A program made the translations under genes and the position numbers. From Cliona cf. orientalis (taxonomy: Eukaryota > Porifera > Demospongiae > Clionaida > Clionaidae), in contig OZ005689.1 of NCBI GenBank assembly GCA_963930775.1, positions 4,588,001 to 4,652,000 on the forward strand: a stretch of 64,000 nucleotides of DNA, in the 5' to 3' direction. Below, one piece after another: positions 1 through 64,000 of this stretch (within the stretch, counting starts at the first letter, position 1; each line of letters starts with the position of its first letter). Below the pieces are notes generated by a model. The model was not told the DNA's origin and ran no database searches. It saw nothing but the letters and a program-made list of their open reading frames with translations.

Positions 1-750
1 ATAATATTGTGTAGTATACCTTAATATCCATATATAGCTAGATTCAGTTTCAGCTTCGATCACGGCAATGCTGGTTCCTTCCACACAAACATGCATGGAA
101 CTCATGGTAGATAAAGACTACATCATATTACATGTCTATGACTGTACGTGACATTGTAGCTACTTAGATGTAAGCTATATAGCTCCCATAACATGCATGC
201 ATAACGAGATCTGGCAGTGTATATATAGCTACGTGTTGAATGCTCATACTGAAATAGCTAAAAAAAATAAAATTCCCTGCTATATAATATATTCATGATG
301 CATGTCCACATCTTACACACATAGCTATAGATGCTATAGCTGCATGTTCCACAACAAAACTGGCAGTGTTGAATAACTACCAGTAGATCTATTTAAAATA
401 GCTACTGATGCTCATAATTATCATGAATTCCCTATGCTATGAATACATTTATTTTGGAGGGATAGGTATACTGTATTATATGTACTTATTGTATATGGTC
501 ACAGCCTTTGCCATGTATACTAAGAGGGGCATATTATATACTACCACTATAATACTAGAAAGATGATAATCATCATGCGGGGCGAGCCTTCGCTCATGGC
601 ACGATCAGGTGTTACTGTATTAAACATTTAAATTTTAAGTGACTGCAAACTCTACCACCCTTAGGCTACTGTATGCCATTTAGATGCCACTCTAGCCCAG
701 TAGCAGTGCCAATTAAAGCACACAGAACAGTAGTAGTTTCAGGCTCTTGT

Positions 751-822
751 CTGAGATCATGGCACAATTCTTGCCTATCTAGCCGCGGTTACAGTTCAAT
801 TCTTTTTGTGCCATGATCTCAG
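751..822. repeat. Fold-back inverted repeat
   Basis: Perfect arms CTGAGATCATGGCACA (751-766) and TGTGCCATGATCTCAG (807-822) enclose a 40-base loop. The arms are long enough to form a stable hairpin. This looks like a very small non-autonomous DNA element rather than a terminator or gene. Confidence 0.7.
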
Positions 823-984
823 TACAGTAGTTGGTCAAGCATCCAAACTGGAGCAGTTAGCACAGGCTCTCTGTCTGATCACAGCATCATTCTTTATATA
901 CGTCATTTTAGCTATCTCTTACTGCGAGTCTATGGCTCCAACTCAACATGAACAAGTGACTCTGGTCGTATGCTGCTCAATAGT

Positions 985-1039
985 TAGTCTCGTGGAGCCA
1001 GACCCCTATGCGCGGGGAGGGTCTGGCTCCGCGAGACTA
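985..1039. repeat. Miniature hairpin element (TAGTCTCG...CGAGACTA)
   Basis: The arms TAGTCTCGTGGAGCCAGACC and GGTCTGGCTCCGCGAGACTA are nearly perfect inverted copies around a loop of about 15 bases. The element is GC-rich against an AT-rich background. Similar short hairpins ending in CCTCGT/ACGAGG lie at 31923-31974 and 62503-62545, which suggests a class of miniature fold-back elements. Confidence 0.75.
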
Positions 1040-1403
1040 CTCGATAGTGTGCTCAATGAAGCAGTCTTTGAGCCCACGCTAGCGCACTGCAGTCAGTCAG
1101 CGCGAGCACCATGGCTAACGATTCTGGCGTGCCGAGCCTAGCTTCATAAATGACGACCTTTAGAGAGGTCACGATCTAACATTAATACGCGCTAAATCAT
1201 TCATAGTGATGATGTAATGCACAAGCATATTGCGCATGCGCTATGAGCACGTGGACGACGTATCGCTACATACATACATAGATACATACATACATAGGTA
1301 CAGCGAATTCGCCATATGTTACTCTTGTATTCGGGGCTCGCTCAGGCTCGCCCCGAATTATATATTTACACACCTTATATTGGTACTGCAGTATCTCCTG
1401 TTG

Positions 1404-1830
1404 GGCGAAATTATGATACACTCTGTGAGTCATGCATTCCATGAAATTCTAGCATGAATTTTTTTATATATAGCAGCGAGGAAAAGTATTAATAATATTG
1501 TTCACTTAAGCCTATATCTTCTTTCAGTTTCTGAGACTTAGTTCACTGATTGTTCAGGTTATTAAGCTTCTTGTTATAATACACAATGCTTGCATGCAAT
1601 TTAATTTTTATGGATTAAACTTTTGGACGTTCTTCTCATTCATAGTCTTTTCATAGCCTTTGCTGGTGGCTGCATAATCCACGAGCAGGATATTGACAGT
1701 TTTACTGTACTTTTCTTTCTATTGATAGCACTCATCTATGGCCGCACTGATGGAGTCTAGAGTCATCCCTTGAGCAGTATTTTGCCATTTCGTCTATACA
1801 CCGCCTAATTAAGCCACTGCAGGCAACATA
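1404..1830 (-). pseudogene. Truncated inverted copy of the PI-PLC-X gene 3' end
   Basis: The reverse complement of this stretch matches the last third of the neighbouring PLC-X gene and its 3' UTR. The shared coding words include TACTGCTCAA, GTAAAACT.TCAATATCCTG and the end AAGTTTAATCCATAA (stop codon at 1608-1610 on this strand). The UTR similarity then runs down to about 1404, matching roughly 3401-3600 of the intact copy. The coding part has small indels that break the frame, and everything upstream of about codon 270 is missing. It is a partial inverted duplicate lying head-to-head with the intact gene about 0.5 kb away. Confidence 0.8.
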
Positions 1831-2371
1831 AGGCTGTTAGTGGAATGGAATAATAATCATCATTTTTTAATTACAGTTATTATATAGTCATAGCTAATTC
1901 TCATAAAAAGGACATTAATTGATCAGCAATTTGAAACTGATTTAATTTACAGGTATACCTAAAGGGATGCCAACACCTCGATCATTATTCAGCATTAATT
2001 GGGATGTGTATATATAGTGCATGCTGTAATTAATTTAAGTGGAAAAGTTATAGCTAGCTCCTAATCTCGGTGAAACAGCTGGATCAACATAATGCATAGA
2101 CTTAACACAATATTATATATCATGCATGCATACATGCAGGTATAGCTGTAACTACCTATAGAGGTATAGTATAGTGCCAGGAAGCTTAATAAGCCCACAT
2201 GTCACCCATGCACCAGTGCAGCTTGCAGGTGCTGCAGTTGGCTGTCTATTTAAGAGGATAATTTCTACACTTGGGATGTCATAGCTACATGATATTATAC
2301 ATTGTCATTTGAGTGCAAGAAACTTCAATTACTCAAGCCACTTGCAAAAAACATTGATATACTTGTTGAAG

Positions 2372-3400
2372 ATGGACCAATTAAAGGTGGTGATTCTTCT
2401 GCTGCTGCTCATGCACATTGCCACGGGCATAAATGGCATGAAATGTAACGGCATGGAGGGTCTCTGTGACCTCAGGATTGATCAGGTGACCTTCCCTGCG
2501 GCACACAATGCTGGCTCGGATCCAAGTGTTGCACTCGAATGCCTCTACCGTAACCAAAACTATGATCCATTAAACCAGCTCATCAGAGGCATACGATTTT
2601 TCGACTTTGACACTTGTTGGCACGAAGATAAAGTCAAAAATTGTCACTGCAATGAGTACTTTGGTTGTGAGTATGGAGCGGACATGTCTACAACCCTGTT
2701 CAATTTTGATGCTGTGTTGAAGTACGATTGGAGCGGGTTTACAGGGCGTGATTCAGATGATCGTCGCAATGAGGTGATAATCATCTACTTCAACCGTGAT
2801 GCAGACATTAGTGGTGAGACTGCTAAGGAGAAGATTGGTAAGAGCCTGAACGAAATGCTCACAAACCTCTGGGATCCTGACGGAGACAGTCTACTCAAAA
2901 TGAACAACTACTACAAGAATAACAACAACCAGTGGCCGACGCTCAGGCAAGCTATTGAGAGCAAACAGCGAATCTTTGTCTGGATGGAGAATGGTCCGGC
3001 CAAGTACATCGACCCCCAGCCAGACTGGTTGGTGCAGAGTAATGGAATTTTCACAACCAAGTGGACTCCCATCTATATCTGGCTGTGGACTACTAGCGAA
3101 CATTGCACCGGTATTGTATCTACAGCCAGGAGTAAGTGTGATACAAGTCGGGATTTTGTCGATTTGTCATCTGTTGCCACCTTTGGGCTGTGCATAGAAA
3201 GGATGGCATGGTACTGCTCAAAGGATGAAGCTATCGGTGCAGCCATTGACGTATGCTATCCAGAGAGAGAGAAGCACGGTAAAACTATCAATATCCTGTC
3301 GGCAGACTATGCAGTCAACAGAGAAGGCTATGAAACGCTATCAGTGGTCGATCGAGCCAGGACTTTGAATGAGAAGAATATCCAAAGGTTTAATCCATAA
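2372..3400 (+). CDS. Secreted PI-PLC X-domain-like protein
   Basis: This single-exon gene of 342 codons encodes a probable secreted protein with a phosphatidylinositol-specific phospholipase C X-like domain. The chosen Met (MDQLKVVILLLLLMHIATG) begins a textbook signal peptide; the upstream in-frame Met at 2309 would put 21 polar residues before it. The mature protein opens with a Cys-containing segment and the motif DQVTFPAAHNAGS, which matches the first catalytic His region (HNxxS) of the X domain. It is followed by GIRFFDFDTCW, the R-x-x-D-x-D-like region, a second His in KNCHCN, and the beta-strand EVIIIYF. There is no Y, C2 or PH domain, so it resembles the short eukaryotic and bacterial-type PI-PLCX proteins. 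A TATA-like TATTTAAG lies at 2247-2254. Catalytic activity is inferred, not shown. Confidence 0.8.
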   Translation: MDQLKVVILLLLLMHIATGINGMKCNGMEGLCDLRIDQVTFPAAHNAGSDPSVALECLYRNQNYDPLNQLIRGIRFFDFDTCWHEDKVKNCHCNEYFGCEYGADMSTTLFNFDAVLKYDWSGFTGRDSDDRRNEVIIIYFNRDADISGETAKEKIGKSLNEMLTNLWDPDGDSLLKMNNYYKNNNNQWPTLRQAIESKQRIFVWMENGPAKYIDPQPDWLVQSNGIFTTKWTPIYIWLWTTSEHCTGIVSTARSKCDTSRDFVDLSSVATFGLCIERMAWYCSKDEAIGAAIDVCYPEREKHGKTINILSADYAVNREGYETLSVVDRARTLNEKNIQRFNP

Positions 3401-4370
3401 AAATTAAACAAGAAGCTTAATAACCTGAACAATCAATGAACTATAAGTCACAGAAACTGAAAGAAATTAATATATTATAGGCCTAGGTGAACAATAATAA
3501 TTAACACTTTTCCTCACTGCCATAAAAATTAATGTTTCATGCTACATGTATATAGAATTTCATGGAATGCATGACTCACAGAGTGTATCCTAATAGCTAT
3601 GAGGATATGCCGATCATAATGTACTGCAGAGCCATTATATCAGTATATTCCCCTTTTAATATATTCATAGCAAAAGTTTGGGGCCAAACTATATTATATA
3701 ATTTATAATATGAGTACAGACCATGCAGGTATAATACAGTATAGTGAGAACCGTTTCGCGGAACATGTATTCAGTTTAGCTATAACAATAATTATTATGG
3801 GGTCATGCACACAACCAAAATTTAATCTTTCTGATTCCCTTATAAGTCTGACTATCACACAGACCTACATACTTCCTACAGATCTACTGGGTGTATATAT
3901 TGCATCGATCACCAGCATGAGTGATGCTGATGCTGTGGGGGTGGTAGGGTTGTATAACAACAAGACTAGCAGTGAAGTAGCTGCTACTTCACTCATCGTA
4001 GGTGCTAATAATTATTATTAATCAGATTCACCATCAGGCCAGTATAATAATAATAACAGATCAGCACTAACACAATGTCATGATCATGTGTAGAGAGAGA
4101 GAGGGAAATGATTTCCATAATACTTCAGAACATTCATGTAATGAAAGAATTGTAACAGGTATTTATATTAGGTATTGTTGTGAATGAAAATGTACAAATA
4201 TGGTCCACAAAATTAATAATAAGTATTATTGTTACGTTATTATTATTATGAGTAGCTAGCATGGTGAAAGATTCTGAATTATGGAAAGTGCTTGAGTAAT
4301 TGTCATTGACAAGATGAACAAATGAAATAAAGTATTACAAGAGAGTGAAACAAAAGGTGAAATTACAGTT
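3401..4370. other. Intergenic DNA between convergent genes
   Basis: The first roughly 200 bases are the 3' UTR region of the PLC-X gene, recognisable because it is also present in the inverted pseudogene. The rest is AT-rich and holds ATT/AAT microsatellite-like stretches around 4005-4045 and 4205-4245 and a GAGAGAGAGAG run near 4093. The 103-codon open frame at 3710-4021 has no recognisable domain, and I do not support it as a gene. Confidence 0.6.
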
Positions 4371-4645
4371 CTAAGCAGGAAGTTCCTCAGCTAGCTGTGC
4401 ATATCCAACCATGGGTGACTTGAGAGCTTTGGCCACGGCCGCCCACGAGGGCTTGGGCTTCCCATTGTTCAACCAGTATTCCAGCATGGCAGTGAGGCAG
4501 TCGTCTGGATCCTGATTATTGTTCTTCTTGATAGCACTGAGTGTGCCGGCTGAGATGCCCAGTTTGAGGCCAATGTTGAACCACTTCACCCTAGCCTCCC
4601 ACACTGCCTCCAGAACATCACCAAGATCGTCCGTGGTGAGCTTTC
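4371..4645 (-). CDS. C-terminal death-domain exon of the ROCO gene
   Basis: The acceptor TTTCTTTGCAG opens the exon in phase 1 (Gly-Lys-Leu-Thr-Thr-Asp-Asp-Leu...). The product contains VKWFNIGLKLGISAGTL, then a helix with CLTAMLEYWLN and PSWAAVAKALKSPMVGYAQL, a clear canonical death domain. The stop TAG is at 4371-4373. It is the best-conserved of the five death-fold modules. Confidence 0.85.
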
Positions 4646-7600
4646 CTGCAAAGAAAAAGCATTGATAATCTTAAAATCACTGATGCATGTAAGACTGTAC
4701 AACACGTGAAACAGATAGAGTATTATGTTGATCAGCACATACCTGAAGTACTTGAGGTTGCAGAAGCAGTGGCAGGAGTCCCGAGCCACAGTCGGTGCTG
4801 ATCAGTTACCTCGCTGCTCACTGTAGCAGGGTGAGTGGTGCAGGTCAAAAGCTTTCTATTCTCGGAAACGGTGGCAGGATGGAGTGCAGTGTCTTTATGT
4901 CCTGAGCATGGGAATGCAACGGAGGGAATCGAATTGTTGTAGTTCAGTCTCTGAGATGCTTTACGAATTCCAGTGAGAACCGTTTCGCGAATCATTGGAC
5001 AAACCTCTTCACAGACCTCTTGAGCTCGTTCTCGACTGACAGAGGTAGGGAAATCAATGCTGACATGAAGGTATGAAGAGAAGGAATCGGTGATTGTGAT
5101 GCATCCTGGGTTCTTTCCTGGGACAGTGAATTGAGCACTGTTGCGAGAAACTTGCACAGGGTAGCCATCCTCTTCAAGAAGCTCCCACTTGGCTTCAGTG
5201 ATGAGAGAAGCAAGAAGAAAGCAGTAAACTCCAAGCTTGGGGCCATCTCGACCAAAGTAGAAGAGAAGAGCTGGAATGACTAGCAATGAAGCACCTGCCA
5301 CAATATGTGGTATGTCTTGCTTCCTCAGAAGGCAGGGCATGAGATACTCACCTTTCCCAATCTCTGACATGATCCTCAGATGCTTGAAGACCAAGATCAG
5401 CTGCTCCTTCATGAAAAGCTTAGGAACGTAATGAGATGAGAACTGTTCAAGTATCTCCGCTGTCACTATTCCACGTTTCACGAATTTCTTCAGAGCTCCA
5501 AGAAGCTTATCACCTGATTTTGCTTGTAATGATAGACTGTGTACCACAAGCTCAGTGATTTTGTCGAGAATGGCCTGGGAATTGATAAATACGACATTCG
5601 GAAGAACTTCTTCATAGTAGAAGACCAGCTTCAGCCCATGAAGGTACTTTAGTGCTGCTTCGAATGATTCTCGTGTGAAATTGTAAGTAGCTGCTATTTC
5701 AAAGCACTCTTCTTTACTTATCACTGACTTTCGTTGCTCCTTGGCTATTCGCTGAAGGGCTATTTCCAGGGGAATATATCGAAGTGGCATCTTTTTTGGC
5801 GTCAATTTACGCAATTCTATGATCGCTTTCTCTCTCAAAATGGATATGACTCCCTCATCTTCGTTTTCTGGTGTCTTTATATTGACAGCAAGCAGTAGTG
5901 ACTCTCCGTGGACAATGATATTATCTTCCATCTCCTGAGGTATTATACTTCGAAGCTTCTTCTCCTTCATTTCAATGCTCTCCTGTGGGCACTTGTGCTG
6001 GAGGTCTTTGTGAGTGCCCACAAATGCAATCTTTGGACATGTGTTGTGGTCACAGGTTGATCGTATCACCCTCATGCAGTGGCGAAGTGTATCCAAGTGT
6101 GTAAAGGGTGAATTGAATGGCTCTCCAACGCGTTCTCCCCTGGCGTAGAACTCCACTAGCGGAAAGCTGTCTAAGGGCTCATTGAGCTTCACTGTCACAA
6201 TGCCAAGCATGGTGTTTTGGATGAACACAGGGAGGACCTCGTGAAACATGGGCTGGCCGCCTGTGTCATCGACATCAAGCAAATCTTTGTCATTGAGATC
6301 GGCTTTCTTTGTTCCTGCCTGCATTCGACTCAGGTACTGCCTCTTCATAGCACGACAAACACACTGTCACCATGTTTCCTCTCTTTGTGCAGCATCCTCT
6401 TTGATAACTGATGAAGGCTGCCTCATGGTTTCCTTCTGACTAGGAGGAGAAGAACTAGTTAAACTGTTCAAGTCATCCTTAGCCTCAGCTTGGATAGATG
6501 GTTTAGCAACAGCTACACTATTGGTTGATTGTGGAAAATTCTCAGCTGATGCTACAAGCATGTTAGAATAGTGGTCATCGGTGATTCGTACAAAACAGTC
6601 ATCGTTCACTCCTGCCTTACAGTGAGCTACAGCTCTCACTGGCTTCTTTGCACATGGAGTGCTTTCTCGTATCGATGGAGGTTTTTCCTTGAGGAAAGCT
6701 GCAAGAATGTGCGTTTTTCCTGATCCTCCCACCCCTAAGAGTAAGGCGCTGCCATTTCGTAACGACACTTCACCCTCCATCATGGCTGCATCGAAGCACT
6801 GCCGGGTTTTCTCACTAACTATAGGAAGAGAATAAAGCAAGGAACCGTAATTAACTCTACAGGAGAGCTAGTGTATACAGATCTGTGCTCTAGAATTAAA
6901 TTGGGAATGATCACCAATGATCAAACATCTGATACTATGATATTATACACATACACATTATTATTCAAGCAGAACAGGGGCAGCATAACAAACTGCTGGA
7001 ATCCATTGATGTGTGCATACTGACATAAAAGATTGCTGGTTGTTTCATTGTGGCTGGACAAGGAGCAAGCATGAGGAGGAATGGATGAAAGTTTTGGTTG
7101 TTAAAGGAGAGACTAAAATATTATTGGCTATAGGGTAAACCTGAGAAGTTTGAAAAATTTATGACTAAAAAGAAGAATGCATGATAAACTGCTGGAAGCC
7201 AGGCAGAAATGATTAATTAGCGAGACTAGTTTTTGCCCTTGTACCACACTCAGGATACAATGCCTAAGAAACTATAGTACAACAGCCTACAGTCCGTAAT
7301 GTTGGCTAAGCACAATCATTGTTATACTTGTGTATATACAATCATACCTCAATCAGGGTTAATTTCAAGGGGGTCAACTCCACATTAAAGATAGGGAAAG
7401 TCAATTGCTAGGCAGGGGGCAAGTCAATCCCAAGGGGTGTAAAAGCACCCACTGGTCCCCCTTAGATAAACCCTGAAATTTATGCAGTAAATCAATTATC
7501 TATGAATTCAAAGTGAATTACATACTGCTAATCACAGTACAAAGTAGCTCATACATGTACATATTGTATACTAGAGATTGAAATAATGATTTACAAGTGT

Positions 7601-10600
7601 ACAGACATAACGTCCGTACACAGTTTTACACGGACAATAATCTTTGTTTAGACAATTTCAGATTCTGTAGTAACTGTCATTGCCTATACAATAGCAAGTT
7701 GAGCAACTAGAGTTGACTTCTGTATATAATTTGTAGCTCATTGGACAGATTCGATCCACCACCAAACACTGACCGTGGTTTGACAAATTAATTTTGGTAG
7801 TGGCCATGGTACTAATGTAAATGTTATCCACCAGAAGCACTATGAGCAATTATTAGTTATGGCTGTAGGCAGGCTATTACATCTGCACAAACGATGTGGA
7901 CATTAATTTTAGGCAATATGCACAGATAAGATAGATACATACAGCGCAGTAGACACATAGCACAAACATACCAAATACTTTCCAATATAGGTGCCGCTAA
8001 AAAAATAATTACAGATCACAAATTAAAGGTGCCTCCAATTAGAACCAATAAATTCGTGAGCAGGTCAAAGGGCACCAAAATTAGAGAGGTGCCTAAGAGC
8101 TACAATTAGAACTGTTCTGGAAATTTTATCAGAGCGAAAGTGCCAACACTGACCTGTACTATTTAGTGGCAGTGAATATATCAGTGGTTAAAACAACGAA
8201 AATAATACTATGGTTCTAGTTTCACTCTGATCACTGAATCATGCTCGAGTTGCTGGTACTGTAGCCATCGCAACGGCTGTCTCCAGCTCCAGAAAGATAT
8301 CAAAGTAGTAGCAGTAGCTAGTAATGTACTCCTGGTAGTAGGAAAGTCCTCATATGTATAGGTATTCAAACGGCACCTAAATTAGGGTGCCGTCTACATG
8401 TATTGCAGAACATATACGGTAATATGCTCACATGAGTGGATGCTCCACACAACTATATCACTCCGGTACTCAAGATGCATGTGACCAAGCATAGGGGCTG
8501 AGGTACACCAGCTATATCATAGTGTACATATAATAGTATCAATATAGTAGTAGTAATACACTGACACGGTTATACAGGGCTTCCTTTGTAATAAATGCAG
8601 TATTGATAATTACACAGACAATAGTCTCATAACAGTGTATCTTGTGTACCTTTGACATAAGTATTCTTTACCAATTTAGCATATTGGGGAAGACTGACCC
8701 AGCGGAGTACTCGAGCAACCTGCCTCCAAGTGGGGCAGGGGTGTTGATGGACGTAAAGATCTAGATAGGCCTCTTTCCTCTGGCTAGACCTCTGGTAGTC
8801 CTTCTGTATTCTGGCCATCTCAGACTGTGGTAGACCTAGGTAGAGTTTACCTCCAAGCTCATCTACCTTCTCAGCGTCCAGTAATACAAACAGTTCCATT
8901 AGTTTCTCAGTAGTTATAGTGAGGTCTGTGTAAGGACAAAATTAATGTTTGTCAATGACACCAAATCGATAAAAGCACTTAACATAACCCACAGTAATAG
9001 TTGAGGTATCTTTGATTTACTTATCCCACCCCCCCCCCCCCCCACCCATACTTGTTAATTACCTTTCCAGAGATACACCATTATCAGGCTACATTCACTA
9101 TGTGTAAAGCCAGGCTCACCTCTAGGAGGGAGATATGACCTCGCTTCCTCAACTGCAGCCACCTGATGATGACGGTATAACGACTTGGCAATATATTCCC
9201 ATGAAGAATATGGGTTGTAGTTGACATACAAGTCAGCTGTACATTCACCCTCCTTCCCAGACATGCACATCTCCTTCATCTTCCCCCTCTCCATTGTAGC
9301 ACCACAAGCATCCTCCCATACCTGTGCCTTCACTTGTGGTTTGACCTTTTCCATGACACGATTGACGTTGTCCACTGTTAGAGTGGGATCTGGGGGAAAG
9401 AGGGTGGACAACATCACTACTAGACCTAGCTCACACTACATCACATAAGCTCATTACCCCGCGCGCATGCGCAAGGGGGTAAAGTAATCGGTCGTGTCGT
9501 TGTTGTTGTTGTCGTTAGCACAAAAATCGCCATATCTCGAGATGTAGGCGTCTAAGCGACTCGTAAGTACAACGAATTAATCGAATTTGGCGAAAAACTG
9601 GCTTCAGTGTGCGTCAAATCGAGGGATACGGTCCACGAGCGTCACAAATAGTGTTTTTTTTTGTTGGCCACCGTAGCCACGCCTATCGACAGTGCCCATC
9701 AATGCATTATGCATGCCATTGTGCTCTCTGCTCATGCGCACAACTAAGTGGCCATGGTAAAGATCGTCGATGTTCTAAATAATGCTCGTGACGTCTCTGA
9801 TAGTGACTGTCCCGAAATCTGAAGGCCCTATGGAACCAATCATAATGTAAGATAGCTATTTGATATTACAACAAAATTAATATAGGTAAAAGTGCATGTC
9901 TGGTTGCAGAGAGCGCTTTTCAAGTGTCACCCGGCGGGACCCCCAGCAACTAAGCAGCATTTCCACTATTTCTCTCAATTTAGGCCCATGCACCGAAAGT
10001 AAATCTATAAATTGCGCAATGTGCGCGCGGGGTATGTGCTCTACAGAGCTCTAGTTCCAGTATGTAGTGTGTATGGTAAACTAGACAGTGCTAATTAACA
10101 AGCATGCATGGCAGTTGTACTAGTAGCTTTATCATATGAGCATGTCAGTAGCTATGCCATGTAGTCCATGGCAATATTTTTACCTGTTGACATGAATGAC
10201 TTGGATTCCCTTGCTAAGGCAAACTCCTCCCTAGCATACAGTTTCCTGGTAAGATGTTCCCACTCAGCATCAGGATGGCAGTTCACATAGTAGTCTGCAC
10301 AAGCACGGTTCCTCTCTCTGACAGTGGAGTATCTCCCCTGGATCTCCTCCAGCAGTGGCCAGGGGATTCCAAGTCCACCCATCACCACCTCCCACTTGTC
10401 TCTAGATATCTTGTTCAGTATTTGAGTGACATTATCCACTGTCATAGTGGGGTCTGGGGGTACAGAGTTACATGTAATACATGTATGTGCAAGAATTAAT
10501 GACTAATGCGAAATAAGTTTGTGAGGAGAATCCCTTGAGGTTTGACAATAATATTATTGTGTCATAAATAGGTATAAATTTTATAGGTGTATGGATACAA

Positions 10601-12058
10601 ACAAAATTAATTTGCATGTCATTGCAACACAATTACTATGGTACAAATGTAGTTATTGGTCACTCTGTGTACTGTATATGTATACACACAGCACACGAAC
10701 ATACACACACAGTACGTCAATACACAATCATCTTCTCACATGTACATTAATCTTGTGACCGGTTTCTTTCTTTTTAGCTACATGCGTGAAGTTTTTCTGT
10801 GTGATTCTGGCCAGATTATTTGGTGTGCACCATATAGCTCAATATAAATGCTGTATGCATGCAACACGGCTAGCATCCACGCACACCATGAGGTATACTG
10901 TATGTTGATGCTTGACATTGTGGTTAACACGCCATGCAGACAAAACACTCACAAAACCACAATGCAAACCTGACCAGATCCTTCCTTTCTTGTGAACAGG
11001 CTGGCTGGCGAGATTACGTGTACAATGTTATGTATAATAATATTATGCTCTCACAAACATGCAATAATCTAAGCCAAGGTGCATACATTATGGTATAATT
11101 GTGAAAGCATAATCATCACCCCTCCACACCTAGACGCACTCACCTTGGTGTGGTTCAGCATTGGTCTTGATCTTTTCAGCTAGGTGGCTTTCATCTGCTA
11201 TGTGTAGAGCATGAATCAGCATCCTCCACGAGGGTTGGTAGCGACCTTCCCCCAGGAGGAATGCTTCCACCACAGCTTTTAGACGAGCCTCATCAGAGAC
11301 TTTCTGAAGTTGAATGGCACCTAGCTTCTCGCTACCCATCAGCCACCTGGCCAGCTCTCTCCAGCTCCTCACTGTCTTCACCGCCTCAAATACGTTATTG
11401 AAGGTGAGGGGTAGGGCTGGATAGGGTTCAAAGGATCTATTCATCACTTCTATAAAACACGTACAGGTCTACACACCGCCACCCACAACCCTATCCCAAT
11501 TCAGTTCCTGTGAATTAGGCTCCTACTACCTTGGAGCAGAGCCGCACCTTCTATTAAAATGTGGACACGGTCACCGTGGCATAAGGCTAAATAAAATTGA
11601 ATATTAGTTTCTCATCCCCGCCCGCCTCTAGTTTTTCCTCCGCCTGACCACATTTTAATTCATGAATATCATTAAAACTATCATTAAAAAATGCACGAGG
11701 CATTACGTCATAGACGCGCCAATTTTTTTTAATGAAATTCATGATGACATTTAATGATATTCATGACAAGAAATAAAATAAAAAGCCACCCTCCCGCCTG
11801 GGGAAATTCCTGAACATAGGATGAGAAACTAATAATCAATTTTGCTTGGCCTAATTTGAACAAAAATGTATCGACCACTTCAAGTGACATGAGTTATGGA
11901 TAATTTCCCTACCTCAAGCATGTCAAGTTAAATTATCCTGTCGCACCGCCAAATAAATACTCTACTAGTACTTATTTTCCGCTTAATTCATAGATATTTA
12001 TTTGCTCACCCTCTCGGCCGCTGGGTTTGCTTGATGCTGCCCTCGGCCTCTCCGCCAT
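4371..12058 (-). CDS. Tandem death-domain, ROC-COR GTPase, death-domain protein (8 exons, one in-frame TGA)
   Basis: I reconstruct one minus-strand gene from exons 12058-12010, 11449-11144, 10453-10184, 9389-9120, 8925-8650, 6818-4743 and 4645-4371; every junction is GT-AG and in phase. It would encode about 1173 residues: a 16-residue N-terminus (MAERPRAASSKPSGRE), four death-fold-like modules of 90-102 residues, a ROC-type GTPase (P-loop GVGGSGKT, DTGGQ, THKD), a COR-like region and a C-terminal death domain. The ROC-COR-death order recalls DAPK1 without its kinase and ankyrins, so a role in apoptosis or innate signalling is plausible but inferred. The large exon carries one in-frame TGA (6367-6369) between P-loop and DTGGQ. 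The gene may therefore be two genes, a nonsense allele, or have a missed tiny intron. Confidence 0.75.
4743..6818 (-). CDS. ROC GTPase and COR exon with internal TGA
   Basis: This is the large catalytic exon of the death-domain ROCO gene. It starts in phase 1 after acceptor CTCTTCCTATAG. G1 is LLLGVGGSGKTHILAAF, G3 is DVDDTGGQPMFHEVLPVF and G4 is FVGTHKDL; a Ser-rich linker of about 150 residues separates G1 and G3. The rest is COR-like, with no kinase or LRR. TGA at 6367-6369 stands in the same frame as both flanking ORFs, six codons before ATG 6348. A GT...AG pair that would remove it leaves a 30-nt intron, too short for a normal intron. The exon ends at CTTCAG/GTATGTG. Confidence 0.8.
6841..8649. 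other. Large intron of the ROCO gene
   Basis: No supported exon lies between the fourth death-fold exon and the GTPase exon. A probable short inverted-repeat element (about 7350-7485) has ends TCAGGGTTAATTTCAAGGGGG and CCCCCTTAGATAAACCCTGA. The region around 7980-8400 repeats the word GGTGCC/GGCACC with AATTAG in both orientations, possibly a decayed element. The 63-codon open frame at 7658-7849 shows no domain. Confidence 0.5.
8650..8925 (-). CDS. Death-fold-like exon 4 of the ROCO gene
   Basis: The exon is 276 nt (92 codons), phase 1 at both ends, acceptor CTTACACAG and donor AAAG/GTACAC. It begins DLTITTEKLMELFVLLDAEK and ends TWRQVARVLRWVSLPQYAKL, the W-R-x-V-A-x-x-L signature of a terminal death-domain helix pair. 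It joins in phase to the ROC exon at 6818. Confidence 0.75.
9120..9389 (-). CDS. Death-fold-like exon 3 of the ROCO gene
   Basis: The exon is 270 nt (90 codons), phase 1 at both ends, acceptor TTTCCCCCAG and donor AGAG/GTGAGC. It starts DPTLTVDNVNRVMEKV, parallel to exon 2, and its C-terminal part has SSWEYIAKSLYRHHQVAAV, the last two helices of a death-fold pattern. A poly-C run of about 17 lies just downstream in the following intron (around 9027-9043). Confidence 0.75.
9457..10032. mobile_element. 576-bp MITE in an intron of the ROCO gene, TA target site
   Basis: Terminal inverted repeats CCCCGCGCGCATGCGCAA at the left and TTGCGCAATGTGCGCGCGGGG at the right are flanked by TA on both sides (9455-9456, 10033-10034). 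The TA duplication suggests a Tc1/mariner-like mobilising transposase. There is no coding capacity. The interior is more CpG-rich than its surroundings. Confidence 0.75.
10184..10453 (-). CDS. Death-fold-like exon 2 of the ROCO gene
   Basis: The exon is exactly 270 nt (90 codons), phase 1 at both ends, acceptor CCCCCAG and donor CAG/GTAAAA. It begins DPTMTVDNVTQIL and ends with a WEHLTRKLYAREEFALARE helix pair. The opening DPTxTVDNV is shared with the next exon, so the two arose by exon duplication. Confidence 0.75.
11144..11449 (-). CDS. Death-fold-like exon 1 of the ROCO gene
   Basis: This exon of 306 nt (102 codons, phase 1 at both ends) has acceptor TTTTATAG and donor AAG/GTGAGTG. The product contains SWRELARWLMG, then a helix-rich stretch, then QPSWRMLIHALHIADESHLA, the W...L...L and six-helix spacing typical of death domains. 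Family assignment is by pattern, with medium confidence. Confidence 0.7.
11583..11854. mobile_element. 272-bp MITE in intron 1 of the ROCO gene
   Basis: Long imperfect terminal inverted repeats run about 35 bases at each end: GGCTAAATAAAATTGAATAT... at the left, and a right end whose reverse complement starts GGCCAAGCAAAATTGATTAT; both arms continue TAGTTTCTCATCC. The interior is AT-rich without coding sequence. The boundaries are accurate to a few bases. Confidence 0.7.
12010..12058 (-). CDS. Exon 1 of the death-domain ROCO gene
   Basis: ATG at 12058-12056 opens 16 codons (MAERPRAASSKPSGRE) and the exon ends in phase 1 at a strong donor, GG/GTGAGC. The next exon begins in phase 1, so the join keeps the frame. 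The assignment rests on position, donor quality and phase, because so short a peptide has no recognisable domain. Confidence 0.65.
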
Positions 12059-12182
12059 TGTGGTTCAGCTATAGTACTAGCCACACCCACCAAGAAGGGG
12101 GTGGGGCTAGTACTACGCATGCGCATTGGAACACCCACGCATGCAATGTACTCATCAAAAGTAACCATGGTAACTTTGTGTC
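12059..12182. promoter_or_regulatory. Candidate bidirectional promoter between ROCO and DYNC2H1
   Basis: Only 124 bases separate the ATG of the minus-strand ROCO gene from the first possible ATG of the plus-strand dynein gene. There is no TATA box. The stretch contains GC-rich words, CACCCACC and GCATGCGCATTGG, the last resembling an NRF1-type GCATGCGC site. Sharing of one promoter is inferred from spacing. Confidence 0.55.
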
Positions 12183-15100
12183 ATGCTTAATTCTAATTTG
12201 AGCGCACTCACGTCCCTGACATCGACAGCCTCTGTCATGTCCGGAGACTCAAGAAAAGACTTTCTACTCGCCACGATCGGCAATTTTTTCGGATACGCAA
12301 CAGCAGACGGCGCCATCTCGCACATCGCAGACTCCCGCGAGCTCAATACCTTTCTCGATGACGGTAGCTGTTCGGTGCTAGCCACACACGCTGAGCTGAC
12401 ACAAGACGTCAAGCTCATCCAAGTCTACAATAGCATTGAGGCCGAAGCAACGACCGACAACTGGCTGGTGTTCTTCAAATTGGAGCCTTGTTGTATCACA
12501 CCGGAAAATCTCCACACAAATATTTTTGTCTCGTCCGTATTGGACTCCCCCATTGATACCCTTTACCACTCCGTACAGAAGGTGTTTGCGCCCATACTGC
12601 TCAAAGACGCGAGATGGAGCAAGAACATCGACCCAAAGATTCAGCACCTCCTCACCGAATTGGAGGCAGGACTGGGTAGCACACTGCGTCGCCATGGAAA
12701 AGTGGGTGTGGCCCAGGAGAGGAGTTCGATTGGAAGTAGTTCAGGTGGTCTTCAGTTATCTGGCATTCTCACGCCATCTGATGAATTCCAATACTGGGCT
12801 GAGGAGAGCATTTCGAGCTCTAAGCTGAGCTCTCGCGAGCGTGCACAATTCTTTCAGGAGTCATTTCAACCCATTGTGACAGAATTTGCCAATCTCGATG
12901 CTCTCTCATTCACGGATGTTCTAGAGCTCGTTGAAGTTACGCAAGACACACTGGACGATCTCTGGAAGCAGAGTGACCACTCTCCACCATACCCCGAGAA
13001 CAGGATGCGTCATCTGCTTGAAATCATAAGTAGCTCCTTTGGACGCTACGTTCAACGAAAACTAGCCGATTTAGACGTGTGGCGTGGTCAGTTCACCCAA
13101 GTCCGCTCCTGCCTCCAGGATGGCCTCAACGTCTGTGAAAAGTGGAGCTCTGCGACAGATCTGCTGACTTCGCAGTTTTGGAAGCAGTATGCTCTTCACG
13201 CCTGGAAAGGAGGTCCGTTTGTGTCCGCCGCCTTGCTCCAGCTGACCTTGAGACTGGAAGAGGTCATGGCTCTCAGGCTGCTGCATGAGCAGCTGATTCA
13301 TCTTCTCTCTCCCAGTGAGCAGCAGGAGTTCAACTTAGCCAATGCCTTTGCTCCATTTGCTGGTGAGTATATGTGTTTGTTTAATACACGTGCTGTACAT
13401 GTACATGTATGTGATTTATAGCTACATATTATATCGCATTGACTAGCCTTTATTATTTGGTGGAAAATGCAAAGCATGCTCAATTTGTTATAGCAGAGGA
13501 GTACTTTGTGATCTAACAGGGTGATTAATGATCGTTAGTGAGGGGACATGACGTATCAATGCTATGGTCGAACATCATTGTCTCTAACCGGATCTAGGGG
13601 TTTGATTAGTATTATACTTAAGTTAGTTTTTGGGGGAGGGGTAAATATCCCAGGGCTCCTCCCCCTTTTAAATGAAATACTGATGTACTTACATTGTGTC
13701 CATCCATTACTTTCTCTTATCCACTTCTTGTTCCTCTCTAATTAGGTTTGCAGCCCCTCCAGCACAACCCCTACACAGAGCCTCTCTGGAAGGCAGCGGT
13801 GGCCCAGTATGACAGAGGAATGGCTCCTGCTGAGCTGAGGATAGCCACGAAGTTGAGGAGAAAGTTTCACGAACTGGAGGCTCAGCCGCACCAACTGCTG
13901 AGGGAGTTTCAGCGATACAAGGAGCTAGTGAGAAGACAGGCCGTCAGTAAGGAGCTCATTCCAGAGAGGTAAGCTGTATTCTCCCAAATTTGAACATTTT
14001 GATGAGAATGCTTGGTGCTTGGATTGAGCAAGTCTTATGACCACATCAATGGTTTTTAATTTGAAATAAATTTTAGTTGCTCTGAGTTATTAACGTTTTT
14101 GTAATATATTACATATAATAATATGGTATATCTGGGCCATTCCTACGTATAGAGTCTATAATACCAACTCTATGATTATGTAATTCATGTGTACATACTA
14201 TAATGATTTCAAGAATCAGCAAACATCAATTACATGTACAAATATACAATGAATCTTACCCTCTAGATTGAAATAATTCATAAGTAGATCTATTCCTCTT
14301 CTATTTTATGCCTGTAATATGTGTATAAATACTTGATACTGTTATTATTGCTATGACATTGTCATGTTTATTTATTCCCCATTTCCAGGGAAACACTGCT
14401 TGGGCAATTGACTGGTTATGTCCGCTCTGTTCGTGAGGAATTCACAACAAAGTCAAGCTATCATCCAATGACCACACCCACTGATCCCACCCACAGGGCA
14501 GTTGCCGAGCAACAGGCCACACCCACTGGCAAAAACCTGCCCGATGTAGTCAACAACATAGTGTGGTGCCGCCAGCTGGAGGCCAAAGCCAATGATGTTG
14601 TAGTCACAGCCGAGCATCTTCTTGGTGAACTAGCTGGCTTTGAGAGGTTCCAGGGAGAAGCCAATGAGCTTAAGGATGAGCTGAGAGCTTTTCAGAGAGA
14701 GCAGGTGGATAGTTGGTCAAGGCAGGTGCTAGCGGCCATTGACCATCCCTCTGAACCACTAGGGTAAGCAGGCCTTTAGGGTAATCTTTAGTGTATTATA
14801 CATGTACCTTGTAGTGTGTTGATGCCAAACCATTCGTCATTAGCCTGAAAGGAAATTGTGTTGGGGGGGGGGGGGGGAGGGGGTGTGAGTGGGGTGGGAA
14901 TATGAGGGGAAAGGGAGTGGAATTCAAGGTGATAATGTGAAGTATTTGCTCGTGGCCCCCCTCCTATATATACATGTACATGTAAGTCCTGCTTGATAAC
15001 CGGAGCATGTTGGCATACTTCTTGGCCTGCCGTGAGTTTCATCATAATTATTATGGTATTGTATTTTTTGTATTAATTTTGGTTTCCACTTCCGTAGGCT

Positions 15101-16294
15101 CCAAACTAGTGGTCGTCTCATGGAGCTGAGTCACGGTGATGGCAAGCTGAGGGTGCACTACAGCGATAAGCTAGTCTCCCTCCTGAGAGAGGTGAGGCAG
15201 CTGGCAGCGTTTGGATTCGCTGTGCCGGCCAAGATCCAGCACACTGCCTCTATTGCTCACAAGTTCTACAGGCATGGAGTCATCTTGAAGCAGGTATACT
15301 ACCTATCTCTATACAAAATATATTACATGTTGAGTGTACGTACATGTACATAAATTTATGTAAGCTACACTTTGATATTAGTCCTGAAGAAATGTCTCTC
15401 ACTCTGCATCTACATGTACGTGTACATGTACATGTATCACGAGTTCATGGTGATTTTCAGATACGCCACTACTTGAGCTGTTCTTATATTATATGTAGTG
15501 TTTATGCACATATATGACTACACTTTAGATGGTGCATATACATGTATATTGGAAGTCTCTATTGAGCGATTGTCCTATGACATGATATGCATATTATAAT
15601 CAATGCATGGTACATGTACCTCACCACCATTGGATGAAAGGTTTACATGTAATTCTGTGTGAATTATTTGTTTTTCTGCAGGTCGCTCATTTCTACAACA
15701 CCATAGACCGCCAGATGATTCCCAGCCAGCAGCCTATGATGCTTGATGCTGCTCTGGCATTCGAGAACATCATCAAGAACCCCAAAGCTGGAGCAAAAAC
15801 TAGCAGTGAGGTAACTGGCAGTGATGTTACCAGACATTAACCATGCAGTGTGCTAGTTGAAGTATGCTATTCTGGATTAGATAAATAGTGATCTCAGATG
15901 TTTTAGGATGAGCTCTAATAATATTATTGGTTGCATTAGATAATTACATGTAGGACAGTTGATGTGTGTATCATAGTGACTTTGCATAGCTCCCAGAGGG
16001 TCTTAGTACGACTTTGATGGGGGAAAGGGAGATAAGGTTTTTATTGCCCCTTTATCCATATTGCCATTCCATTCTAATACATGTACATGTACCCGTGAAC
16101 GTGTATGTGTGAATACTTACATATTAGAGCACATTTGGGTTACTATGTTATGTCTTTAATAGGGTCATGTGACTATCACATGGGATAATCCGGATGAGCT
16201 GGAGGAGTATATTAGTCGGCTCCAATCAGCTGCTGATCGACTCACCTCGGAGAACAGGAGGCTGAGAAAGTGCCATGGTACTCTTATCGATAAG
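12183..16294 (+). CDS. DYNC2H1: Cytoplasmic dynein-2 heavy chain, exons 1-6
   Basis: This is the N-terminal tail of the retrograde intraflagellar-transport motor. Exons are 12183-13362, 13746-13968, 14389-14763, 15098-15293, 15682-15810 and 16163-16294, giving 745 codons with phases 1, 2, 2, 0, 0, 0, all consistent. Diagnostic words shared with vertebrate DYNC2H1 include LVFFKLEP, NIFVSSVLDSPIDTLY, FAPILLKDARWSKN, LLTELEAGLGS, GILTPSDEFQ, NPYTEPLWKAAV, HYSDKLVSLLREVRQLAAFG and ITWDNPDELEEYI. ATG 12237 (MSGDSRKDFLLATIGNFFG) aligns better with the vertebrate start than ATG 12183. The tail binds dynein-2 intermediate and light-intermediate chains. The gene continues after a 40-kb intron at 56756. 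Confidence 0.95.
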
Positions 16295-16326
16295 GTATTC
16301 AGATGATAATTAATTTCCTTATAATA

Positions 16327-16743
16327 ATATGAGTGAATTTGAGAAAAGGGGTAACTTCGCGCAAAACGTGATTTTTTATCACTTTTCAACCTTCAAACCA
16401 CTAAGAGCCCTATAGGCTTCTGACTTGATTTGATAGCAGTTTGGGCCTTCTACTTCATAGATCCAACGTTAGAAGTCTGAGCAAGCCTCCTGTCCCGAGC
16501 GGTGAGCCTCCAAAGAGGGCCATAAAACGGCGTTTTTCGAAGGCGATCAACGCGTGCGCTCACCCCGCACATACCGGAAGTGGGTGGGGCTCGCGAATTG
16601 CAACAAGTGTATTAGGATGATGAAAGAATATTCATGCCAGGTTTGAAGTTCGTAGCTGCTATGATTCCAGAGATATAAGCATTTTAAAACAAAAATTTGG
16701 AAAATGTGCGAAGTTACCCCTTTTCTCAAATTTGCTCACATAT
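16327..16743. mobile_element. About 417-bp MITE with 38-bp terminal inverted repeats
   Basis: The left end ATATGAGTGAATTTGAGAAA and the right end, whose reverse complement begins ATATGTGAGCAAATTTGAGA, both continue into AAGGGGTAACTTCGC. The interior has no coding potential. It is the first insertion after the donor of the giant intron. Confidence 0.75.
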
Positions 16744-16959
16744 TTGCATTATTCAAATTTTAGGAGTAGTCGCTGATAATAACATATGAATTTGTGTTTG
16801 CTTAGTGCTTATGGACTGCCAGTGGTCTCACATAAATTCATCTCATAGCTACTCAGTAATAAGCACAGCTTATTATGGTCATGATATCTACCATTCGTCT
16901 TGAAGCTTATTTGTGTAATAGGCACCAAGATCTAGCACTTGATTATCATGCTCCCACAG

Positions 16960-17045
16960 ATTTGGTGGCTTAACTGGTAGAACATCACACTGGTGTGTGA
17001 GTTTGATTCCCACTCAAGTCCTAAGATTTTTTCCATGAAAAAAAC
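16960..17045 (+). repeat. tRNA-derived SINE-like fragment
   Basis: GGTGGCTTAACTGGTAGAAC resembles a tRNA D-arm/A-box and GAGTTTGATTCCCACTC a T-arm/B-box at tRNA spacing. There is no convincing acceptor stem or CCA context, so this is a SINE-type relic and not a tRNA gene. Confidence 0.55.
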
Positions 17046-17137
17046 TTAGATCTTGTATGTAAGTGGTAGCTACTGTTTGATGAGTTATTGGGCCTGATGG
17101 CTAAAATATCTAGCCGAGTGCCACAGATAACAGCATA

Positions 17138-17324
17138 CCGTAAATCTGGAAATTTTCGTTGTAAAAATATTTTCGTAGTCGATGGCGGCTACGAAAATTA
17201 ATCTTACGAAAATTAGCATGCACTATTAATGCTAATGCGGTAAGGGGTCGTTCCTACGAAAATATTTTTACACGAAAATTTATCATACGAAAGTTTCTTT
17301 ACACGAAAATTTCCAGATCTACGG
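17138..17324. mobile_element. 187-bp MITE, TA target site, CCGTA ends
   Basis: It is flanked by TA (17136-17137 and 17325-17326). The left end CCGTAAATCTGGAAATTTTC is matched by the right end GGAAATTTCCAGATCTACGG-type complement. ACGAAAATT words fill the interior. No coding capacity. Confidence 0.8.
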
Positions 17325-17344
17325 TACATCATCATAAGAGAAAT

Positions 17345-17446
17345 TCCTCATTTGATTATCTAAAGATGAAAAGAGCAGCTGTGATTCAGTACCTGAATCT
17401 TCAATTGAATTAGAGATGACCTTCTCTGTTGCTGCTAGTGTAATGG
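17345..17446 (-). pseudogene. Relic of the 5' end of a membrane-family gene
   Basis: About 100 bases match the signal-proximal coding region of copies A, B and C on the same strand (for example AGAGCAGCTGTGATTCAGTA, then CTGAATCTTCA and GAGATGACCTTCTCTGTTGC). It is cut off on both sides and abuts a SINE-like sequence. It is evidence of a further, lost family copy next to copy A. Confidence 0.7.
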
Positions 17447-17449
17447 GTA

Positions 17450-17620
17450 CCAAGATTGTATACCCTTCCTACCCGCCACCTTGCTCCCATGGCTCAATTG
17501 GTAGTCTAAGAGCATTATGCCAGGGGATGTGAGTGTGTGGGTTCAAGTAACCAACAGTACAGCGCTGATATACCATAAATTAAATATAAATAGTAGTATC
17601 CATCCTGACTTTTTGTCTTA
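17450..17620 (+). repeat. tRNA-derived SINE-like copy downstream of copy A
   Basis: It starts GTATACCCTTCCTACC and carries GGCTCAATTGGTAG (A-box-like) and GTGTGGGTTCAAGTAACC (B-box-like). Related copies occur near 29625-29760 (with a good A box, GGTAGCTCAACTGGTAGAGC), truncated at 33785-33880 and internally deleted at 36940-37030. All lie just 3' of a family gene or relic, so they were copied along with the unit. Confidence 0.6.
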
Positions 17621-17736
17621 TATTGCATGAAATGTGTATGTTTCATAATGCATTTAACTAAATAAATGTTATCATGTCGATGTTGAAGTTTTGTACACAC
17701 TATTCATCACGTAATTTCAAAAACTATCACTACACG

Positions 17737-19689
17737 TTAATTGTTGTTGATATAAAAGCCCGAGAACATACTGTACCGTTGCAGTGTATAAACGTTGCTT
17801 GAATCAGCAACAGTTGTGCTAATAGTACGTAAGTTTTTACTGATCTTCACTAACAATGTTGTCACATGTGCCATAACTGAGCGTATACATAGTGAAGTTG
17901 GTTCAATCAGTGGCTGTGCTGCTGTTGGACTGTTGATGGTAAACTGCTGCTCTTTACTGGAAAAAATCACTGTTTTTAGGGAGATAATCTTACGCATTAT
18001 AAACTTTAAGCAAGTGCACTGTGATAGAGATCTACCTCCAAGGCATGTTGTTATTGTTTTGATGATCATTAAAGTGGTAAACACTAAAATAGGGATTATA
18101 AGTAGTATCCTTATTAGTAGCAGCATGTGTGCTCCAGATACAAAACTGTAATACAGGACTGCCAGATTAGAAAGTATCAGAATGTCCAAATAATTCATGT
18201 ACGCTCTCTTGTATGGCTTGGTAATTCCCACAATGAGGGCAATGGCAAAGAAAACTGTACCCGAGTAGTACCAATGGATAGATGCATGGTAAATACTGAA
18301 TGGCCGTACGATTGATTTGGTCAGGAAAGGCATAATTCTCAAAATGAAATAAAGACCTGAAAAGTATCTCATATCTCGTCCTCCATGTAGACCGTTTCTA
18401 TAGCAACCATAAACTTTCTCAGTGAAGATATTTAGAGCAATGGAATTGAGATGCCATTTTGACAGGCATGATCGAAATGCTCTAATTGGGTAAAGGATCA
18501 GCAGCAAGAGTGGTAAAATGGTACATACACAGAAAATGAGCACAGAAGGAATTGCAAACAAGAGATGGTATGTGCTTCCGTATGAAATGCTTTGATCAGC
18601 TACACACTGATAGGATGTGAAGTGATGTCCCGACAGATTAAAATTTTGAATTTCATCACGATCTAATAGTAACAGTGTCTGATATAGAATCTTACCACAT
18701 GATAAGAGAAGAAATGTAATGAACACGTCAATGATATCACTCTTTGTGTCCCAGCCTCTTTGAAGTCGAACAAAACATCTGTGGAATGGTCTCCACAGCC
18801 ACACTAGTGGTCTAAAATTATGACCATGTAGTTCGATGCAGATCCATGTCAAAAGTATCAAAAGTAGTGGATAAAGGGCGGAAATGTATCCAAGATAAGC
18901 TTCATGAATGAACTTAATTTTACTACTCAAACAATAAGGTGGTAAAAGATAATGACCAATGTCTAAATTAAATACTCTATAAAGTATCAGTGCAATTTTT
19001 ATGTCCAATCTGTGATCCAAATTATCTCTTGGAATTATCTTGTATAGCACTGGAGTATTGGTAGTAGTAAAATCAAATGTAACGACAATTATCTGGGCAT
19101 ACATGATAAAGCAGGGCATTGGAGCTGAAGTTACGCTGATTTGAAAAGCTAAGCAGATAATGTAGAATACTGTGATTGGCACAAACTTTAGAAATAGAAA
19201 AAGTGGAACTCCATATAAGGCATCAGTACAGTTGGCACATCTGTACCCAAATGAGGTCACTGCGGGGCCAAAACCATCGGTACACTCACTGCATAAATAC
19301 CCTTTTCTATTCAGTGGACCACACATGAAGTCGTTGAGCTGACTGAGATTTTGTGGCAACTGTAATTCATGATATCCATGATATTTAACCAATTGAAAAT
19401 ATGGACAATTGAAAATGGACAACGGTTTTGTTTCCTGATTGAAAGTTGCACAGTATTCATAATGCAATAGTAGTCCATGTCCACCAAGACCACAGCGAAG
19501 TGGGCTCATTTGATCACCTAAAGATGAGCAGAGCAGCTGTGATTCAGAACCTGAATCTTCAGTTGAATTAGAGATGACCTTTTCTGTTGATGCTATTGTG
19601 ATCACATTTGAACTGACGATGATCTTGTCTACTGCTGATATTGTGATCACTTCAATGATCAAGACTGTAAATAAGCATATAATATGCAT
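17737..19689 (-). CDS. Multipass membrane protein family, copy A
   Basis: The open frame has 650 codons. It has an N-terminal signal peptide, a Cys-rich ectodomain with CGPLNRKGYLCSEC and GYRCANC, then about nine hydrophobic segments. Intracellular-type conserved blocks are RPLVWLWRPFHRCFVRL, YGCYRNGLHGGRDMR and KPYKRAYMNYLD. I do not recognise the family by name; a receptor or channel-like role is only a guess. The ATG used by copies B and C has become ATT here, so translation would begin at the next Met, still before the signal peptide. After PTAAQPLIEPTS a small indel replaces the usual YGSCDN tail with about 50 unrelated residues. A TATA box lies at 19755-19765. Confidence 0.8.
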   Translation of the reverse strand: MHIICLFTVLIIEVITISAVDKIIVSSNVITIASTEKVISNSTEDSGSESQLLCSSLGDQMSPLRCGLGGHGLLLHYEYCATFNQETKPLSIFNCPYFQLVKYHGYHELQLPQNLSQLNDFMCGPLNRKGYLCSECTDGFGPAVTSFGYRCANCTDALYGVPLFLFLKFVPITVFYIICLAFQISVTSAPMPCFIMYAQIIVVTFDFTTTNTPVLYKIIPRDNLDHRLDIKIALILYRVFNLDIGHYLLPPYCLSSKIKFIHEAYLGYISALYPLLLILLTWICIELHGHNFRPLVWLWRPFHRCFVRLQRGWDTKSDIIDVFITFLLLSCGKILYQTLLLLDRDEIQNFNLSGHHFTSYQCVADQSISYGSTYHLLFAIPSVLIFCVCTILPLLLLILYPIRAFRSCLSKWHLNSIALNIFTEKVYGCYRNGLHGGRDMRYFSGLYFILRIMPFLTKSIVRPFSIYHASIHWYYSGTVFFAIALIVGITKPYKRAYMNYLDILILSNLAVLYYSFVSGAHMLLLIRILLIIPILVFTTLMIIKTITTCLGGRSLSQCTCLKFIMRKIISLKTVIFSSKEQQFTINSPTAAQPLIEPTSLCIRSVMAHVTTLLVKISKNLRTISTTVADSSNVYTLQRYSMFSGFYINNN

Positions 19690-19754
19690 TAAGTTTATTG
19701 TTTGTAGAATCTTATCCTTAATGTTTGAAATGTGTCTCTTGTCAATTGTATTCT

Positions 19755-19765
19755 CTTTTTATATA
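19755..19765 (-). promoter_or_regulatory. TATA box of copy A
   Basis: TATATAAAAAG on the minus strand lies about 66-76 bases upstream of the copy A ATG. The same motif at the same distance precedes copies B and C. Confidence 0.65.
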
Positions 19766-19951
19766 CCCTGTGTCATTAGTATGGAATAGTTTTTGTTTAT
19801 TTAGCAGTATGCTGTTATACATTCTGATAATCATTGCCATAGTGATATTTTCATGTGTTTATTCAGATAGGATAAACACCCCTTTGGTATTACTGCTCTA
19901 GTATACACCACATTCCTATTACTCGAATAACTATAGCTAGTAGGGCTGTTT

Positions 19952-20404
19952 TGTAGTGACGCAAATGCAATCCCGACCTGATTGTGATATGCCGGTACGT
20001 ACGCCATTGTGATCGCTGGATGGTACGGATGGGAGCGGCTGGGAGGTCAGAGGATGGGTTGTGAAGGGTTAGTGTGGGTGGGGCTGGGAGGTCTGGAGAT
20101 GGGTTGTGAATGGTTAGCAAGGTTATAAGTCTCTACAATGTACATGTATACTATACGTGGACTGTATGAATGGGAGGGGCTGGGAGGTCTGGGATTGGGT
20201 TGCGAATGGTTACCAAGGTTAGTGTGGGAGGGGCAGGGAATAATGGCTGCCAGCAGCGAACGGTGGTGACACTGTCCGAGTCATGTGTGTGGAATGGAAT
20301 GGAGCGTGTTCAACTCTTGCTGTGCACTTTGACTTGTTTTTCCTGTCGATTTTTTCAAAATTTCGCAGTTTGCATTCGTGTTAGATTGCATTTGTGTCAT
20401 AACG
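19952..20404 (+). mobile_element. 453-bp inverted-repeat element R1, copy a
   Basis: The ends TGTAGTGACGCAAATGCAAT and (reverse complement of the right end) CGTTATGACACAAATGCAAT match at most positions, and TGTTT (19947-19951 and 20405-20409) flanks both sides. Two paralogous units lack the element and read GGGCTGTTTCAG without interruption (about 32195 and 38428), so these are empty sites. The interior holds degenerate repeats of GGGAGGGGCTGGGAGGTCTG. No coding sequence. Confidence 0.8.
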
Positions 20405-20409
20405 TGTTT

Positions 20410-21090
20410 CAGGTTGTATATATGCGAGGCTTTAAGCATAATATAATATTTGTGTACTATTATAGTCTCATTTGGCATCTTTTATTTGGATCGTTGCACT
20501 GCATGTAGTCTGATTCACATTTCTCAATGGGAATGCACTTTAATAACAATCAGCTTGCGCTTTCAAAGTTTACATGGATTAGATTTAGCATGGGACTCTC
20601 TCTTGCTTGCTTTCATTTATCTGGGGGTTGTAAACTGCTTACTACGTGTTCCATTAACGACATTGCACCTTTAATGTGGGTTCAATGCTAAGCAAAGTTG
20701 TTGTGTTGGTTGTGAATTTGGGGAAATCTCAGCAGTATAAACAAAATGAGGCAAACCTTAGTGGTGGACATACATGTGTGATAGTGGATGGAGGCCTTTA
20801 TTCATTTATTCATTCATTCTGTATGGATAGCAGCCAAACTATGCTTTTAGAGTACTGCAGCAGATCCTGATGGCTGCTGACCAGCTCTTTCACAGCAATA
20901 TGATAGTATAAAGAATTGCTTTCCCTCTTCTCCAAGTATGCAATGGTCAAATTTATTTATTTACATGCATACTCTAGGGCTAATGTTTATTTGAGATTCT
21001 ATAATATAATTGGAATATGTACTTACGACTGACTGGTTGACTTTCTGAACTGTGTTGGTGTATTCCACCTACACATGAATGTTAATTATA
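20410..21090 (+). repeat. Unit-specific segmental repeat following R1
   Basis: About 650 bases following R1 (from CAGGTTGTATATATGCGAGG) recur almost intact at 27471-28080 and 34691-35385, and degraded at 32200-32410 and 38437-39190. It includes CATTTCTCAATGGGAATGCA and AAATCTCAGCAGTATAAAC. Open frames in it are short and not shared, so I regard it as non-coding DNA of the duplicated unit. Confidence 0.65.
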
Positions 21091-21094
21091 AATA

Positions 21095-21342
21095 CTGTAT
21101 GGTGGGTAATTTTCGTTGTGTGCTAGTTTTCGTTGTTTTCGTGGTTGACTTGGCAGTCACGAAAGTTTTCCACCCACGAAAATTAATGCTTACCATGATA
21201 TGGTTATGTGAGTCCATGATGATGGGCATGCCATGGCCACAAACGTTATTGGCAGTGCGGCCAATACTTCCCATGGAGTCTTAACAAGCAACAGTAACCA
21301 TTATCATCCAGCTGATAGCATCTTCGACACTAATATTCTTCT
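21095..21342. mobile_element. MITE with ATTTTCGTGG ends, truncated copy
   Basis: The left end after TA reads CTGTATGGTGGGTAATTTTC, as in the full copies at 28678 and 35388. The right half is missing: similarity stops near 21342, where a CTCCTCGAGG...GGGGACAAGAC hairpin-like sequence and then a repeat of the flanking unit follow. Confidence 0.65.
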
Positions 21343-22381
21343 GTCTCCTCCTCGAGGGTGGTGTCTGGGGACAAGACTATGTTGATAGCAGCCAAACTGT
21401 ACTTTTAGAGCATCAGATCCTGATGGCCGCTGATTTAGCTCTTTCACAACACTATACGATAGCATAAATGAATGCTTCCCCTCCCCTCCAAGTGTGTAAG
21501 GGTCCAATTTATTTGTTCACATGAATGCTCTAGGACTAATGTGTTTATTTGAAATTCTATTGGAGTATGTACCAACAACTGACTGGCTGACTACGTTGGT
21601 GTATTCCATCTACGTATAGTTATTGTATGCATGTATGTACAAAGTTATGACCATTTACATGTTGATAGAAAATAAATGCCATGGGGTGTAATTATGATGA
21701 ATCCGATGGTGTAATCAATGAAGAAAATTCAGGGCCTCAATGAAGCCTTTCTGAGACTTGAAAATCCTTAAGTATGTAGAGTATCTGATGCCTGTATCAA
21801 GCGAATACTTTAAAGCTGAGTGCTACTTTCTCTGACGAATACTGCTGTCCAAAGTTCACACATTCTGATAATTGCTTATTTAGCATTATGAAACATACAC
21901 ATTACATGCATATAAGTACTACTGTTTACATGTATATTACAGTGTGAAAACTTGACCACATCCCCAGGTAGCTGCATAGTACTCATGGTGTATAATATTA
22001 TAGTAATAATATAGTGCAGACATAGTCTGCAAGCCACATCGCCTCAATAGCAGAGATGGAGTCCGAAACCGACTCTCGATCTCGATAGTGACAAGGTTCG
22101 ATGCTTCAATCATAGGAGATGAACTCGACAGTGCCGTACAGCTTCCAAACGTCAGCTTAGTCGCAGCATGGCACACAGCATGCGTACTATATATAGCTTT
22201 ATTTATCCACAGGATAACATCAGCCAAGATATCAGTATTAAATTTTTGTACACATTCATCACAAAATTTCAAAAGCTACCACTACAGTGTCACTTAAATT
22301 GTTGATATTAAAAAAAGCCGAGAATATGTAGTTCTGTTACAGTGTATAAAATTAGTAATTGTTGTGCTATGGAAGTTTTTG
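21343..22381. other. Spacer downstream of copy B, no supported gene
   Basis: It contains a second partial copy of the segmental repeat (about 21380-21650, beginning GATAGCAGCCAAACTG) and the conserved 3' flank of the family genes (about 22200-22381). Open frames here are short and unsupported. Confidence 0.5.
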
Positions 22382-24244
22382 CTAATCTTCACTAATAGTG
22401 TTGTCACATGAGCCATAACTGAGTGTAGTGAAAGTTGGTTCAATCAGTGGCTCTGCTGCTGTTGGACTATCGATGGTAAACTGCTGCTCTTTTTTACTGA
22501 AGAAAATCACTGTTTTCAGAAAGATAATCTTACGCATAATGAGCTTTAAGCAAGTGCACTGTGAAAGAGATCTACCTCCAAGGCATGTTGTTATTGTTTT
22601 GATGATCGTATAAGTGATAAACACTAAAACTGGGATTGCAAGTAGTGTCCTTATTAGTAGCAGTATGTTTACTCTAGATATGAAACTGTAATACAGGACT
22701 GCCAGGTTAGAAAGTATCATAATATCCAAATAGTTCATGTACGCTTTCTTGTATGGCTTTGTAATTCCCACAATAAGGGCAGTGACAAAGAAAACTGTAC
22801 CAGAGTAGAACCAATGGATAGTTGCATGCTGAATAGTAACAACAACTGATTTGATCAGGAAAGGCATAATTCTCAAAATGAAATAAAGACCTGAAAAGTA
22901 CCTCATATCTCGTCCTCCATGTAGACCGTTTCTATAGCAACCATAAACTTTCTCAGTGAAGATGTTTAGAGCAATGAAATTGAGATGCCATTTTGATAGG
23001 CATGATCGAAATGCTCTAGTTGGGTAAAGGATCAGCAGCAAGAGTGGTATAATGGTGCATACAAAGAAAATGAGAACAGAAGGAATTGCAAACAAGAGAT
23101 GGTATATGCTTCCGTAAGAAACACTTTGATCAGCTACACACTGATAAGATGTGAAGTGTTGTCCTGACAGATTAATGTTTAGAATTTCATCATGATTTAA
23201 CAGTAACAGTGTCTGATACAAAATCTTGCCGCATGACAGGAGAAGAAATGTAGTGAACACGTCAATGATGTCACTCTTTGTGTCCCAGCCTCTTCGAAGT
23301 CGAACAAAGCATCTGTGGAATGGTCTCCACAGCCACACTAGCGGTCTAAAATTGCGACCATGTAGTTCGATGCAAATCCATGTCAAAAGTATCAGTAGAG
23401 GTGGATAGAAGGCAGAAATGTATCTAAGATAAGCTTCATGAATGAACTTAATCTTACTACTCAAACAATAAGGTGGTAATAGATAATGACCAAAGTCTAA
23501 ATTAAACACTCTATAAAGTGTCAGTGCAAGTTTTATGTCCAATCTGTGATCCAAATTATCTCTTGGAATTATTTTATATAGCAATGGAGTATTAATTGTA
23601 TTAAAATCGAATGTAACGACAATAATCTGGGCATACATGATAAAGCAGGGCATTGGAGCTGAAGTTACGCTGATTTGAAAAGCTAAACAGATAATGTAGA
23701 ATACTGTGATTGGAGCAAACTCTAGACACAGAAAAAGTAGCACTCCATATAAGGCATCAGTACAGTTGGCACATCTGTACCCGAATGAGGTCACTGAGGG
23801 GCCAAAGCCATCGGCACACTCACTGCATACAAAACCTTTTCTATTCAGTGGACCACACATGAAGTCATTGAGCTGACTGAGATTTTGTGGCAACTGTATT
23901 TTACGAGATCCATATTTATTCAATTGGAAATATGGGCAGTTGAAAATGGACAACAGTTTTGTCTCCTCATTAAAAGTTGCACAGTATTCATAATGCAATT
24001 GTAGTCCACGTCCACCTTGACCACATTGAAGTGGGCCTATTTGATCATCTAAAGATGAACAGAGCAGCTGTGATTCAGTACCGTAATCTTTAGTTGAATT
24101 GGAGATGACGTTTTCTGTTGCTGCTAGTGTGATCATATTTGAACTGACGATGGTCTTGTCTACTGCTGATATTGTGATCACTTCAATTACCAAGACTGTA
24201 AATAAGCATAATATAATATGCATTAATTTTATTGTTTGTAGCAT
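22382..24244 (-). CDS. Multipass membrane protein family, copy B (intact)
   Basis: This is an uninterrupted frame of 620 codons and the best reference for the family in this array. The order is signal peptide (MHIILCLFTVLVIEVITISA), a Cys-containing ectodomain with many N-x-S/T sites, the block CGPLNRKGFVCSECADGFGP, GYRCANCTDA, the first hydrophobic segment (VLLFLCLEFAPITVFYIICL), further hydrophobic segments, RPLVWLWRPFHRCFVRLRRG, YGCYRNGLHGGRDMRYFSG, KPYKKAYMNYLD and a short tail with AAEPLIEPT and SYGSCDN. Copy A is its closest relative by eye. It is transcribed against the host dynein gene. Function unknown. Confidence 0.85.
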   Translation of the reverse strand: MLQTIKLMHIILCLFTVLVIEVITISAVDKTIVSSNMITLAATENVISNSTKDYGTESQLLCSSLDDQIGPLQCGQGGRGLQLHYEYCATFNEETKLLSIFNCPYFQLNKYGSRKIQLPQNLSQLNDFMCGPLNRKGFVCSECADGFGPSVTSFGYRCANCTDALYGVLLFLCLEFAPITVFYIICLAFQISVTSAPMPCFIMYAQIIVVTFDFNTINTPLLYKIIPRDNLDHRLDIKLALTLYRVFNLDFGHYLLPPYCLSSKIKFIHEAYLRYISAFYPPLLILLTWICIELHGRNFRPLVWLWRPFHRCFVRLRRGWDTKSDIIDVFTTFLLLSCGKILYQTLLLLNHDEILNINLSGQHFTSYQCVADQSVSYGSIYHLLFAIPSVLIFFVCTIIPLLLLILYPTRAFRSCLSKWHLNFIALNIFTEKVYGCYRNGLHGGRDMRYFSGLYFILRIMPFLIKSVVVTIQHATIHWFYSGTVFFVTALIVGITKPYKKAYMNYLDIMILSNLAVLYYSFISRVNILLLIRTLLAIPVLVFITYTIIKTITTCLGGRSLSQCTCLKLIMRKIIFLKTVIFFSKKEQQFTIDSPTAAEPLIEPTFTTLSYGSCDNTISED

Positions 24245-24299
24245 CTTATCACTCTTATGCTTAATGTTTGAAATGTGTCTCTTGTCAATTGTATTCTCT

Positions 24300-24308
24300 C
24301 TTTATATA
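24300..24308 (-). promoter_or_regulatory. TATA box of copy B
   Basis: TATATAAAG on the minus strand lies 56-64 bases upstream of the copy B ATG, in a stretch (ATGACACAGGGTATATAAAG) shared with copy A. Confidence 0.65.
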
Positions 24309-24473
24309 CCCTGTGTCATTAGTGTGCGCCAATTACTCTGGGAATAGTTATTGTTTATTTAGTGGTATGGTGTTATACATTTAGATAATCATTGCCATGG
24401 TGATATTTTCATGTGTTTATTCTGATGGGATAAACACCCCTTTGGTATTACTGCTCTAGTATACATGTAATAG

Positions 24474-24574
24474 TTATACCACGGTCACCAGGGATTTAAC
24501 TACCCGATCCCGAGGGCGCAGCCCAAGGGAGAGGTGTGGTTTTCCGTGATAAATCCATGGTGACCGTGGTATAA
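24474..24574. mobile_element. 101-bp MITE with 25-bp inverted repeats
   Basis: The left end TTATACCACGGTCACCAGGG (then ATTTA) and the right end (TAAATCC then ATGGTGACCGTGGTATAA) are near-perfect inverted repeats around a GC-rich interior. It lies just upstream of the recombinase ORF. Confidence 0.8.
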
Positions 24575-24688
24575 GTGATATATACATGTATCCTACCTCA
24601 TTGGTCAGCGCAGCGCCCAGTCCAAGTACTAGACTTTCTTAGATACCGAAGATAAGCTTAGCAACGGCAACTAGACCAAAATTTGAAA

Positions 24689-26256
24689 ATGTCGGAGATG
24701 GATGCTCAGACTTGTCCCTACGATCCGTTCTGTCTTGTGCTATGCGATTGGACCGACGGTCCAGGTCAACTGACTGCTACGCCACACCCAAACAACCCGC
24801 CCAATTTAGCCCCGCCCTCACCCGCTCCAACGATAGCTCAAGCAGCAGGCAGCCACACCCTCGATTTCAACGAGGTCGCCATTGGTTTACCACCCAGCCA
24901 CGAATGCTTTTCATCGTTTGTTGATGACGAGAAGCTAGCCGTTCTGTCCAAGGGAATGATTCCAACAAATACTGATAAAAGCACCAAGTGGGCTCTTTCT
25001 AATTTTGACGCTTGGAAGGATGCAAGAAACAAACGATATCTTGCTGATATGGTCCCAGACGACCTCTACATGTGCAATGACCCTGCTATTTTGAGTCTGC
25101 ATCTTTCCAGATTTGCCTTAGAAACTCGAAAGGTGAATGGAGAGCCATATCCACCTAAAACCATCCACCAGCTTTTATGTGGATTATTACGCTACATGAG
25201 GGATATCAGTCCGGGATGCCCAAACGTTTTAGACAAAAAGGACAGTAGATTCAAGAACTTTCATGTAACACTTGATTCACACTATCACAACCTTCATGCA
25301 AGTGGTTTGGGTAGGGAAGTAAAACATGCACGAGTTCTGAGTGAAGATGATGAAGAAAAGCTGTGGAAGAGTGGTGTTCTGGGTACTTCATCACCGCAAG
25401 CTTTACAGAATGCAGTGTTTTACACTGTTGGAAAAGTATTCAGTCTATGTGGTGGAGTGGAAATGCGATCTTTGTGTATCTCTCAAATCAAACGATTTCG
25501 GCAACCAGATAGATACGTCTACACAGAAAACGTGTCTAAGACCAACAATGGCACTTTCAAGAAACTACATGTTTCCAACAAGGTAGTTCCTGTATTTTCT
25601 TGCCCTCAAGTTGGTGAACGGTGTGCTATATACCTTCTAGATCTTTATCTGAGCAAGCTTCCAAACGAAGCGTTTGAACAAGATGTATTTTATGTTCGCC
25701 CACTACAGAACATACCACCTGATCCAGCGAACCATGGTACACCACCGTACCAGTGGGAAAGAACACCCTTGAAAGGAAGCTTGCCATCATTTGTGATCGT
25801 GCTAGTATTCAGGGGACAATCACAAACCACAGCTTACAATCAACATCCGCTACTCACATGTATAGGAGTGGAGTACCAGAGAAGGTCATACAGGAGAGAA
25901 CCGGCCACCGATCTCTAGAAGCTCTTCGGACTTATGAACGGTCTGACAGTCAACAACATCAAGCTGTATCCAACATCCTGTTGTCAAGCGGCAACAATTA
26001 CGCAGAGCAAAGGCACAGATCTAGAGTAGAGTGTCGCCATTCTAGCACAACATCAATGTCATTTCCTATGCCACAGTCAAACCATTTTGACCGTAGAGTG
26101 CAGCCTACTCCAATATCATTTGGAAACATGTACGGGTGCACAATAAATTTCAATGGAAGCACTCCTATCTATCAGTCTCCTGATGTACATGTACCATCAT
26201 CATCATCTTTCAATCTAACTGAAACAGAGTTTAGCGAGTTAGTTTCTGACTTTTAG
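24689..26256 (+). pseudogene. Crypton-like tyrosine recombinase (KIAA1958/DUF3504 type), frameshifted
   Basis: Two overlapping frames make one protein of about 520 residues, beginning MSEMDAQTCPYDPFC. The N-terminal half has the SAM-like core region (NGEPYPPKTIHQLLCGLLRY), and the catalytic half has the first Arg block GGVEMRSL and the C-terminal NHSL...GHRSLEALRTYER block with His and Tyr. A one-base loss near 25735-25745 shifts the frame between DPANHG and the expected WYTTVPVGKNTL. The second catalytic Arg of H-x-x-R is Gln (CAA, 25837-25839), consistent with CGA decaying at a CpG. I infer an inactive copy of a Crypton-type transposon, or a relic of a domesticated gene. It is the only nested gene in this part of the intron on the dynein strand. 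Confidence 0.8.
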
Positions 26257-26554
26257 CCATGTGCATAATAATATTATAATAATAGCTAGCTTAGCTATAC
26301 AGGACAAGCTGCAAAATACTCTAATAATGATAGTATTATTATTTCCATTGAGGAATTATTGTACATGATAATAATATCCTGGAGCAAATTAAACTTGTAA
26401 TCTAAATTTACAAGACAAGGGAAATATCAATGATATTCCCTGGCAGTTAAACCATGGCTGTTGCCTAGGATACAAGGCTGATCAGGATATATCACAATTT
26501 AGATGCCTACATTTTTCCTATTACTTGAATAAATATTAGCTAGTAGTGCTGTTT

Positions 26555-27465
26555 TGCAATTCTGACCCAATTGCAATATACCAGTACGCACGCCATTGTG
26601 ATCGCTGGATGGTACGGATAGGAGGGGTTTAGGAGATCAGGGGATGGATTGTGAGTGATTAGCAGGGTTAGTGCTGGGAGGTCTGGAGATGGGTTGCGAA
26701 TGGTTATATAGCAAGGTTACAAGTCTCTATATCTATACGTGGACTGTACGGATGGGAGGGGCTGGGAGGTCTGGGGCTGGATTGCGAATGGTTAGCAGGG
26801 TTAGTGTGGGAGGACAGAGGTTGGATTGTGTAGAGTTTGTCTATGAAATACCATATGGCGGGTAATTTTTAATTTTCGTTATTTTCGTGGTTGACTTGGT
26901 AGTCACAAAATTTTCCTACCCACGAAAATTAATGCCTACGGTCATATGGTAATATGTGAGTCCATGATGATGGACGCGGCCACAAACTTCGTGGCAGCAC
27001 GGCCAACGCTTTCCAGTGTTATCAAGCAACAGTAGCCACTGTCATCCAGCTGATAGCATCTTCGACACCAATATTCTTTTATCTCATATCTTTGTCCAGG
27101 TCTCTGTAGGTATATGGCTTAGTAACAAAGAAGATCGCGAGCGCATGTATCGATTACATAATCGCTTATGCAGCAGTGCCACGCCCCTAGACTGGTTGTT
27201 GTCACGAAATTTAAAACCACGAAAATTAATTTTGAGGGCCTTTTCGGACTTTCCATTAAAATTAGACCCCACGAAAATTACCCGCCATACGGTAGTTGAA
27301 ATAATAACTGCCAGCAGTGAACGGTGGTGACACTGTCCGAGTCATGTGTGTGGAATGGAATGGAGCGTATTCAAATCTTGTTGTACACTTTGACTTGTTT
27401 TTCCTGTCGATTTTTTCAAAGTTTCTCAGTTCGCATTCTTGTTAGATTGCATTTGTGTCATAACG
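26555..27465 (+). mobile_element. R1 element copy b with a nested MITE
   Basis: The same TGTTT flanks (26550-26554, 27466-27470) and right end as R1a. The left end is shortened by a small deletion. The element is enlarged to 911 bases by the MITE at 26851-27292. The Gly-rich short frames here come from the GGGAGG repeats and are not genes. Confidence 0.75.
26851..27292. mobile_element. MITE (CCATATGGCGGG...CCCGCCATACGG) nested in R1b
   Basis: TA is duplicated at 26849-26850 and 27293-27294. The ends CCATATGGCGGGTAATTTT and, reversed, CCGTATGGCGGGTAATTTTC match. ACGAAAATTAAT words occur inside in both orientations. It is absent from R1a and R1c at the corresponding place. Confidence 0.8.
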
Positions 27466-28677
27466 TGTTTCAGGTTATATATATGCAAGGCTTTAGGCAT
27501 AATATAATATAATATGTGTACTATTATAGTCTCATTTGGCAACTTTTATTTGGATCATTGTACTGCATGTAGTCTGATTCACATTTCTCAATGGGAATGC
27601 ACTTTAACAACAATCAGCTTACACTTTCAAAGTTTACATGGATCGGATTTAGCATGGGACTCTCTCTTGCTTGTTTTCATCTATCTGGGGGTTGTAAACT
27701 GCTTACTACGTGTTCCATTAACGACATTGCACTTGTGTTTAGTGCTAAGCAAAGTTGTTGCGTTGGTTGCGAATTTGGGGAAATCTCAGCAGTATAAACT
27801 AAATGAGGCAAACCAGTGGGGTGGACATATATACATGTGTGATAGTGGATGGAGAGGCCTTTATTCATTTATTCATTCATTCTGTATGAATAGCAGCCAA
27901 ACTGCTTTTAGAGTACTGCAGATCCTGATGGCTGCTGACCAGCTCTTTCACAGCAATACGATTGTATAAAGAATTGCTTCCCCTAGCTCTTCTCCAAGTA
28001 TGCAAGGGTCAAATTTGTTTATTCACATGCATACTCTAGGGCTAATGTTTATTTGAGATTCTATTGGAGTATGAAAACTTGACCATGCACTCAGTAGCTG
28101 CATAGTTGAAATGGTGTATGTGGTAAAGGTCGTCGATATAGTGGGTTCACTTCACTGTACAGTATACGATGCTGGCGCCTCAGTCACTAGCCTCGGATCA
28201 TCGGGAATCTGAGAGTGTCTCTGGACCTCAATAGTGAAAAATTTCAAAGCTAAGAAGAACTCAACAGTGCAGTACAGCTAGATTGGTCCAGCAGCACGCA
28301 GCTCATGGTGCGTGCTATATATAGAGCAGGGCTATCTATATATATCCATGGGATTACGTCAGCGTAGAGAACGCGTGAAGTTCGGCTGTCGCTGCTCGTC
28401 AGAGAAGGTAACATGCTGCTTGTAAGGTATTCGCTGGATACACGCGCAAGATACTCTTAGACTACATATTTCGCTGAATTTCAAGTCCCAGAAAGGCTCC
28501 ATCGAGGCCCTGAATTTTCTCATAATTACCTCATAGATTACACCATAGGTGTCATCATAATTATCTAATAACCCCAAAAAAGTAAATTGTTACTGCATGA
28601 GTGCATAATGTACCTATGACTGACTGGTTGACTGTCTGAACTGTGTTGGTGTATTCCACCTATGTTAATTATAAATA

Positions 28678-29102
28678 CTGTATGGTGGGTAATTTTCATT
28701 ATTTTCGTGGTTGATTTGGCAGTCACGAAATTTTTCCACCCACGAAAATTAAGGCCTATGGTGATATGGTTATGCAAGTCCATGATGATGGGCATGACCA
28801 CAAACATCGTGGCGGTGTGGCCAACACTTCCCAGCGTTAGCAAGCAACAGTAGCCACTGTCATCTAGCTGATAGCGTCTGCGACACTAATATTCTTCTAT
28901 CTCGTGCTATTTGTCGCTATATAGGTATGGCTTAGTAATAAAGAAGATCGCGAGCTCGTGTATCGATTACATCATCGCTTGTGCAGTGCCACGCCCCTTG
29001 AATGGTTGCTGTGATGAAATTAAAAACCACGAAAATTAATTTTGAGAGCCTTTTCGGACTTTCCACGAAAATTAGCACCCACGAAAATCACCCGCCATGC
29101 AA
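28678..29102. mobile_element. MITE with ATTTTCGTGG ends, copy upstream of copy C
   Basis: The left end after TA reads CTGTATGGTGGGTAATTTTC; the right end is CGAAAATCACCCGCCATGCA, slightly degraded. Its left flank (TTAATTATAAA) equals that of the truncated copy at 21095 and resembles that at 35388, so these three sit at one ancestral insertion site copied with the unit. Confidence 0.7.
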
Positions 29103-29983
29103 TAGTTATTGTACATGTACCTGTAGTAAATTCTGACTATTTATATGTGGATATAAATTAGTTTAAAAGTATCAATTTGAGTTACCTTATTTAATAGTCC
29201 ACTCCTGCCTGGGGGGGGGGGGGGGGGGGCTGCTTTCGTGTACCACGATTAGAATGCATTCATGTTGGCACTATATTTTATGCTACCTCTGTTTTTCTTT
29301 ACCGTTCATTGGTGTGCATGCCTCACGTAGCATTTTTATTTTTAGCATACAAGGTCATGTTTTATGTACATATGAAGCAGGGTGCATTTGCTCGCCAAAT
29401 GTGCCACCTACAGTGGTATACGTACACATTCAAATGAAATAGAGTTGGATATATACTACTTATTCATAAATGATTATAGCTTTAATGTATTGTGTTTACA
29501 AGATGTTGGTATCTATGGATCTTTCAAATCGTAAACTAGCATGACAAATAGTTTTCAGCGAATATTCAGCATACATTGTCACCCAGGGATGTTATATAAG
29601 AGAGTACAATGGACACCAAGAATCAGAACTTGTATACCCTTCCTCCCCACCACCCTGCTCCCAGAGGCTTGGTAGCTCAACTGGTAGAGCATTGTACCAG
29701 AGATATGAGTGTGTGGGTTCGTAACCACAAGCATGCACAGTCACTGTGCACAAATGCTGTATTATATAAACAATGATACTACATGTATATGTACGCAATG
29801 TGTATGTTTCATAATGCTAAATATAGGCCTGGCCCATTATGTCAATATTAAACTTTTGTATACACACTATTCATCACATAATTTCAAAAAATATCACTAC
29901 ACTTAAATTGTTGATATTAAGAAGCCGAGAATATGCAGTACTGTTACAGTGTAGAAATGTTACTAAAATCAGCAATTGTTGTG
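29103..29983. other. Spacer downstream of copy C with SINE-like repeat and poly-G
   Basis: It contains a run of about 19 G near 29212-29230, the SINE-like repeat (about 29625-29760, A-box GGTAGCTCAACTGGTAGAGC, B-box GTGTGGGTTCG) and the conserved 3' flank of the membrane-family genes. No supported gene. Confidence 0.6.
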
Positions 29984-31852
29984 CTATGGGAGTTTTTGCT
30001 GATCTTCACTAACTATGTTGTCACATGAGCCATAACTGAGTGTAGTGGAAGTTGGTTCAATCAGTGGCTGTGCTGCTGTTGGACTGTCGATGGTAAACTG
30101 CAGCTCTTTACTGGGAAAAGTGATTGTTTTTAGAGAGATAATCTTACGCATTATAAAATTTAAGCAAGTGCACTGTGAAAGAGATCTACCTCCAAGGCAT
30201 GTTGTTATAGTTTTGATGATCATAAAAGTGATAAACACTGAAATTGGGATTGTAAGTAGTGTCCTTATTAATTGTAGCATGTGTGTTCCAAATGCGAAAC
30301 TATAATAAAGGACTGCCAGATTAGAAAGTATCAGAGTATCCAAATAGTTCATGTATGCTCTCTTGTATGGCTTGGTAATTCCCACAATGAGGGCAATGGC
30401 AAAGAAAACTGTACCAGAGTAGAACCAATGGATAGTTGCATGAAAAGTACTGATTCGCCATATGATTAATTTGATCAGGAATGGCATAATTCTCAAAATG
30501 AAATAAAGACCCGAAAAATGCCTCATATCTCGTCCTCCATGTAGACTGTTTCTATAGCAACCATATACTTTCTCAGTGAAGATGTTTAGGGCAATAGAAT
30601 TGAGATGCAATTTTGATAGGCATGATCGAAATGCTCTAATTGGGTAAAGGATCAGCAGCAAGAGTGGTACAATGGTACATACACAGAAAATGAGCACTGA
30701 AGGAATTGCAAACATGAGATGTTATGTGCTTCCGTGAGAAATACTTTGATCAGCTGCACACTGATAGGATGTGAAGTGATGTCCCGATAGATTAATGTTT
30801 AGAATTTCATCACAATTTAACACTAACAGTGTCTGATACAGAATCTTACCACATGATAAGAAAAAAAATGTAGTGAACACGTCAATGATGTCACTCTTTG
30901 TGTCCCAGCCTCTTCGAAGTCGAACAAAGCATCTGTGGAATGGTCTCCATAGCCACACTAGTGGTCTGAAATTGCGACCATGTAGTTCGATGCAAATCCA
31001 CGTCAAAAGTATCAAAAGTGGTGGATAGAAGGCAGAAATGTATCCACGATAAGCTTCATGAATGAACTTAATCTTACTACTCAAACAATAAGGTGGTAAA
31101 AGATAATGACCAATGTCTAAATTAAACACTCTATAAAGTATCAGTGCAATTTTTATGTCCAATCTGCGATCCAAATTATCCCTTGGAATTATCTTATATA
31201 GCACCAGAGTATTGGTAGTAGTAAAATCAAATGTAACGACAATAATCTGGGCATACATGATAAAGCAGGGCATTGGAGCTGAAGTTACGCTGATTTGAAA
31301 AGCTAAGCAGATAATGTAGAATACTGTGATTGGAGCAAACTCTAGAAACAGAAAAAGTGGCACTCCATATAAGGCATCAGTACAGTTGGTGCATCTGTAC
31401 CCGAATGAGGTCACTGAGGGGCCAAAGCCATCGGCACACTCACTGCATACAAAACCTTTTCTATTTAGTGGACCACACATGAAATTGTTGAGCTGACTGA
31501 GATTTAGTGGCAGCTGTATCATATAAGATCCGTATTTATCCAATTGAAAATATGGGCAATTGAAAATGGACAACAGTTTTGTTTCCTCATTGAAAGTTAC
31601 ACAGTATTCGTAATGCAATAGTAGTCTACGTCCACCTTGACCACAGCGAAGTGGGCCCATTTGATCAGCTAAAGATGAACAGAGCAGCTGTGATTCAGTA
31701 CCTGAATCTTCAGTTGAATTAGAGATGATCTTCTGTGTTGCTGCTATTGTGATCACATTTGAATTGATGATGATTTTGTCCACTGCTGATATTGTGATCA
31801 CTTCAATAATCAAGACTGTAAGGAAGTATATTAGTTTCGTTGTTTGAAGCAT
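29984..31852 (-). pseudogene. Multipass membrane protein family, copy C (single nonsense codon)
   Basis: The frame is collinear with copies A and B for 623 codons except for one TAA at 30722-30724. Copies A and B read ACA-TAC-CAT there, so a single C-to-A change created the stop in the block before the hydrophobic segment LFAIPSVLIF. The second half stays open in the same frame (29984-30715), arguing for a recent loss, a null allele, or a sequencing error. Signal peptide, CGPLNRKGFVCSECADGFGP, the RPLVWLWRPFHRC block and the tail AAQPLIEPTSTTLSYGSCDN are all preserved. The tail here shows what copy A lost. Confidence 0.85.
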
Positions 31853-31906
31853 CTTATCATTTTATTCTTAGTATTTGAAATGTGTCCCTTTTCAATGGCA
31901 TTCTCT

Positions 31907-31915
31907 CTTTATATA
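31907..31915 (-). promoter_or_regulatory. TATA box of copy C
   Basis: TATATAAAG on the minus strand lies 55-63 bases upstream of the ATG, as in copy B. Its retention fits a recent loss of the coding frame. Confidence 0.6.
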
Positions 31916-31922
31916 CTCTGTT

Positions 31923-31974
31923 AACCTCATCTCCAGGCCACTCCCACTTTTTCAAGTGGCCTGGGGACGAGGCT
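31923..31974. repeat. Miniature hairpin element in the copy C promoter region
   Basis: AACCTCATCTCCAGGCCACT and AGTGGCCTGGGGACGAGGCT pair around a 12-base loop. It is inserted directly upstream of the TATA box; copies A and B have no such sequence between CTG and TGTCAT. Confidence 0.75.
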
Positions 31975-32429
31975 AATACTCTGTATCATTAGTATGCGCC
32001 AATTAGGCTAGGAATAGTTTTTGTTTATTCAGCAGTATGCTGCTATAATTATGTATTTAGATAATCGTTGCTGTGGTGATAGTTTCATGTTTTTCACTCT
32101 CCTCTGGCTGGTATTACTGCTCTAGTACAACACAATGAAGATGCCTACATTGCACATATATACTATTCGAATAGCTAAGTAGCTTTTAGGGCTGTTTCAG
32201 ATTTTTCTATGTATCTACGAGGGTTTTAGCACATTGTAGTCTCAAATGGCCACTTTTATTGTACTGCATGCAGTCTGATTCAAATTTCTCAACGGGAATG
32301 CACTTTTAATAACAATGAGTTTACATTTCAAAGTTAACATGGATTGGATTTAGCATGGAACTCTCTCTTGCCTGCTTTCACCTAGTATACGGGGGTCGTA
32401 AACAGCTAAGTAGTAGTACAGTAAACAGT

Positions 32430-32650
32430 AGTACTTATGCATGAAATGTGTATGTTTCATAATGCATTTAACTAAGTAAGCCGTTATCAAATCAGTATTA
32501 AAAATTTTGTACTCGCTATCCATCACGTAATTTCATAAACTATCATTACACTTAAATTTTCGTTGATGTAAAACTCTGTGAACATGCAGCACAGTAACTG
32601 TTACAGTGTATAAATGTTGCTAAAATCAGCAACTATTGTGCTATGGGAGA
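32430..32650 (-). pseudogene. 3' flank relic of a membrane-family gene
   Basis: The sequence from ATGAAATGTGTATGTTTCATA to ATTGTGCTATGGGAG matches the downstream flank of copies A-C, ending near where the coding region should begin. The coding part is gone and unrelated sequence follows from about 32651. Confidence 0.6.
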
Positions 32651-33783
32651 TCTTTACCCAAACTGTTAGAGCATCACAATGGAGATGTGAGTGTGTACAG
32701 AAGCCTCCGGCTCTCTGCAATCACTTAGTCTCCGCTAGTGAAGAGGAGACTATCCGCTTGCTGAAAGCTACGTATAGTTGGGTGCAGCACGACCTCCGCA
32801 AAAACCTGAAGTTACGCCCGACCCAACTAAGCTAGTACGCATGAGCGGTGTACTAAGCTGTAAGTACTGTGTGAATGATGCCTGCGTGAGTGCGTGGCGT
32901 TTGATTTTCCAGACCTTGCCAGAGATCGATTTAACTGCTAAAGTTCATGACCATTAAATCATATCGTGCACACATACGACCACGCCAACACCTCCCCCCC
33001 CCCCCAATGCCATATTGTACAATGTAGCAAGCAACATCAAGCTGCACTATAGGTCTACTCACTTTTGCCAAAAGTTTTAAACTCGCTCTAATAGAGGACG
33101 AAACAACATATTATAGAACCGTCTATTATAGTCTGACATACTATCATTATTTTTTTAGGATACATTTGTCCCCAATCCTCAGCAAACTCATCCTACGCTG
33201 TACCATAATATTATTCTATGCTGCTATAGATACGCCCACATTTAAATAGCGGCCTGGCCAGCACGAGGTGTTGCACTTTGACTCAGCCCACTTATGTGAC
33301 CTCAATTATTACACTCTCTATCCATGTGCTGCGGATATACATCCTGCTATTGCTTGATAAGGCGTTCGCTTCCTTATGAACATAAGATCTATAACCTACT
33401 GGTACACGTAAATTGTCATTTACAACTTCGAGATCCGTGTGTGAGTGAACACTCACTTGTTTATGCGGTGAGCATACAAGCGTGTGGGTGTAGTTTGATA
33501 GGCGTGACCTTTTTAGCCCTCGTGACCAGTGTTGCTTGATTCCAAACCAAGCCAAACCAAACAATTCTTTGATGGTTTAATCGCCGTTACAACTCATCCA
33601 GGTGCCCATATCTCCGGATTGGGCCATTGTCGTGCGAAGAATAAATATATATTTACTCCTTGCACATGCACATGGGATAACACATGCTAGCATGTCCGTA
33701 AGTGGAGATGTCACTGCTGCTAGCAGGAGAGTGATTTGTCTGCAAGGGGATACCGAATGAAAGGTCAAAAAAGTGCACTTGTC
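32651..33783. other. Unique-looking intron DNA, no supported gene
   Basis: I recognise no gene here. It contains a run of about 14 C near 32993-33005. Open frames (for example 33292-33564 minus) are short, without domains, and I would not annotate them. Confidence 0.5.
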
Positions 33784-34059
33784 GGCTTCCATAAGTGTGT
33801 GGGTTCGACTCCCCTCAAGTAATCACAAGCATGCACAGTGTACACATACTGTAATATAAACAGTGGTACTTATATGCATGAAACATATATGTTTCATAAT
33901 GAGTAAGCCGTTGTCATATCAGTATTAAAATTTTGTACACACTATTTATCATGTAATTTCAAAAACTATCACTACACTTATATATATATAATTTAAAAAT
34001 CCGAGAATATGCAGTACTATTACAACATATAAATGCTGCTAGCAGCAGTTACTGTTGTG

Positions 34060-34241
34060 CTTTGGAAGTTTTTGCTGATTTTCACTGATAATGTTGTCAC
34101 ATGAGCCATAACTGAGAGTAGTGAAAGTTGGTTCAATCAGTGGCTGCATGTGCTGCTGTTGGACTATCGATGGTAAACTGCTGCTCTTTTTCACTGGAGA
34201 AAGTTACTGTTTTTAGAAAGATAATCTTACGTATTACGAAC
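34060..34241 (-). pseudogene. Truncated 3' end of a membrane-family gene (copy D)
   Basis: About the last 60 codons of the family are present: the reverse complement encodes the ACTTTCACTACTCTCAGTTA tail region and the AAAGTAACTTTCTCCAGTGA block, with a small duplication in the GCAGCA stretch. Similarity stops abruptly at 34241, where an R1 element begins. Confidence 0.75.
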
Positions 34242-34685
34242 CTTCAGTGACGCAAATGTAATCCCGACCCGATTGTGATATGCCGGTATGTACGCCATTG
34301 TGATCACTGGATGGTATGGATGGGAGGGGCTTTGAGGTCAGGGGATGGGTTGTGAATAATTAGCAGGGTTGGTGTGGGTGGGGCTGGAAGGTCTGGAGAT
34401 GGTTGTGAATGGTTACCAAGGTTAAAAGTCTCTACAATGTATATCTATACGTGGACTGTACGGATGGGAGGGGCTGGGTTGTGAATGGTTACCAAGGTTA
34501 GTGTGGGAGGGGCTGGGAATAATGACTGCTAGTAGTGAACGGTGCATGGTGACACTGTCCGAGTCGTGTATGGAATGGAATGGAGCGAATTCAACTCTTG
34601 CTGTACACTTTGACTTGTTTTTCCTATCGACTTTTTCAAAGTTTCTCAATTCGCATTCGCGTTAGATTGCATTTGTGTCGTATCG
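34242..34685 (+). mobile_element. R1 element copy c
   Basis: CAGTGACGCAAATGTAATCC at the left and GATTGCATTTGTGTCGTATCG at the right, followed by TGTTTCAGG. The left end abuts gene relic D rather than the usual flank, so a deletion or recombination joined them. Confidence 0.7.
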
Positions 34686-35387
34686 TGTTTCAGGTTGTTA
34701 TATATACGAGGCTTTAAGCATTATAATATATGTGTAGTATTACAGTCTCATTTAGCAACTTTTATTTGGATCGTTGTACTGTATGTAGTCTGATTCACAT
34801 TTCTCAATGGGAATGCACTTTAATAACAATCAGCTTACGCTTTCAAAGTTTATATGGATCGGATTTAGCATGGGACTCTCTCTTGCTTGCTTTCATCTAT
34901 AATATTATGGTAGTCGTAAACAGCTTACTACTTTTTCCATTATTAATAACAACATTGCACCTTTAATACATGTGGGTTCAATGCTAAACAAAGTTGTTGC
35001 GTTGGTTGCAAATTTGGGGAAATCTCAGCAGTATAAACTAAATGAGGCAAACCTGTGGGGTGGACATACATGTGTGATAGTGGATGGAGGCCTTTATTCA
35101 TTTATTCATCCATTCTGTATATATGAATAGCAGCCAAACTGTGCTTTTAGAGTGCTACAGATCCTGATGGCTGCTGACCAGCTCTTTCACAGCAATATGA
35201 TAGTATAAAGAATTGCTTCCCCTCTTCTCCAAGTATGCAAGGGTCAGATTTGTTTATTCACATGCATACTCTAGGGCTAATGTTTATTTAAGATTCTATT
35301 GGAATATGTACCTATGACTGACTGGTTGCATGACTTTCTGAACTGTGTTGGTGTATTCCACCTACACATGAATGTTAATTAGAAATA

Positions 35388-35831
35388 CTGTATGGTGGGT
35401 AATTTTCGTTGGGTGCTAATTTTCGTTACTTTCGTTGTTGACTTGGCAGTCACGAAAGTTTTCCACCCACGAAAATTAATGCCTACCATGATATGGTTAT
35501 GTGAGTCCATGATGATGGCCGTAGCCATGCACAAACATTATTGACAGTATGGCCAATACTTCCCATGGAGTCTTAATAAGCAACAGTAACCATTGTCATC
35601 CAGCTGATAGTGTCTTCGACACTAATATTCTTCTGTCTCATGCTGTTTGTCCAAGTCTCTGTAGGTACATGTATGGCTTCGTTATAAAGAAGATTGCAAG
35701 CACGTGTATTGATTATATCATCGCTTGTGCGGTCCCATGCCCCTTGAATAGTTGCTGTCATGAAATTTAAAACCATAAAAATTAATTTTGAGAGCCTTGT
35801 TGGACTTTCTATGAAACTACCCGCCATACGG
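35388..35831. mobile_element. 444-bp MITE with ATTTTCGTGG ends
   Basis: TA flanks at 35386-35387 and 35832-35833. Left end CTGTATGGTGGGTAATTTTC; right end ACTACCCGCCATACGG. It is the fullest copy at the ancestral site shared with 21095 and 28678. Confidence 0.8.
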
Positions 35832-35908
35832 TAGTTGTATGTAGCCTGACGTCACGTTGTACGGTTGATTTCAAATATTTCTGAAAATAGTAACATGCAG
35901 CTCTTATA

Positions 35909-36455
35909 CCGTAAAGTCTGGTTAATAAGCACACATGCTTATTAAGCGCATATTTTTTAATAAGCACATGCTTCCTTCCTGTCGTTAAGTATTGTCTAAT
36001 AAGCGCATGCGCCCAAAAAATACAACGGTAATATTCCCCGTTTGGTCAAGAGTTTTCCATGCTCTATATGGCTAGAACTAGTTTACCAATTAACCTATTT
36101 TCGGATAGCCAGCTGCACGAGATCGGCTATACTCAACACTGTGATGTTCCACTGAGAGGAGTTCGGACTCTTGACCTTGACTTCGAAGCAATTAAGTCTC
36201 ACCAAAGAAATCTGTTATTTTCCGCTTTTCTTCCAGCGATGGTTTTCGATTATACTCCTATGAACTATGTATACAGAGCTTATTCCAAGAATCATTATAT
36301 TCATAACTTGCTAGCTTTGTGATTGAGCGCTCGAACGTGCTGGCAGTGGGCAGGGCCAAAACTTTATTCTCTATTAGCGCACATCGTCTAATAGGCACAT
36401 GTTTCCTTACCACCGAGAGTGATAAGCGCATGTGCTTATTAACCGGACTTTACGG
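35909..36455. mobile_element. 547-bp MITE (CCGTAAAGTC...GACTTTACGG), TA target site
   Basis: TA flanks at 35907-35908 and 36456-36457. The ends CCGTAAAGTCTGGTTAATAA and TTATTAACCGGACTTTACGG are near-perfect inverted repeats; sub-terminal AATAAGCGCATG words recur in both halves. An 87-codon open frame (36059-36322) fills the middle but shows no transposase motif. Confidence 0.85.
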
Positions 36456-36479
36456 TATCTTGATACAGTGCCTTTAAGG

Positions 36480-36670
36480 ACAATTTTGTTTGCGGGTATT
36501 AAATTTAACAAAATTAATGATTTCGTCCAATTTTCGCTAAAAATTATATCCTTGAATATTAAAATTTTTAACATTTTCGAATAAATAGAATGTTAATTTT
36601 GAAAAAAATCGCTGTAATGAGTACCTGTTAAAATTGCTATTGCTGAAATTTGTACCCGCAAATAATTGTA
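36480..36670. mobile_element. Short inverted-repeat element, about 190 bp
   Basis: ACAATTTTGTTTGCGGGTAT at the left and TACCCGCAAATAATTGT at the right are imperfect inverted repeats, with AAATTT next to each. The interior is very AT-rich. Boundaries approximate. Confidence 0.55.
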
Positions 36671-37189
36671 GCTCTAAGCTAGGTACATCTTTTATGTATA
36701 TATGAAGCTGGGTGCATTTGCTCACCAAATTTGTCACCTAAGATGATATGCATGCAAAATTATTCAAAGAATGTAGAGTTGTATATGAACTGCTTGTTCA
36801 TAAATATATAACTGATTAGCTTTATTTGCAAGATATTGGTATCTTTACTAACATGACAGTTGAAATAGTTTTCAGCGATTATTCATCGTCAGTTCCATAA
36901 GAAAGTATATATATAATGAGCACTAAGAACTAACACTTGTATATACCCTTCCTCCCCACCACCCTACTGTGTTCCATTGCCCTGAAGTAACCACAAGCAT
37001 GCACATTGCATACTTGCAGTAATATAAACAGTGGTACTTATGCATGAAATGTGCATTATAGTACATATATGTTTCATAATGCATTTAACTATGTAAGCTG
37101 TTATCATATCAGTATTAAATGTTTATATATACAGACTATCCATCACATATTAATTTCAAAAACTATCACTTTACATAAATTATTGTTAG

Positions 37190-37380
37190 GAGTTCTGTTA
37201 TTGTTGATGTAAACGTCTGAAATTATGCAGTACTACTACAGTGTATAAATGCTGTTTAAATCAGCAACTGTTGTGCTATAGGAGTTTTTATTGATCTTCA
37301 CTTATTATGTTGTCACATGAGCCATAACTCAGCGTAGTGGAAGTTGGTTCAATCAGTGGCTGTGCTGCTGTTGGACTGTG
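37190..37380 (-). pseudogene. Truncated 3' end of a membrane-family gene (copy F)
   Basis: The 3' flank and the last 25-30 codons match copies A-C (reverse complement of CACATGAGCCATAACTCAGCG and AGTGGAAGTTGGTTCAATCA). Similarity ends at GGACTGTGAG (about 37380), exactly where an inverted segmental copy of the R1 region begins. Confidence 0.75.
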
Positions 37381-38163
37381 AGACTACATGCACTGAGTAC
37401 AAAAGATCCAAATAAAAGTTTCCAAAAGAGACTATAATAGTACACATACATTATATTATGCTTAAAGCCTCGTAGATATACAACCTGAAACATGTTACGA
37501 CACAAATGCAAACGTAAATGTAAACTGCGAATCTTAGAAAAAATCAACAGGAAAAACAAGTCAAAGTGCACAGCAAGATTTGAACACGCTCATTCCATTC
37601 CACACACGACTCGGACAGTGTCACCACCGTTCACTGCTGGCAGTCATTATTTCAACTACCGTATGGCGGGTAATTTTCGTGGGGTCTAATTTAGTGGAAA
37701 GTTCGAAAAGGCCCTCAAAATTAATTTTCGTGGTTTTAAATTTCGTGACAACAACCAGTCTAGGGGCGTGGCACTGCTGCATAAGCGATTATGTAATCGA
37801 TACACACGCTCGCAATCTTCTTTGTTACTAAGCCATGTACCTACAGAGACCTGGACAAAAGGCATGAGATAGAAGAATATTGGTGTCGAAGACGCTATCA
37901 GCTGGATGACAGTGGCTACTGTTGCTTGCTAACACTGGAAAGCGTTGGCCGTGCTGCCACGAAGTTTGTGGCCATGCCCATCATCATGGAGTTGCAGAGT
38001 ACCATATCACCGTAGGCATTAATTTTCGTGGGTAGGAAAATTTTGTGACTGCCAAGTCAAATAACAAAAATTAGAAATTACCTGCCATATGGTATTTCAT
38101 ACACAAACTCTACACAATCCAACCTCTGTCTTCCCACACTAACCCTGCTAACCATTCGCAATC
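37381..38163 (-). repeat. Inverted segmental copy of 26790-27575
   Basis: Read in reverse, this stretch follows the R1b region in order: GGTTAGCAGGGTTAGTGTGG, AGAGGTTGGATTGTGTAGAG, the nested MITE (37659-38092, TA at 37657-37658 and 38093-38094), the AATGGAATGGAGCG stretch, the R1 end, TGTTTCAGGTTG and the beginning of the following unit repeat. R1 itself ends at 37493. The MITE nested at the same position shows that both copies descend from one composite. Confidence 0.85.
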
Positions 38164-38708
38164 TAGCTTACTGAATCATGAACATAATAATATAGTTATA
38201 CTTCTATGGTATATGCGCCAATTAGACTAGGAATAGTTTTTGTTTATTCTATCAGTGGTACACTATACTATTATGCATTGAATTTAAGGTATTCCATGCA
38301 ATGGTGATAGCTTTCATGTGTTTATACTGACAGGATAAACACCCCTCTGGTAATATTAGTGCTCTAATACAACACAATGTAGATGCCTACATTGTGCCTA
38401 CTTACTACTGAATAGCTAGTGGCTAGTAGGGCTGTTTCAGGTTATATATATCTATGAGGCTTTAAGCACATTGTATTATAGTCTCAATTGGCAATTTTTA
38501 TTTGGACCTTTTGTACTACATGTAGTCTGATTCACATTTCTTAATGAACACTTTTTGCGTGCGACTCTTGCTTGCTTTCATTTATACGGAGGTCGTAAAC
38601 AGCTTTGTACTTCTTCCGTAAACTTTTAATGTGAGTTTTAGCACTAAGCAAAGTTGTTGTGTTTGTTGCACATTTGGGGAAATCTCAACAGTATAAACTA
38701 TACTGTTA

Positions 38709-38855
38709 CAGTATATCAGGAAATTTTTGAGGGAGAAAACCTTTGCAGATTGGTAGAAAACACAGAGAAAATTCAACATAAAGGGTGTACGTAGCATACC
38801 CAAACCCCACCGAAATTTGTGAACGTTTTCTCCCTCGAATATTTCCACTATACTA
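38709..38855. mobile_element. 147-bp MITE with GAGGGAGAAAA sub-termini
   Basis: CAGTATATCAGGAAATTTTT then GAGGGAGAAAACC at the left; ACGTTTTCTCCCTCGAATAT then TTCCACTATACTA at the right; TA on both sides. A solo left end of the same type occurs at 42950-42990 (CGTATAGTGGGAAACTTTCG). Confidence 0.7.
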
Positions 38856-39462
38856 TAAATCAAGTAAAGCTGTTGGGTGGACATACATGTGTGATAGTGG
38901 ATGTAGGCCTTCACTTTCATTTTATTCATTCATTTCCATGTTTATAGCAGCCAAATTAAACTTCTAGAGCACAACAGATCCTGCATGCATGCTAGCCTAG
39001 CTCTTTCATAGCACTATAATACATGAAATAAAAGAAACACTTCCCCTCCTCTCCAAGTATGCAAGGGTCAAATTTGTTTATTCACATGCATGCTCTAGGG
39101 CTAATGTTTATGTTCTATTGGAATTTGTACCAATAACTGACTGGCAGACTTTCTGAACTGCGTGCATGGTGTATTCCACCTACATGCAAGTATCAATTGA
39201 AGTAGCCTTATTCAATACAATGTGTCCACTCCTGCCAGCAGTGGGGGTGCTGCTTTTGCATACCATGTTTACTAGAATTCATTCATGCGTGCACAGTCCT
39301 TTGAAGTAGAGAGGGGATGTTTCCTGTATTATTTCCTTTATGCTTCCTCTGCTTTCCTTTACAGCTCATTAACTCATATATACAATGTCATGTTTGTGAA
39401 GCAGGGTGCATTTGCTTGCCAAATGTGCCACCTACAATGCACATTCAAATGAGGTAGACTTT

Positions 39463-39698
39463 GCTAATTATGGTAGGCAACCATGGATACTGCACGAATA
39501 ATATTTGAATAAAATGATTTATTGTGTTAGTTTATAAGTGGAAGATTCATCTTACAAACTGCCTACCTTAAAGCAAATCAGTTGTACATTTAGTTCATAT
39601 CCAACTTTTAAAGTAAACTAACATAACAAATCATTAAATTTAATTCAAAACTAAGAATATTATTCGTGCACTCTCCATGGCATCCTTCCATAATTTGC
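39463..39698. mobile_element. About 236-bp MITE with 40-bp inverted repeats
   Basis: The left end AATTATGGTAGGCAACCATG and the right end, whose reverse complement is AATTATGGAAGGATGCCATG, both continue into GTGCACGAATAATATT or CTGCACGAATAATATT. No coding sequence. Boundaries accurate to a few bases. Confidence 0.75.
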
Positions 39699-39986
39699 CA
39701 AGTATGTGGATGTGTTTATTTTAACCCATGGCACATGTTTGTGTAAGTGTTGCTAAGCTACATATAATGCTGGTTTATACATCAAAAATGATGTACCATT
39801 AGGCTTCATATGGCATTGTCATTGTATGTATTGTGGGGATTTCATTGTAAACACTTAGTTCAAAAGTTCTGGCAACATTTGTTGACCACCACTGTTTTCT
39901 TTGTTCATTGATGAGCTCTCGAGCTTGGTGGATAAAAGAGACAGCAATCGCTTCATTAATATTTCAATAATTGATAAGTCACATGA

Positions 39987-40083
39987 CAGTTGAATTACAA
40001 AAACTATCACTAGATCTATACACTAGACTAGACTTGGTATTGACTAGTGTATAGGTCTAGTGAATTTTTTTTTAATTCAACTG
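39987..40083. repeat. Fold-back element, 97 bp
   Basis: CAGTTGAATTACAAAAACTA and the reverse complement of the right end, CAGTTGAATTAAAAAAAAAT, are followed in both arms by TCACTAGA.CTATACACTAG. Nearly the whole element is one palindrome with a short loop. Confidence 0.75.
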
Positions 40084-40719
40084 ATTTATCAGTGGTCATG
40101 GTAGGTTATCAACTACGCTCTTTAGCTTTACTTTCTTTGCGTGCACTAGATCTGCTGATCTGGCATGCATGCACATGGTACTATTGTATAATGATATGCA
40201 ATTGGTAGTAATGCATTTTGTAGTTACTCTACATTAGAAAGATTTCAGGTATATACATGAAATGCATAGAATAGAGCAAATTTTCTGCACATTTATTAGC
40301 AAAATTCTGTCCTAATATCCGTGTGGGGAAGATCATGTTGTATTAAACACCATCAACATAAGAAAATCTTAATTTTGGTCTATTGCTAGATCTAGGCTAT
40401 ACTACCCTAGTAACAGTTCTGGGTAAAAAATTATTTGCAACATATACATCTAGACTCATTATGATAATGCGTCGAGGGCTTTGCACGATAGTGCTTAATT
40501 TCAGCTGTAACTTTATTTAGAATATTATAGTTGTAACAAATATAGCAATCTGATTGGTCAGTTGGAGGTCCATTATTTCACTTAGAGACCTCTCCGTTCA
40601 CTTATAGACCTCTTAGAGAGGTAGGTCTATTATTGAGCTGCCAGGGGCAAAGAAAGATGTACAGTGCAACAGTAGCCTAGTCCCCAGGCTAAATATCATG
40701 GTTACAGTTGCTATATTCT

Positions 40720-40880
40720 AAATAAGTTAATAGAGACCTCGTCCAATGGTCTCTACGCTTTTTAAGAGACCCTTAGGCCCTTAGTAGCACCCTCGCTGTG
40801 CTCGGGATGCTACAGCCCAGGGCCTTTGGGTCTCTTAAAACACGTAGAGACCTTGGACTCAGTCTCTAACTATTATGTAG
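40720..40880. repeat. Long palindromic element around 40724-40876
   Basis: AATAGAGACCTCGTCCAATG, GTCTCTACG, TTTTAAGAGACCC and AGGCCCT in the left arm reappear inverted (AGGGCCT, GGGTCTCTTAAAA, CGTAGAGACC, TCTCTAACTATT). The GC-rich GAGCACAGCGAGGG-type loop sits in the centre. A related AGAGACCTCTCC sequence lies at 40580-40625. Confidence 0.65.
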
Positions 40881-41064
40881 CAAACACCAATATTATAGAG
40901 AGCAACATTACTAATATGCAGCACAACTAGAAATATTCGAAGTCACTTAATATTATACTGTTCCACTACTTTATTACTTACATGTTGCTAATAGATCATG
41001 CTGACTATAATAGTGTCTGAATCCATATATAGGCACTTAAAATCGAAATAGTTATAGATGTTAA

Positions 41065-42000
41065 TTAGCGGACGTAGATTTCGACCACTTCAATAGGAGT
41101 GTCTTCATTTCCCAGGTGTTCATCTCCGCAGAGCCTTATCTCAATGCTATCAGATGTGGCTTGAGGGAGCTGTTTACAAAACCACGGTGGATTATTGAAT
41201 TCGCAGCATGTTGTAGTAAAGCCACATCCAGCACCATCCCAGAGAGGGTCTTCAGTATAAAAATTACTTGGTGGTGAGCCACTAGGTACGGTGGTTGCAC
41301 TGTCGCAGAAGTAATCATCTCCGACCCAGGGAGGTACGCCGACTCCTTCATTACCGGTATTACAACGGCAGTCATGAGTCGTGGTAGCCGTTTGAGAGTG
41401 TCCACTAGCCAATGTCCAGATGTGCTGCCTTGGACTGCCATGAGTGATGCTAACCCCACCATCGACGTAAGGGCTATCGATCGTCACTGAACCACGATTG
41501 TTGTAGTACCAAAACGCTTCTGTTGAACCGAACTGGTAGCCAATGAGCCTACCACACACCTCGTTGTAAGTTAATCCTCCGGAGTCATACAATGCTGAAC
41601 TGCAACCAGAGCTGATACTTCTGCCGCACGTTCGGATTGGGCTAGATCTGAGTCTCCACGCTGTTGGACAAGTTTGAGTTGCCTCGCTCATATTTAGATA
41701 AGCTATTCTTGTCCATCCTGGACCTCCACAGCCACAAGGTCTTGGTGGTATTGGGGGTGGATTGATTAGATCGATATTGGCCTCAATGATGGCTGTCGCA
41801 TTCCGGAAGAGCATAGATCTTGTTGCCTCAAGCTGACCTCCTGAAGGGCAGCTTCCTTGCTGGTTCGGTGATGGTGTGATTTTGATGGCTTCCACATTTG
41901 TAGGAAGATCTTGGGCCGTTAAAAGTGCTCCCTGGAGTGATATTATCACGCTTGTCACAACAAAGATGTGGTAGCACCAATGTATAGCAGCAGTTTCCAT
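41065..42000 (-). CDS. Secreted Cys-rich protein of a sponge/cnidarian-type domain family
   Basis: The single exon has 311 codons from the Met at 42000, chosen because METAAIHWCYHIFVVTSVII starts a signal peptide and TATAAAG (42043-42049) lies about 45 bases upstream; the longer frame from 42123 adds an implausible leader. The mature part carries about 20 Cys and the blocks CGCGGPGWTRIAYLNMSEAT, CPTAWRL, CGRLIGYQFGSTEAFW, SPYVDGGVSITHGSPRQHIW, DPLWDGAGC, CCEFNNPPWFCK and EIRLCGDEHLGNEDTPIEVV. I recall the same domain repeatedly in sponge and cnidarian predicted proteins, often following collagen or other extracellular modules; here it stands alone. Role unknown, probably extracellular matrix or binding. 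It is nested in the dynein intron, antisense to it. Confidence 0.8.
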   Translation of the reverse strand: METAAIHWCYHIFVVTSVIISLQGALLTAQDLPTNVEAIKITPSPNQQGSCPSGGQLEATRSMLFRNATAIIEANIDLINPPPIPPRPCGCGGPGWTRIAYLNMSEATQTCPTAWRLRSSPIRTCGRSISSGCSSALYDSGGLTYNEVCGRLIGYQFGSTEAFWYYNNRGSVTIDSPYVDGGVSITHGSPRQHIWTLASGHSQTATTTHDCRCNTGNEGVGVPPWVGDDYFCDSATTVPSGSPPSNFYTEDPLWDGAGCGFTTTCCEFNNPPWFCKQLPQATSDSIEIRLCGDEHLGNEDTPIEVVEIYVR

Positions 42001-42123
42001 AGTGAGCTCTAGACTTGTATCCAAGTGAGCTTGTAGCTGACTCTTTATAATTTCACAGTGAAAAGAAAATTGCGCGGGGGTGACGAAGGGAGGGATGCAC
42101 ATAGTGCTGTAGCAAACTGACAC

Positions 42124-44195
42124 ATTAGTTGATTATAATATTATGCATGCATGACTATGACTGCCAAAAATGGAGGAAACAAAGAGGAAATACTCCCTAA
42201 TTGAACTGCTTTCCAGAAGGGGTAATTATGCCCTTCACAATACATGTACATGCACACTGTGAAGACTTAGGTGGGTAGTGTCCACCATTTTGTCTCCCCT
42301 ATCACATCTTTCACTTCTTAGACTAGGACTCCAAACAAAGACCAAATGACAGAACAATTCTTCTACTTTTTGCTTGTTCAAGTCCTATAACCCGGAGATA
42401 TTCATGAGCTCCGCGGCGACTGCTTTTGTGCATGTTACTTGGGAAAGGGCATGTACATACCCAATACCACCTTTTGCTATTTACCGGTTTATGTGCAAGG
42501 ACAGCATATGTACATGGATGACTGTGCTGAATGCATACATGTACGTCACATAATATTATGACCATTACAGGAAATTACTAGCTGTCATGTAGCTGACTTA
42601 CATTTGCTAGTACATGTACGAGTTTGTGCAGCAATAAACATACAGTAGCTATGTACACAAGTCTTAGAATGGTGGAGGTGCATCAACCACACCTCACCTT
42701 GCAGCACCAGATTATAAAGGAGCCAGCGCTCAGAATATGCCAACTGACTCTACAGAAAGAGGTGGCACTGAATTGAAATAGGCCCACATGCAATAAAACA
42801 TATTATGTTATTATATTAGCTACTTACATACATTGAAGCTAATTCTTGATCAGATGAGATACTGAAATATTAGTATGGAAAAAAATGATTTTTCCTTGTT
42901 GGTTATGATTGTTTATGCGTGTATGTGCGAGTGTATAAGTGTGTGAGTACCGTATAGTGGGAAACTTTCGAGGGAGAAAATTTCCTATCACATTTTGACC
43001 ACTATTTCTACTTTACATGATTGTAGCTCTGCTATGGAATCTCCTAGAAAGCTCAAATTTAGGCTTTAGTAACTTCAATCTATCTGCTAGGGGTGAGCCA
43101 ACTTTTGGCTTTAACTGTCAAAGCATAGTATTACGAGAGCTAATTGAATTAAGCTAAAATTATATATCCCACCTAAGTATTATATCAGCCGGGGTATAAC
43201 TAGGATATTTCCCTCCCCGAGAGGTACAAGGGAAAATATGATCCATATTTCCCTCTCTCTGACTATTACTTTGGCCAATCAGAGTCATTGTATTAGTTCA
43301 CACAAGCAGTCACATCATCATGCCTACTATATTTGCGTGTGCATCAGCACTACTGATTGCACCATGCATGGTTGCATACAGTGACACTACACTGTGTACA
43401 ACATAGGCAGTTTACACAGATACGGAAACACGCGCACACTAATTGACACTAATCAGAAACCAATAATATTATTGGCTATCGCTCGATCTAGCAGTTCTAC
43501 CATGTGGCAAGTTCAACAGTGCAATTGCAAGTGTACTAGCTGCTAGTCTAAGTCTAGATGGGTAAATAACCATTGCCCGAGTTTGAAGAACGGTTCTTTT
43601 TTCGAAGCTACCCGACTGTCTTCTATTCTTGGAAAGTTGAAGTACTGGTTGATTCAACTAGCCATGGTTCCGTGACTCAAGCCATCCGTCATCGACTGTT
43701 TCTTTGCTGGTTTGTTTACTGTGCAACTCTCTTTCTGTTCAGAACTATTGTTACTAGGTTAGAACGGTTGTTGCTATGCATGTAGACTGTACTATTGTGC
43801 GCGTGACTTTTAGCCAATCAGATGGGATATTATATAATAGTTGCAGCACAGTTGCAAAACTGGAATAATCACGGTTCGTTTTCTACATGGGACTGCCACA
43901 TACACATATACTGTACGTAACACTGGATCAATCATCAGCTATTATAAGGTGTTTAGATATACATATGGTATAGTTGTACTACTGTGTATGTCCAGTCCTA
44001 CCCCACCACATACACATGATCTTTGCACACCCTCTACATTGAATAATATGGTATATACAGTCACATAAAAAATTTCATCCTACTCTGCTGTCTGATATTT
44101 ACAGTTACATTGCCTATAGTTACTGTGTAGAGTATATTATAAAACCAATACATTTCCTAATCTACATGTATTCAATGACACGGAGTTGCTGTAAT
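42124..44195. other. Intron spacer, no supported gene
   Basis: It holds the solo MITE end at 42950-42990 and a short TTTCCCTC...GAGGG inverted repeat near 43200-43260. Open frames at 43469-43785 and 43841-44068 show no domain, homology by eye or splice support. Confidence 0.5.
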
Positions 44196-46507
44196 TTAAT
44201 TATCGTCTGCTCCATAGCTGATGACTGTGGAAGTGGGTTGTATTAGTGGCTCTGCTGCTTTCTGACTTCCAACCAATGCATTTTCATCGTCCATAGTTGC
44301 AGCACCCAAGGCAGTGCCTCCAAGCCATGTTCGTGGAAGCTTCAAGCTGTTTCTGCACATTTTGTACAATAGTACAAATGTGGTATAGATTTTTTGAAAT
44401 GTAATAATCAGAAGAAACAGTATGATAGGTGCTGAAATTAGCATCCTTGTAATCATAATTGTACTGTTGTGCCATACTGTGGTCCATATAAAAGATAACA
44501 TTGCGAAGTAAAGGAGTAGAACTGCATCTAAAAAATTCATATAACACTTTTTATATGGTTTAACAAATGCTATGAAGAGAGAAATAGTGCAGAAGAGAGT
44601 GCCATACATAAACAATTTATTGAGATCTTTCCACAAATGAGAGAGCTTAGTAAGCAAATATACCGCTGGCCTTAGGAGAAAATAAAGTCCTGAAACACTC
44701 CTCATGTCTCGCCCTCCATCTAAACCGTTTCTGTAGCAACCATAAACTTTGTCAGTAAATGTATGCAAAGCACTCATATTGAGATTAAATTTTGATAAAC
44801 ATGATCGAAATGCTCTAATTGGAAATAGAATGAGCAGCAAGGGTGGTAAAATGTTCAATGTTGAAATAAATAAGGAAGGAATTACAAATGCAAGATGATA
44901 AGAGCCTCCATAAACAATGCTCGGATCAACTAGAAGTATACGTTCTTCAGTAATTCTCCCTGCTTCATTTATATTTGAAACAAGGTGAGTAACCAATATT
45001 AGCTCTGTTTGATATATCAATTTGTTGTAAGACAGAATAAAAAAGGTCGTGAATACATCAATGATATCACTCTTTGTGTCCCAGCTTCTTCGAAGTTGAA
45101 CAAAGCATCTATGGAATGGTCTCCACAGCTGCACTAGTGGTTTAAAGTTATGACCATGTAGCTCAACGCAGAACCAAGTCAAAAAGATCAGTAAGATAGG
45201 ATAAAAGGCTGTAACGTAGCCAAGAAATGCTAAATGAATTGGTTTTAGCTTGCTGCTTACACAGTATGGTGGTAATATATCATAATGCCAGAAATCTAAG
45301 TTAAACACTGCATAGAGATTAGCCATGATATGCATATCCAGCCTAAAGTTTAAATCTTTGGTAAGAAGCACTTTATCGATGTGCATATTACGGTTTGAGG
45401 TGAAGAATACGGAAATGAATTGGGAAAGCATGATGAAACAAGGCATGGGAGCTGAAGTAATGCTAATATGAAATACTAAAATAATGAAGTAGAGGATTGT
45501 AATTGGCGTAAGTTGAAGTACTAGAAAGAGTGGCACCCTATACCAGGCATCAGCGCATTTGATACACTTGTACCCAGATGAGGTCACTGAGGGACCAAAG
45601 CCATCGGCACACTCTCTGCACAAATGACCTTTTCTATTCAGTGGACCGCAGATATAGTTGTTGAGCTGACTGAGATTTCTAGGAAGTACTATTTGCTTCT
45701 GTGCTCTTATCTTGTGGCCATTTGGTTTACAATATGTGATTTCAAAAATGGATAGTAATTTTGTCTCATCACTATATGTCGCACAATATGGAAGGGTCAG
45801 GAGTGGTTGATGGTCTTTTAAGCAAGTGATTTGCTTGCATTTGAAGAGAGTAGAGTTGTAGCAGAGTGACATTGCTAAATATTGAGTGTTGTTCAGAGAA
45901 AGTTTAGTCACATTAGGAGAGCCTGTAATCTTCTTATCTGCATTTATTTGGAGATACAATTGTTACAGTATGTAGCACTACCAATTTAAAATGCAAGTAT
46001 AGGATACATGTATTGCCATATTGTGTAGTATATATTTATAAGTCGAAAATTTTTGCTGGACATACATTCCACCAAGCTTTGATGGAATAAATTGTCATCA
46101 ATGCAGTATAGGTTGCCACACCTTGACTTCTACATGTATGTGTATAGAACAAAAAATGATTGGTGGATAAGATTTTCGCCAATGATGCCAGGTGGCGAAA
46201 TTAACAAAAAATTTCTCCTGGTAAACATGCATTTCTAGCTGTATGATATCGCATACGTAATATTACATATTCACCAGGAGCTGCATACATACATGTAGTA
46301 TTATAGTTGTTTATAAGCTGCTAAATCTCAGACAGCTTATTCGAGCATGCTAAAATGGAGTAGCTAACCGTGTGACTGATTGATACCAAAGGTAGGATTC
46401 GTCTTCATCTTACTTGAAGCTGGGACATGATTAAAGTTCTTGTTCACTGCTGATAGTTGGTCCAATACGATGGCAAAAAGGAATAAATAGATGAGCATGT
46501 TAAACAT
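44196..46507 (-). CDS. Multipass membrane protein family, copy G (two exons)
   Basis: Exon 1 is 46507-46414 and exon 2 is 45937-44196, joined in phase 1 (TTCAA/GTAAGA to AAATGCAG/AT), giving 611 codons. Exon 1 supplies the signal peptide (MFNMLIYLFLFAIVLDQLSA) that the long exon lacks. Exon 2 has the family order: CGPLNRKGHLCRECADGFGP, GYKCIKC, hydrophobic segments, RPFHRCFVQLRRSWDTKSDI, YGCYRNGLDGGRDMRSVSG, KPYKKCYMNFLD and a tail with AAEPLIQPTSTVISYG. It is clearly more diverged than A-C and lies outside their repeat unit. The family's other copies here are single-exon, so the intron was gained here or lost in the others. Confidence 0.8.
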
Positions 46508-47763
46508 TTCTAACGTGGAATTATTGTTACAATAACTTTTTTCTCGTACATATATTGGCAGGATGAATATATAGGTGCTCACCTGTTTATGCTTAACTCA
46601 GTCTAAAATGTTTTGTATTCAAAATAATGTATATGTTCCACCCAGTGTTAAGTGTACAGCATTGTACGATCATTTAATGTTTATGCTTTTACCATAATAT
46701 GCGTCGAGTAATAAAATTAGACCCCCTGCATGAGGTCAACCTCCTCTTTTAATTTTCACCATTCCTTCAGGAAAATGAATATATATTTGAGTACAGAAGC
46801 CTCACATCTGCATGACCCGTGGTATCATGTAGCATGACCATAACTAGATGATTGTGAACTCAGGACTACTAAGGCTGTCTCACTTGGATTGTAATTAGCA
46901 AATACTACAAACATGGCAGCACAAAACCTGTTGGTATAGGTCATGGGTGAACTTTGATCACTGACTAAGGTATTCACGTTGAAGAGGAAAGGATATTTAT
47001 GAGTTACCATGGCAACATCGTTAATTAACTTAAATTAGGGGGGTCAAAGTTTTTTACCTTAACTGACTATTTTCGACTAGGCTGGTACCAAAATGGCCAC
47101 AGATATACAAGATTCAGGATTCAACGAAAGAACAGACATTGGTGATATCAAAATAGGTGGAATGGTTGCAAAAATCTAAGCGCTCGAAAGTTATGGATGG
47201 ATATGTATGTATTTTGGGCTGAAATCGATCTCATTAAATATTAATGACCTTACCGTGGGCAACGGCTAAAATTTGGACAGCCTTTCCACCTCGCTCGACC
47301 TCGAACAATCATCAATGAACCGACTTCAGTATCCTCAAAAGCTTCGATGCTGAAGGGATTTTGGTAGCCGCCTCGGTCATTAAATTTTTCTTGAGCTCAT
47401 TTTGAAACTCAAGTTGCATGTACTATTTACTCTGACTATAGGTATATGATCACGTGTGCTCAAGATTTAGTGATATTCACAATCTTGTAATTGGCAATAA
47501 TTAGCAATAAGAGCTGAATACAAGCATTTTACAAGCCTCTGCACAATCATCAGCTGAGGCTGCCTTAACAGTCCTGAGAAGATTGTGCCCATAATATTTA
47601 TCCTTCATTCTCACTTTGCTTACTTAATTGTTCAATTGGTATACAAAACAGAGCCACCCTAGCCCACAAGAGAATGGTCACTGGACCAGGGGTTCAGTGG
47701 TGAGTTGACATTGTTATGTCTTCCACTGGAATGGCATATCAGTGTAGCCAGGATGGTCGTGTA

Positions 47764-48251
47764 CCGTATGGCCGGAAATTTTCGAGGGAGCCAATTTTCG
47801 CAGTTTTCGCGGTTGACTGGCGATCCACGAAAATTAAATCCGCGAAATAAAAAGCCTAAACGCACGCGCGCACGCGCGATAACAGGGGGCGTGGCCATCG
47901 TGGTGCATGCCGCTGCTCAGCTGGATTGATCTAACAGCTGGTTTACTTCACACCAGTTCATTGTTGTTGAGCTTCTTCTGCACAAATGTCTCTAGCCTCG
48001 ATCATATATTATGCTACTCTTGTGCCATTTCTCGATCTCTTCTAAGTACAAGTACGATCGATCGATCGCTTGCTGTTTTTTCGGCCGGTTCCTAAGCTGC
48101 GGCGCGCGTGCAGTAAGAGGTGGAGCCGGACGGATATTGTGTGTGGAGCAACCCTGGAACGTCCATCCACGAAAATTAGATCGCGAAATCTTTGAAGATG
48201 CATTGGGCCTTCCGCGAAAATTGGATCCCTCGAAAATTTCCGGCCATACGG
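47764..48251. mobile_element. 488-bp MITE (CCGTATGGCCGG...CCGGCCATACGG), TA target site
   Basis: TA flanks at 47762-47763 and 48252-48253. The left end CCGTATGGCCGGAAATTTTC, then GAGGGAGCCAATTTTCGC, is mirrored at the right (GCGAAAATTGGATCCCTCGA, then AAATTTCCGGCCATACGG). The two arms match over about 38 bases. There are sub-terminal CACGAAAATTA words and no transposase. Confidence 0.9.
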
Positions 48252-48453
48252 TATATAGACAGTGCCGGTGGCCATGCGAATATACAAGTTATTTATCTCA
48301 CAACAGAACTCTGTATTGCCTGTCTATGTGTATACAACCAAATCATTAAGAAGTGGCAACGTTATGCACTCATATAGTTTATGATCCGTAAAAATTAATG
48401 CTTGAGAATCATTTTCAGTTGTACTTAATAAGCAGTAATAGTGTGTCTATATA

Positions 48454-48621
48454 CTGTTGTAGGGCAAGCACCCACTGCCCATGTACCTCATTGCAAGGGG
48501 TCAATGTAGCAGCTTCTATACTAACGTATGTAAGTTATATCCCGGGTAAGTGCCATGCAGGCCAAAATCATGATCTATGTTTATAATAAGCACCCATGGG
48601 CGCTTACCCGGGACACTACGG
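48454..48621. mobile_element. 168-bp MITE, TA target site
   Basis: CTGTTGTAGGGCAAGCACCC at the left and GGGCGCTTACCCGGGACACT then ACGG at the right are imperfect inverted repeats; TA flanks both. An internal CCCGGGTAAG/CTTACCCGGG pair forms a second palindrome. Confidence 0.6.
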
Positions 48622-49300
48622 TAATACCATGCATTTGTGTAGCTACACCTATTAAGGTAAATACTGATTCAGAATTTATATTTATTTAGTGTGTGAATGG
48701 TTATTAGAAGAATATTATAGTTTTGTGTATGAAACTATATAATACTATACATACCTTTTCTGTGTATATACTGGCTCTCTATACGAGCTTTGAATGCTAA
48801 TGTATTTCTGAAGCAAAGAATGCATGGTAAATGTTGCGTGATATTTTTGTGTGCATGTTGAACTATAAACAGTACGTTTTATCTAAATGTCATATATATA
48901 GCCATCACCCTTGAATTATAATCTATATAATATTATATCACTAATAAAATTAATCATCAAATGAAAGTATTTTGTGAGTTTGCAGTATATAATATCTCTC
49001 GTTTCTGTTTTTGAAATTTCAACAATTAGTGTACGAATAATCAAATACAACTTCCATATTTTATATTTGAAGTGAAGCTTTACATCAGCTTGAGCGGTTT
49101 ATTAAGTAGCTAAAAAGGAAGTATAGTGTTTTATGTATAAAAATATTTACTTTACTGTAAGAGGAGCGTTATCGGCATACTTTGAATTCACTGCAATAAC
49201 TTTCACTATGGTCTAAAATAAACGTGTTAATTGCACACTGTGTATACAAAATAATAATTTTTTTTGTAATGTAACGGTTGTAAATGATGCATTCAGTTAT

Positions 49301-49560
49301 GTGGTGTCCTTGCTTTCGGCTCCACTGAATGTTTAATTAATAATTAGCGGGTGTACTTCTGTTGGATTGTCAACTGTAAATCTCATGTTGATGTCATCTT
49401 ATTTGAAACATACATAGTACATTTGTTGTAAGTGTGGTTTGCACATGTCATAACCTTTTCTCAACACGATAACAATGAAGATGAGAATTGGGATATTATA
49501 TATTAATATTCTAGCTAACAAGTTATGTTCCTAAAGGTATTACATATGCAGTATAGAGCA
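49301..49560 (-). pseudogene. Truncated 3' end of a copy-I-like membrane-family gene
   Basis: The sequence TCCTTGCTTTCGGCTC, the AAGTGTGGTTTGCACATGT stretch and CTTTTCTCAACAC match the last roughly 75 codons of copy I (52306-52520). The upstream coding sequence is absent. Together with its flank it shows a duplication of about 0.65 kb between 48.9-49.56 kb and 51.85-52.52 kb. Confidence 0.7.
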
Positions 49561-49704
49561 TGAGGTGACGTTCTCAATGTTCAACAAATTTCTGTTTTAT
49601 CTCATTAATAAGTATAGCTATCATAGACAGACTCTATACTAATCTATAAATGGGTATATTTCACCCATGCATGCAGTTATACATATGTTTATTATCGGTG
49701 AACG

Positions 49705-51588
49705 TTACTTTTCTTGAATGCCATAAGTTATAACAGTTGAAGTTGGTTGAAGTAGTCGCTGTGCTGATGTTGGAGTGTTTGCAGTGGAGTGATGAGTCGA
49801 ATCAGTTGGTATATTAAATCTGAAACAGTTACAGGATCTAAGAGAATCTGATGTATTGATACATTTATGACACCTGTGCAATCTAAATGTGTTATAGAAT
49901 TTTTGCATAGTTGTAATGATGAAGACTGTGATGGGTATTGCAATTAGTACTTGTGGAACTATTGGTGCATTGATCCTTAAAGACAGCGTATAGCACAGAA
50001 TCATGTAGTTAGAAAGTAAGAGCATATCTAAGTGATTCATATAAGCCTTTTGGTAGGGTTTACCTATTGTGATGGTTAATATGATGACAAAGAAAAGGGT
50101 TCCAATACCAAACAAAGGACTCACATGTAGGTACGACTCTATTTTTTGCAAAAATAAATAAATGGAGGATGCTATAGGTAGTAGAATAAGGTAGACACCA
50201 GAAAAGCTCCTCCAATCTCGGCCTCCATCCAAACCATTTCTGTAGCAACCATAAATTTTGTCCAGGAATACATTTATCCCAGCAAAGTTTAGGTGACACT
50301 TTAAAAGGCATATCCTAAAACTTGAAATTGGATAAAGAATTAGCATCAAAGTAGGCAGAATGTTAAATACAAATGAAATAAGTATCCCTGGGATAGCAAA
50401 GGAGAGGTGATATGCGCTTCCGATTTCAATACTTTGATCAACCATCGATACGTGTGTCAAAAAATAGTTTCCTGATAACTCAATATTCTTAATTGGCTTA
50501 CTGGTTATCAGAAGCAGTGTTTGATAAAACAGCTTGCTATAAGTCAAGAAGAAGAATGTAGTGAACACATCAATGATGTCACTCTTCGTATTCCAGCCTC
50601 TTCGAAGCCAAACAAAGTATTTGTGGAATGGTCTCCACAGCCACACTAGTGGTCTGAAGTTATGACCATGTAGTTCAACAAAGAGCCAAGTCAGAAAGAT
50701 CAATAGGATGGGATAAAATGCAGAGATGTAACCAAGAAAAGCTATATGGATAAATCTTAATTTACTGCTGATACAATACGGTGCTAGTGTATTCTGAACA
50801 GGAGCTAAATTAAATACCTGATAGAGTGAAAGGACTACCTTCGTATACAGTCTGACTTTCCAATCATCTTTAAGCAGTACGTGTTTCTCCTCGGCGTTTA
50901 GTATTGTGTGCCTAGGTTCAAAGGTAATTAATATGAGTTGGGCACACATAATTAAGCAAGGCATAGGTGGCGACGTGACTCTGATATGAAACACTAAGAT
51001 AATGAGGTATAAAAATGTTATTGGAAAGAGCTGTATAGAAACAAAGAGAGGCACCCCATACCATGCACCAGTGCAGTTGGCACACTTGTACCCGAATGAG
51101 GTCACTGAGGGGCCAAAGCCATCGGCACACTCACTGCATACAAGACCTTTTCTATTCAGTGGACCACACATGTAGTCATTGAGCTGACTGAGATTCCTTG
51201 GAACTAGCACTGAGTCAGACTCTTTGCTTGTATAGTTATAGCTATTTGATTGAAAGAAGGTACACTCAAGAATTGATATCAGTTTAGTGTAGTTATTATA
51301 TGTTGCGCAATGTCCTGCTCTCAGTAGAGGTTGGCTTTGGTGGCAAGTGAGAATATCCCTGTATCGGTATGAGCAAAGCTCTTGTGAATCTTGAATTGAT
51401 GCATTTCTTTCACTATTCGAGGGGAGAATGGTCACCTGTTTCAATGAAGTACGTGTTGACAATGAGTCCTCCACTGCCGTTGTTGAATGGCATATCCGTG
51501 TAGCCAGAACGATCATTAAGACAGTACCAATGGCCATGCAAATATATGACTTGTTAATCTCACAATAGAACTCTAGAAGCAGCTGCAC
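49705..51588 (-). CDS. Multipass membrane protein family, copy H (intact)
   Basis: One open frame of 627 codons. Its N-terminal hydrophobic stretch (MAIGTVLMIVLATRICHSTT, Met 18) is the probable signal peptide. The ectodomain has several N-x-S/T sites and CGPLNRKGLVCSECADGFGP with GYKCANCTGA. The membrane part preserves RPLVWLWRPFHKYFVWLRRG, YGCYRNGLDGGRDWRSFSG, KPYQKAYMNHLD and the tail SAQRLLQPTSTVITYG. It is more diverged from A-C than they are from each other. No repeat unit accompanies it, so it belongs to an older layer of the array. Confidence 0.85.
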   Translation of the reverse strand: MQLLLEFYCEINKSYICMAIGTVLMIVLATRICHSTTAVEDSLSTRTSLKQVTILPSNSERNASIQDSQELCSYRYRDILTCHQSQPLLRAGHCATYNNYTKLISILECTFFQSNSYNYTSKESDSVLVPRNLSQLNDYMCGPLNRKGLVCSECADGFGPSVTSFGYKCANCTGAWYGVPLFVSIQLFPITFLYLIILVFHIRVTSPPMPCLIMCAQLILITFEPRHTILNAEEKHVLLKDDWKVRLYTKVVLSLYQVFNLAPVQNTLAPYCISSKLRFIHIAFLGYISAFYPILLIFLTWLFVELHGHNFRPLVWLWRPFHKYFVWLRRGWNTKSDIIDVFTTFFFLTYSKLFYQTLLLITSKPIKNIELSGNYFLTHVSMVDQSIEIGSAYHLSFAIPGILISFVFNILPTLMLILYPISSFRICLLKCHLNFAGINVFLDKIYGCYRNGLDGGRDWRSFSGVYLILLPIASSIYLFLQKIESYLHVSPLFGIGTLFFVIILTITIGKPYQKAYMNHLDMLLLSNYMILCYTLSLRINAPIVPQVLIAIPITVFIITTMQKFYNTFRLHRCHKCINTSDSLRSCNCFRFNIPTDSTHHSTANTPTSAQRLLQPTSTVITYGIQEK

Positions 51589-52305
51589 TCTTAGATTTTT
51601 AAGTTAGTGGCTTGATGTGTGCATGGTCGACGTACAAATTTAATAGTTAAGGATTGTTTATTTATTCATTCATCATTAATTTACGTAATAAGCAGTAAAA
51701 GCAACAGAGCTTAATATGTGTACTACATAATCATAATAAGCATACATTTATATGAGCGTTTACTGAATCAATGAAAACATGTTGCAAATGATTAAGATAA
51801 TGCATTTAACACCATAGTACTTTTGCGACCATGCAAGCTTGGAATGCACTAATTCGAAAACTGAAATTAGAGAATATTATATTATTGTACCGCAAACTCA
51901 AATTTAAAGTTATCTTCAATTTTAGTCTTATTATTATAGTATATGGTACATGTAAAGATGCATTTAAAAATGGCTAACGTTTAGATAGAACATGCTGTTT
52001 GTAGTTGTTATCGCATGTTAATTTAAATTGAATCCAGTACAACCTCTATGTGTATACTCAATTTTTATTGCATGTGATGCTTTTAATTACCTCAGCTTTA
52101 GCAGTTTATAGGAAAGTAGTGGTGTATAACAATGTACTTTTACTGTAAGGGGAGTGTTATCTAGCTTTCACTGCAATAACTTTCACTGTGGTCCAAAGCA
52201 AATATGTTAATTGCCTATACAGCACGCTTTAACAATAATATTATACAAAAATAACTACTTGTTTGTGACAGAATGTACATGTATGTTTTAATATTATGAT
52301 GCATT
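51589..52305. other. Spacer between copies H and I
   Basis: AT-rich DNA without a supported gene. The part from about 51840 on is the 3' flank of copy I and is duplicated at 48880-49300. Confidence 0.55.
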
Positions 52306-54025
52306 TTAGTCCTTGCTTTCGGCTCTGTAGTTGCTGAATATTGGTTGAATTAATGGGTCTACTTCTGTTTGATTGTCAGCTTGTGTAACCTTGAAATAAG
52401 TACAGCACTTTTGTAGTAAGTGCGGTTTGCACATGTTATAGCCTTTTCTCAACACTATAGCGATAATTAAGATGACAATTGGGATATTCTTTGCTAATAG
52501 TAGTGTATCATTTCCTGAAGATATTACAAAAAGCAGTATAGTGATGTGAGATAGTATGGCAATATCCCAGTAATTCATGTAAGCCTTGCGGTATGGCTTG
52601 GCTATGGCAACAGCGAGTGTTGCAAAGAACAGCAAAGTGCCTACAGCAAACCACTGATTGATATGCAAAAATGACTTCATAAGGTGAGACAACACTGCAC
52701 ATAAGTATGCTGTGATTCTTAAAACAAAATAGAGACCAGAAAAGCTTCTCATATCTCGTCCTCCATTCAAACCATCTTTGTAACAGCTGTATACTTTGTC
52801 CATAAAAATGTGTATGGCAACAAAGTTTATATGACACTTTGATAGGAATGACCTGAACCTAAAGGATTAGCAGCAGGGGTGGTAGAATAATGCATAAAAT
52901 GGCTATTAGTGTCACCAGAACTCCCTGAGTAAGTAGATGTGTACTTCGAATAGAAATGCTCAGATCTAATTATGAATGGTAAGTTGTGAAGTAGCTTCCT
53001 GATTCGTTAAAGTTTTTGACACCTTTACTACCAACCAAAAGGAATGTCTGATACAATATTTTATTGTACGATAAAAGGAAAAGTGTAGTAAACACATTAA
53101 TGATATCGCTCTTTATGTTCCAGCCTCTTCGAAGTCGAACAAAGCATCTGTGGAATGGTCTCCACAGCCACACTAGTGGTCTAAAATTACGACCATGTAG
53201 TTCAACACAGAGCCAAGTCAGAAAAATTAGTGCAATGGGATAGAAGGCAGCGATATAACTCAAGAGAACTAAGTTGAAGAAATTTAGGTTTTCACTCAAA
53301 CAGTATGGTTGTAAGAAATCTACAAGATGGTCAAAAGAGAAGTTGAAAATACCATAGAGCATAAGCATAATTTTGATATCCAATGTGTGTTTCCAAGGGT
53401 CTATGAAGGAGGTATAGTTGTCAGGATCGAATGAAACGACTATGAATTGGGCATACATGATGAAGCAAGGCATAGGGGCTGTAAGTACCTTAATTTGAAA
53501 GATTAAAACAATGAAATAGAATACTGTAATTGGGGCAAATGTGATAAACAGGAAGAGTGGTACCCCATACCAGGTACCGGTACAGCTGACACACCTGTGC
53601 CTAAATAAGGTCACTGAGGGGCCAAAGCCATCAGCACACTCACTGCATAAATACCCTTTTCTATTAAGTGGACTACACATGTAGTCATTGAGGTGGCAGA
53701 GATTTCTAGGTAGCAGTGTATGCTTAGAGCTTGTGATATTATACCTTTTTGGTTCAAAGTATCGACATGAACTCACGGATAATAATTTTGTGTCCTCATT
53801 GAATGTTGCACAGTGGGCATAGTTTAGTCCTGGTCCACTTGGAGAGCAAGAAGCACTTGTACTTTGATTCTGAGCAGAGCATCTGTGAACATCGATTCCC
53901 CTGCAGGGCGGTTGTGGTACTATTAGATGAGAGAGCAAATTTCTCATGTGCCGCTTTCGTAACACTAGGCTGAATGATCATGATAGCCAAATAATAGTGA
54001 ACAATAGGTTTGTAAGATGAACCAT
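52306..54025 (-). pseudogene. Multipass membrane protein family, copy I (three lesions)
   Basis: The family frame can be followed from ATG 54025 (MVHLTNLLFTIIWLS) to 52306. It is broken by a TGA at codon 16 inside the signal peptide (53978-53980), a TAA at 52970-52972 and a frameshift near 52860 with loss of a few codons of the YPIRAF block. The preserved parts include SPLNRKGYLCSECADGFGPS, RPLVWLWRPFHRCFVRLRRG, YSCYKDGLNGGRDMRSFSG and KPYRKAYMNYWD. CGPLN has become CSPLN, and the tail lacks the usual PTST..YG. It lies head-to-head with copy J, about 0.8 kb apart. Confidence 0.8.
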
Positions 54026-54811
54026 ATTTATTCTTGCTATAACTTCTAGTCAACTTTCTCTAATAGTTAGTAATGAAGAGTCACTAGCTGACAGTGCAGA
54101 TGATATTCAATTACAAATCTTCAGCTCAATTGATTTCAGAATCATGCATATTAGCATTCTTTGCATTTTTTTCAATGTCTAAACTATAGTCAAGGTTTGC
54201 ATGCACGATGCAGTAATATGTGTGTTTTGATACTCACAAGTGTGAGTGAAATACACAGAGGCTATACAAAAGCAGCTGTGAAGTTGAGATAGAACATGTA
54301 TTGATAGTTTAAGCTGACTCTTTATCCTCTAATTGTACTATTGACTGTGGCACTGATGGAGTATTACATGTAGGTGCTGAGCTCAGAAGTGCTTCATTGT
54401 TGGAAGGTCCTCTTCTTACATTTCGGCTCTGTGAAATTTCTTGATTGCACATTGCATAACATAACTATATATTTGTTTGTTAGTGTCAAGCCGAAGTAGC
54501 TACTGGTTTTATTTGAACCCAAGCTTGATGTTTCAATAAAACAGCTTTCTTTGTGCATGCAAACTTGTATTTCACTGGTGAAGCTGATCTGATATGCTTC
54601 TGTTTACGGGACAATATCCACATTTACATATTGAAAATAATTGCAACTTTCTCACTGTCGTACATGGTTTGTAAACAAATATCTTGTTTCCTACCATTTC
54701 AATAAAGCTTAAGTTTGCACACTGATCATGCAAAACTCACAGTATACAAACTATAGCAAAAACAGTAAGAGCCATCACGGTTACTGCCCTTCTACCAGCT
54801 GGAAGGTTAGA

Positions 54812-56546
54812 ATGATTATTAAGTTGGTTACCTTTTTGCTACATTTGTACTCACTGTTAATTATCAATTCTGTTGCTGAGGCGCTGACCGAAGAGCTGAA
54901 GTACTCATCACCTGACAGTTTAGACTCTGCACTTTCTCTTAACAAGTTGCTCTGCTCAACGGATTTGAATGAAGGACAAGGATATGTTGATTGTTCTCAA
55001 AATGGGACATTTTTGACGCCTGGCAATTGTGCGACTTACGACGAAGACAAGGAAGTGCTCTCTGTCTTTTTATGTCCAGAAGTTCAACCGAATGTGATAG
55101 TCGGTGGATATGTAAAACTTCCAAGTAATCTCAGTCAGCTCAATGACAGCGTGTGTGGTCTGTTGAATAGAAAAGGTCATATGTGCAGCGAGTGTGCTGA
55201 TGGCTTTGGCTTCTCAGTGACTTCATCTAGGTACTTGTGTGTTGAATGTACTGATGCCTGGTATAGGGTACCACTTTTCATCGTCCTTGAATTTGCACCA
55301 GTCACAATATTCTACCTAATTGTGCTAGTTTTTCACATCAGGATTACATCAGCTCCCATACCTTGCTTCATCATGTATGCTCAATTGATTGTTATTTCCT
55401 TCAATGTGTCTTCAACTCTGTTCCATGCTTTCACCAGTGACGGGAAACTCAGATTGGACGTGACGATAATGCTCATTTTGTATGGATTATTCAATTTGGA
55501 TTTTAGTCATCATAATGTATTACCACCATACTGTGTAAGCAGAAAACTTAAGCCAATTCACTTGAGTCTTATAAACTACGTGTCAGTATTTTATCCTCTC
55601 CTGCTTATCTTTCTGACCTGGCTCTTTGTCGAACTACATGATCGTAACTTAAGACCACTGGTGTGGCTGTGGAGACCATTCCACAGATGCTTTATTCGAC
55701 TTCGAAGAGGCTGGAACACAAAGAGGGACTTAATCGATGTCTTTAATACCTTTTTCTTTCTATCTTATGATCAGTTAATGTTTCAGGCATCGATGCTACT
55801 TAATACTAGAACAGTTTTACGAATTGACAAATCTGGGAGACCATACATTATGTACCACTCTATCCTTGATTCTGAAAATATTCACGAACATACATACTAC
55901 TTTTATTAATTATTCCATCCTTTCTCATTCCGTTTCTCTTTAACTTTCTACCTCCATTATTATTGGTTTTCTACCCGATAAAAGTATTCCAGTCTTGCCT
56001 ATCGAAGTGTCATCTCAACTCACTCGCTCTAAATATATTTATTGAAAAAATGCAAGGCTGTTACAGAAATGGTTTAGATGGTGGAAGAGATATGAGGAGC
56101 TTCTCTGGCCTCTATTTCTTCCTAAGAATGGTAGTGTTTATTGTTGTGTATGTAGTCCAGAGTATCATGTATCTGAGTGGTATTCTGCCAGTGTAGTCTT
56201 GCTTATTGCCACGCTTACACTGGCACTTGTTCAGCCGTACAAGAAACCTTTTATGAACTATCTGGACGTCTTGTTGCTTTCCGTCCTTACGATACAGTGT
56301 TTTACTTTGCCCTTAAAGACTACATGGTCAATTACGATTTTCAGGGCACTGTTTACTGTCCCGTTTGTGATGGTAGTTCTATTTGCTATCTGGAGAAATT
56401 TTAAAGCTCTAGCTAAGTGGTGCCTAATAAGAAGGCCACCACCCAATATCGAAGTATCCCAGATCTCTGCTGTTAATTCTCCACCAGGATTACAGTCAAT
56501 AGCGCGGCCAATACTAGGTTATGGCACTATAAATCAATTGATTTAA
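54812..56546 (+). pseudogene. Multipass membrane protein family, copy J (plus strand, two frameshifts)
   Basis: This is the only family copy on the dynein strand. From MIIKLVTFLLHLYSLLIINS (signal peptide; an in-frame Met at 54728 is less likely) the frame runs through CGLLNRKGHMCSECADGFGF, RPLVWLWRPFHRCFIRLRRG and NTKRDLIDVF to about 55900. It then shifts by one base before IIPSFLIPFLFNFLPPLLLV, continues through QGCYRNGLDGGRDMRSFSG, shifts again near 56185, and ends QPYKKPFMNYLDVLLLSV...LGYGTINQLI. Both shifts restore homologous sequence immediately, so the copy was lost recently or carries assembly errors. Whether cells splice around them cannot be told from sequence. Confidence 0.75.
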
Positions 56547-56755
56547 CTTTAAAGGTTATGTTTATTTGGTCACATAGTATACCTTATTTTTGTGTGTGTA
56601 AATTAGTTTACATCATTGCAATGTATGTAATAAATAATTCAACAATGTCAATTTTGTTGATACTATTATATTATCGATAGAAATGGAACTGACAATGGTA
56701 TTTATTAATGAACATCTAACTGCGATTTAAGTACATACATATTATTTTGCCATAG

Positions 56756-59700
56756 ACCACTCAGCTGATGGGTGTTGACTTACTGCGTCAGCAACAGCGC
56801 TGGAAATCCACACTAATGGAGATCCGTCATCTCATGGCCTCGCTAGTCCATGAGGGCTTCAACGCAGCCAACATGAGATCTTGGAAACTACACTGGGATC
56901 ACCAGCTCTATAAAGCACTCGAGCACCAGTACCAGCTGGGGCTGGAAGCACTCAATGAGAATCTACCAGAAATCAAAGTGGAATTGGTGTACAGGTGAGT
57001 GAATGAGGGAGGGAGAGAGTGAGAGAAAGAGGAGAGGGAGGGGGGGGGAAGGAGGGAGGGAAGGGGAAAAAGGAAGAGAGTGAGAGAAATGGGAGATAGC
57101 AGTGGATGCATCATGTGTGTATAGTGTAGGTATGCAGTGTGATCACGTTCAGCATAAGTTAAATGAAATATTGCCAATAATGATAACATGATCTTGGGAC
57201 AAATTTTATGCATAACGTATGATTTCGTTCCCATAATAATATAGACACCAGCAGCTTCAGTTTCGCCCCTCTCTTGAGGAGGTGAGGGCAAAGTACTACC
57301 GAGAGATGAAGAAATTCATTTGCATTCCTCTTCACTTTCGTGGAGTTGGTGATGCCGTGTCAGCAGCCCAGACCATCTTCCCCAGAATGATCAACAGAAA
57401 TGCAGCCGGCTTCTCTGTCATCTATAAAAAGGTAAGCATATCTGTGTCATTAAGCCACAGCAATAATATGTATAGCACACTCTATTATATTATGTGGCAT
57501 ATCAGTTGTGGTATATAAGAGCATCGGTTCTGATTTCTTCATATTAATACAGTTGATACCATGGCACTATGTGTTCTGCTTTAGCGTTGAAAAGTGTTAC
57601 CATAAAGAAATTCCATAAAGCACTCAGCACAAACTTAGACTTTTTTTTACGTATCTACCTGTAATTGTAGGCAGAACAACTGTTTGAGCGGCTGAGTGAA
57701 GCAAAGGCTAAGTTTGTGGACTGGGTGGTGCTTGGCTCGGTTGATCTGGACAGCCTGGTGGATCAGCACTGCCACCAGGTACCACACTGGGAGAGAAATT
57801 TCAAGGCTCTCAAAGCAAGAGGGAGAGAGGCGGAGAAACTTCCAAAGTAAGCCTTCTTACAAGTTTGATGGTACCAAATTATTAATTATTACGCCATATT
57901 CACAGTCTTCTCTCATCAGCTTTCACTAATCAAATCTTAGTGCATGATATAATACGTATACATGCATGTTTTTCTCCAGCACGATCCACATTGACTGCAT
58001 AACAGTATCCACTCTCCCAGTGAAAGCCACCATTGATGACCACATCCAGCAGCTATTTGATGCCCTTCTCTCAGCTCTGAGACGGGCAATCTCATCTCAT
58101 TTCCAGGTACAATATTGTGAATCTAATATTCGTGACTTTTTTTTATTTTTCAGTGTTTTTAGTAAGATAATATTATGCTGACATTTTATTTCCGTAGATC
58201 ATTGATTCATTCTTGGTTGAAGCTCGTGATGCACTCTCCATCCGTCCTCAGACGGTTGAAGAGATCGGTGAAGTAAATGCCAAACATGCTGAACTCTCGA
58301 AAAGAAAACCAGAAATTGAGCCACTCTTTGCGGAGGCTGAGAGGAAGAACAAGCTTCTCCGGTCGGTTGCTGGAGGTGGCGTGGAGCAAGTCGGAGAGCT
58401 AAGGACACGCTGGGATAAGTTTGAGATCATGATGGAGAGCCACCAGCTCATGATCAAAGATCAGGTGTGCAACTGAAGCAAAATAATGTGCTCCAATAAT
58501 CAAGTATTATAGTGCACATATGCATGTACGTCATGATGTACATGGAGCACATTATTTGCTCATGAGGAAGTCATACCATGCAACTAATCTAAGAGCTAGC
58601 TACATGTACATATTGTGTATAGAGCTAGTGATCCTGATAAATTCAATTCATGTAATTCTGCATACTAGAATAATCACGTTGTACAATGCACATAGCATAT
58701 TTTACTTGTAGATACGAAGGTTCTTACTCTCGTTTGAAAGATTTCTCTGTCTAATAATTATGCTATTTTGACGTCGCAGGTAAAAGTAATGTGCTCCAAA
58801 GTGGAAGCAGAGGTGCAAGCCTTTGCACAAGAGCTTGACAAATTCTCCGCTCGCTGGCATCAACTGAAACCCCAGGATAATCTTCTTGATGTTGACAAAG
58901 ACTCGGCAGCCAATGCTCTGGCTTCTCTGAAAGAGAGAAGAGCTGAGTTTAATGAACTATTGCAGACATCAAAGAAGCTTCAGTCAGACTGTGAGCACTT
59001 TGGTATGGAGAGACCAGAGTTTCCGTTAGTTGAGGAACTAGAAGCTGACATCAGTAAGCATGAGAAGACGTGGTCACTCTATGAAGAATTCTCTAGTGGA
59101 CTAGAGGGCCTCTGTAGTGAAGACTGGATTTCTTTCAGGTTAGAAAACTAGTGCTCATATAGTGAACTGTAATAGAATTTGATAGCTAAGACTTAACCAG
59201 TTCATAATTATGACAATAGCAAGTGATGCATGCTTCAAGTTTCTTGCTTTTCTTCCTGTGTGTAATTGCTCCACCTTCTCTATTTGTCTTTATGCCAACA
59301 TTTGACTATCAGGCATTACAGCTCTCTGTATTGAAACATTTTCTATTGGAGAATGGCCAATAAAGTGCTCAAATGCTATTGCTAAAATTATTGTGTGACC
59401 AACTACATGTGTATAACATCTGACTGTTCTGTGTCCATTCCCCATGCAGGAGTCGTACGTATCAGTTTGAGGAGTTTCTTCAGTCATGGGGAGACAAACT
59501 CAAGGTTCAGGCAGCAGGCGGAGCTGGGGGAGGGGCTAGCACCATCACCGTCAAGCTACTCCAAGATGTCGATAGATTTGCTGTATGTTATATTCTCTTA
59601 TCTTTGAGCTCTATAGCGAATTTTGCCCGACATTTTGTGTGTTTCATTATTTTTCTCTCCTCTATCTCTCTCTCCTCATGCTCTTCATCTTTCTTTGCCT

Positions 59701-61892
59701 CCTCCTACCTCCTTTTATCTTTCTTTGTCCCCCTCCTTCTTCCTCTTTCTCTCTCCTCCTCCTCATCCTACTACATAATACTTTTCTACATATGCTATAT
59801 ACAGTCCTTACTTCCCTTGCTCAAATATGTTCGAGGTGAAGTGCTTTCCCCAGATCACTGGCATGAGCTGTTCCGTATGCTTGGCATGCCTCGTGGCACA
59901 ACACTCGAGAAACTCACTTTTGGTGACATCATCAAAGTTGCAGATGCAATCATAGGTATGATTGTACATACATGTACTTTTCAGTGAATGCATGTGAAGT
60001 TCTTATTGCTCATATGTCATGATGTCATGAAATAATATTATTGTAATGCCTACAGCTTCAATAGCTGTGCTGCAGACTTCTTTATCAGCACTACTACTAA
60101 GTAGCCATCCTTTCCAGTTTCTGTCTATTATGGCATTATTTACCTTTTGTTCTCACATGCCGTAATAGAGGCAAATGGCATATTGAAGGCATTAATGCTT
60201 ATACTCTATTATGTGCTTAAGTAGTGTTTGGCCTTATACATGTACATAGAATCACGCAGATAATTAAGGGCTGATTATATACGCCTAGTTTTCTATTTAG
60301 AAGTGTAGAGAAGAGAAAAGTCTCTGGACGAAGCCAGGATTTGAACCTAGGATCTTTTGAATTCCAGTCAGCACTTGCCAACCGAGTTACTGGGACCTGT
60401 ATCACATGGGCCCTGGCCTGAGTATCTCACTTTATATGAGTGTCTGACTAGACTAGGATTGCTGAAGGTCCTGGGTTCAAATCGTGGCTTGGACGTGAAC
60501 TTTTTCTCTGCCCTTCATTTCTTAATCACTTATTTCTAAGTACAATGATGTATGTACCTTGACACTGAGTATTGTACAGTGTTCCCACTTACGCCTTCAG
60601 TAGTAAACAAAATGGTATATTTCCTGGGAAGAATCCTGGTAGATCTGACAGTGTTTCTTCCTTCAGCTGGGACTTTAGTACTTTTTGAATTGTAATTCTG
60701 CTATAGCCAATGCTGATAATCTGAAGGAGCTGTATAGTAGGGCACAGGGTGAGGTATCCATTCGTGAAGCACTGAGAGAGCTGGACCTGTGGGGTGCTGG
60801 AGCGAATTTCAGCCTCACTGGCTACATGGACTCCGCAGCCAAAGAGCTCTCCATCATCAAAGACTGGAAAGAGCTAGTCAACCAAGTAAGTATATATCCA
60901 AGGCTGGTTTATGTTTAGAATACACGCAGTGTTATATGCCTCTTGAAACATACATGTACTCTACGTGTGTTGACTAGGTTGGAGACAACCAGTGTCTTCT
61001 TCAATCCCTCAAAGACTCCCCCTACTTTGAGGGATTTGCTGACAAGGCATCTCTCTGGGAGACCCGCCTTGCTGACCTTGACGAGTACCTGCACAACTTG
61101 AACCAAATCCAGCGACGGTGGGTGTACCTTGAACCCATCTTTGGCCGAGGGGCATTGCCAAGGGAACAGGCCAGGTTTAAACGAGTGGATAATGATTTTC
61201 GAGCGATCATGTTGGACATCCACAAGGACAATCGAGTGCTCTCTCTCCTCAACAGAACTGGCCTTCGTCAATCTCTGCTGACCCTACTGGACCAGCTAGG
61301 AAGATGTCAGAAGGCTCTGAATGAGTTTCTGGAAGTGAGTACATCAAAATATTATGTGCAAATATTACTGCACACACATGTATGTACATGTATAGCTTCA
61401 ATATATATTTACTAGAAGCAATCATTAAATTTTAGTGTATCAGTTGACTCCAGATAGATCAGCATGTAACATTGAAACATTTGGAGTGTACCCGGAATGA
61501 GGCTTAGATCGCCTACATATAATGAGCATGTACAAAAGTACAGGAATCAACAACAAGGATAGAAGATGGCCTAGGGGATCATAACATGAGTGCTGATTGC
61601 ACACTGAGCTTTAATTAACCATAACCCTTCTCATTTATACTCAAGTGTTTGCTGTTCACAGGAAAAACGCTCCATTTTCCCTCGCTTTTACTTCATCGGT
61701 GACGATGATCTGCTTGAGATTCTGGGCCAGGCCACGAATCCAGTTGTCATCCAGTCCCACCTCAAGAAGCTATTTGCTGGAATCCACTCGGTGGAGTTCG
61801 ACGAAGAGCAAGGGAGTATCTTAGCCATGAAGTCACTCGAGGGAGAGGTGGTCCAACTGAAGAAACCAGTACCCATTTCAAATGATGTGGAG
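56756..61892 (+). CDS. DYNC2H1: Cytoplasmic dynein-2 heavy chain, exons 7-17
   Basis: Exons: 56756-56994, 57245-57431, 57671-57846, 57980-58106, 58198-58464, 58780-59138, 59450-59582, 59805-59955, 60707-60885, 60978-61334, 61662-61892. All joins are GT-AG and keep the frame, giving 802 codons (1547 with exons 1-6). The product is the second half of the tail and the linker of the dynein-2 heavy chain: VDLLRQQQRW, YKALEHQYQLGLEALNENLP, LLKYVRGEVLSPDHW, QGEVSIREALRELDLWGAGA, VYLEPIFGRGALPREQ and FPRFYFIGDDDLLEILGQ, the last being the DHC linker-to-AAA1 approach. The AAA ring and microtubule-binding stalk lie beyond the window. Purine-rich (57000-57080) and pyrimidine-rich (59640-59775) tracts sit in its introns. 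Confidence 0.95.
60305..60516. repeat. Inverted pair of tRNA-like modules in a DYNC2H1 intron
   Basis: The left arm read in reverse has ACTCGGTTGGCAAGTGC (A-box-like) and CCTAGGTTCAAATCCTGGCT (B-box, T-arm). The right arm has CCTGGGTTCAAATCGTGGCT in forward orientation. AGAGAAAAAGT-type sequence ends both arms. It looks like a SINE with a second, inverted head. Confidence 0.6.
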
Positions 61893-62729
61893 GTGGGGGT
61901 TTTAATTATTTGTGTATGTGTGTTGTAAATTGTTTTTGTGTTAGGGGAGAGAGAGGGGGATTATTTTTTTTATACTATATACAACAAACAATATTTTTCA
62001 GACGATCATTTTTCTTATATAGTCCGTGTCCTAATGTGGAGGATATAAAAGATGTACGGTGGCCCAGAAGGTCATTTGAGATTGAACATTAGCCGTTTGA
62101 TTGTCACGGCTAAGAGATTGCACATTGGCGGTTTGCATCCCGAATGTCCAACTCTAATGGGACACTGTGGATTCCCAAAATTAAATATATCCAATTTCTT
62201 AGGACACTGAGGTTGCACATTGGCGACATGATTCAAACCACGAGTGTCCAATTATTGGAAACTTGGAATTCCAAATTGCCAATCTTTTAGCACAATTATG
62301 CTAAGAGATTGCATATTGATGATTCAAATGTCGATTCTCCAATCCCTTAGCACCAAGAGTATTATAATAGAGAGAGAAAGAGAGTATTCTACTTCACTAT
62401 GGGTCTGTGTTACAACACTTTATGGGGGTCATGATCTACAGAACGCAAGGATTTAAGCACAATCAGACTCGTATTGATGCAAACTTGCCCCACCCTAAGC
62501 CTAGCCTCGTCCTTTGGCACACGCCATGTGCCAAAACACGAGGCTGGCCGGCCCCACCCAGCCCGGTATAGTCTCATTCCCAGACCCCAAGTGGGATCTG
62601 CCCCCCCCCCCCCCCCCCCCCCCCCGTACGGTAACTATAATTGTGGGTGTGGTACAACATTAAATCCCTGTACATGTCAATTGGCTTATGCGCTGAGCGA
62701 GGGAATTCCTGCACTCACGTGTGTCCCTA
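61893..62729. other. DYNC2H1: Start of DYNC2H1 intron 17 with repeats
   Basis: After donor GTGGAG/GTGGGG no further dynein exon is recognised in the window. The stretch 62105-62350 has three degenerate copies of a unit with GATTGCACATTGGCG and GTGTCCAAT. A miniature hairpin lies at 62503-62545 (AGCCTCGTCC...ACGAGGCT), and a run of about 25 C at 62601-62625. Confidence 0.6.
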
Positions 62730-63330
62730 GTCTATTTGAGAAGCCCGATGCAGAAAAACTGAACCAATGGCTTTCTTGTTTTGTAGAAGCTAGGCGCCAG
62801 GATGGAGAGCCATATCCTGCTCATTTGCTATATTTACTATTGTCTGGTCTACTCAGGCATGGGCACTCCAAGTCCAAAAATTTCTTGGACTAGAAGGACC
62901 CACATTTCTTGGAGTTGTCTGGTGTCTGTAGATCTGTCGCTAAACAGTTGCGTAAGGATGGGGTCGGTGCTTCTATTAAGCATGCACCTATTATCACTCC
63001 CGAAGAAGAAGACCTAGATCTATATGGATGAACGACTCCAAATTTTTCCGTTAGCGTGACAGGGTTTGGGTTTCGGGGACCTGCTAATAATTTTGCGAGT
63101 CGTTCTTCCATATAGATCCGAAGACCTCCTTTTGGATAAAGGGTCATTGGTATTTTTGCTCCTGAACCCCTAGTGAGAGCTGTTTTTTACTACATGTACA
63201 TCAGAAAGGCATTCTGTTTTAGAGGAGGAATGGAGCAGCGTTCACTTAAGCCATCACAATTTGTGAGAAGATATACAATCCAGATCACTCAAAGAATCAT
63301 CAAGGAGGCTTTGGTACACTCAACGATTCC
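62730..63330 (+). pseudogene. Decayed Crypton-like recombinase with an inserted element
   Basis: Segments match the recombinase at 24689-26256 in order: FVEARRQDGEPYPAHLLYLL, VAKQLRKDGVGASIKHAPII, TPEEEDL and, after the inserted 104-bp element, AVFYYMYIRKAFCFRGGMEQ RSL. TAG at 62891-62893 replaces the Lys codon of LDKKD, and a frame change follows the insertion. The catalytic C-terminal half is missing. Clearly dead. Confidence 0.75.
63016..63119. mobile_element. 104-bp element with 8-bp target duplication GAAGACCT
   Basis: GAAGACCT stands at 63008-63015 and again at 63120-63127. The ends AGATCTATATGGATGAACGA and (right end reversed) GGATCTATATGGAAGAACGA are about 24-base inverted repeats. 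An 8-bp duplication is typical of hAT-like and some other cut-and-paste elements. Removing it restores the recombinase reading. Confidence 0.85.
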
Positions 63331-63533
63331 AATAAGGTAATCCACACCACCTAGGGAGGCTATTTATAAAAGCAGGAATGGAGGAACGAAACCGAAATGG
63401 AACAGAACAGAAACGAAACGAAATGACGACCCTTACCGCCAAGCGCACGCATGCGCGATCGTAATTATAGTGACACGACGACCATTTCCAATCAGTATAA
63501 CATAATGACGATCATTTCCATTACAAACAAGAT

Positions 63534-63995
63534 TCAGACACAACCATAAGTATGCAGTAAAAATAGCCAGTGTTCAGGTAAAAGCTTCTCCCTAACTTCA
63601 TTTGGAATCTGCACTTGACTAGAGTCAAAACTTGGACAGCGAGCTTTAGGGCATGTTAAGTTTGGATGGTAATGTACATTTTTTAGAGCTGATAGTTGCT
63701 GCCTTCCCGTCACCACATTGTAAAAAAGGTGCTGTTCTTTACGAACTAAACATAGGTCATATGGTGGGGAAGGTAGTCCTTTTCCATCAAGTCCACGTTG
63801 ATAGCCATTTCGACAACCAGCACACACTTTGATCGATGCAGTGAGGAACTTGACCTGGAATGATGATGCGTTGACAACAGGTAGTCGGTCATTGAGCTGT
63901 GGAGTAAAGGATGCATGTGCAATTGATGTAGGTTGGGAACGAGGAGGAACAAATGATGGGTTTGGCATAGAGACCACCAACTTTTCTGTAGGCAA
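63534..63995 (-). CDS. Partial ORF of unknown function, possibly transposon-borne
   Basis: The open frame has 153 codons and ends at 63534; its Met lies five bases from the window edge, so the true start may be outside. It has FQVKFLTASIKVCAGCRNGY, PPYDLCLVRKEQHLFYNVVT, NVHYHPNLTCPKARCPSF and a Leu-rich end. The Cys-x-x-Cys, HYH and Cys pairs suggest a metal-bound fold. I recall similar C-terminal domains in invertebrate predicted proteins near recombinase-like ORFs, but I cannot name the family. It faces the recombinase relic tail-to-tail. Confidence 0.5.
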   Translation of the reverse strand: MPTEKLVVSMPNPSFVPPRSQPTSIAHASFTPQLNDRLPVVNASSFQVKFLTASIKVCAGCRNGYQRGLDGKGLPSPPYDLCLVRKEQHLFYNVVTGRQQLSALKNVHYHPNLTCPKARCPSFDSSQVQIPNEVREKLLPEHWLFLLHTYGCV

Positions 63996-64000
63996 GTCTG

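Follow-up and report, generated by a model that had tools for sequence, protein, structure and literature searches.

What family of membrane proteins is encoded again and again in one stretch of the genome of the sponge Cliona cf. orientalis, and what might it do for the animal? The stretch analyzed here, 64,000 nucleotides in length and referred to below as the window, carries several copies of a multipass protein with a cysteine-rich ectodomain, which a sequence-only reading had described as a birth-and-death array of an unnamed family.

Copies in the window and across the genome

Searches of the window by tblastn with copies A, B, G and H, combined with a nucleotide self-comparison, recovered the named copies, all within positions 17349-56525, confirming that the array is real. 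The division into four open and three broken copies likewise held. On the reverse strand, copy A (17737-19758, first methionine at 19689) has an open frame that is lost in the tail past PLIEPTS, copy B (22382-24301) encodes 620 amino acids counted from its first methionine at 24244, and copy H (49705-51603) is open with its first methionine at 51537. The main open frame of copy G (44196-45962, reverse strand) contains no signal peptide; a methionine and a signal-peptide-like stretch are found in a first exon predicted from sequence (46414-46507, reverse strand), which a frame-keeping intron of 476 nt (46413-45938, GTAAGA...TGCAG) would join to a predicted second exon starting at 45937. G is probably a two-exon gene. 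Copy C (29984-31861, reverse strand) is broken by a single in-frame TAA (30722-30724) separating a 379-residue from a 245-residue frame, and these two parts share 87% and 82% identity with B. Copy I (52309-53977, reverse strand) consists of a 335-residue frame followed by a frame change and stops, and copy J (54713-56525), broken by two frame changes, lies on the forward strand, opposite to the other copies.

At least four truncated relics had also been proposed, a count that stands if flank-type pieces are included and falls short for coding relics, of which there are three. All are on the reverse strand. Both methods located the coding relics, one from the ectodomain (17349-17444) and two from the tail with 3' flank (33916-34247 and 37200-37377), while self-comparison located two flank-only pieces, one holding 3' flanking DNA plus the stretch beneath the out-of-frame tail of A (32438-32649) and the other only 5' flanking DNA (38214-38369). 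Dispersed repeats lie between the array copies. An intergenic repeat (19955-21347) was considered as the duplicating unit and rejected, as its middle is local to this array and its ends are dispersed repeats; among the 48 matches listed for it, none fell in the C14 array.

The cluster begins outside the window, with five further members at C1:4,549-4,569 kb, and the array as a whole accounts for a single cluster within a much bigger family. Three protein searches of the genome yielded at least 99 loci, with all matches at E ≤3e-91 except for one fragment (3.5e-20), and the addition of motif matches brought the total to approximately 142 loci on 15 contigs of the 217-Mb genome; clusters of at least three account for 89 of these. 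The WRPFH pattern matched the genome 66 times compared to 0 for its reversed control, and GCY(R/K)NG 36 times compared to 0 for its control. Pattern stretches in viral contigs (58 and 5) and prokaryote contigs (63) included none confirmed as relatives. Similar unnamed proteins presumably exist in Amphimedon. The genome also has 10 wnt-domain matches, at three loci on C4, C8 and C19, as befits an animal, Wnt being specific to animals.

A family of this size could consist mostly of decaying, non-functional copies spread by repeats, as the broken copies C, I and J, the relics, the dispersed repeats and the in-match stops at 16 of the 99 loci might suggest. We consider this highly improbable, as the matches at the remaining 83 loci contain no stop, overall dN/dS lies between 0.26 and 0.42 in all five sets examined, and a signal-peptide-like stretch opens 40 of the 42 frames. 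The evidence supports the description of a multipass family, with about nine helices per protein, whose array evolves by birth and death.

Predicted topology and tail motifs

A typical member comprises a signal peptide, approximately 130 divergent residues, a block of five cysteines and nine predicted membrane helices, and it ends in a short tail of 22-68 residues. The mean hydropathy profile of 42 members shows nine peaks past the signal peptide, and a reading as G protein-coupled receptors was dropped because nine peaks were seen rather than seven and because no 7tm Pfam family was matched in 30 members at E ≤1. The GPCR tyrosine kinases of sponges, along with further sponge GPCR families (PMC12716839, PMC4302439), resemble the present family in being polytopic candidate receptors with no identified ligand. 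By the same descriptions, those receptors span the membrane seven times and the GPCR tyrosine kinases end in a C-terminal kinase, which sets the nine-span, short-tailed family apart.

Charge and glycosylation motifs favor the predicted topology in part. The inward loops are rich in basic residues (K+R 7.1 versus D+E 1.3 between helices 3 and 4; 7.9 versus 3.6 between helices 5 and 6), and NxS/T motifs occur at 2.4 per 100 residues in the ectodomain and at 0 in loop 3-4. Against it, the short loop 1-2 contains 1.9 per 100 residues, and loop 2-3 just 0.16. In 24 nonredundant tails, PL[LI] was present in 12 (maximum 4 in 2000 shuffles) and YG in 13 (shuffle maximum 6), motifs resembling endosomal sorting signals. 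The strict acidic dileucine [DE]xxxL[LI] was found in just 7 of the 24 (shuffle mean 0.85, maximum 6), and generic YxxPhi motifs scarcely exceeded the shuffles.

Relatives of the membrane domain

The sequence-only reading had recognized no family for these proteins, and this was borne out to the extent that profile searches placed them in no well-characterized one. No convincing Pfam match was obtained with the four window copies or subsequently with 30 members, two proteins had no match in NCBIfam, and searches of PDB sequences were no more convincing, with no match at all for the 30-member profile. For B and A1 the top PDB match was an EGF module of thrombomodulin, with none for A2; the cysteines of the block are spaced much as in EGF and laminin-EGF modules, but the match is not significant (E 0.39-2.9).

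The closest relationship lies elsewhere. The DUF7630 (PF24633) profile scored A, B and G at 12.9-15.9 bits, below the curated cut-off of 27, with H not listed, and it was listed for 11 of 30 members at E ≤1 (best 0.003). Chlam_PMP (PF02415) had no match in the window copies or the 30 members. Three other loci of the same genome, which are long single frames in arrays, carry Chlam_PMP repeats above the cut-off (L062 and L063) or below it (L061), and in them a DUF7630-like cysteine block is followed by a polytopic domain homologous to that of the window family. Alignment of the 30-member profile to L062 by hhalign covered 371 columns at E 5.7e-32, profile E-values were 9.2e-11 for L063 and 1.3e-7 for L061 (membrane part only), and blastp between the family member L027 and L062 gave E 7e-28. 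Searches of the PDB by sequence with L062 and L063 returned chance-level matches only. The long proteins (1,266 and 1,313 residues, L063 running beyond the fetched piece) differ in their long repeat ectodomains, where the window family has approximately 130 residues, and L062 has no PL[LI] close to its end. A genome search with a 19-position Chlam_PMP model gave just two matches; as its control also matched in E. coli, it is of little use for estimating the number of PMP-type genes.

Because the cysteine block and membrane domain are common to the long PMP-type proteins, the nine-span family is, on these alignments, a short-ectodomain branch of an unstudied DUF7630/PMP-repeat membrane superfamily, and in this respect it does have recognizable kin. 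A literature search among openly available journal papers found no paper on DUF7630 (PF24633), and no title or abstract opening found there concerned the nine-span family.

These searches bear on whether the proteins are ion channels, with a nine-span, channel-like pore under the control of the ectodomain, conceivably in endolysosomes, and the conserved inward blocks serving as gating parts. Nine helices with conserved inward blocks would suit a receptor and a pore protein equally, helix 4 holds conserved polar residues (K, Q), and the KPYK..N.LD block may resemble fungal TRP-like proteins. Among 30 members, however, no Pfam family of TRP or other channels was matched at E ≤1 apart from Tweety in a single member (E 0.0017), and neither a TRP structure sequence nor any other PDB entry matched the profile. 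We regard a channel as unlikely. Structure models of B (built with 8 window sequences, pLDDT 40.7) and of the membrane core (11 window pieces, pLDDT 42.6) were too poor to use, which leaves some probability with a channel and with a transporter.

Rates of evolution and the candidate recognition role

Across six pairs, dN/dS was 0.13 for both the inward loops and the cysteine block, compared to 0.33 for the ectodomain and 0.39 for the outward loops (Fisher P versus inward loops 0.0006 and 0.0001, respectively). The ectodomain ahead of CGPLN had been singled out as the most divergent part; outward segments do evolve faster than inward ones, but the extracellular loops and tail are equally divergent. 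Maximum likelihood (IQ-TREE) on the A/B/C14 set gave 0.74 for the ectodomain, with outward (0.36) and inward (0.32) loops scarcely differing. Values above 1 were confined to small segments, namely ECL4+TM9 (5.29) and ECL3 (1.68) between A and B, each with a single synonymous change, ECL4+TM9 in C14 (1.16, from non-independent pairs) and ECL2 between L010 and L012 (1.03). No value above 1 rested on independent, well-filled counts, and the divergence looks relaxed or mild, with no positive selection demonstrated.

The membrane helices are relaxed as well (0.30, six pairs), and such mild constraint in a polytopic protein of large copy number would also fit a transporter or a lipid- or ion-handling protein whose copies multiplied to raise dose or widen the range of substrates. 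Such a protein would not usually have a signal peptide followed by a cysteine-rich ectodomain, nor relatives with long PMP-repeat ectodomains, and no transporter Pfam family appeared beyond one chance-level match, making this reading quite improbable.

Outward parts more variable than inward ones are what would be expected of recognition receptors, a putative function, and we tentatively favor, at somewhat short of an even chance, internalized recognition receptors as the best reading. The outward side of such receptors would bind environmental ligands, be they microbes, food particles or other cells, and the near-invariant inward blocks might contact one shared partner or make a common gate. 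Routing of the protein to endosomes or lysosomes may depend on the PL[LI] and YG motifs of the tail. The repertoire would be renewed as genes duplicate in tandem, spread between chromosomes and decay into pseudogenes, and by descent the family is a short-ectodomain branch of the DUF7630 membrane superfamily, whose longer members bear PMP-type repeats on the same chassis. A bolder proposal, which we hold to be somewhat improbable, is that short divergent or long PMP-type ectodomains on one signaling and internalizing nine-span chassis make up the largest uncatalogued recognition system of the sponge, with some 140 genes or more, and that an animal lacking both nerves and adaptive immunity relies on them as its main receptors for engulfment and for sensing microbes, food or self.

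At least one sponge receptor inventory, comprising TLR-like, NLR, SRCR, CTLD and GPCR classes, was built by Pfam domain (PMC8242945). Because no Pfam match to the nine-span family exceeded a cut-off where cut-offs were shown, a family of approximately 140 loci would escape such a survey. The present work supplies genes identified by name for testing, together with their conserved blocks and tail motifs, and if these proteins are receptors, a large share of the means by which such an animal distinguishes microbes, food and self would be uncatalogued.

Copies in the window and across the genome

Protein and nucleotide self-searches of the window recovered the positions of the four open copies (A, B, G and H), the three broken copies (C, I and J) and the relics described in the sequence-only reading. 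This array belongs to a 12-locus cluster at C1:4,549-4,643 kb, C1 being the contig that holds the window, which spans C1:4,588,001-4,652,000. Identity to B is 84% for A, 87% and 82% for the two parts of C, 57% for I, 51% for G, 50% for H and 48% for J, which lies on the strand opposite to the other copies. Copy C carries only one in-frame TAA, and copy A loses its frame after PLIEPTS. In A (about 17737-17900) and in L008, a family member on contig C14, the usual tail is replaced through a frame change near PLIEPT or PVIEPT, giving other C-termini there. The main frame of G has no signal peptide; a predicted first exon (46414-46507, minus strand) reads as one and joins G in frame across a predicted 476-nt intron (45938-46413, minus strand) with GTAAGA...TGCAG ends. 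This intron would directly follow the signal-peptide exon, at a point where A, B and H are uninterrupted.

Protein searches of the 217-Mb genome (149 contigs) yielded at least 69 matches with B as the query (69 of 1,239 first-look candidates scored), at least 75 with family member L027 (74 of 1,026) and at least 76 with family member L020 (75 of 1,444), all lower bounds because a fraction of the candidates was scored. Merging loci with starts within 1 kb gave at least 99 (98 if a gene split at C15:5,218-5,219 kb is treated as one locus), and 16 of these have stops inside the match. Two motif patterns added 43 candidate loci, counted on the motif match, for a total of at least about 142 on 15 contigs; of these, 89 belong to clusters with three or more members and 33 stand alone. 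Three Wnt loci mark the genome as that of an animal, probably a sponge.

In a 46-row tree, whose root joins two long branches flagged as unsafe by the tool, A, B and C form a clade with five C14 copies (support 100/100), within which A, B and C group together (84/73), as do the five C14 copies (97/89). All window copies and the C14 copies make up a clade of 12 (98/95). From these groupings, the C1 and C14 arrays, on different chromosomes, derive from a recent shared source, and each continued to duplicate thereafter. In the intergenic unit near A-C the middle is local, and the ends consist of dispersed repeats; a dispersed-repeat piece of about 250 bp (21090-21347) has matches on many of the genome's contigs.

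Between B and C lies a 418-aa open frame (24662-25915, plus strand) matching DUF3504 (E 1e-24) and QRICH1 (1.4e-6), which we take to be of the tyrosine-recombinase type of Crypton elements. Other frames in the window are a 544-aa Roc-COR-like protein (4735-6366, minus strand; COR-A, E 9e-8, slightly below cut-off), a 415-aa frame that weakly matches dynein heavy chain N1 (12174-13418, plus strand; E 9.5e-5, below cut-off), and frames of 371 aa (2285-3397, plus strand) and 355 aa (41068-42132, minus strand) with no Pfam match at E 0.01.

Protein architecture and relatives

Of the 60 fetched loci, 42 supplied distinct open frames 540 aa or more in length; seven were dropped for shorter frames (L003, L037, L047, L051, L052, L054 and L056) and 11 were left out as repeating proteins already in the set. 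A signal-peptide-like hydrophobic 12-mer lies near the start of 40 of the 42, the exceptions being G and L017. Counted from the Met of B, the ectodomain holds four conserved cysteines (62, 74, 88 and 103), followed by the five-cysteine block (130, 140, 143, 158 and 161). The roughly nine hydrophobic segments first noticed by eye correspond to nine peaks, near 179, 207, 285, 338, 396, 459, 486, 512 and 539; another, at 248, is borderline and was excluded. All 30 aligned members keep Cys260, which lies between helices 2 and 3; as it brings the nine ectodomain cysteines to ten, a disulfide linking the ectodomain to this loop is plausible. The predominance of basic residues in loops 3-4 and 5-6, together with N-glycosylation motifs that are most frequent in the ectodomain (2.4 per 100 aa) and also occur in loop 4-5 (1.4 per 100 aa), fits a predicted N-out, C-in topology. 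Against it, short loop 1-2, expected inside, has 1.9 motifs per 100 aa, and loop 2-3, expected outside, has 0.16.

The family had gone unrecognised from the sequence, and Pfam likewise returned nothing over cut-off for A, B, G and H. Below cut-off, the cysteine block of A, B and G matches DUF7630 (E 0.015-0.12), and the matches of H are confined to zinc-ribbon and sperm-protein models (E 0.03-0.6). Across 30 members, in a run displaying cut-offs for the first member only, DUF7630 was listed for 11 (best E 0.003), zinc_ribbon_6 for five (0.003), Zn_ribbon_10 for four (0.0019) and Tweety for one (E 0.0017). No paper on DUF7630 was found in the literature searched. The available sections of work on GPCRs of Amphimedon (PMC4302439), of choanoflagellates and relatives (PMC12716839, noting GPCR-TK and GPCR-PIPK in sponges) and of amoebae (PMC10445921), and on Halichondria receptors catalogued by Pfam domain (PMC8242945), describe no comparable nine-span family.

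A DUF7630 profile search of the genome gave at least 32 matches (150 of 812 candidates scored); among those listed, many fall within open frames roughly 1,000-1,900 aa long, with clusters on C7, C16, C2 and C18. Three such proteins were examined: L061 (C7; 1,266 aa), L062 (C16; 1,313 aa) and L063 (C2; extending past the end of the fetched piece). Their DUF7630 scores are over cut-off in the genome search, and hmmscan puts them at 23.3-24.7 bits, below its cut-off of 27; Chlam_PMP repeats are over cut-off in L062 and L063 and below it in L061. Among the matches listed, L061-type genes recur every 7-15 kb or so on C7:2.28-2.40 Mb. A profile of the 30 members matches L062 over 371 columns covering cysteine block and membrane domain (E 5.7e-32), L063 over 363 columns (E 9.2e-11) and L061 over 217 columns of the membrane part only (E 1.3e-7). 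These long proteins resemble the window family in their DUF7630-like block and membrane domain and differ in length and in their PMP-type repeats; the profile matches indicate that the two groups share, at the sequence level, one chassis bearing unlike ectodomains.

Selection, tail motifs and possible function

The ectodomain had been expected to diverge most. Pooled over six close pairs, one from each clade, dN/dS comes to 0.13 in both the inward loops and the cysteine block, 0.30 in the helices, 0.33 in the ectodomain, 0.39 in the outward loops and 0.41 in the tail; the ectodomain does exceed the inward loops (Fisher P 0.0006), but so do the outward loops (0.0001) and the tail (0.0013). Maximum likelihood estimates for the A/B/C14 and C15 sets, respectively, are 0.74 and 0.38 (ectodomain), 0.20 and 0.20 (cysteine block), 0.36 and 0.45 (outward loops), 0.37 and 0.42 (helices), 0.32 and 0.29 (inward loops) and 0.77 and 0.66 (tail). 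By these values outward and inward loops contrast clearly when the pairs are pooled and weakly in the A/B/C14 fit. In some sets individual segments exceed 1, on few or non-independent changes, and neither these, the pooled pairs nor the two likelihood fits support positive selection. The family could be a channel, which we consider unlikely, or a transporter, which we consider quite improbable.

The tails (22-68 residues) of 24 members sharing less than 70% identity were compared with shuffles and have little in common beyond PL[LI], present in 12 (shuffle mean 0.46, maximum 4), and YG, in 13 (mean 1.33, maximum 6). A strict acidic dileucine occurs in seven tails (mean 0.85, maximum 6) and YGx-hydrophobic also in seven (mean 0.29, maximum 3); generic YxxPhi, in 11, barely exceeds chance (P 0.04). 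C-terminal acidic stretches with dileucines are present in L061 and L063 and absent from L062. Dileucine and YG-type tail motifs bind trafficking adaptors in other proteins, and by analogy those of the window family may do so. The best reading of the family, offered tentatively and at somewhat short of even confidence, is that of an internalised recognition receptor whose inward face is conserved.
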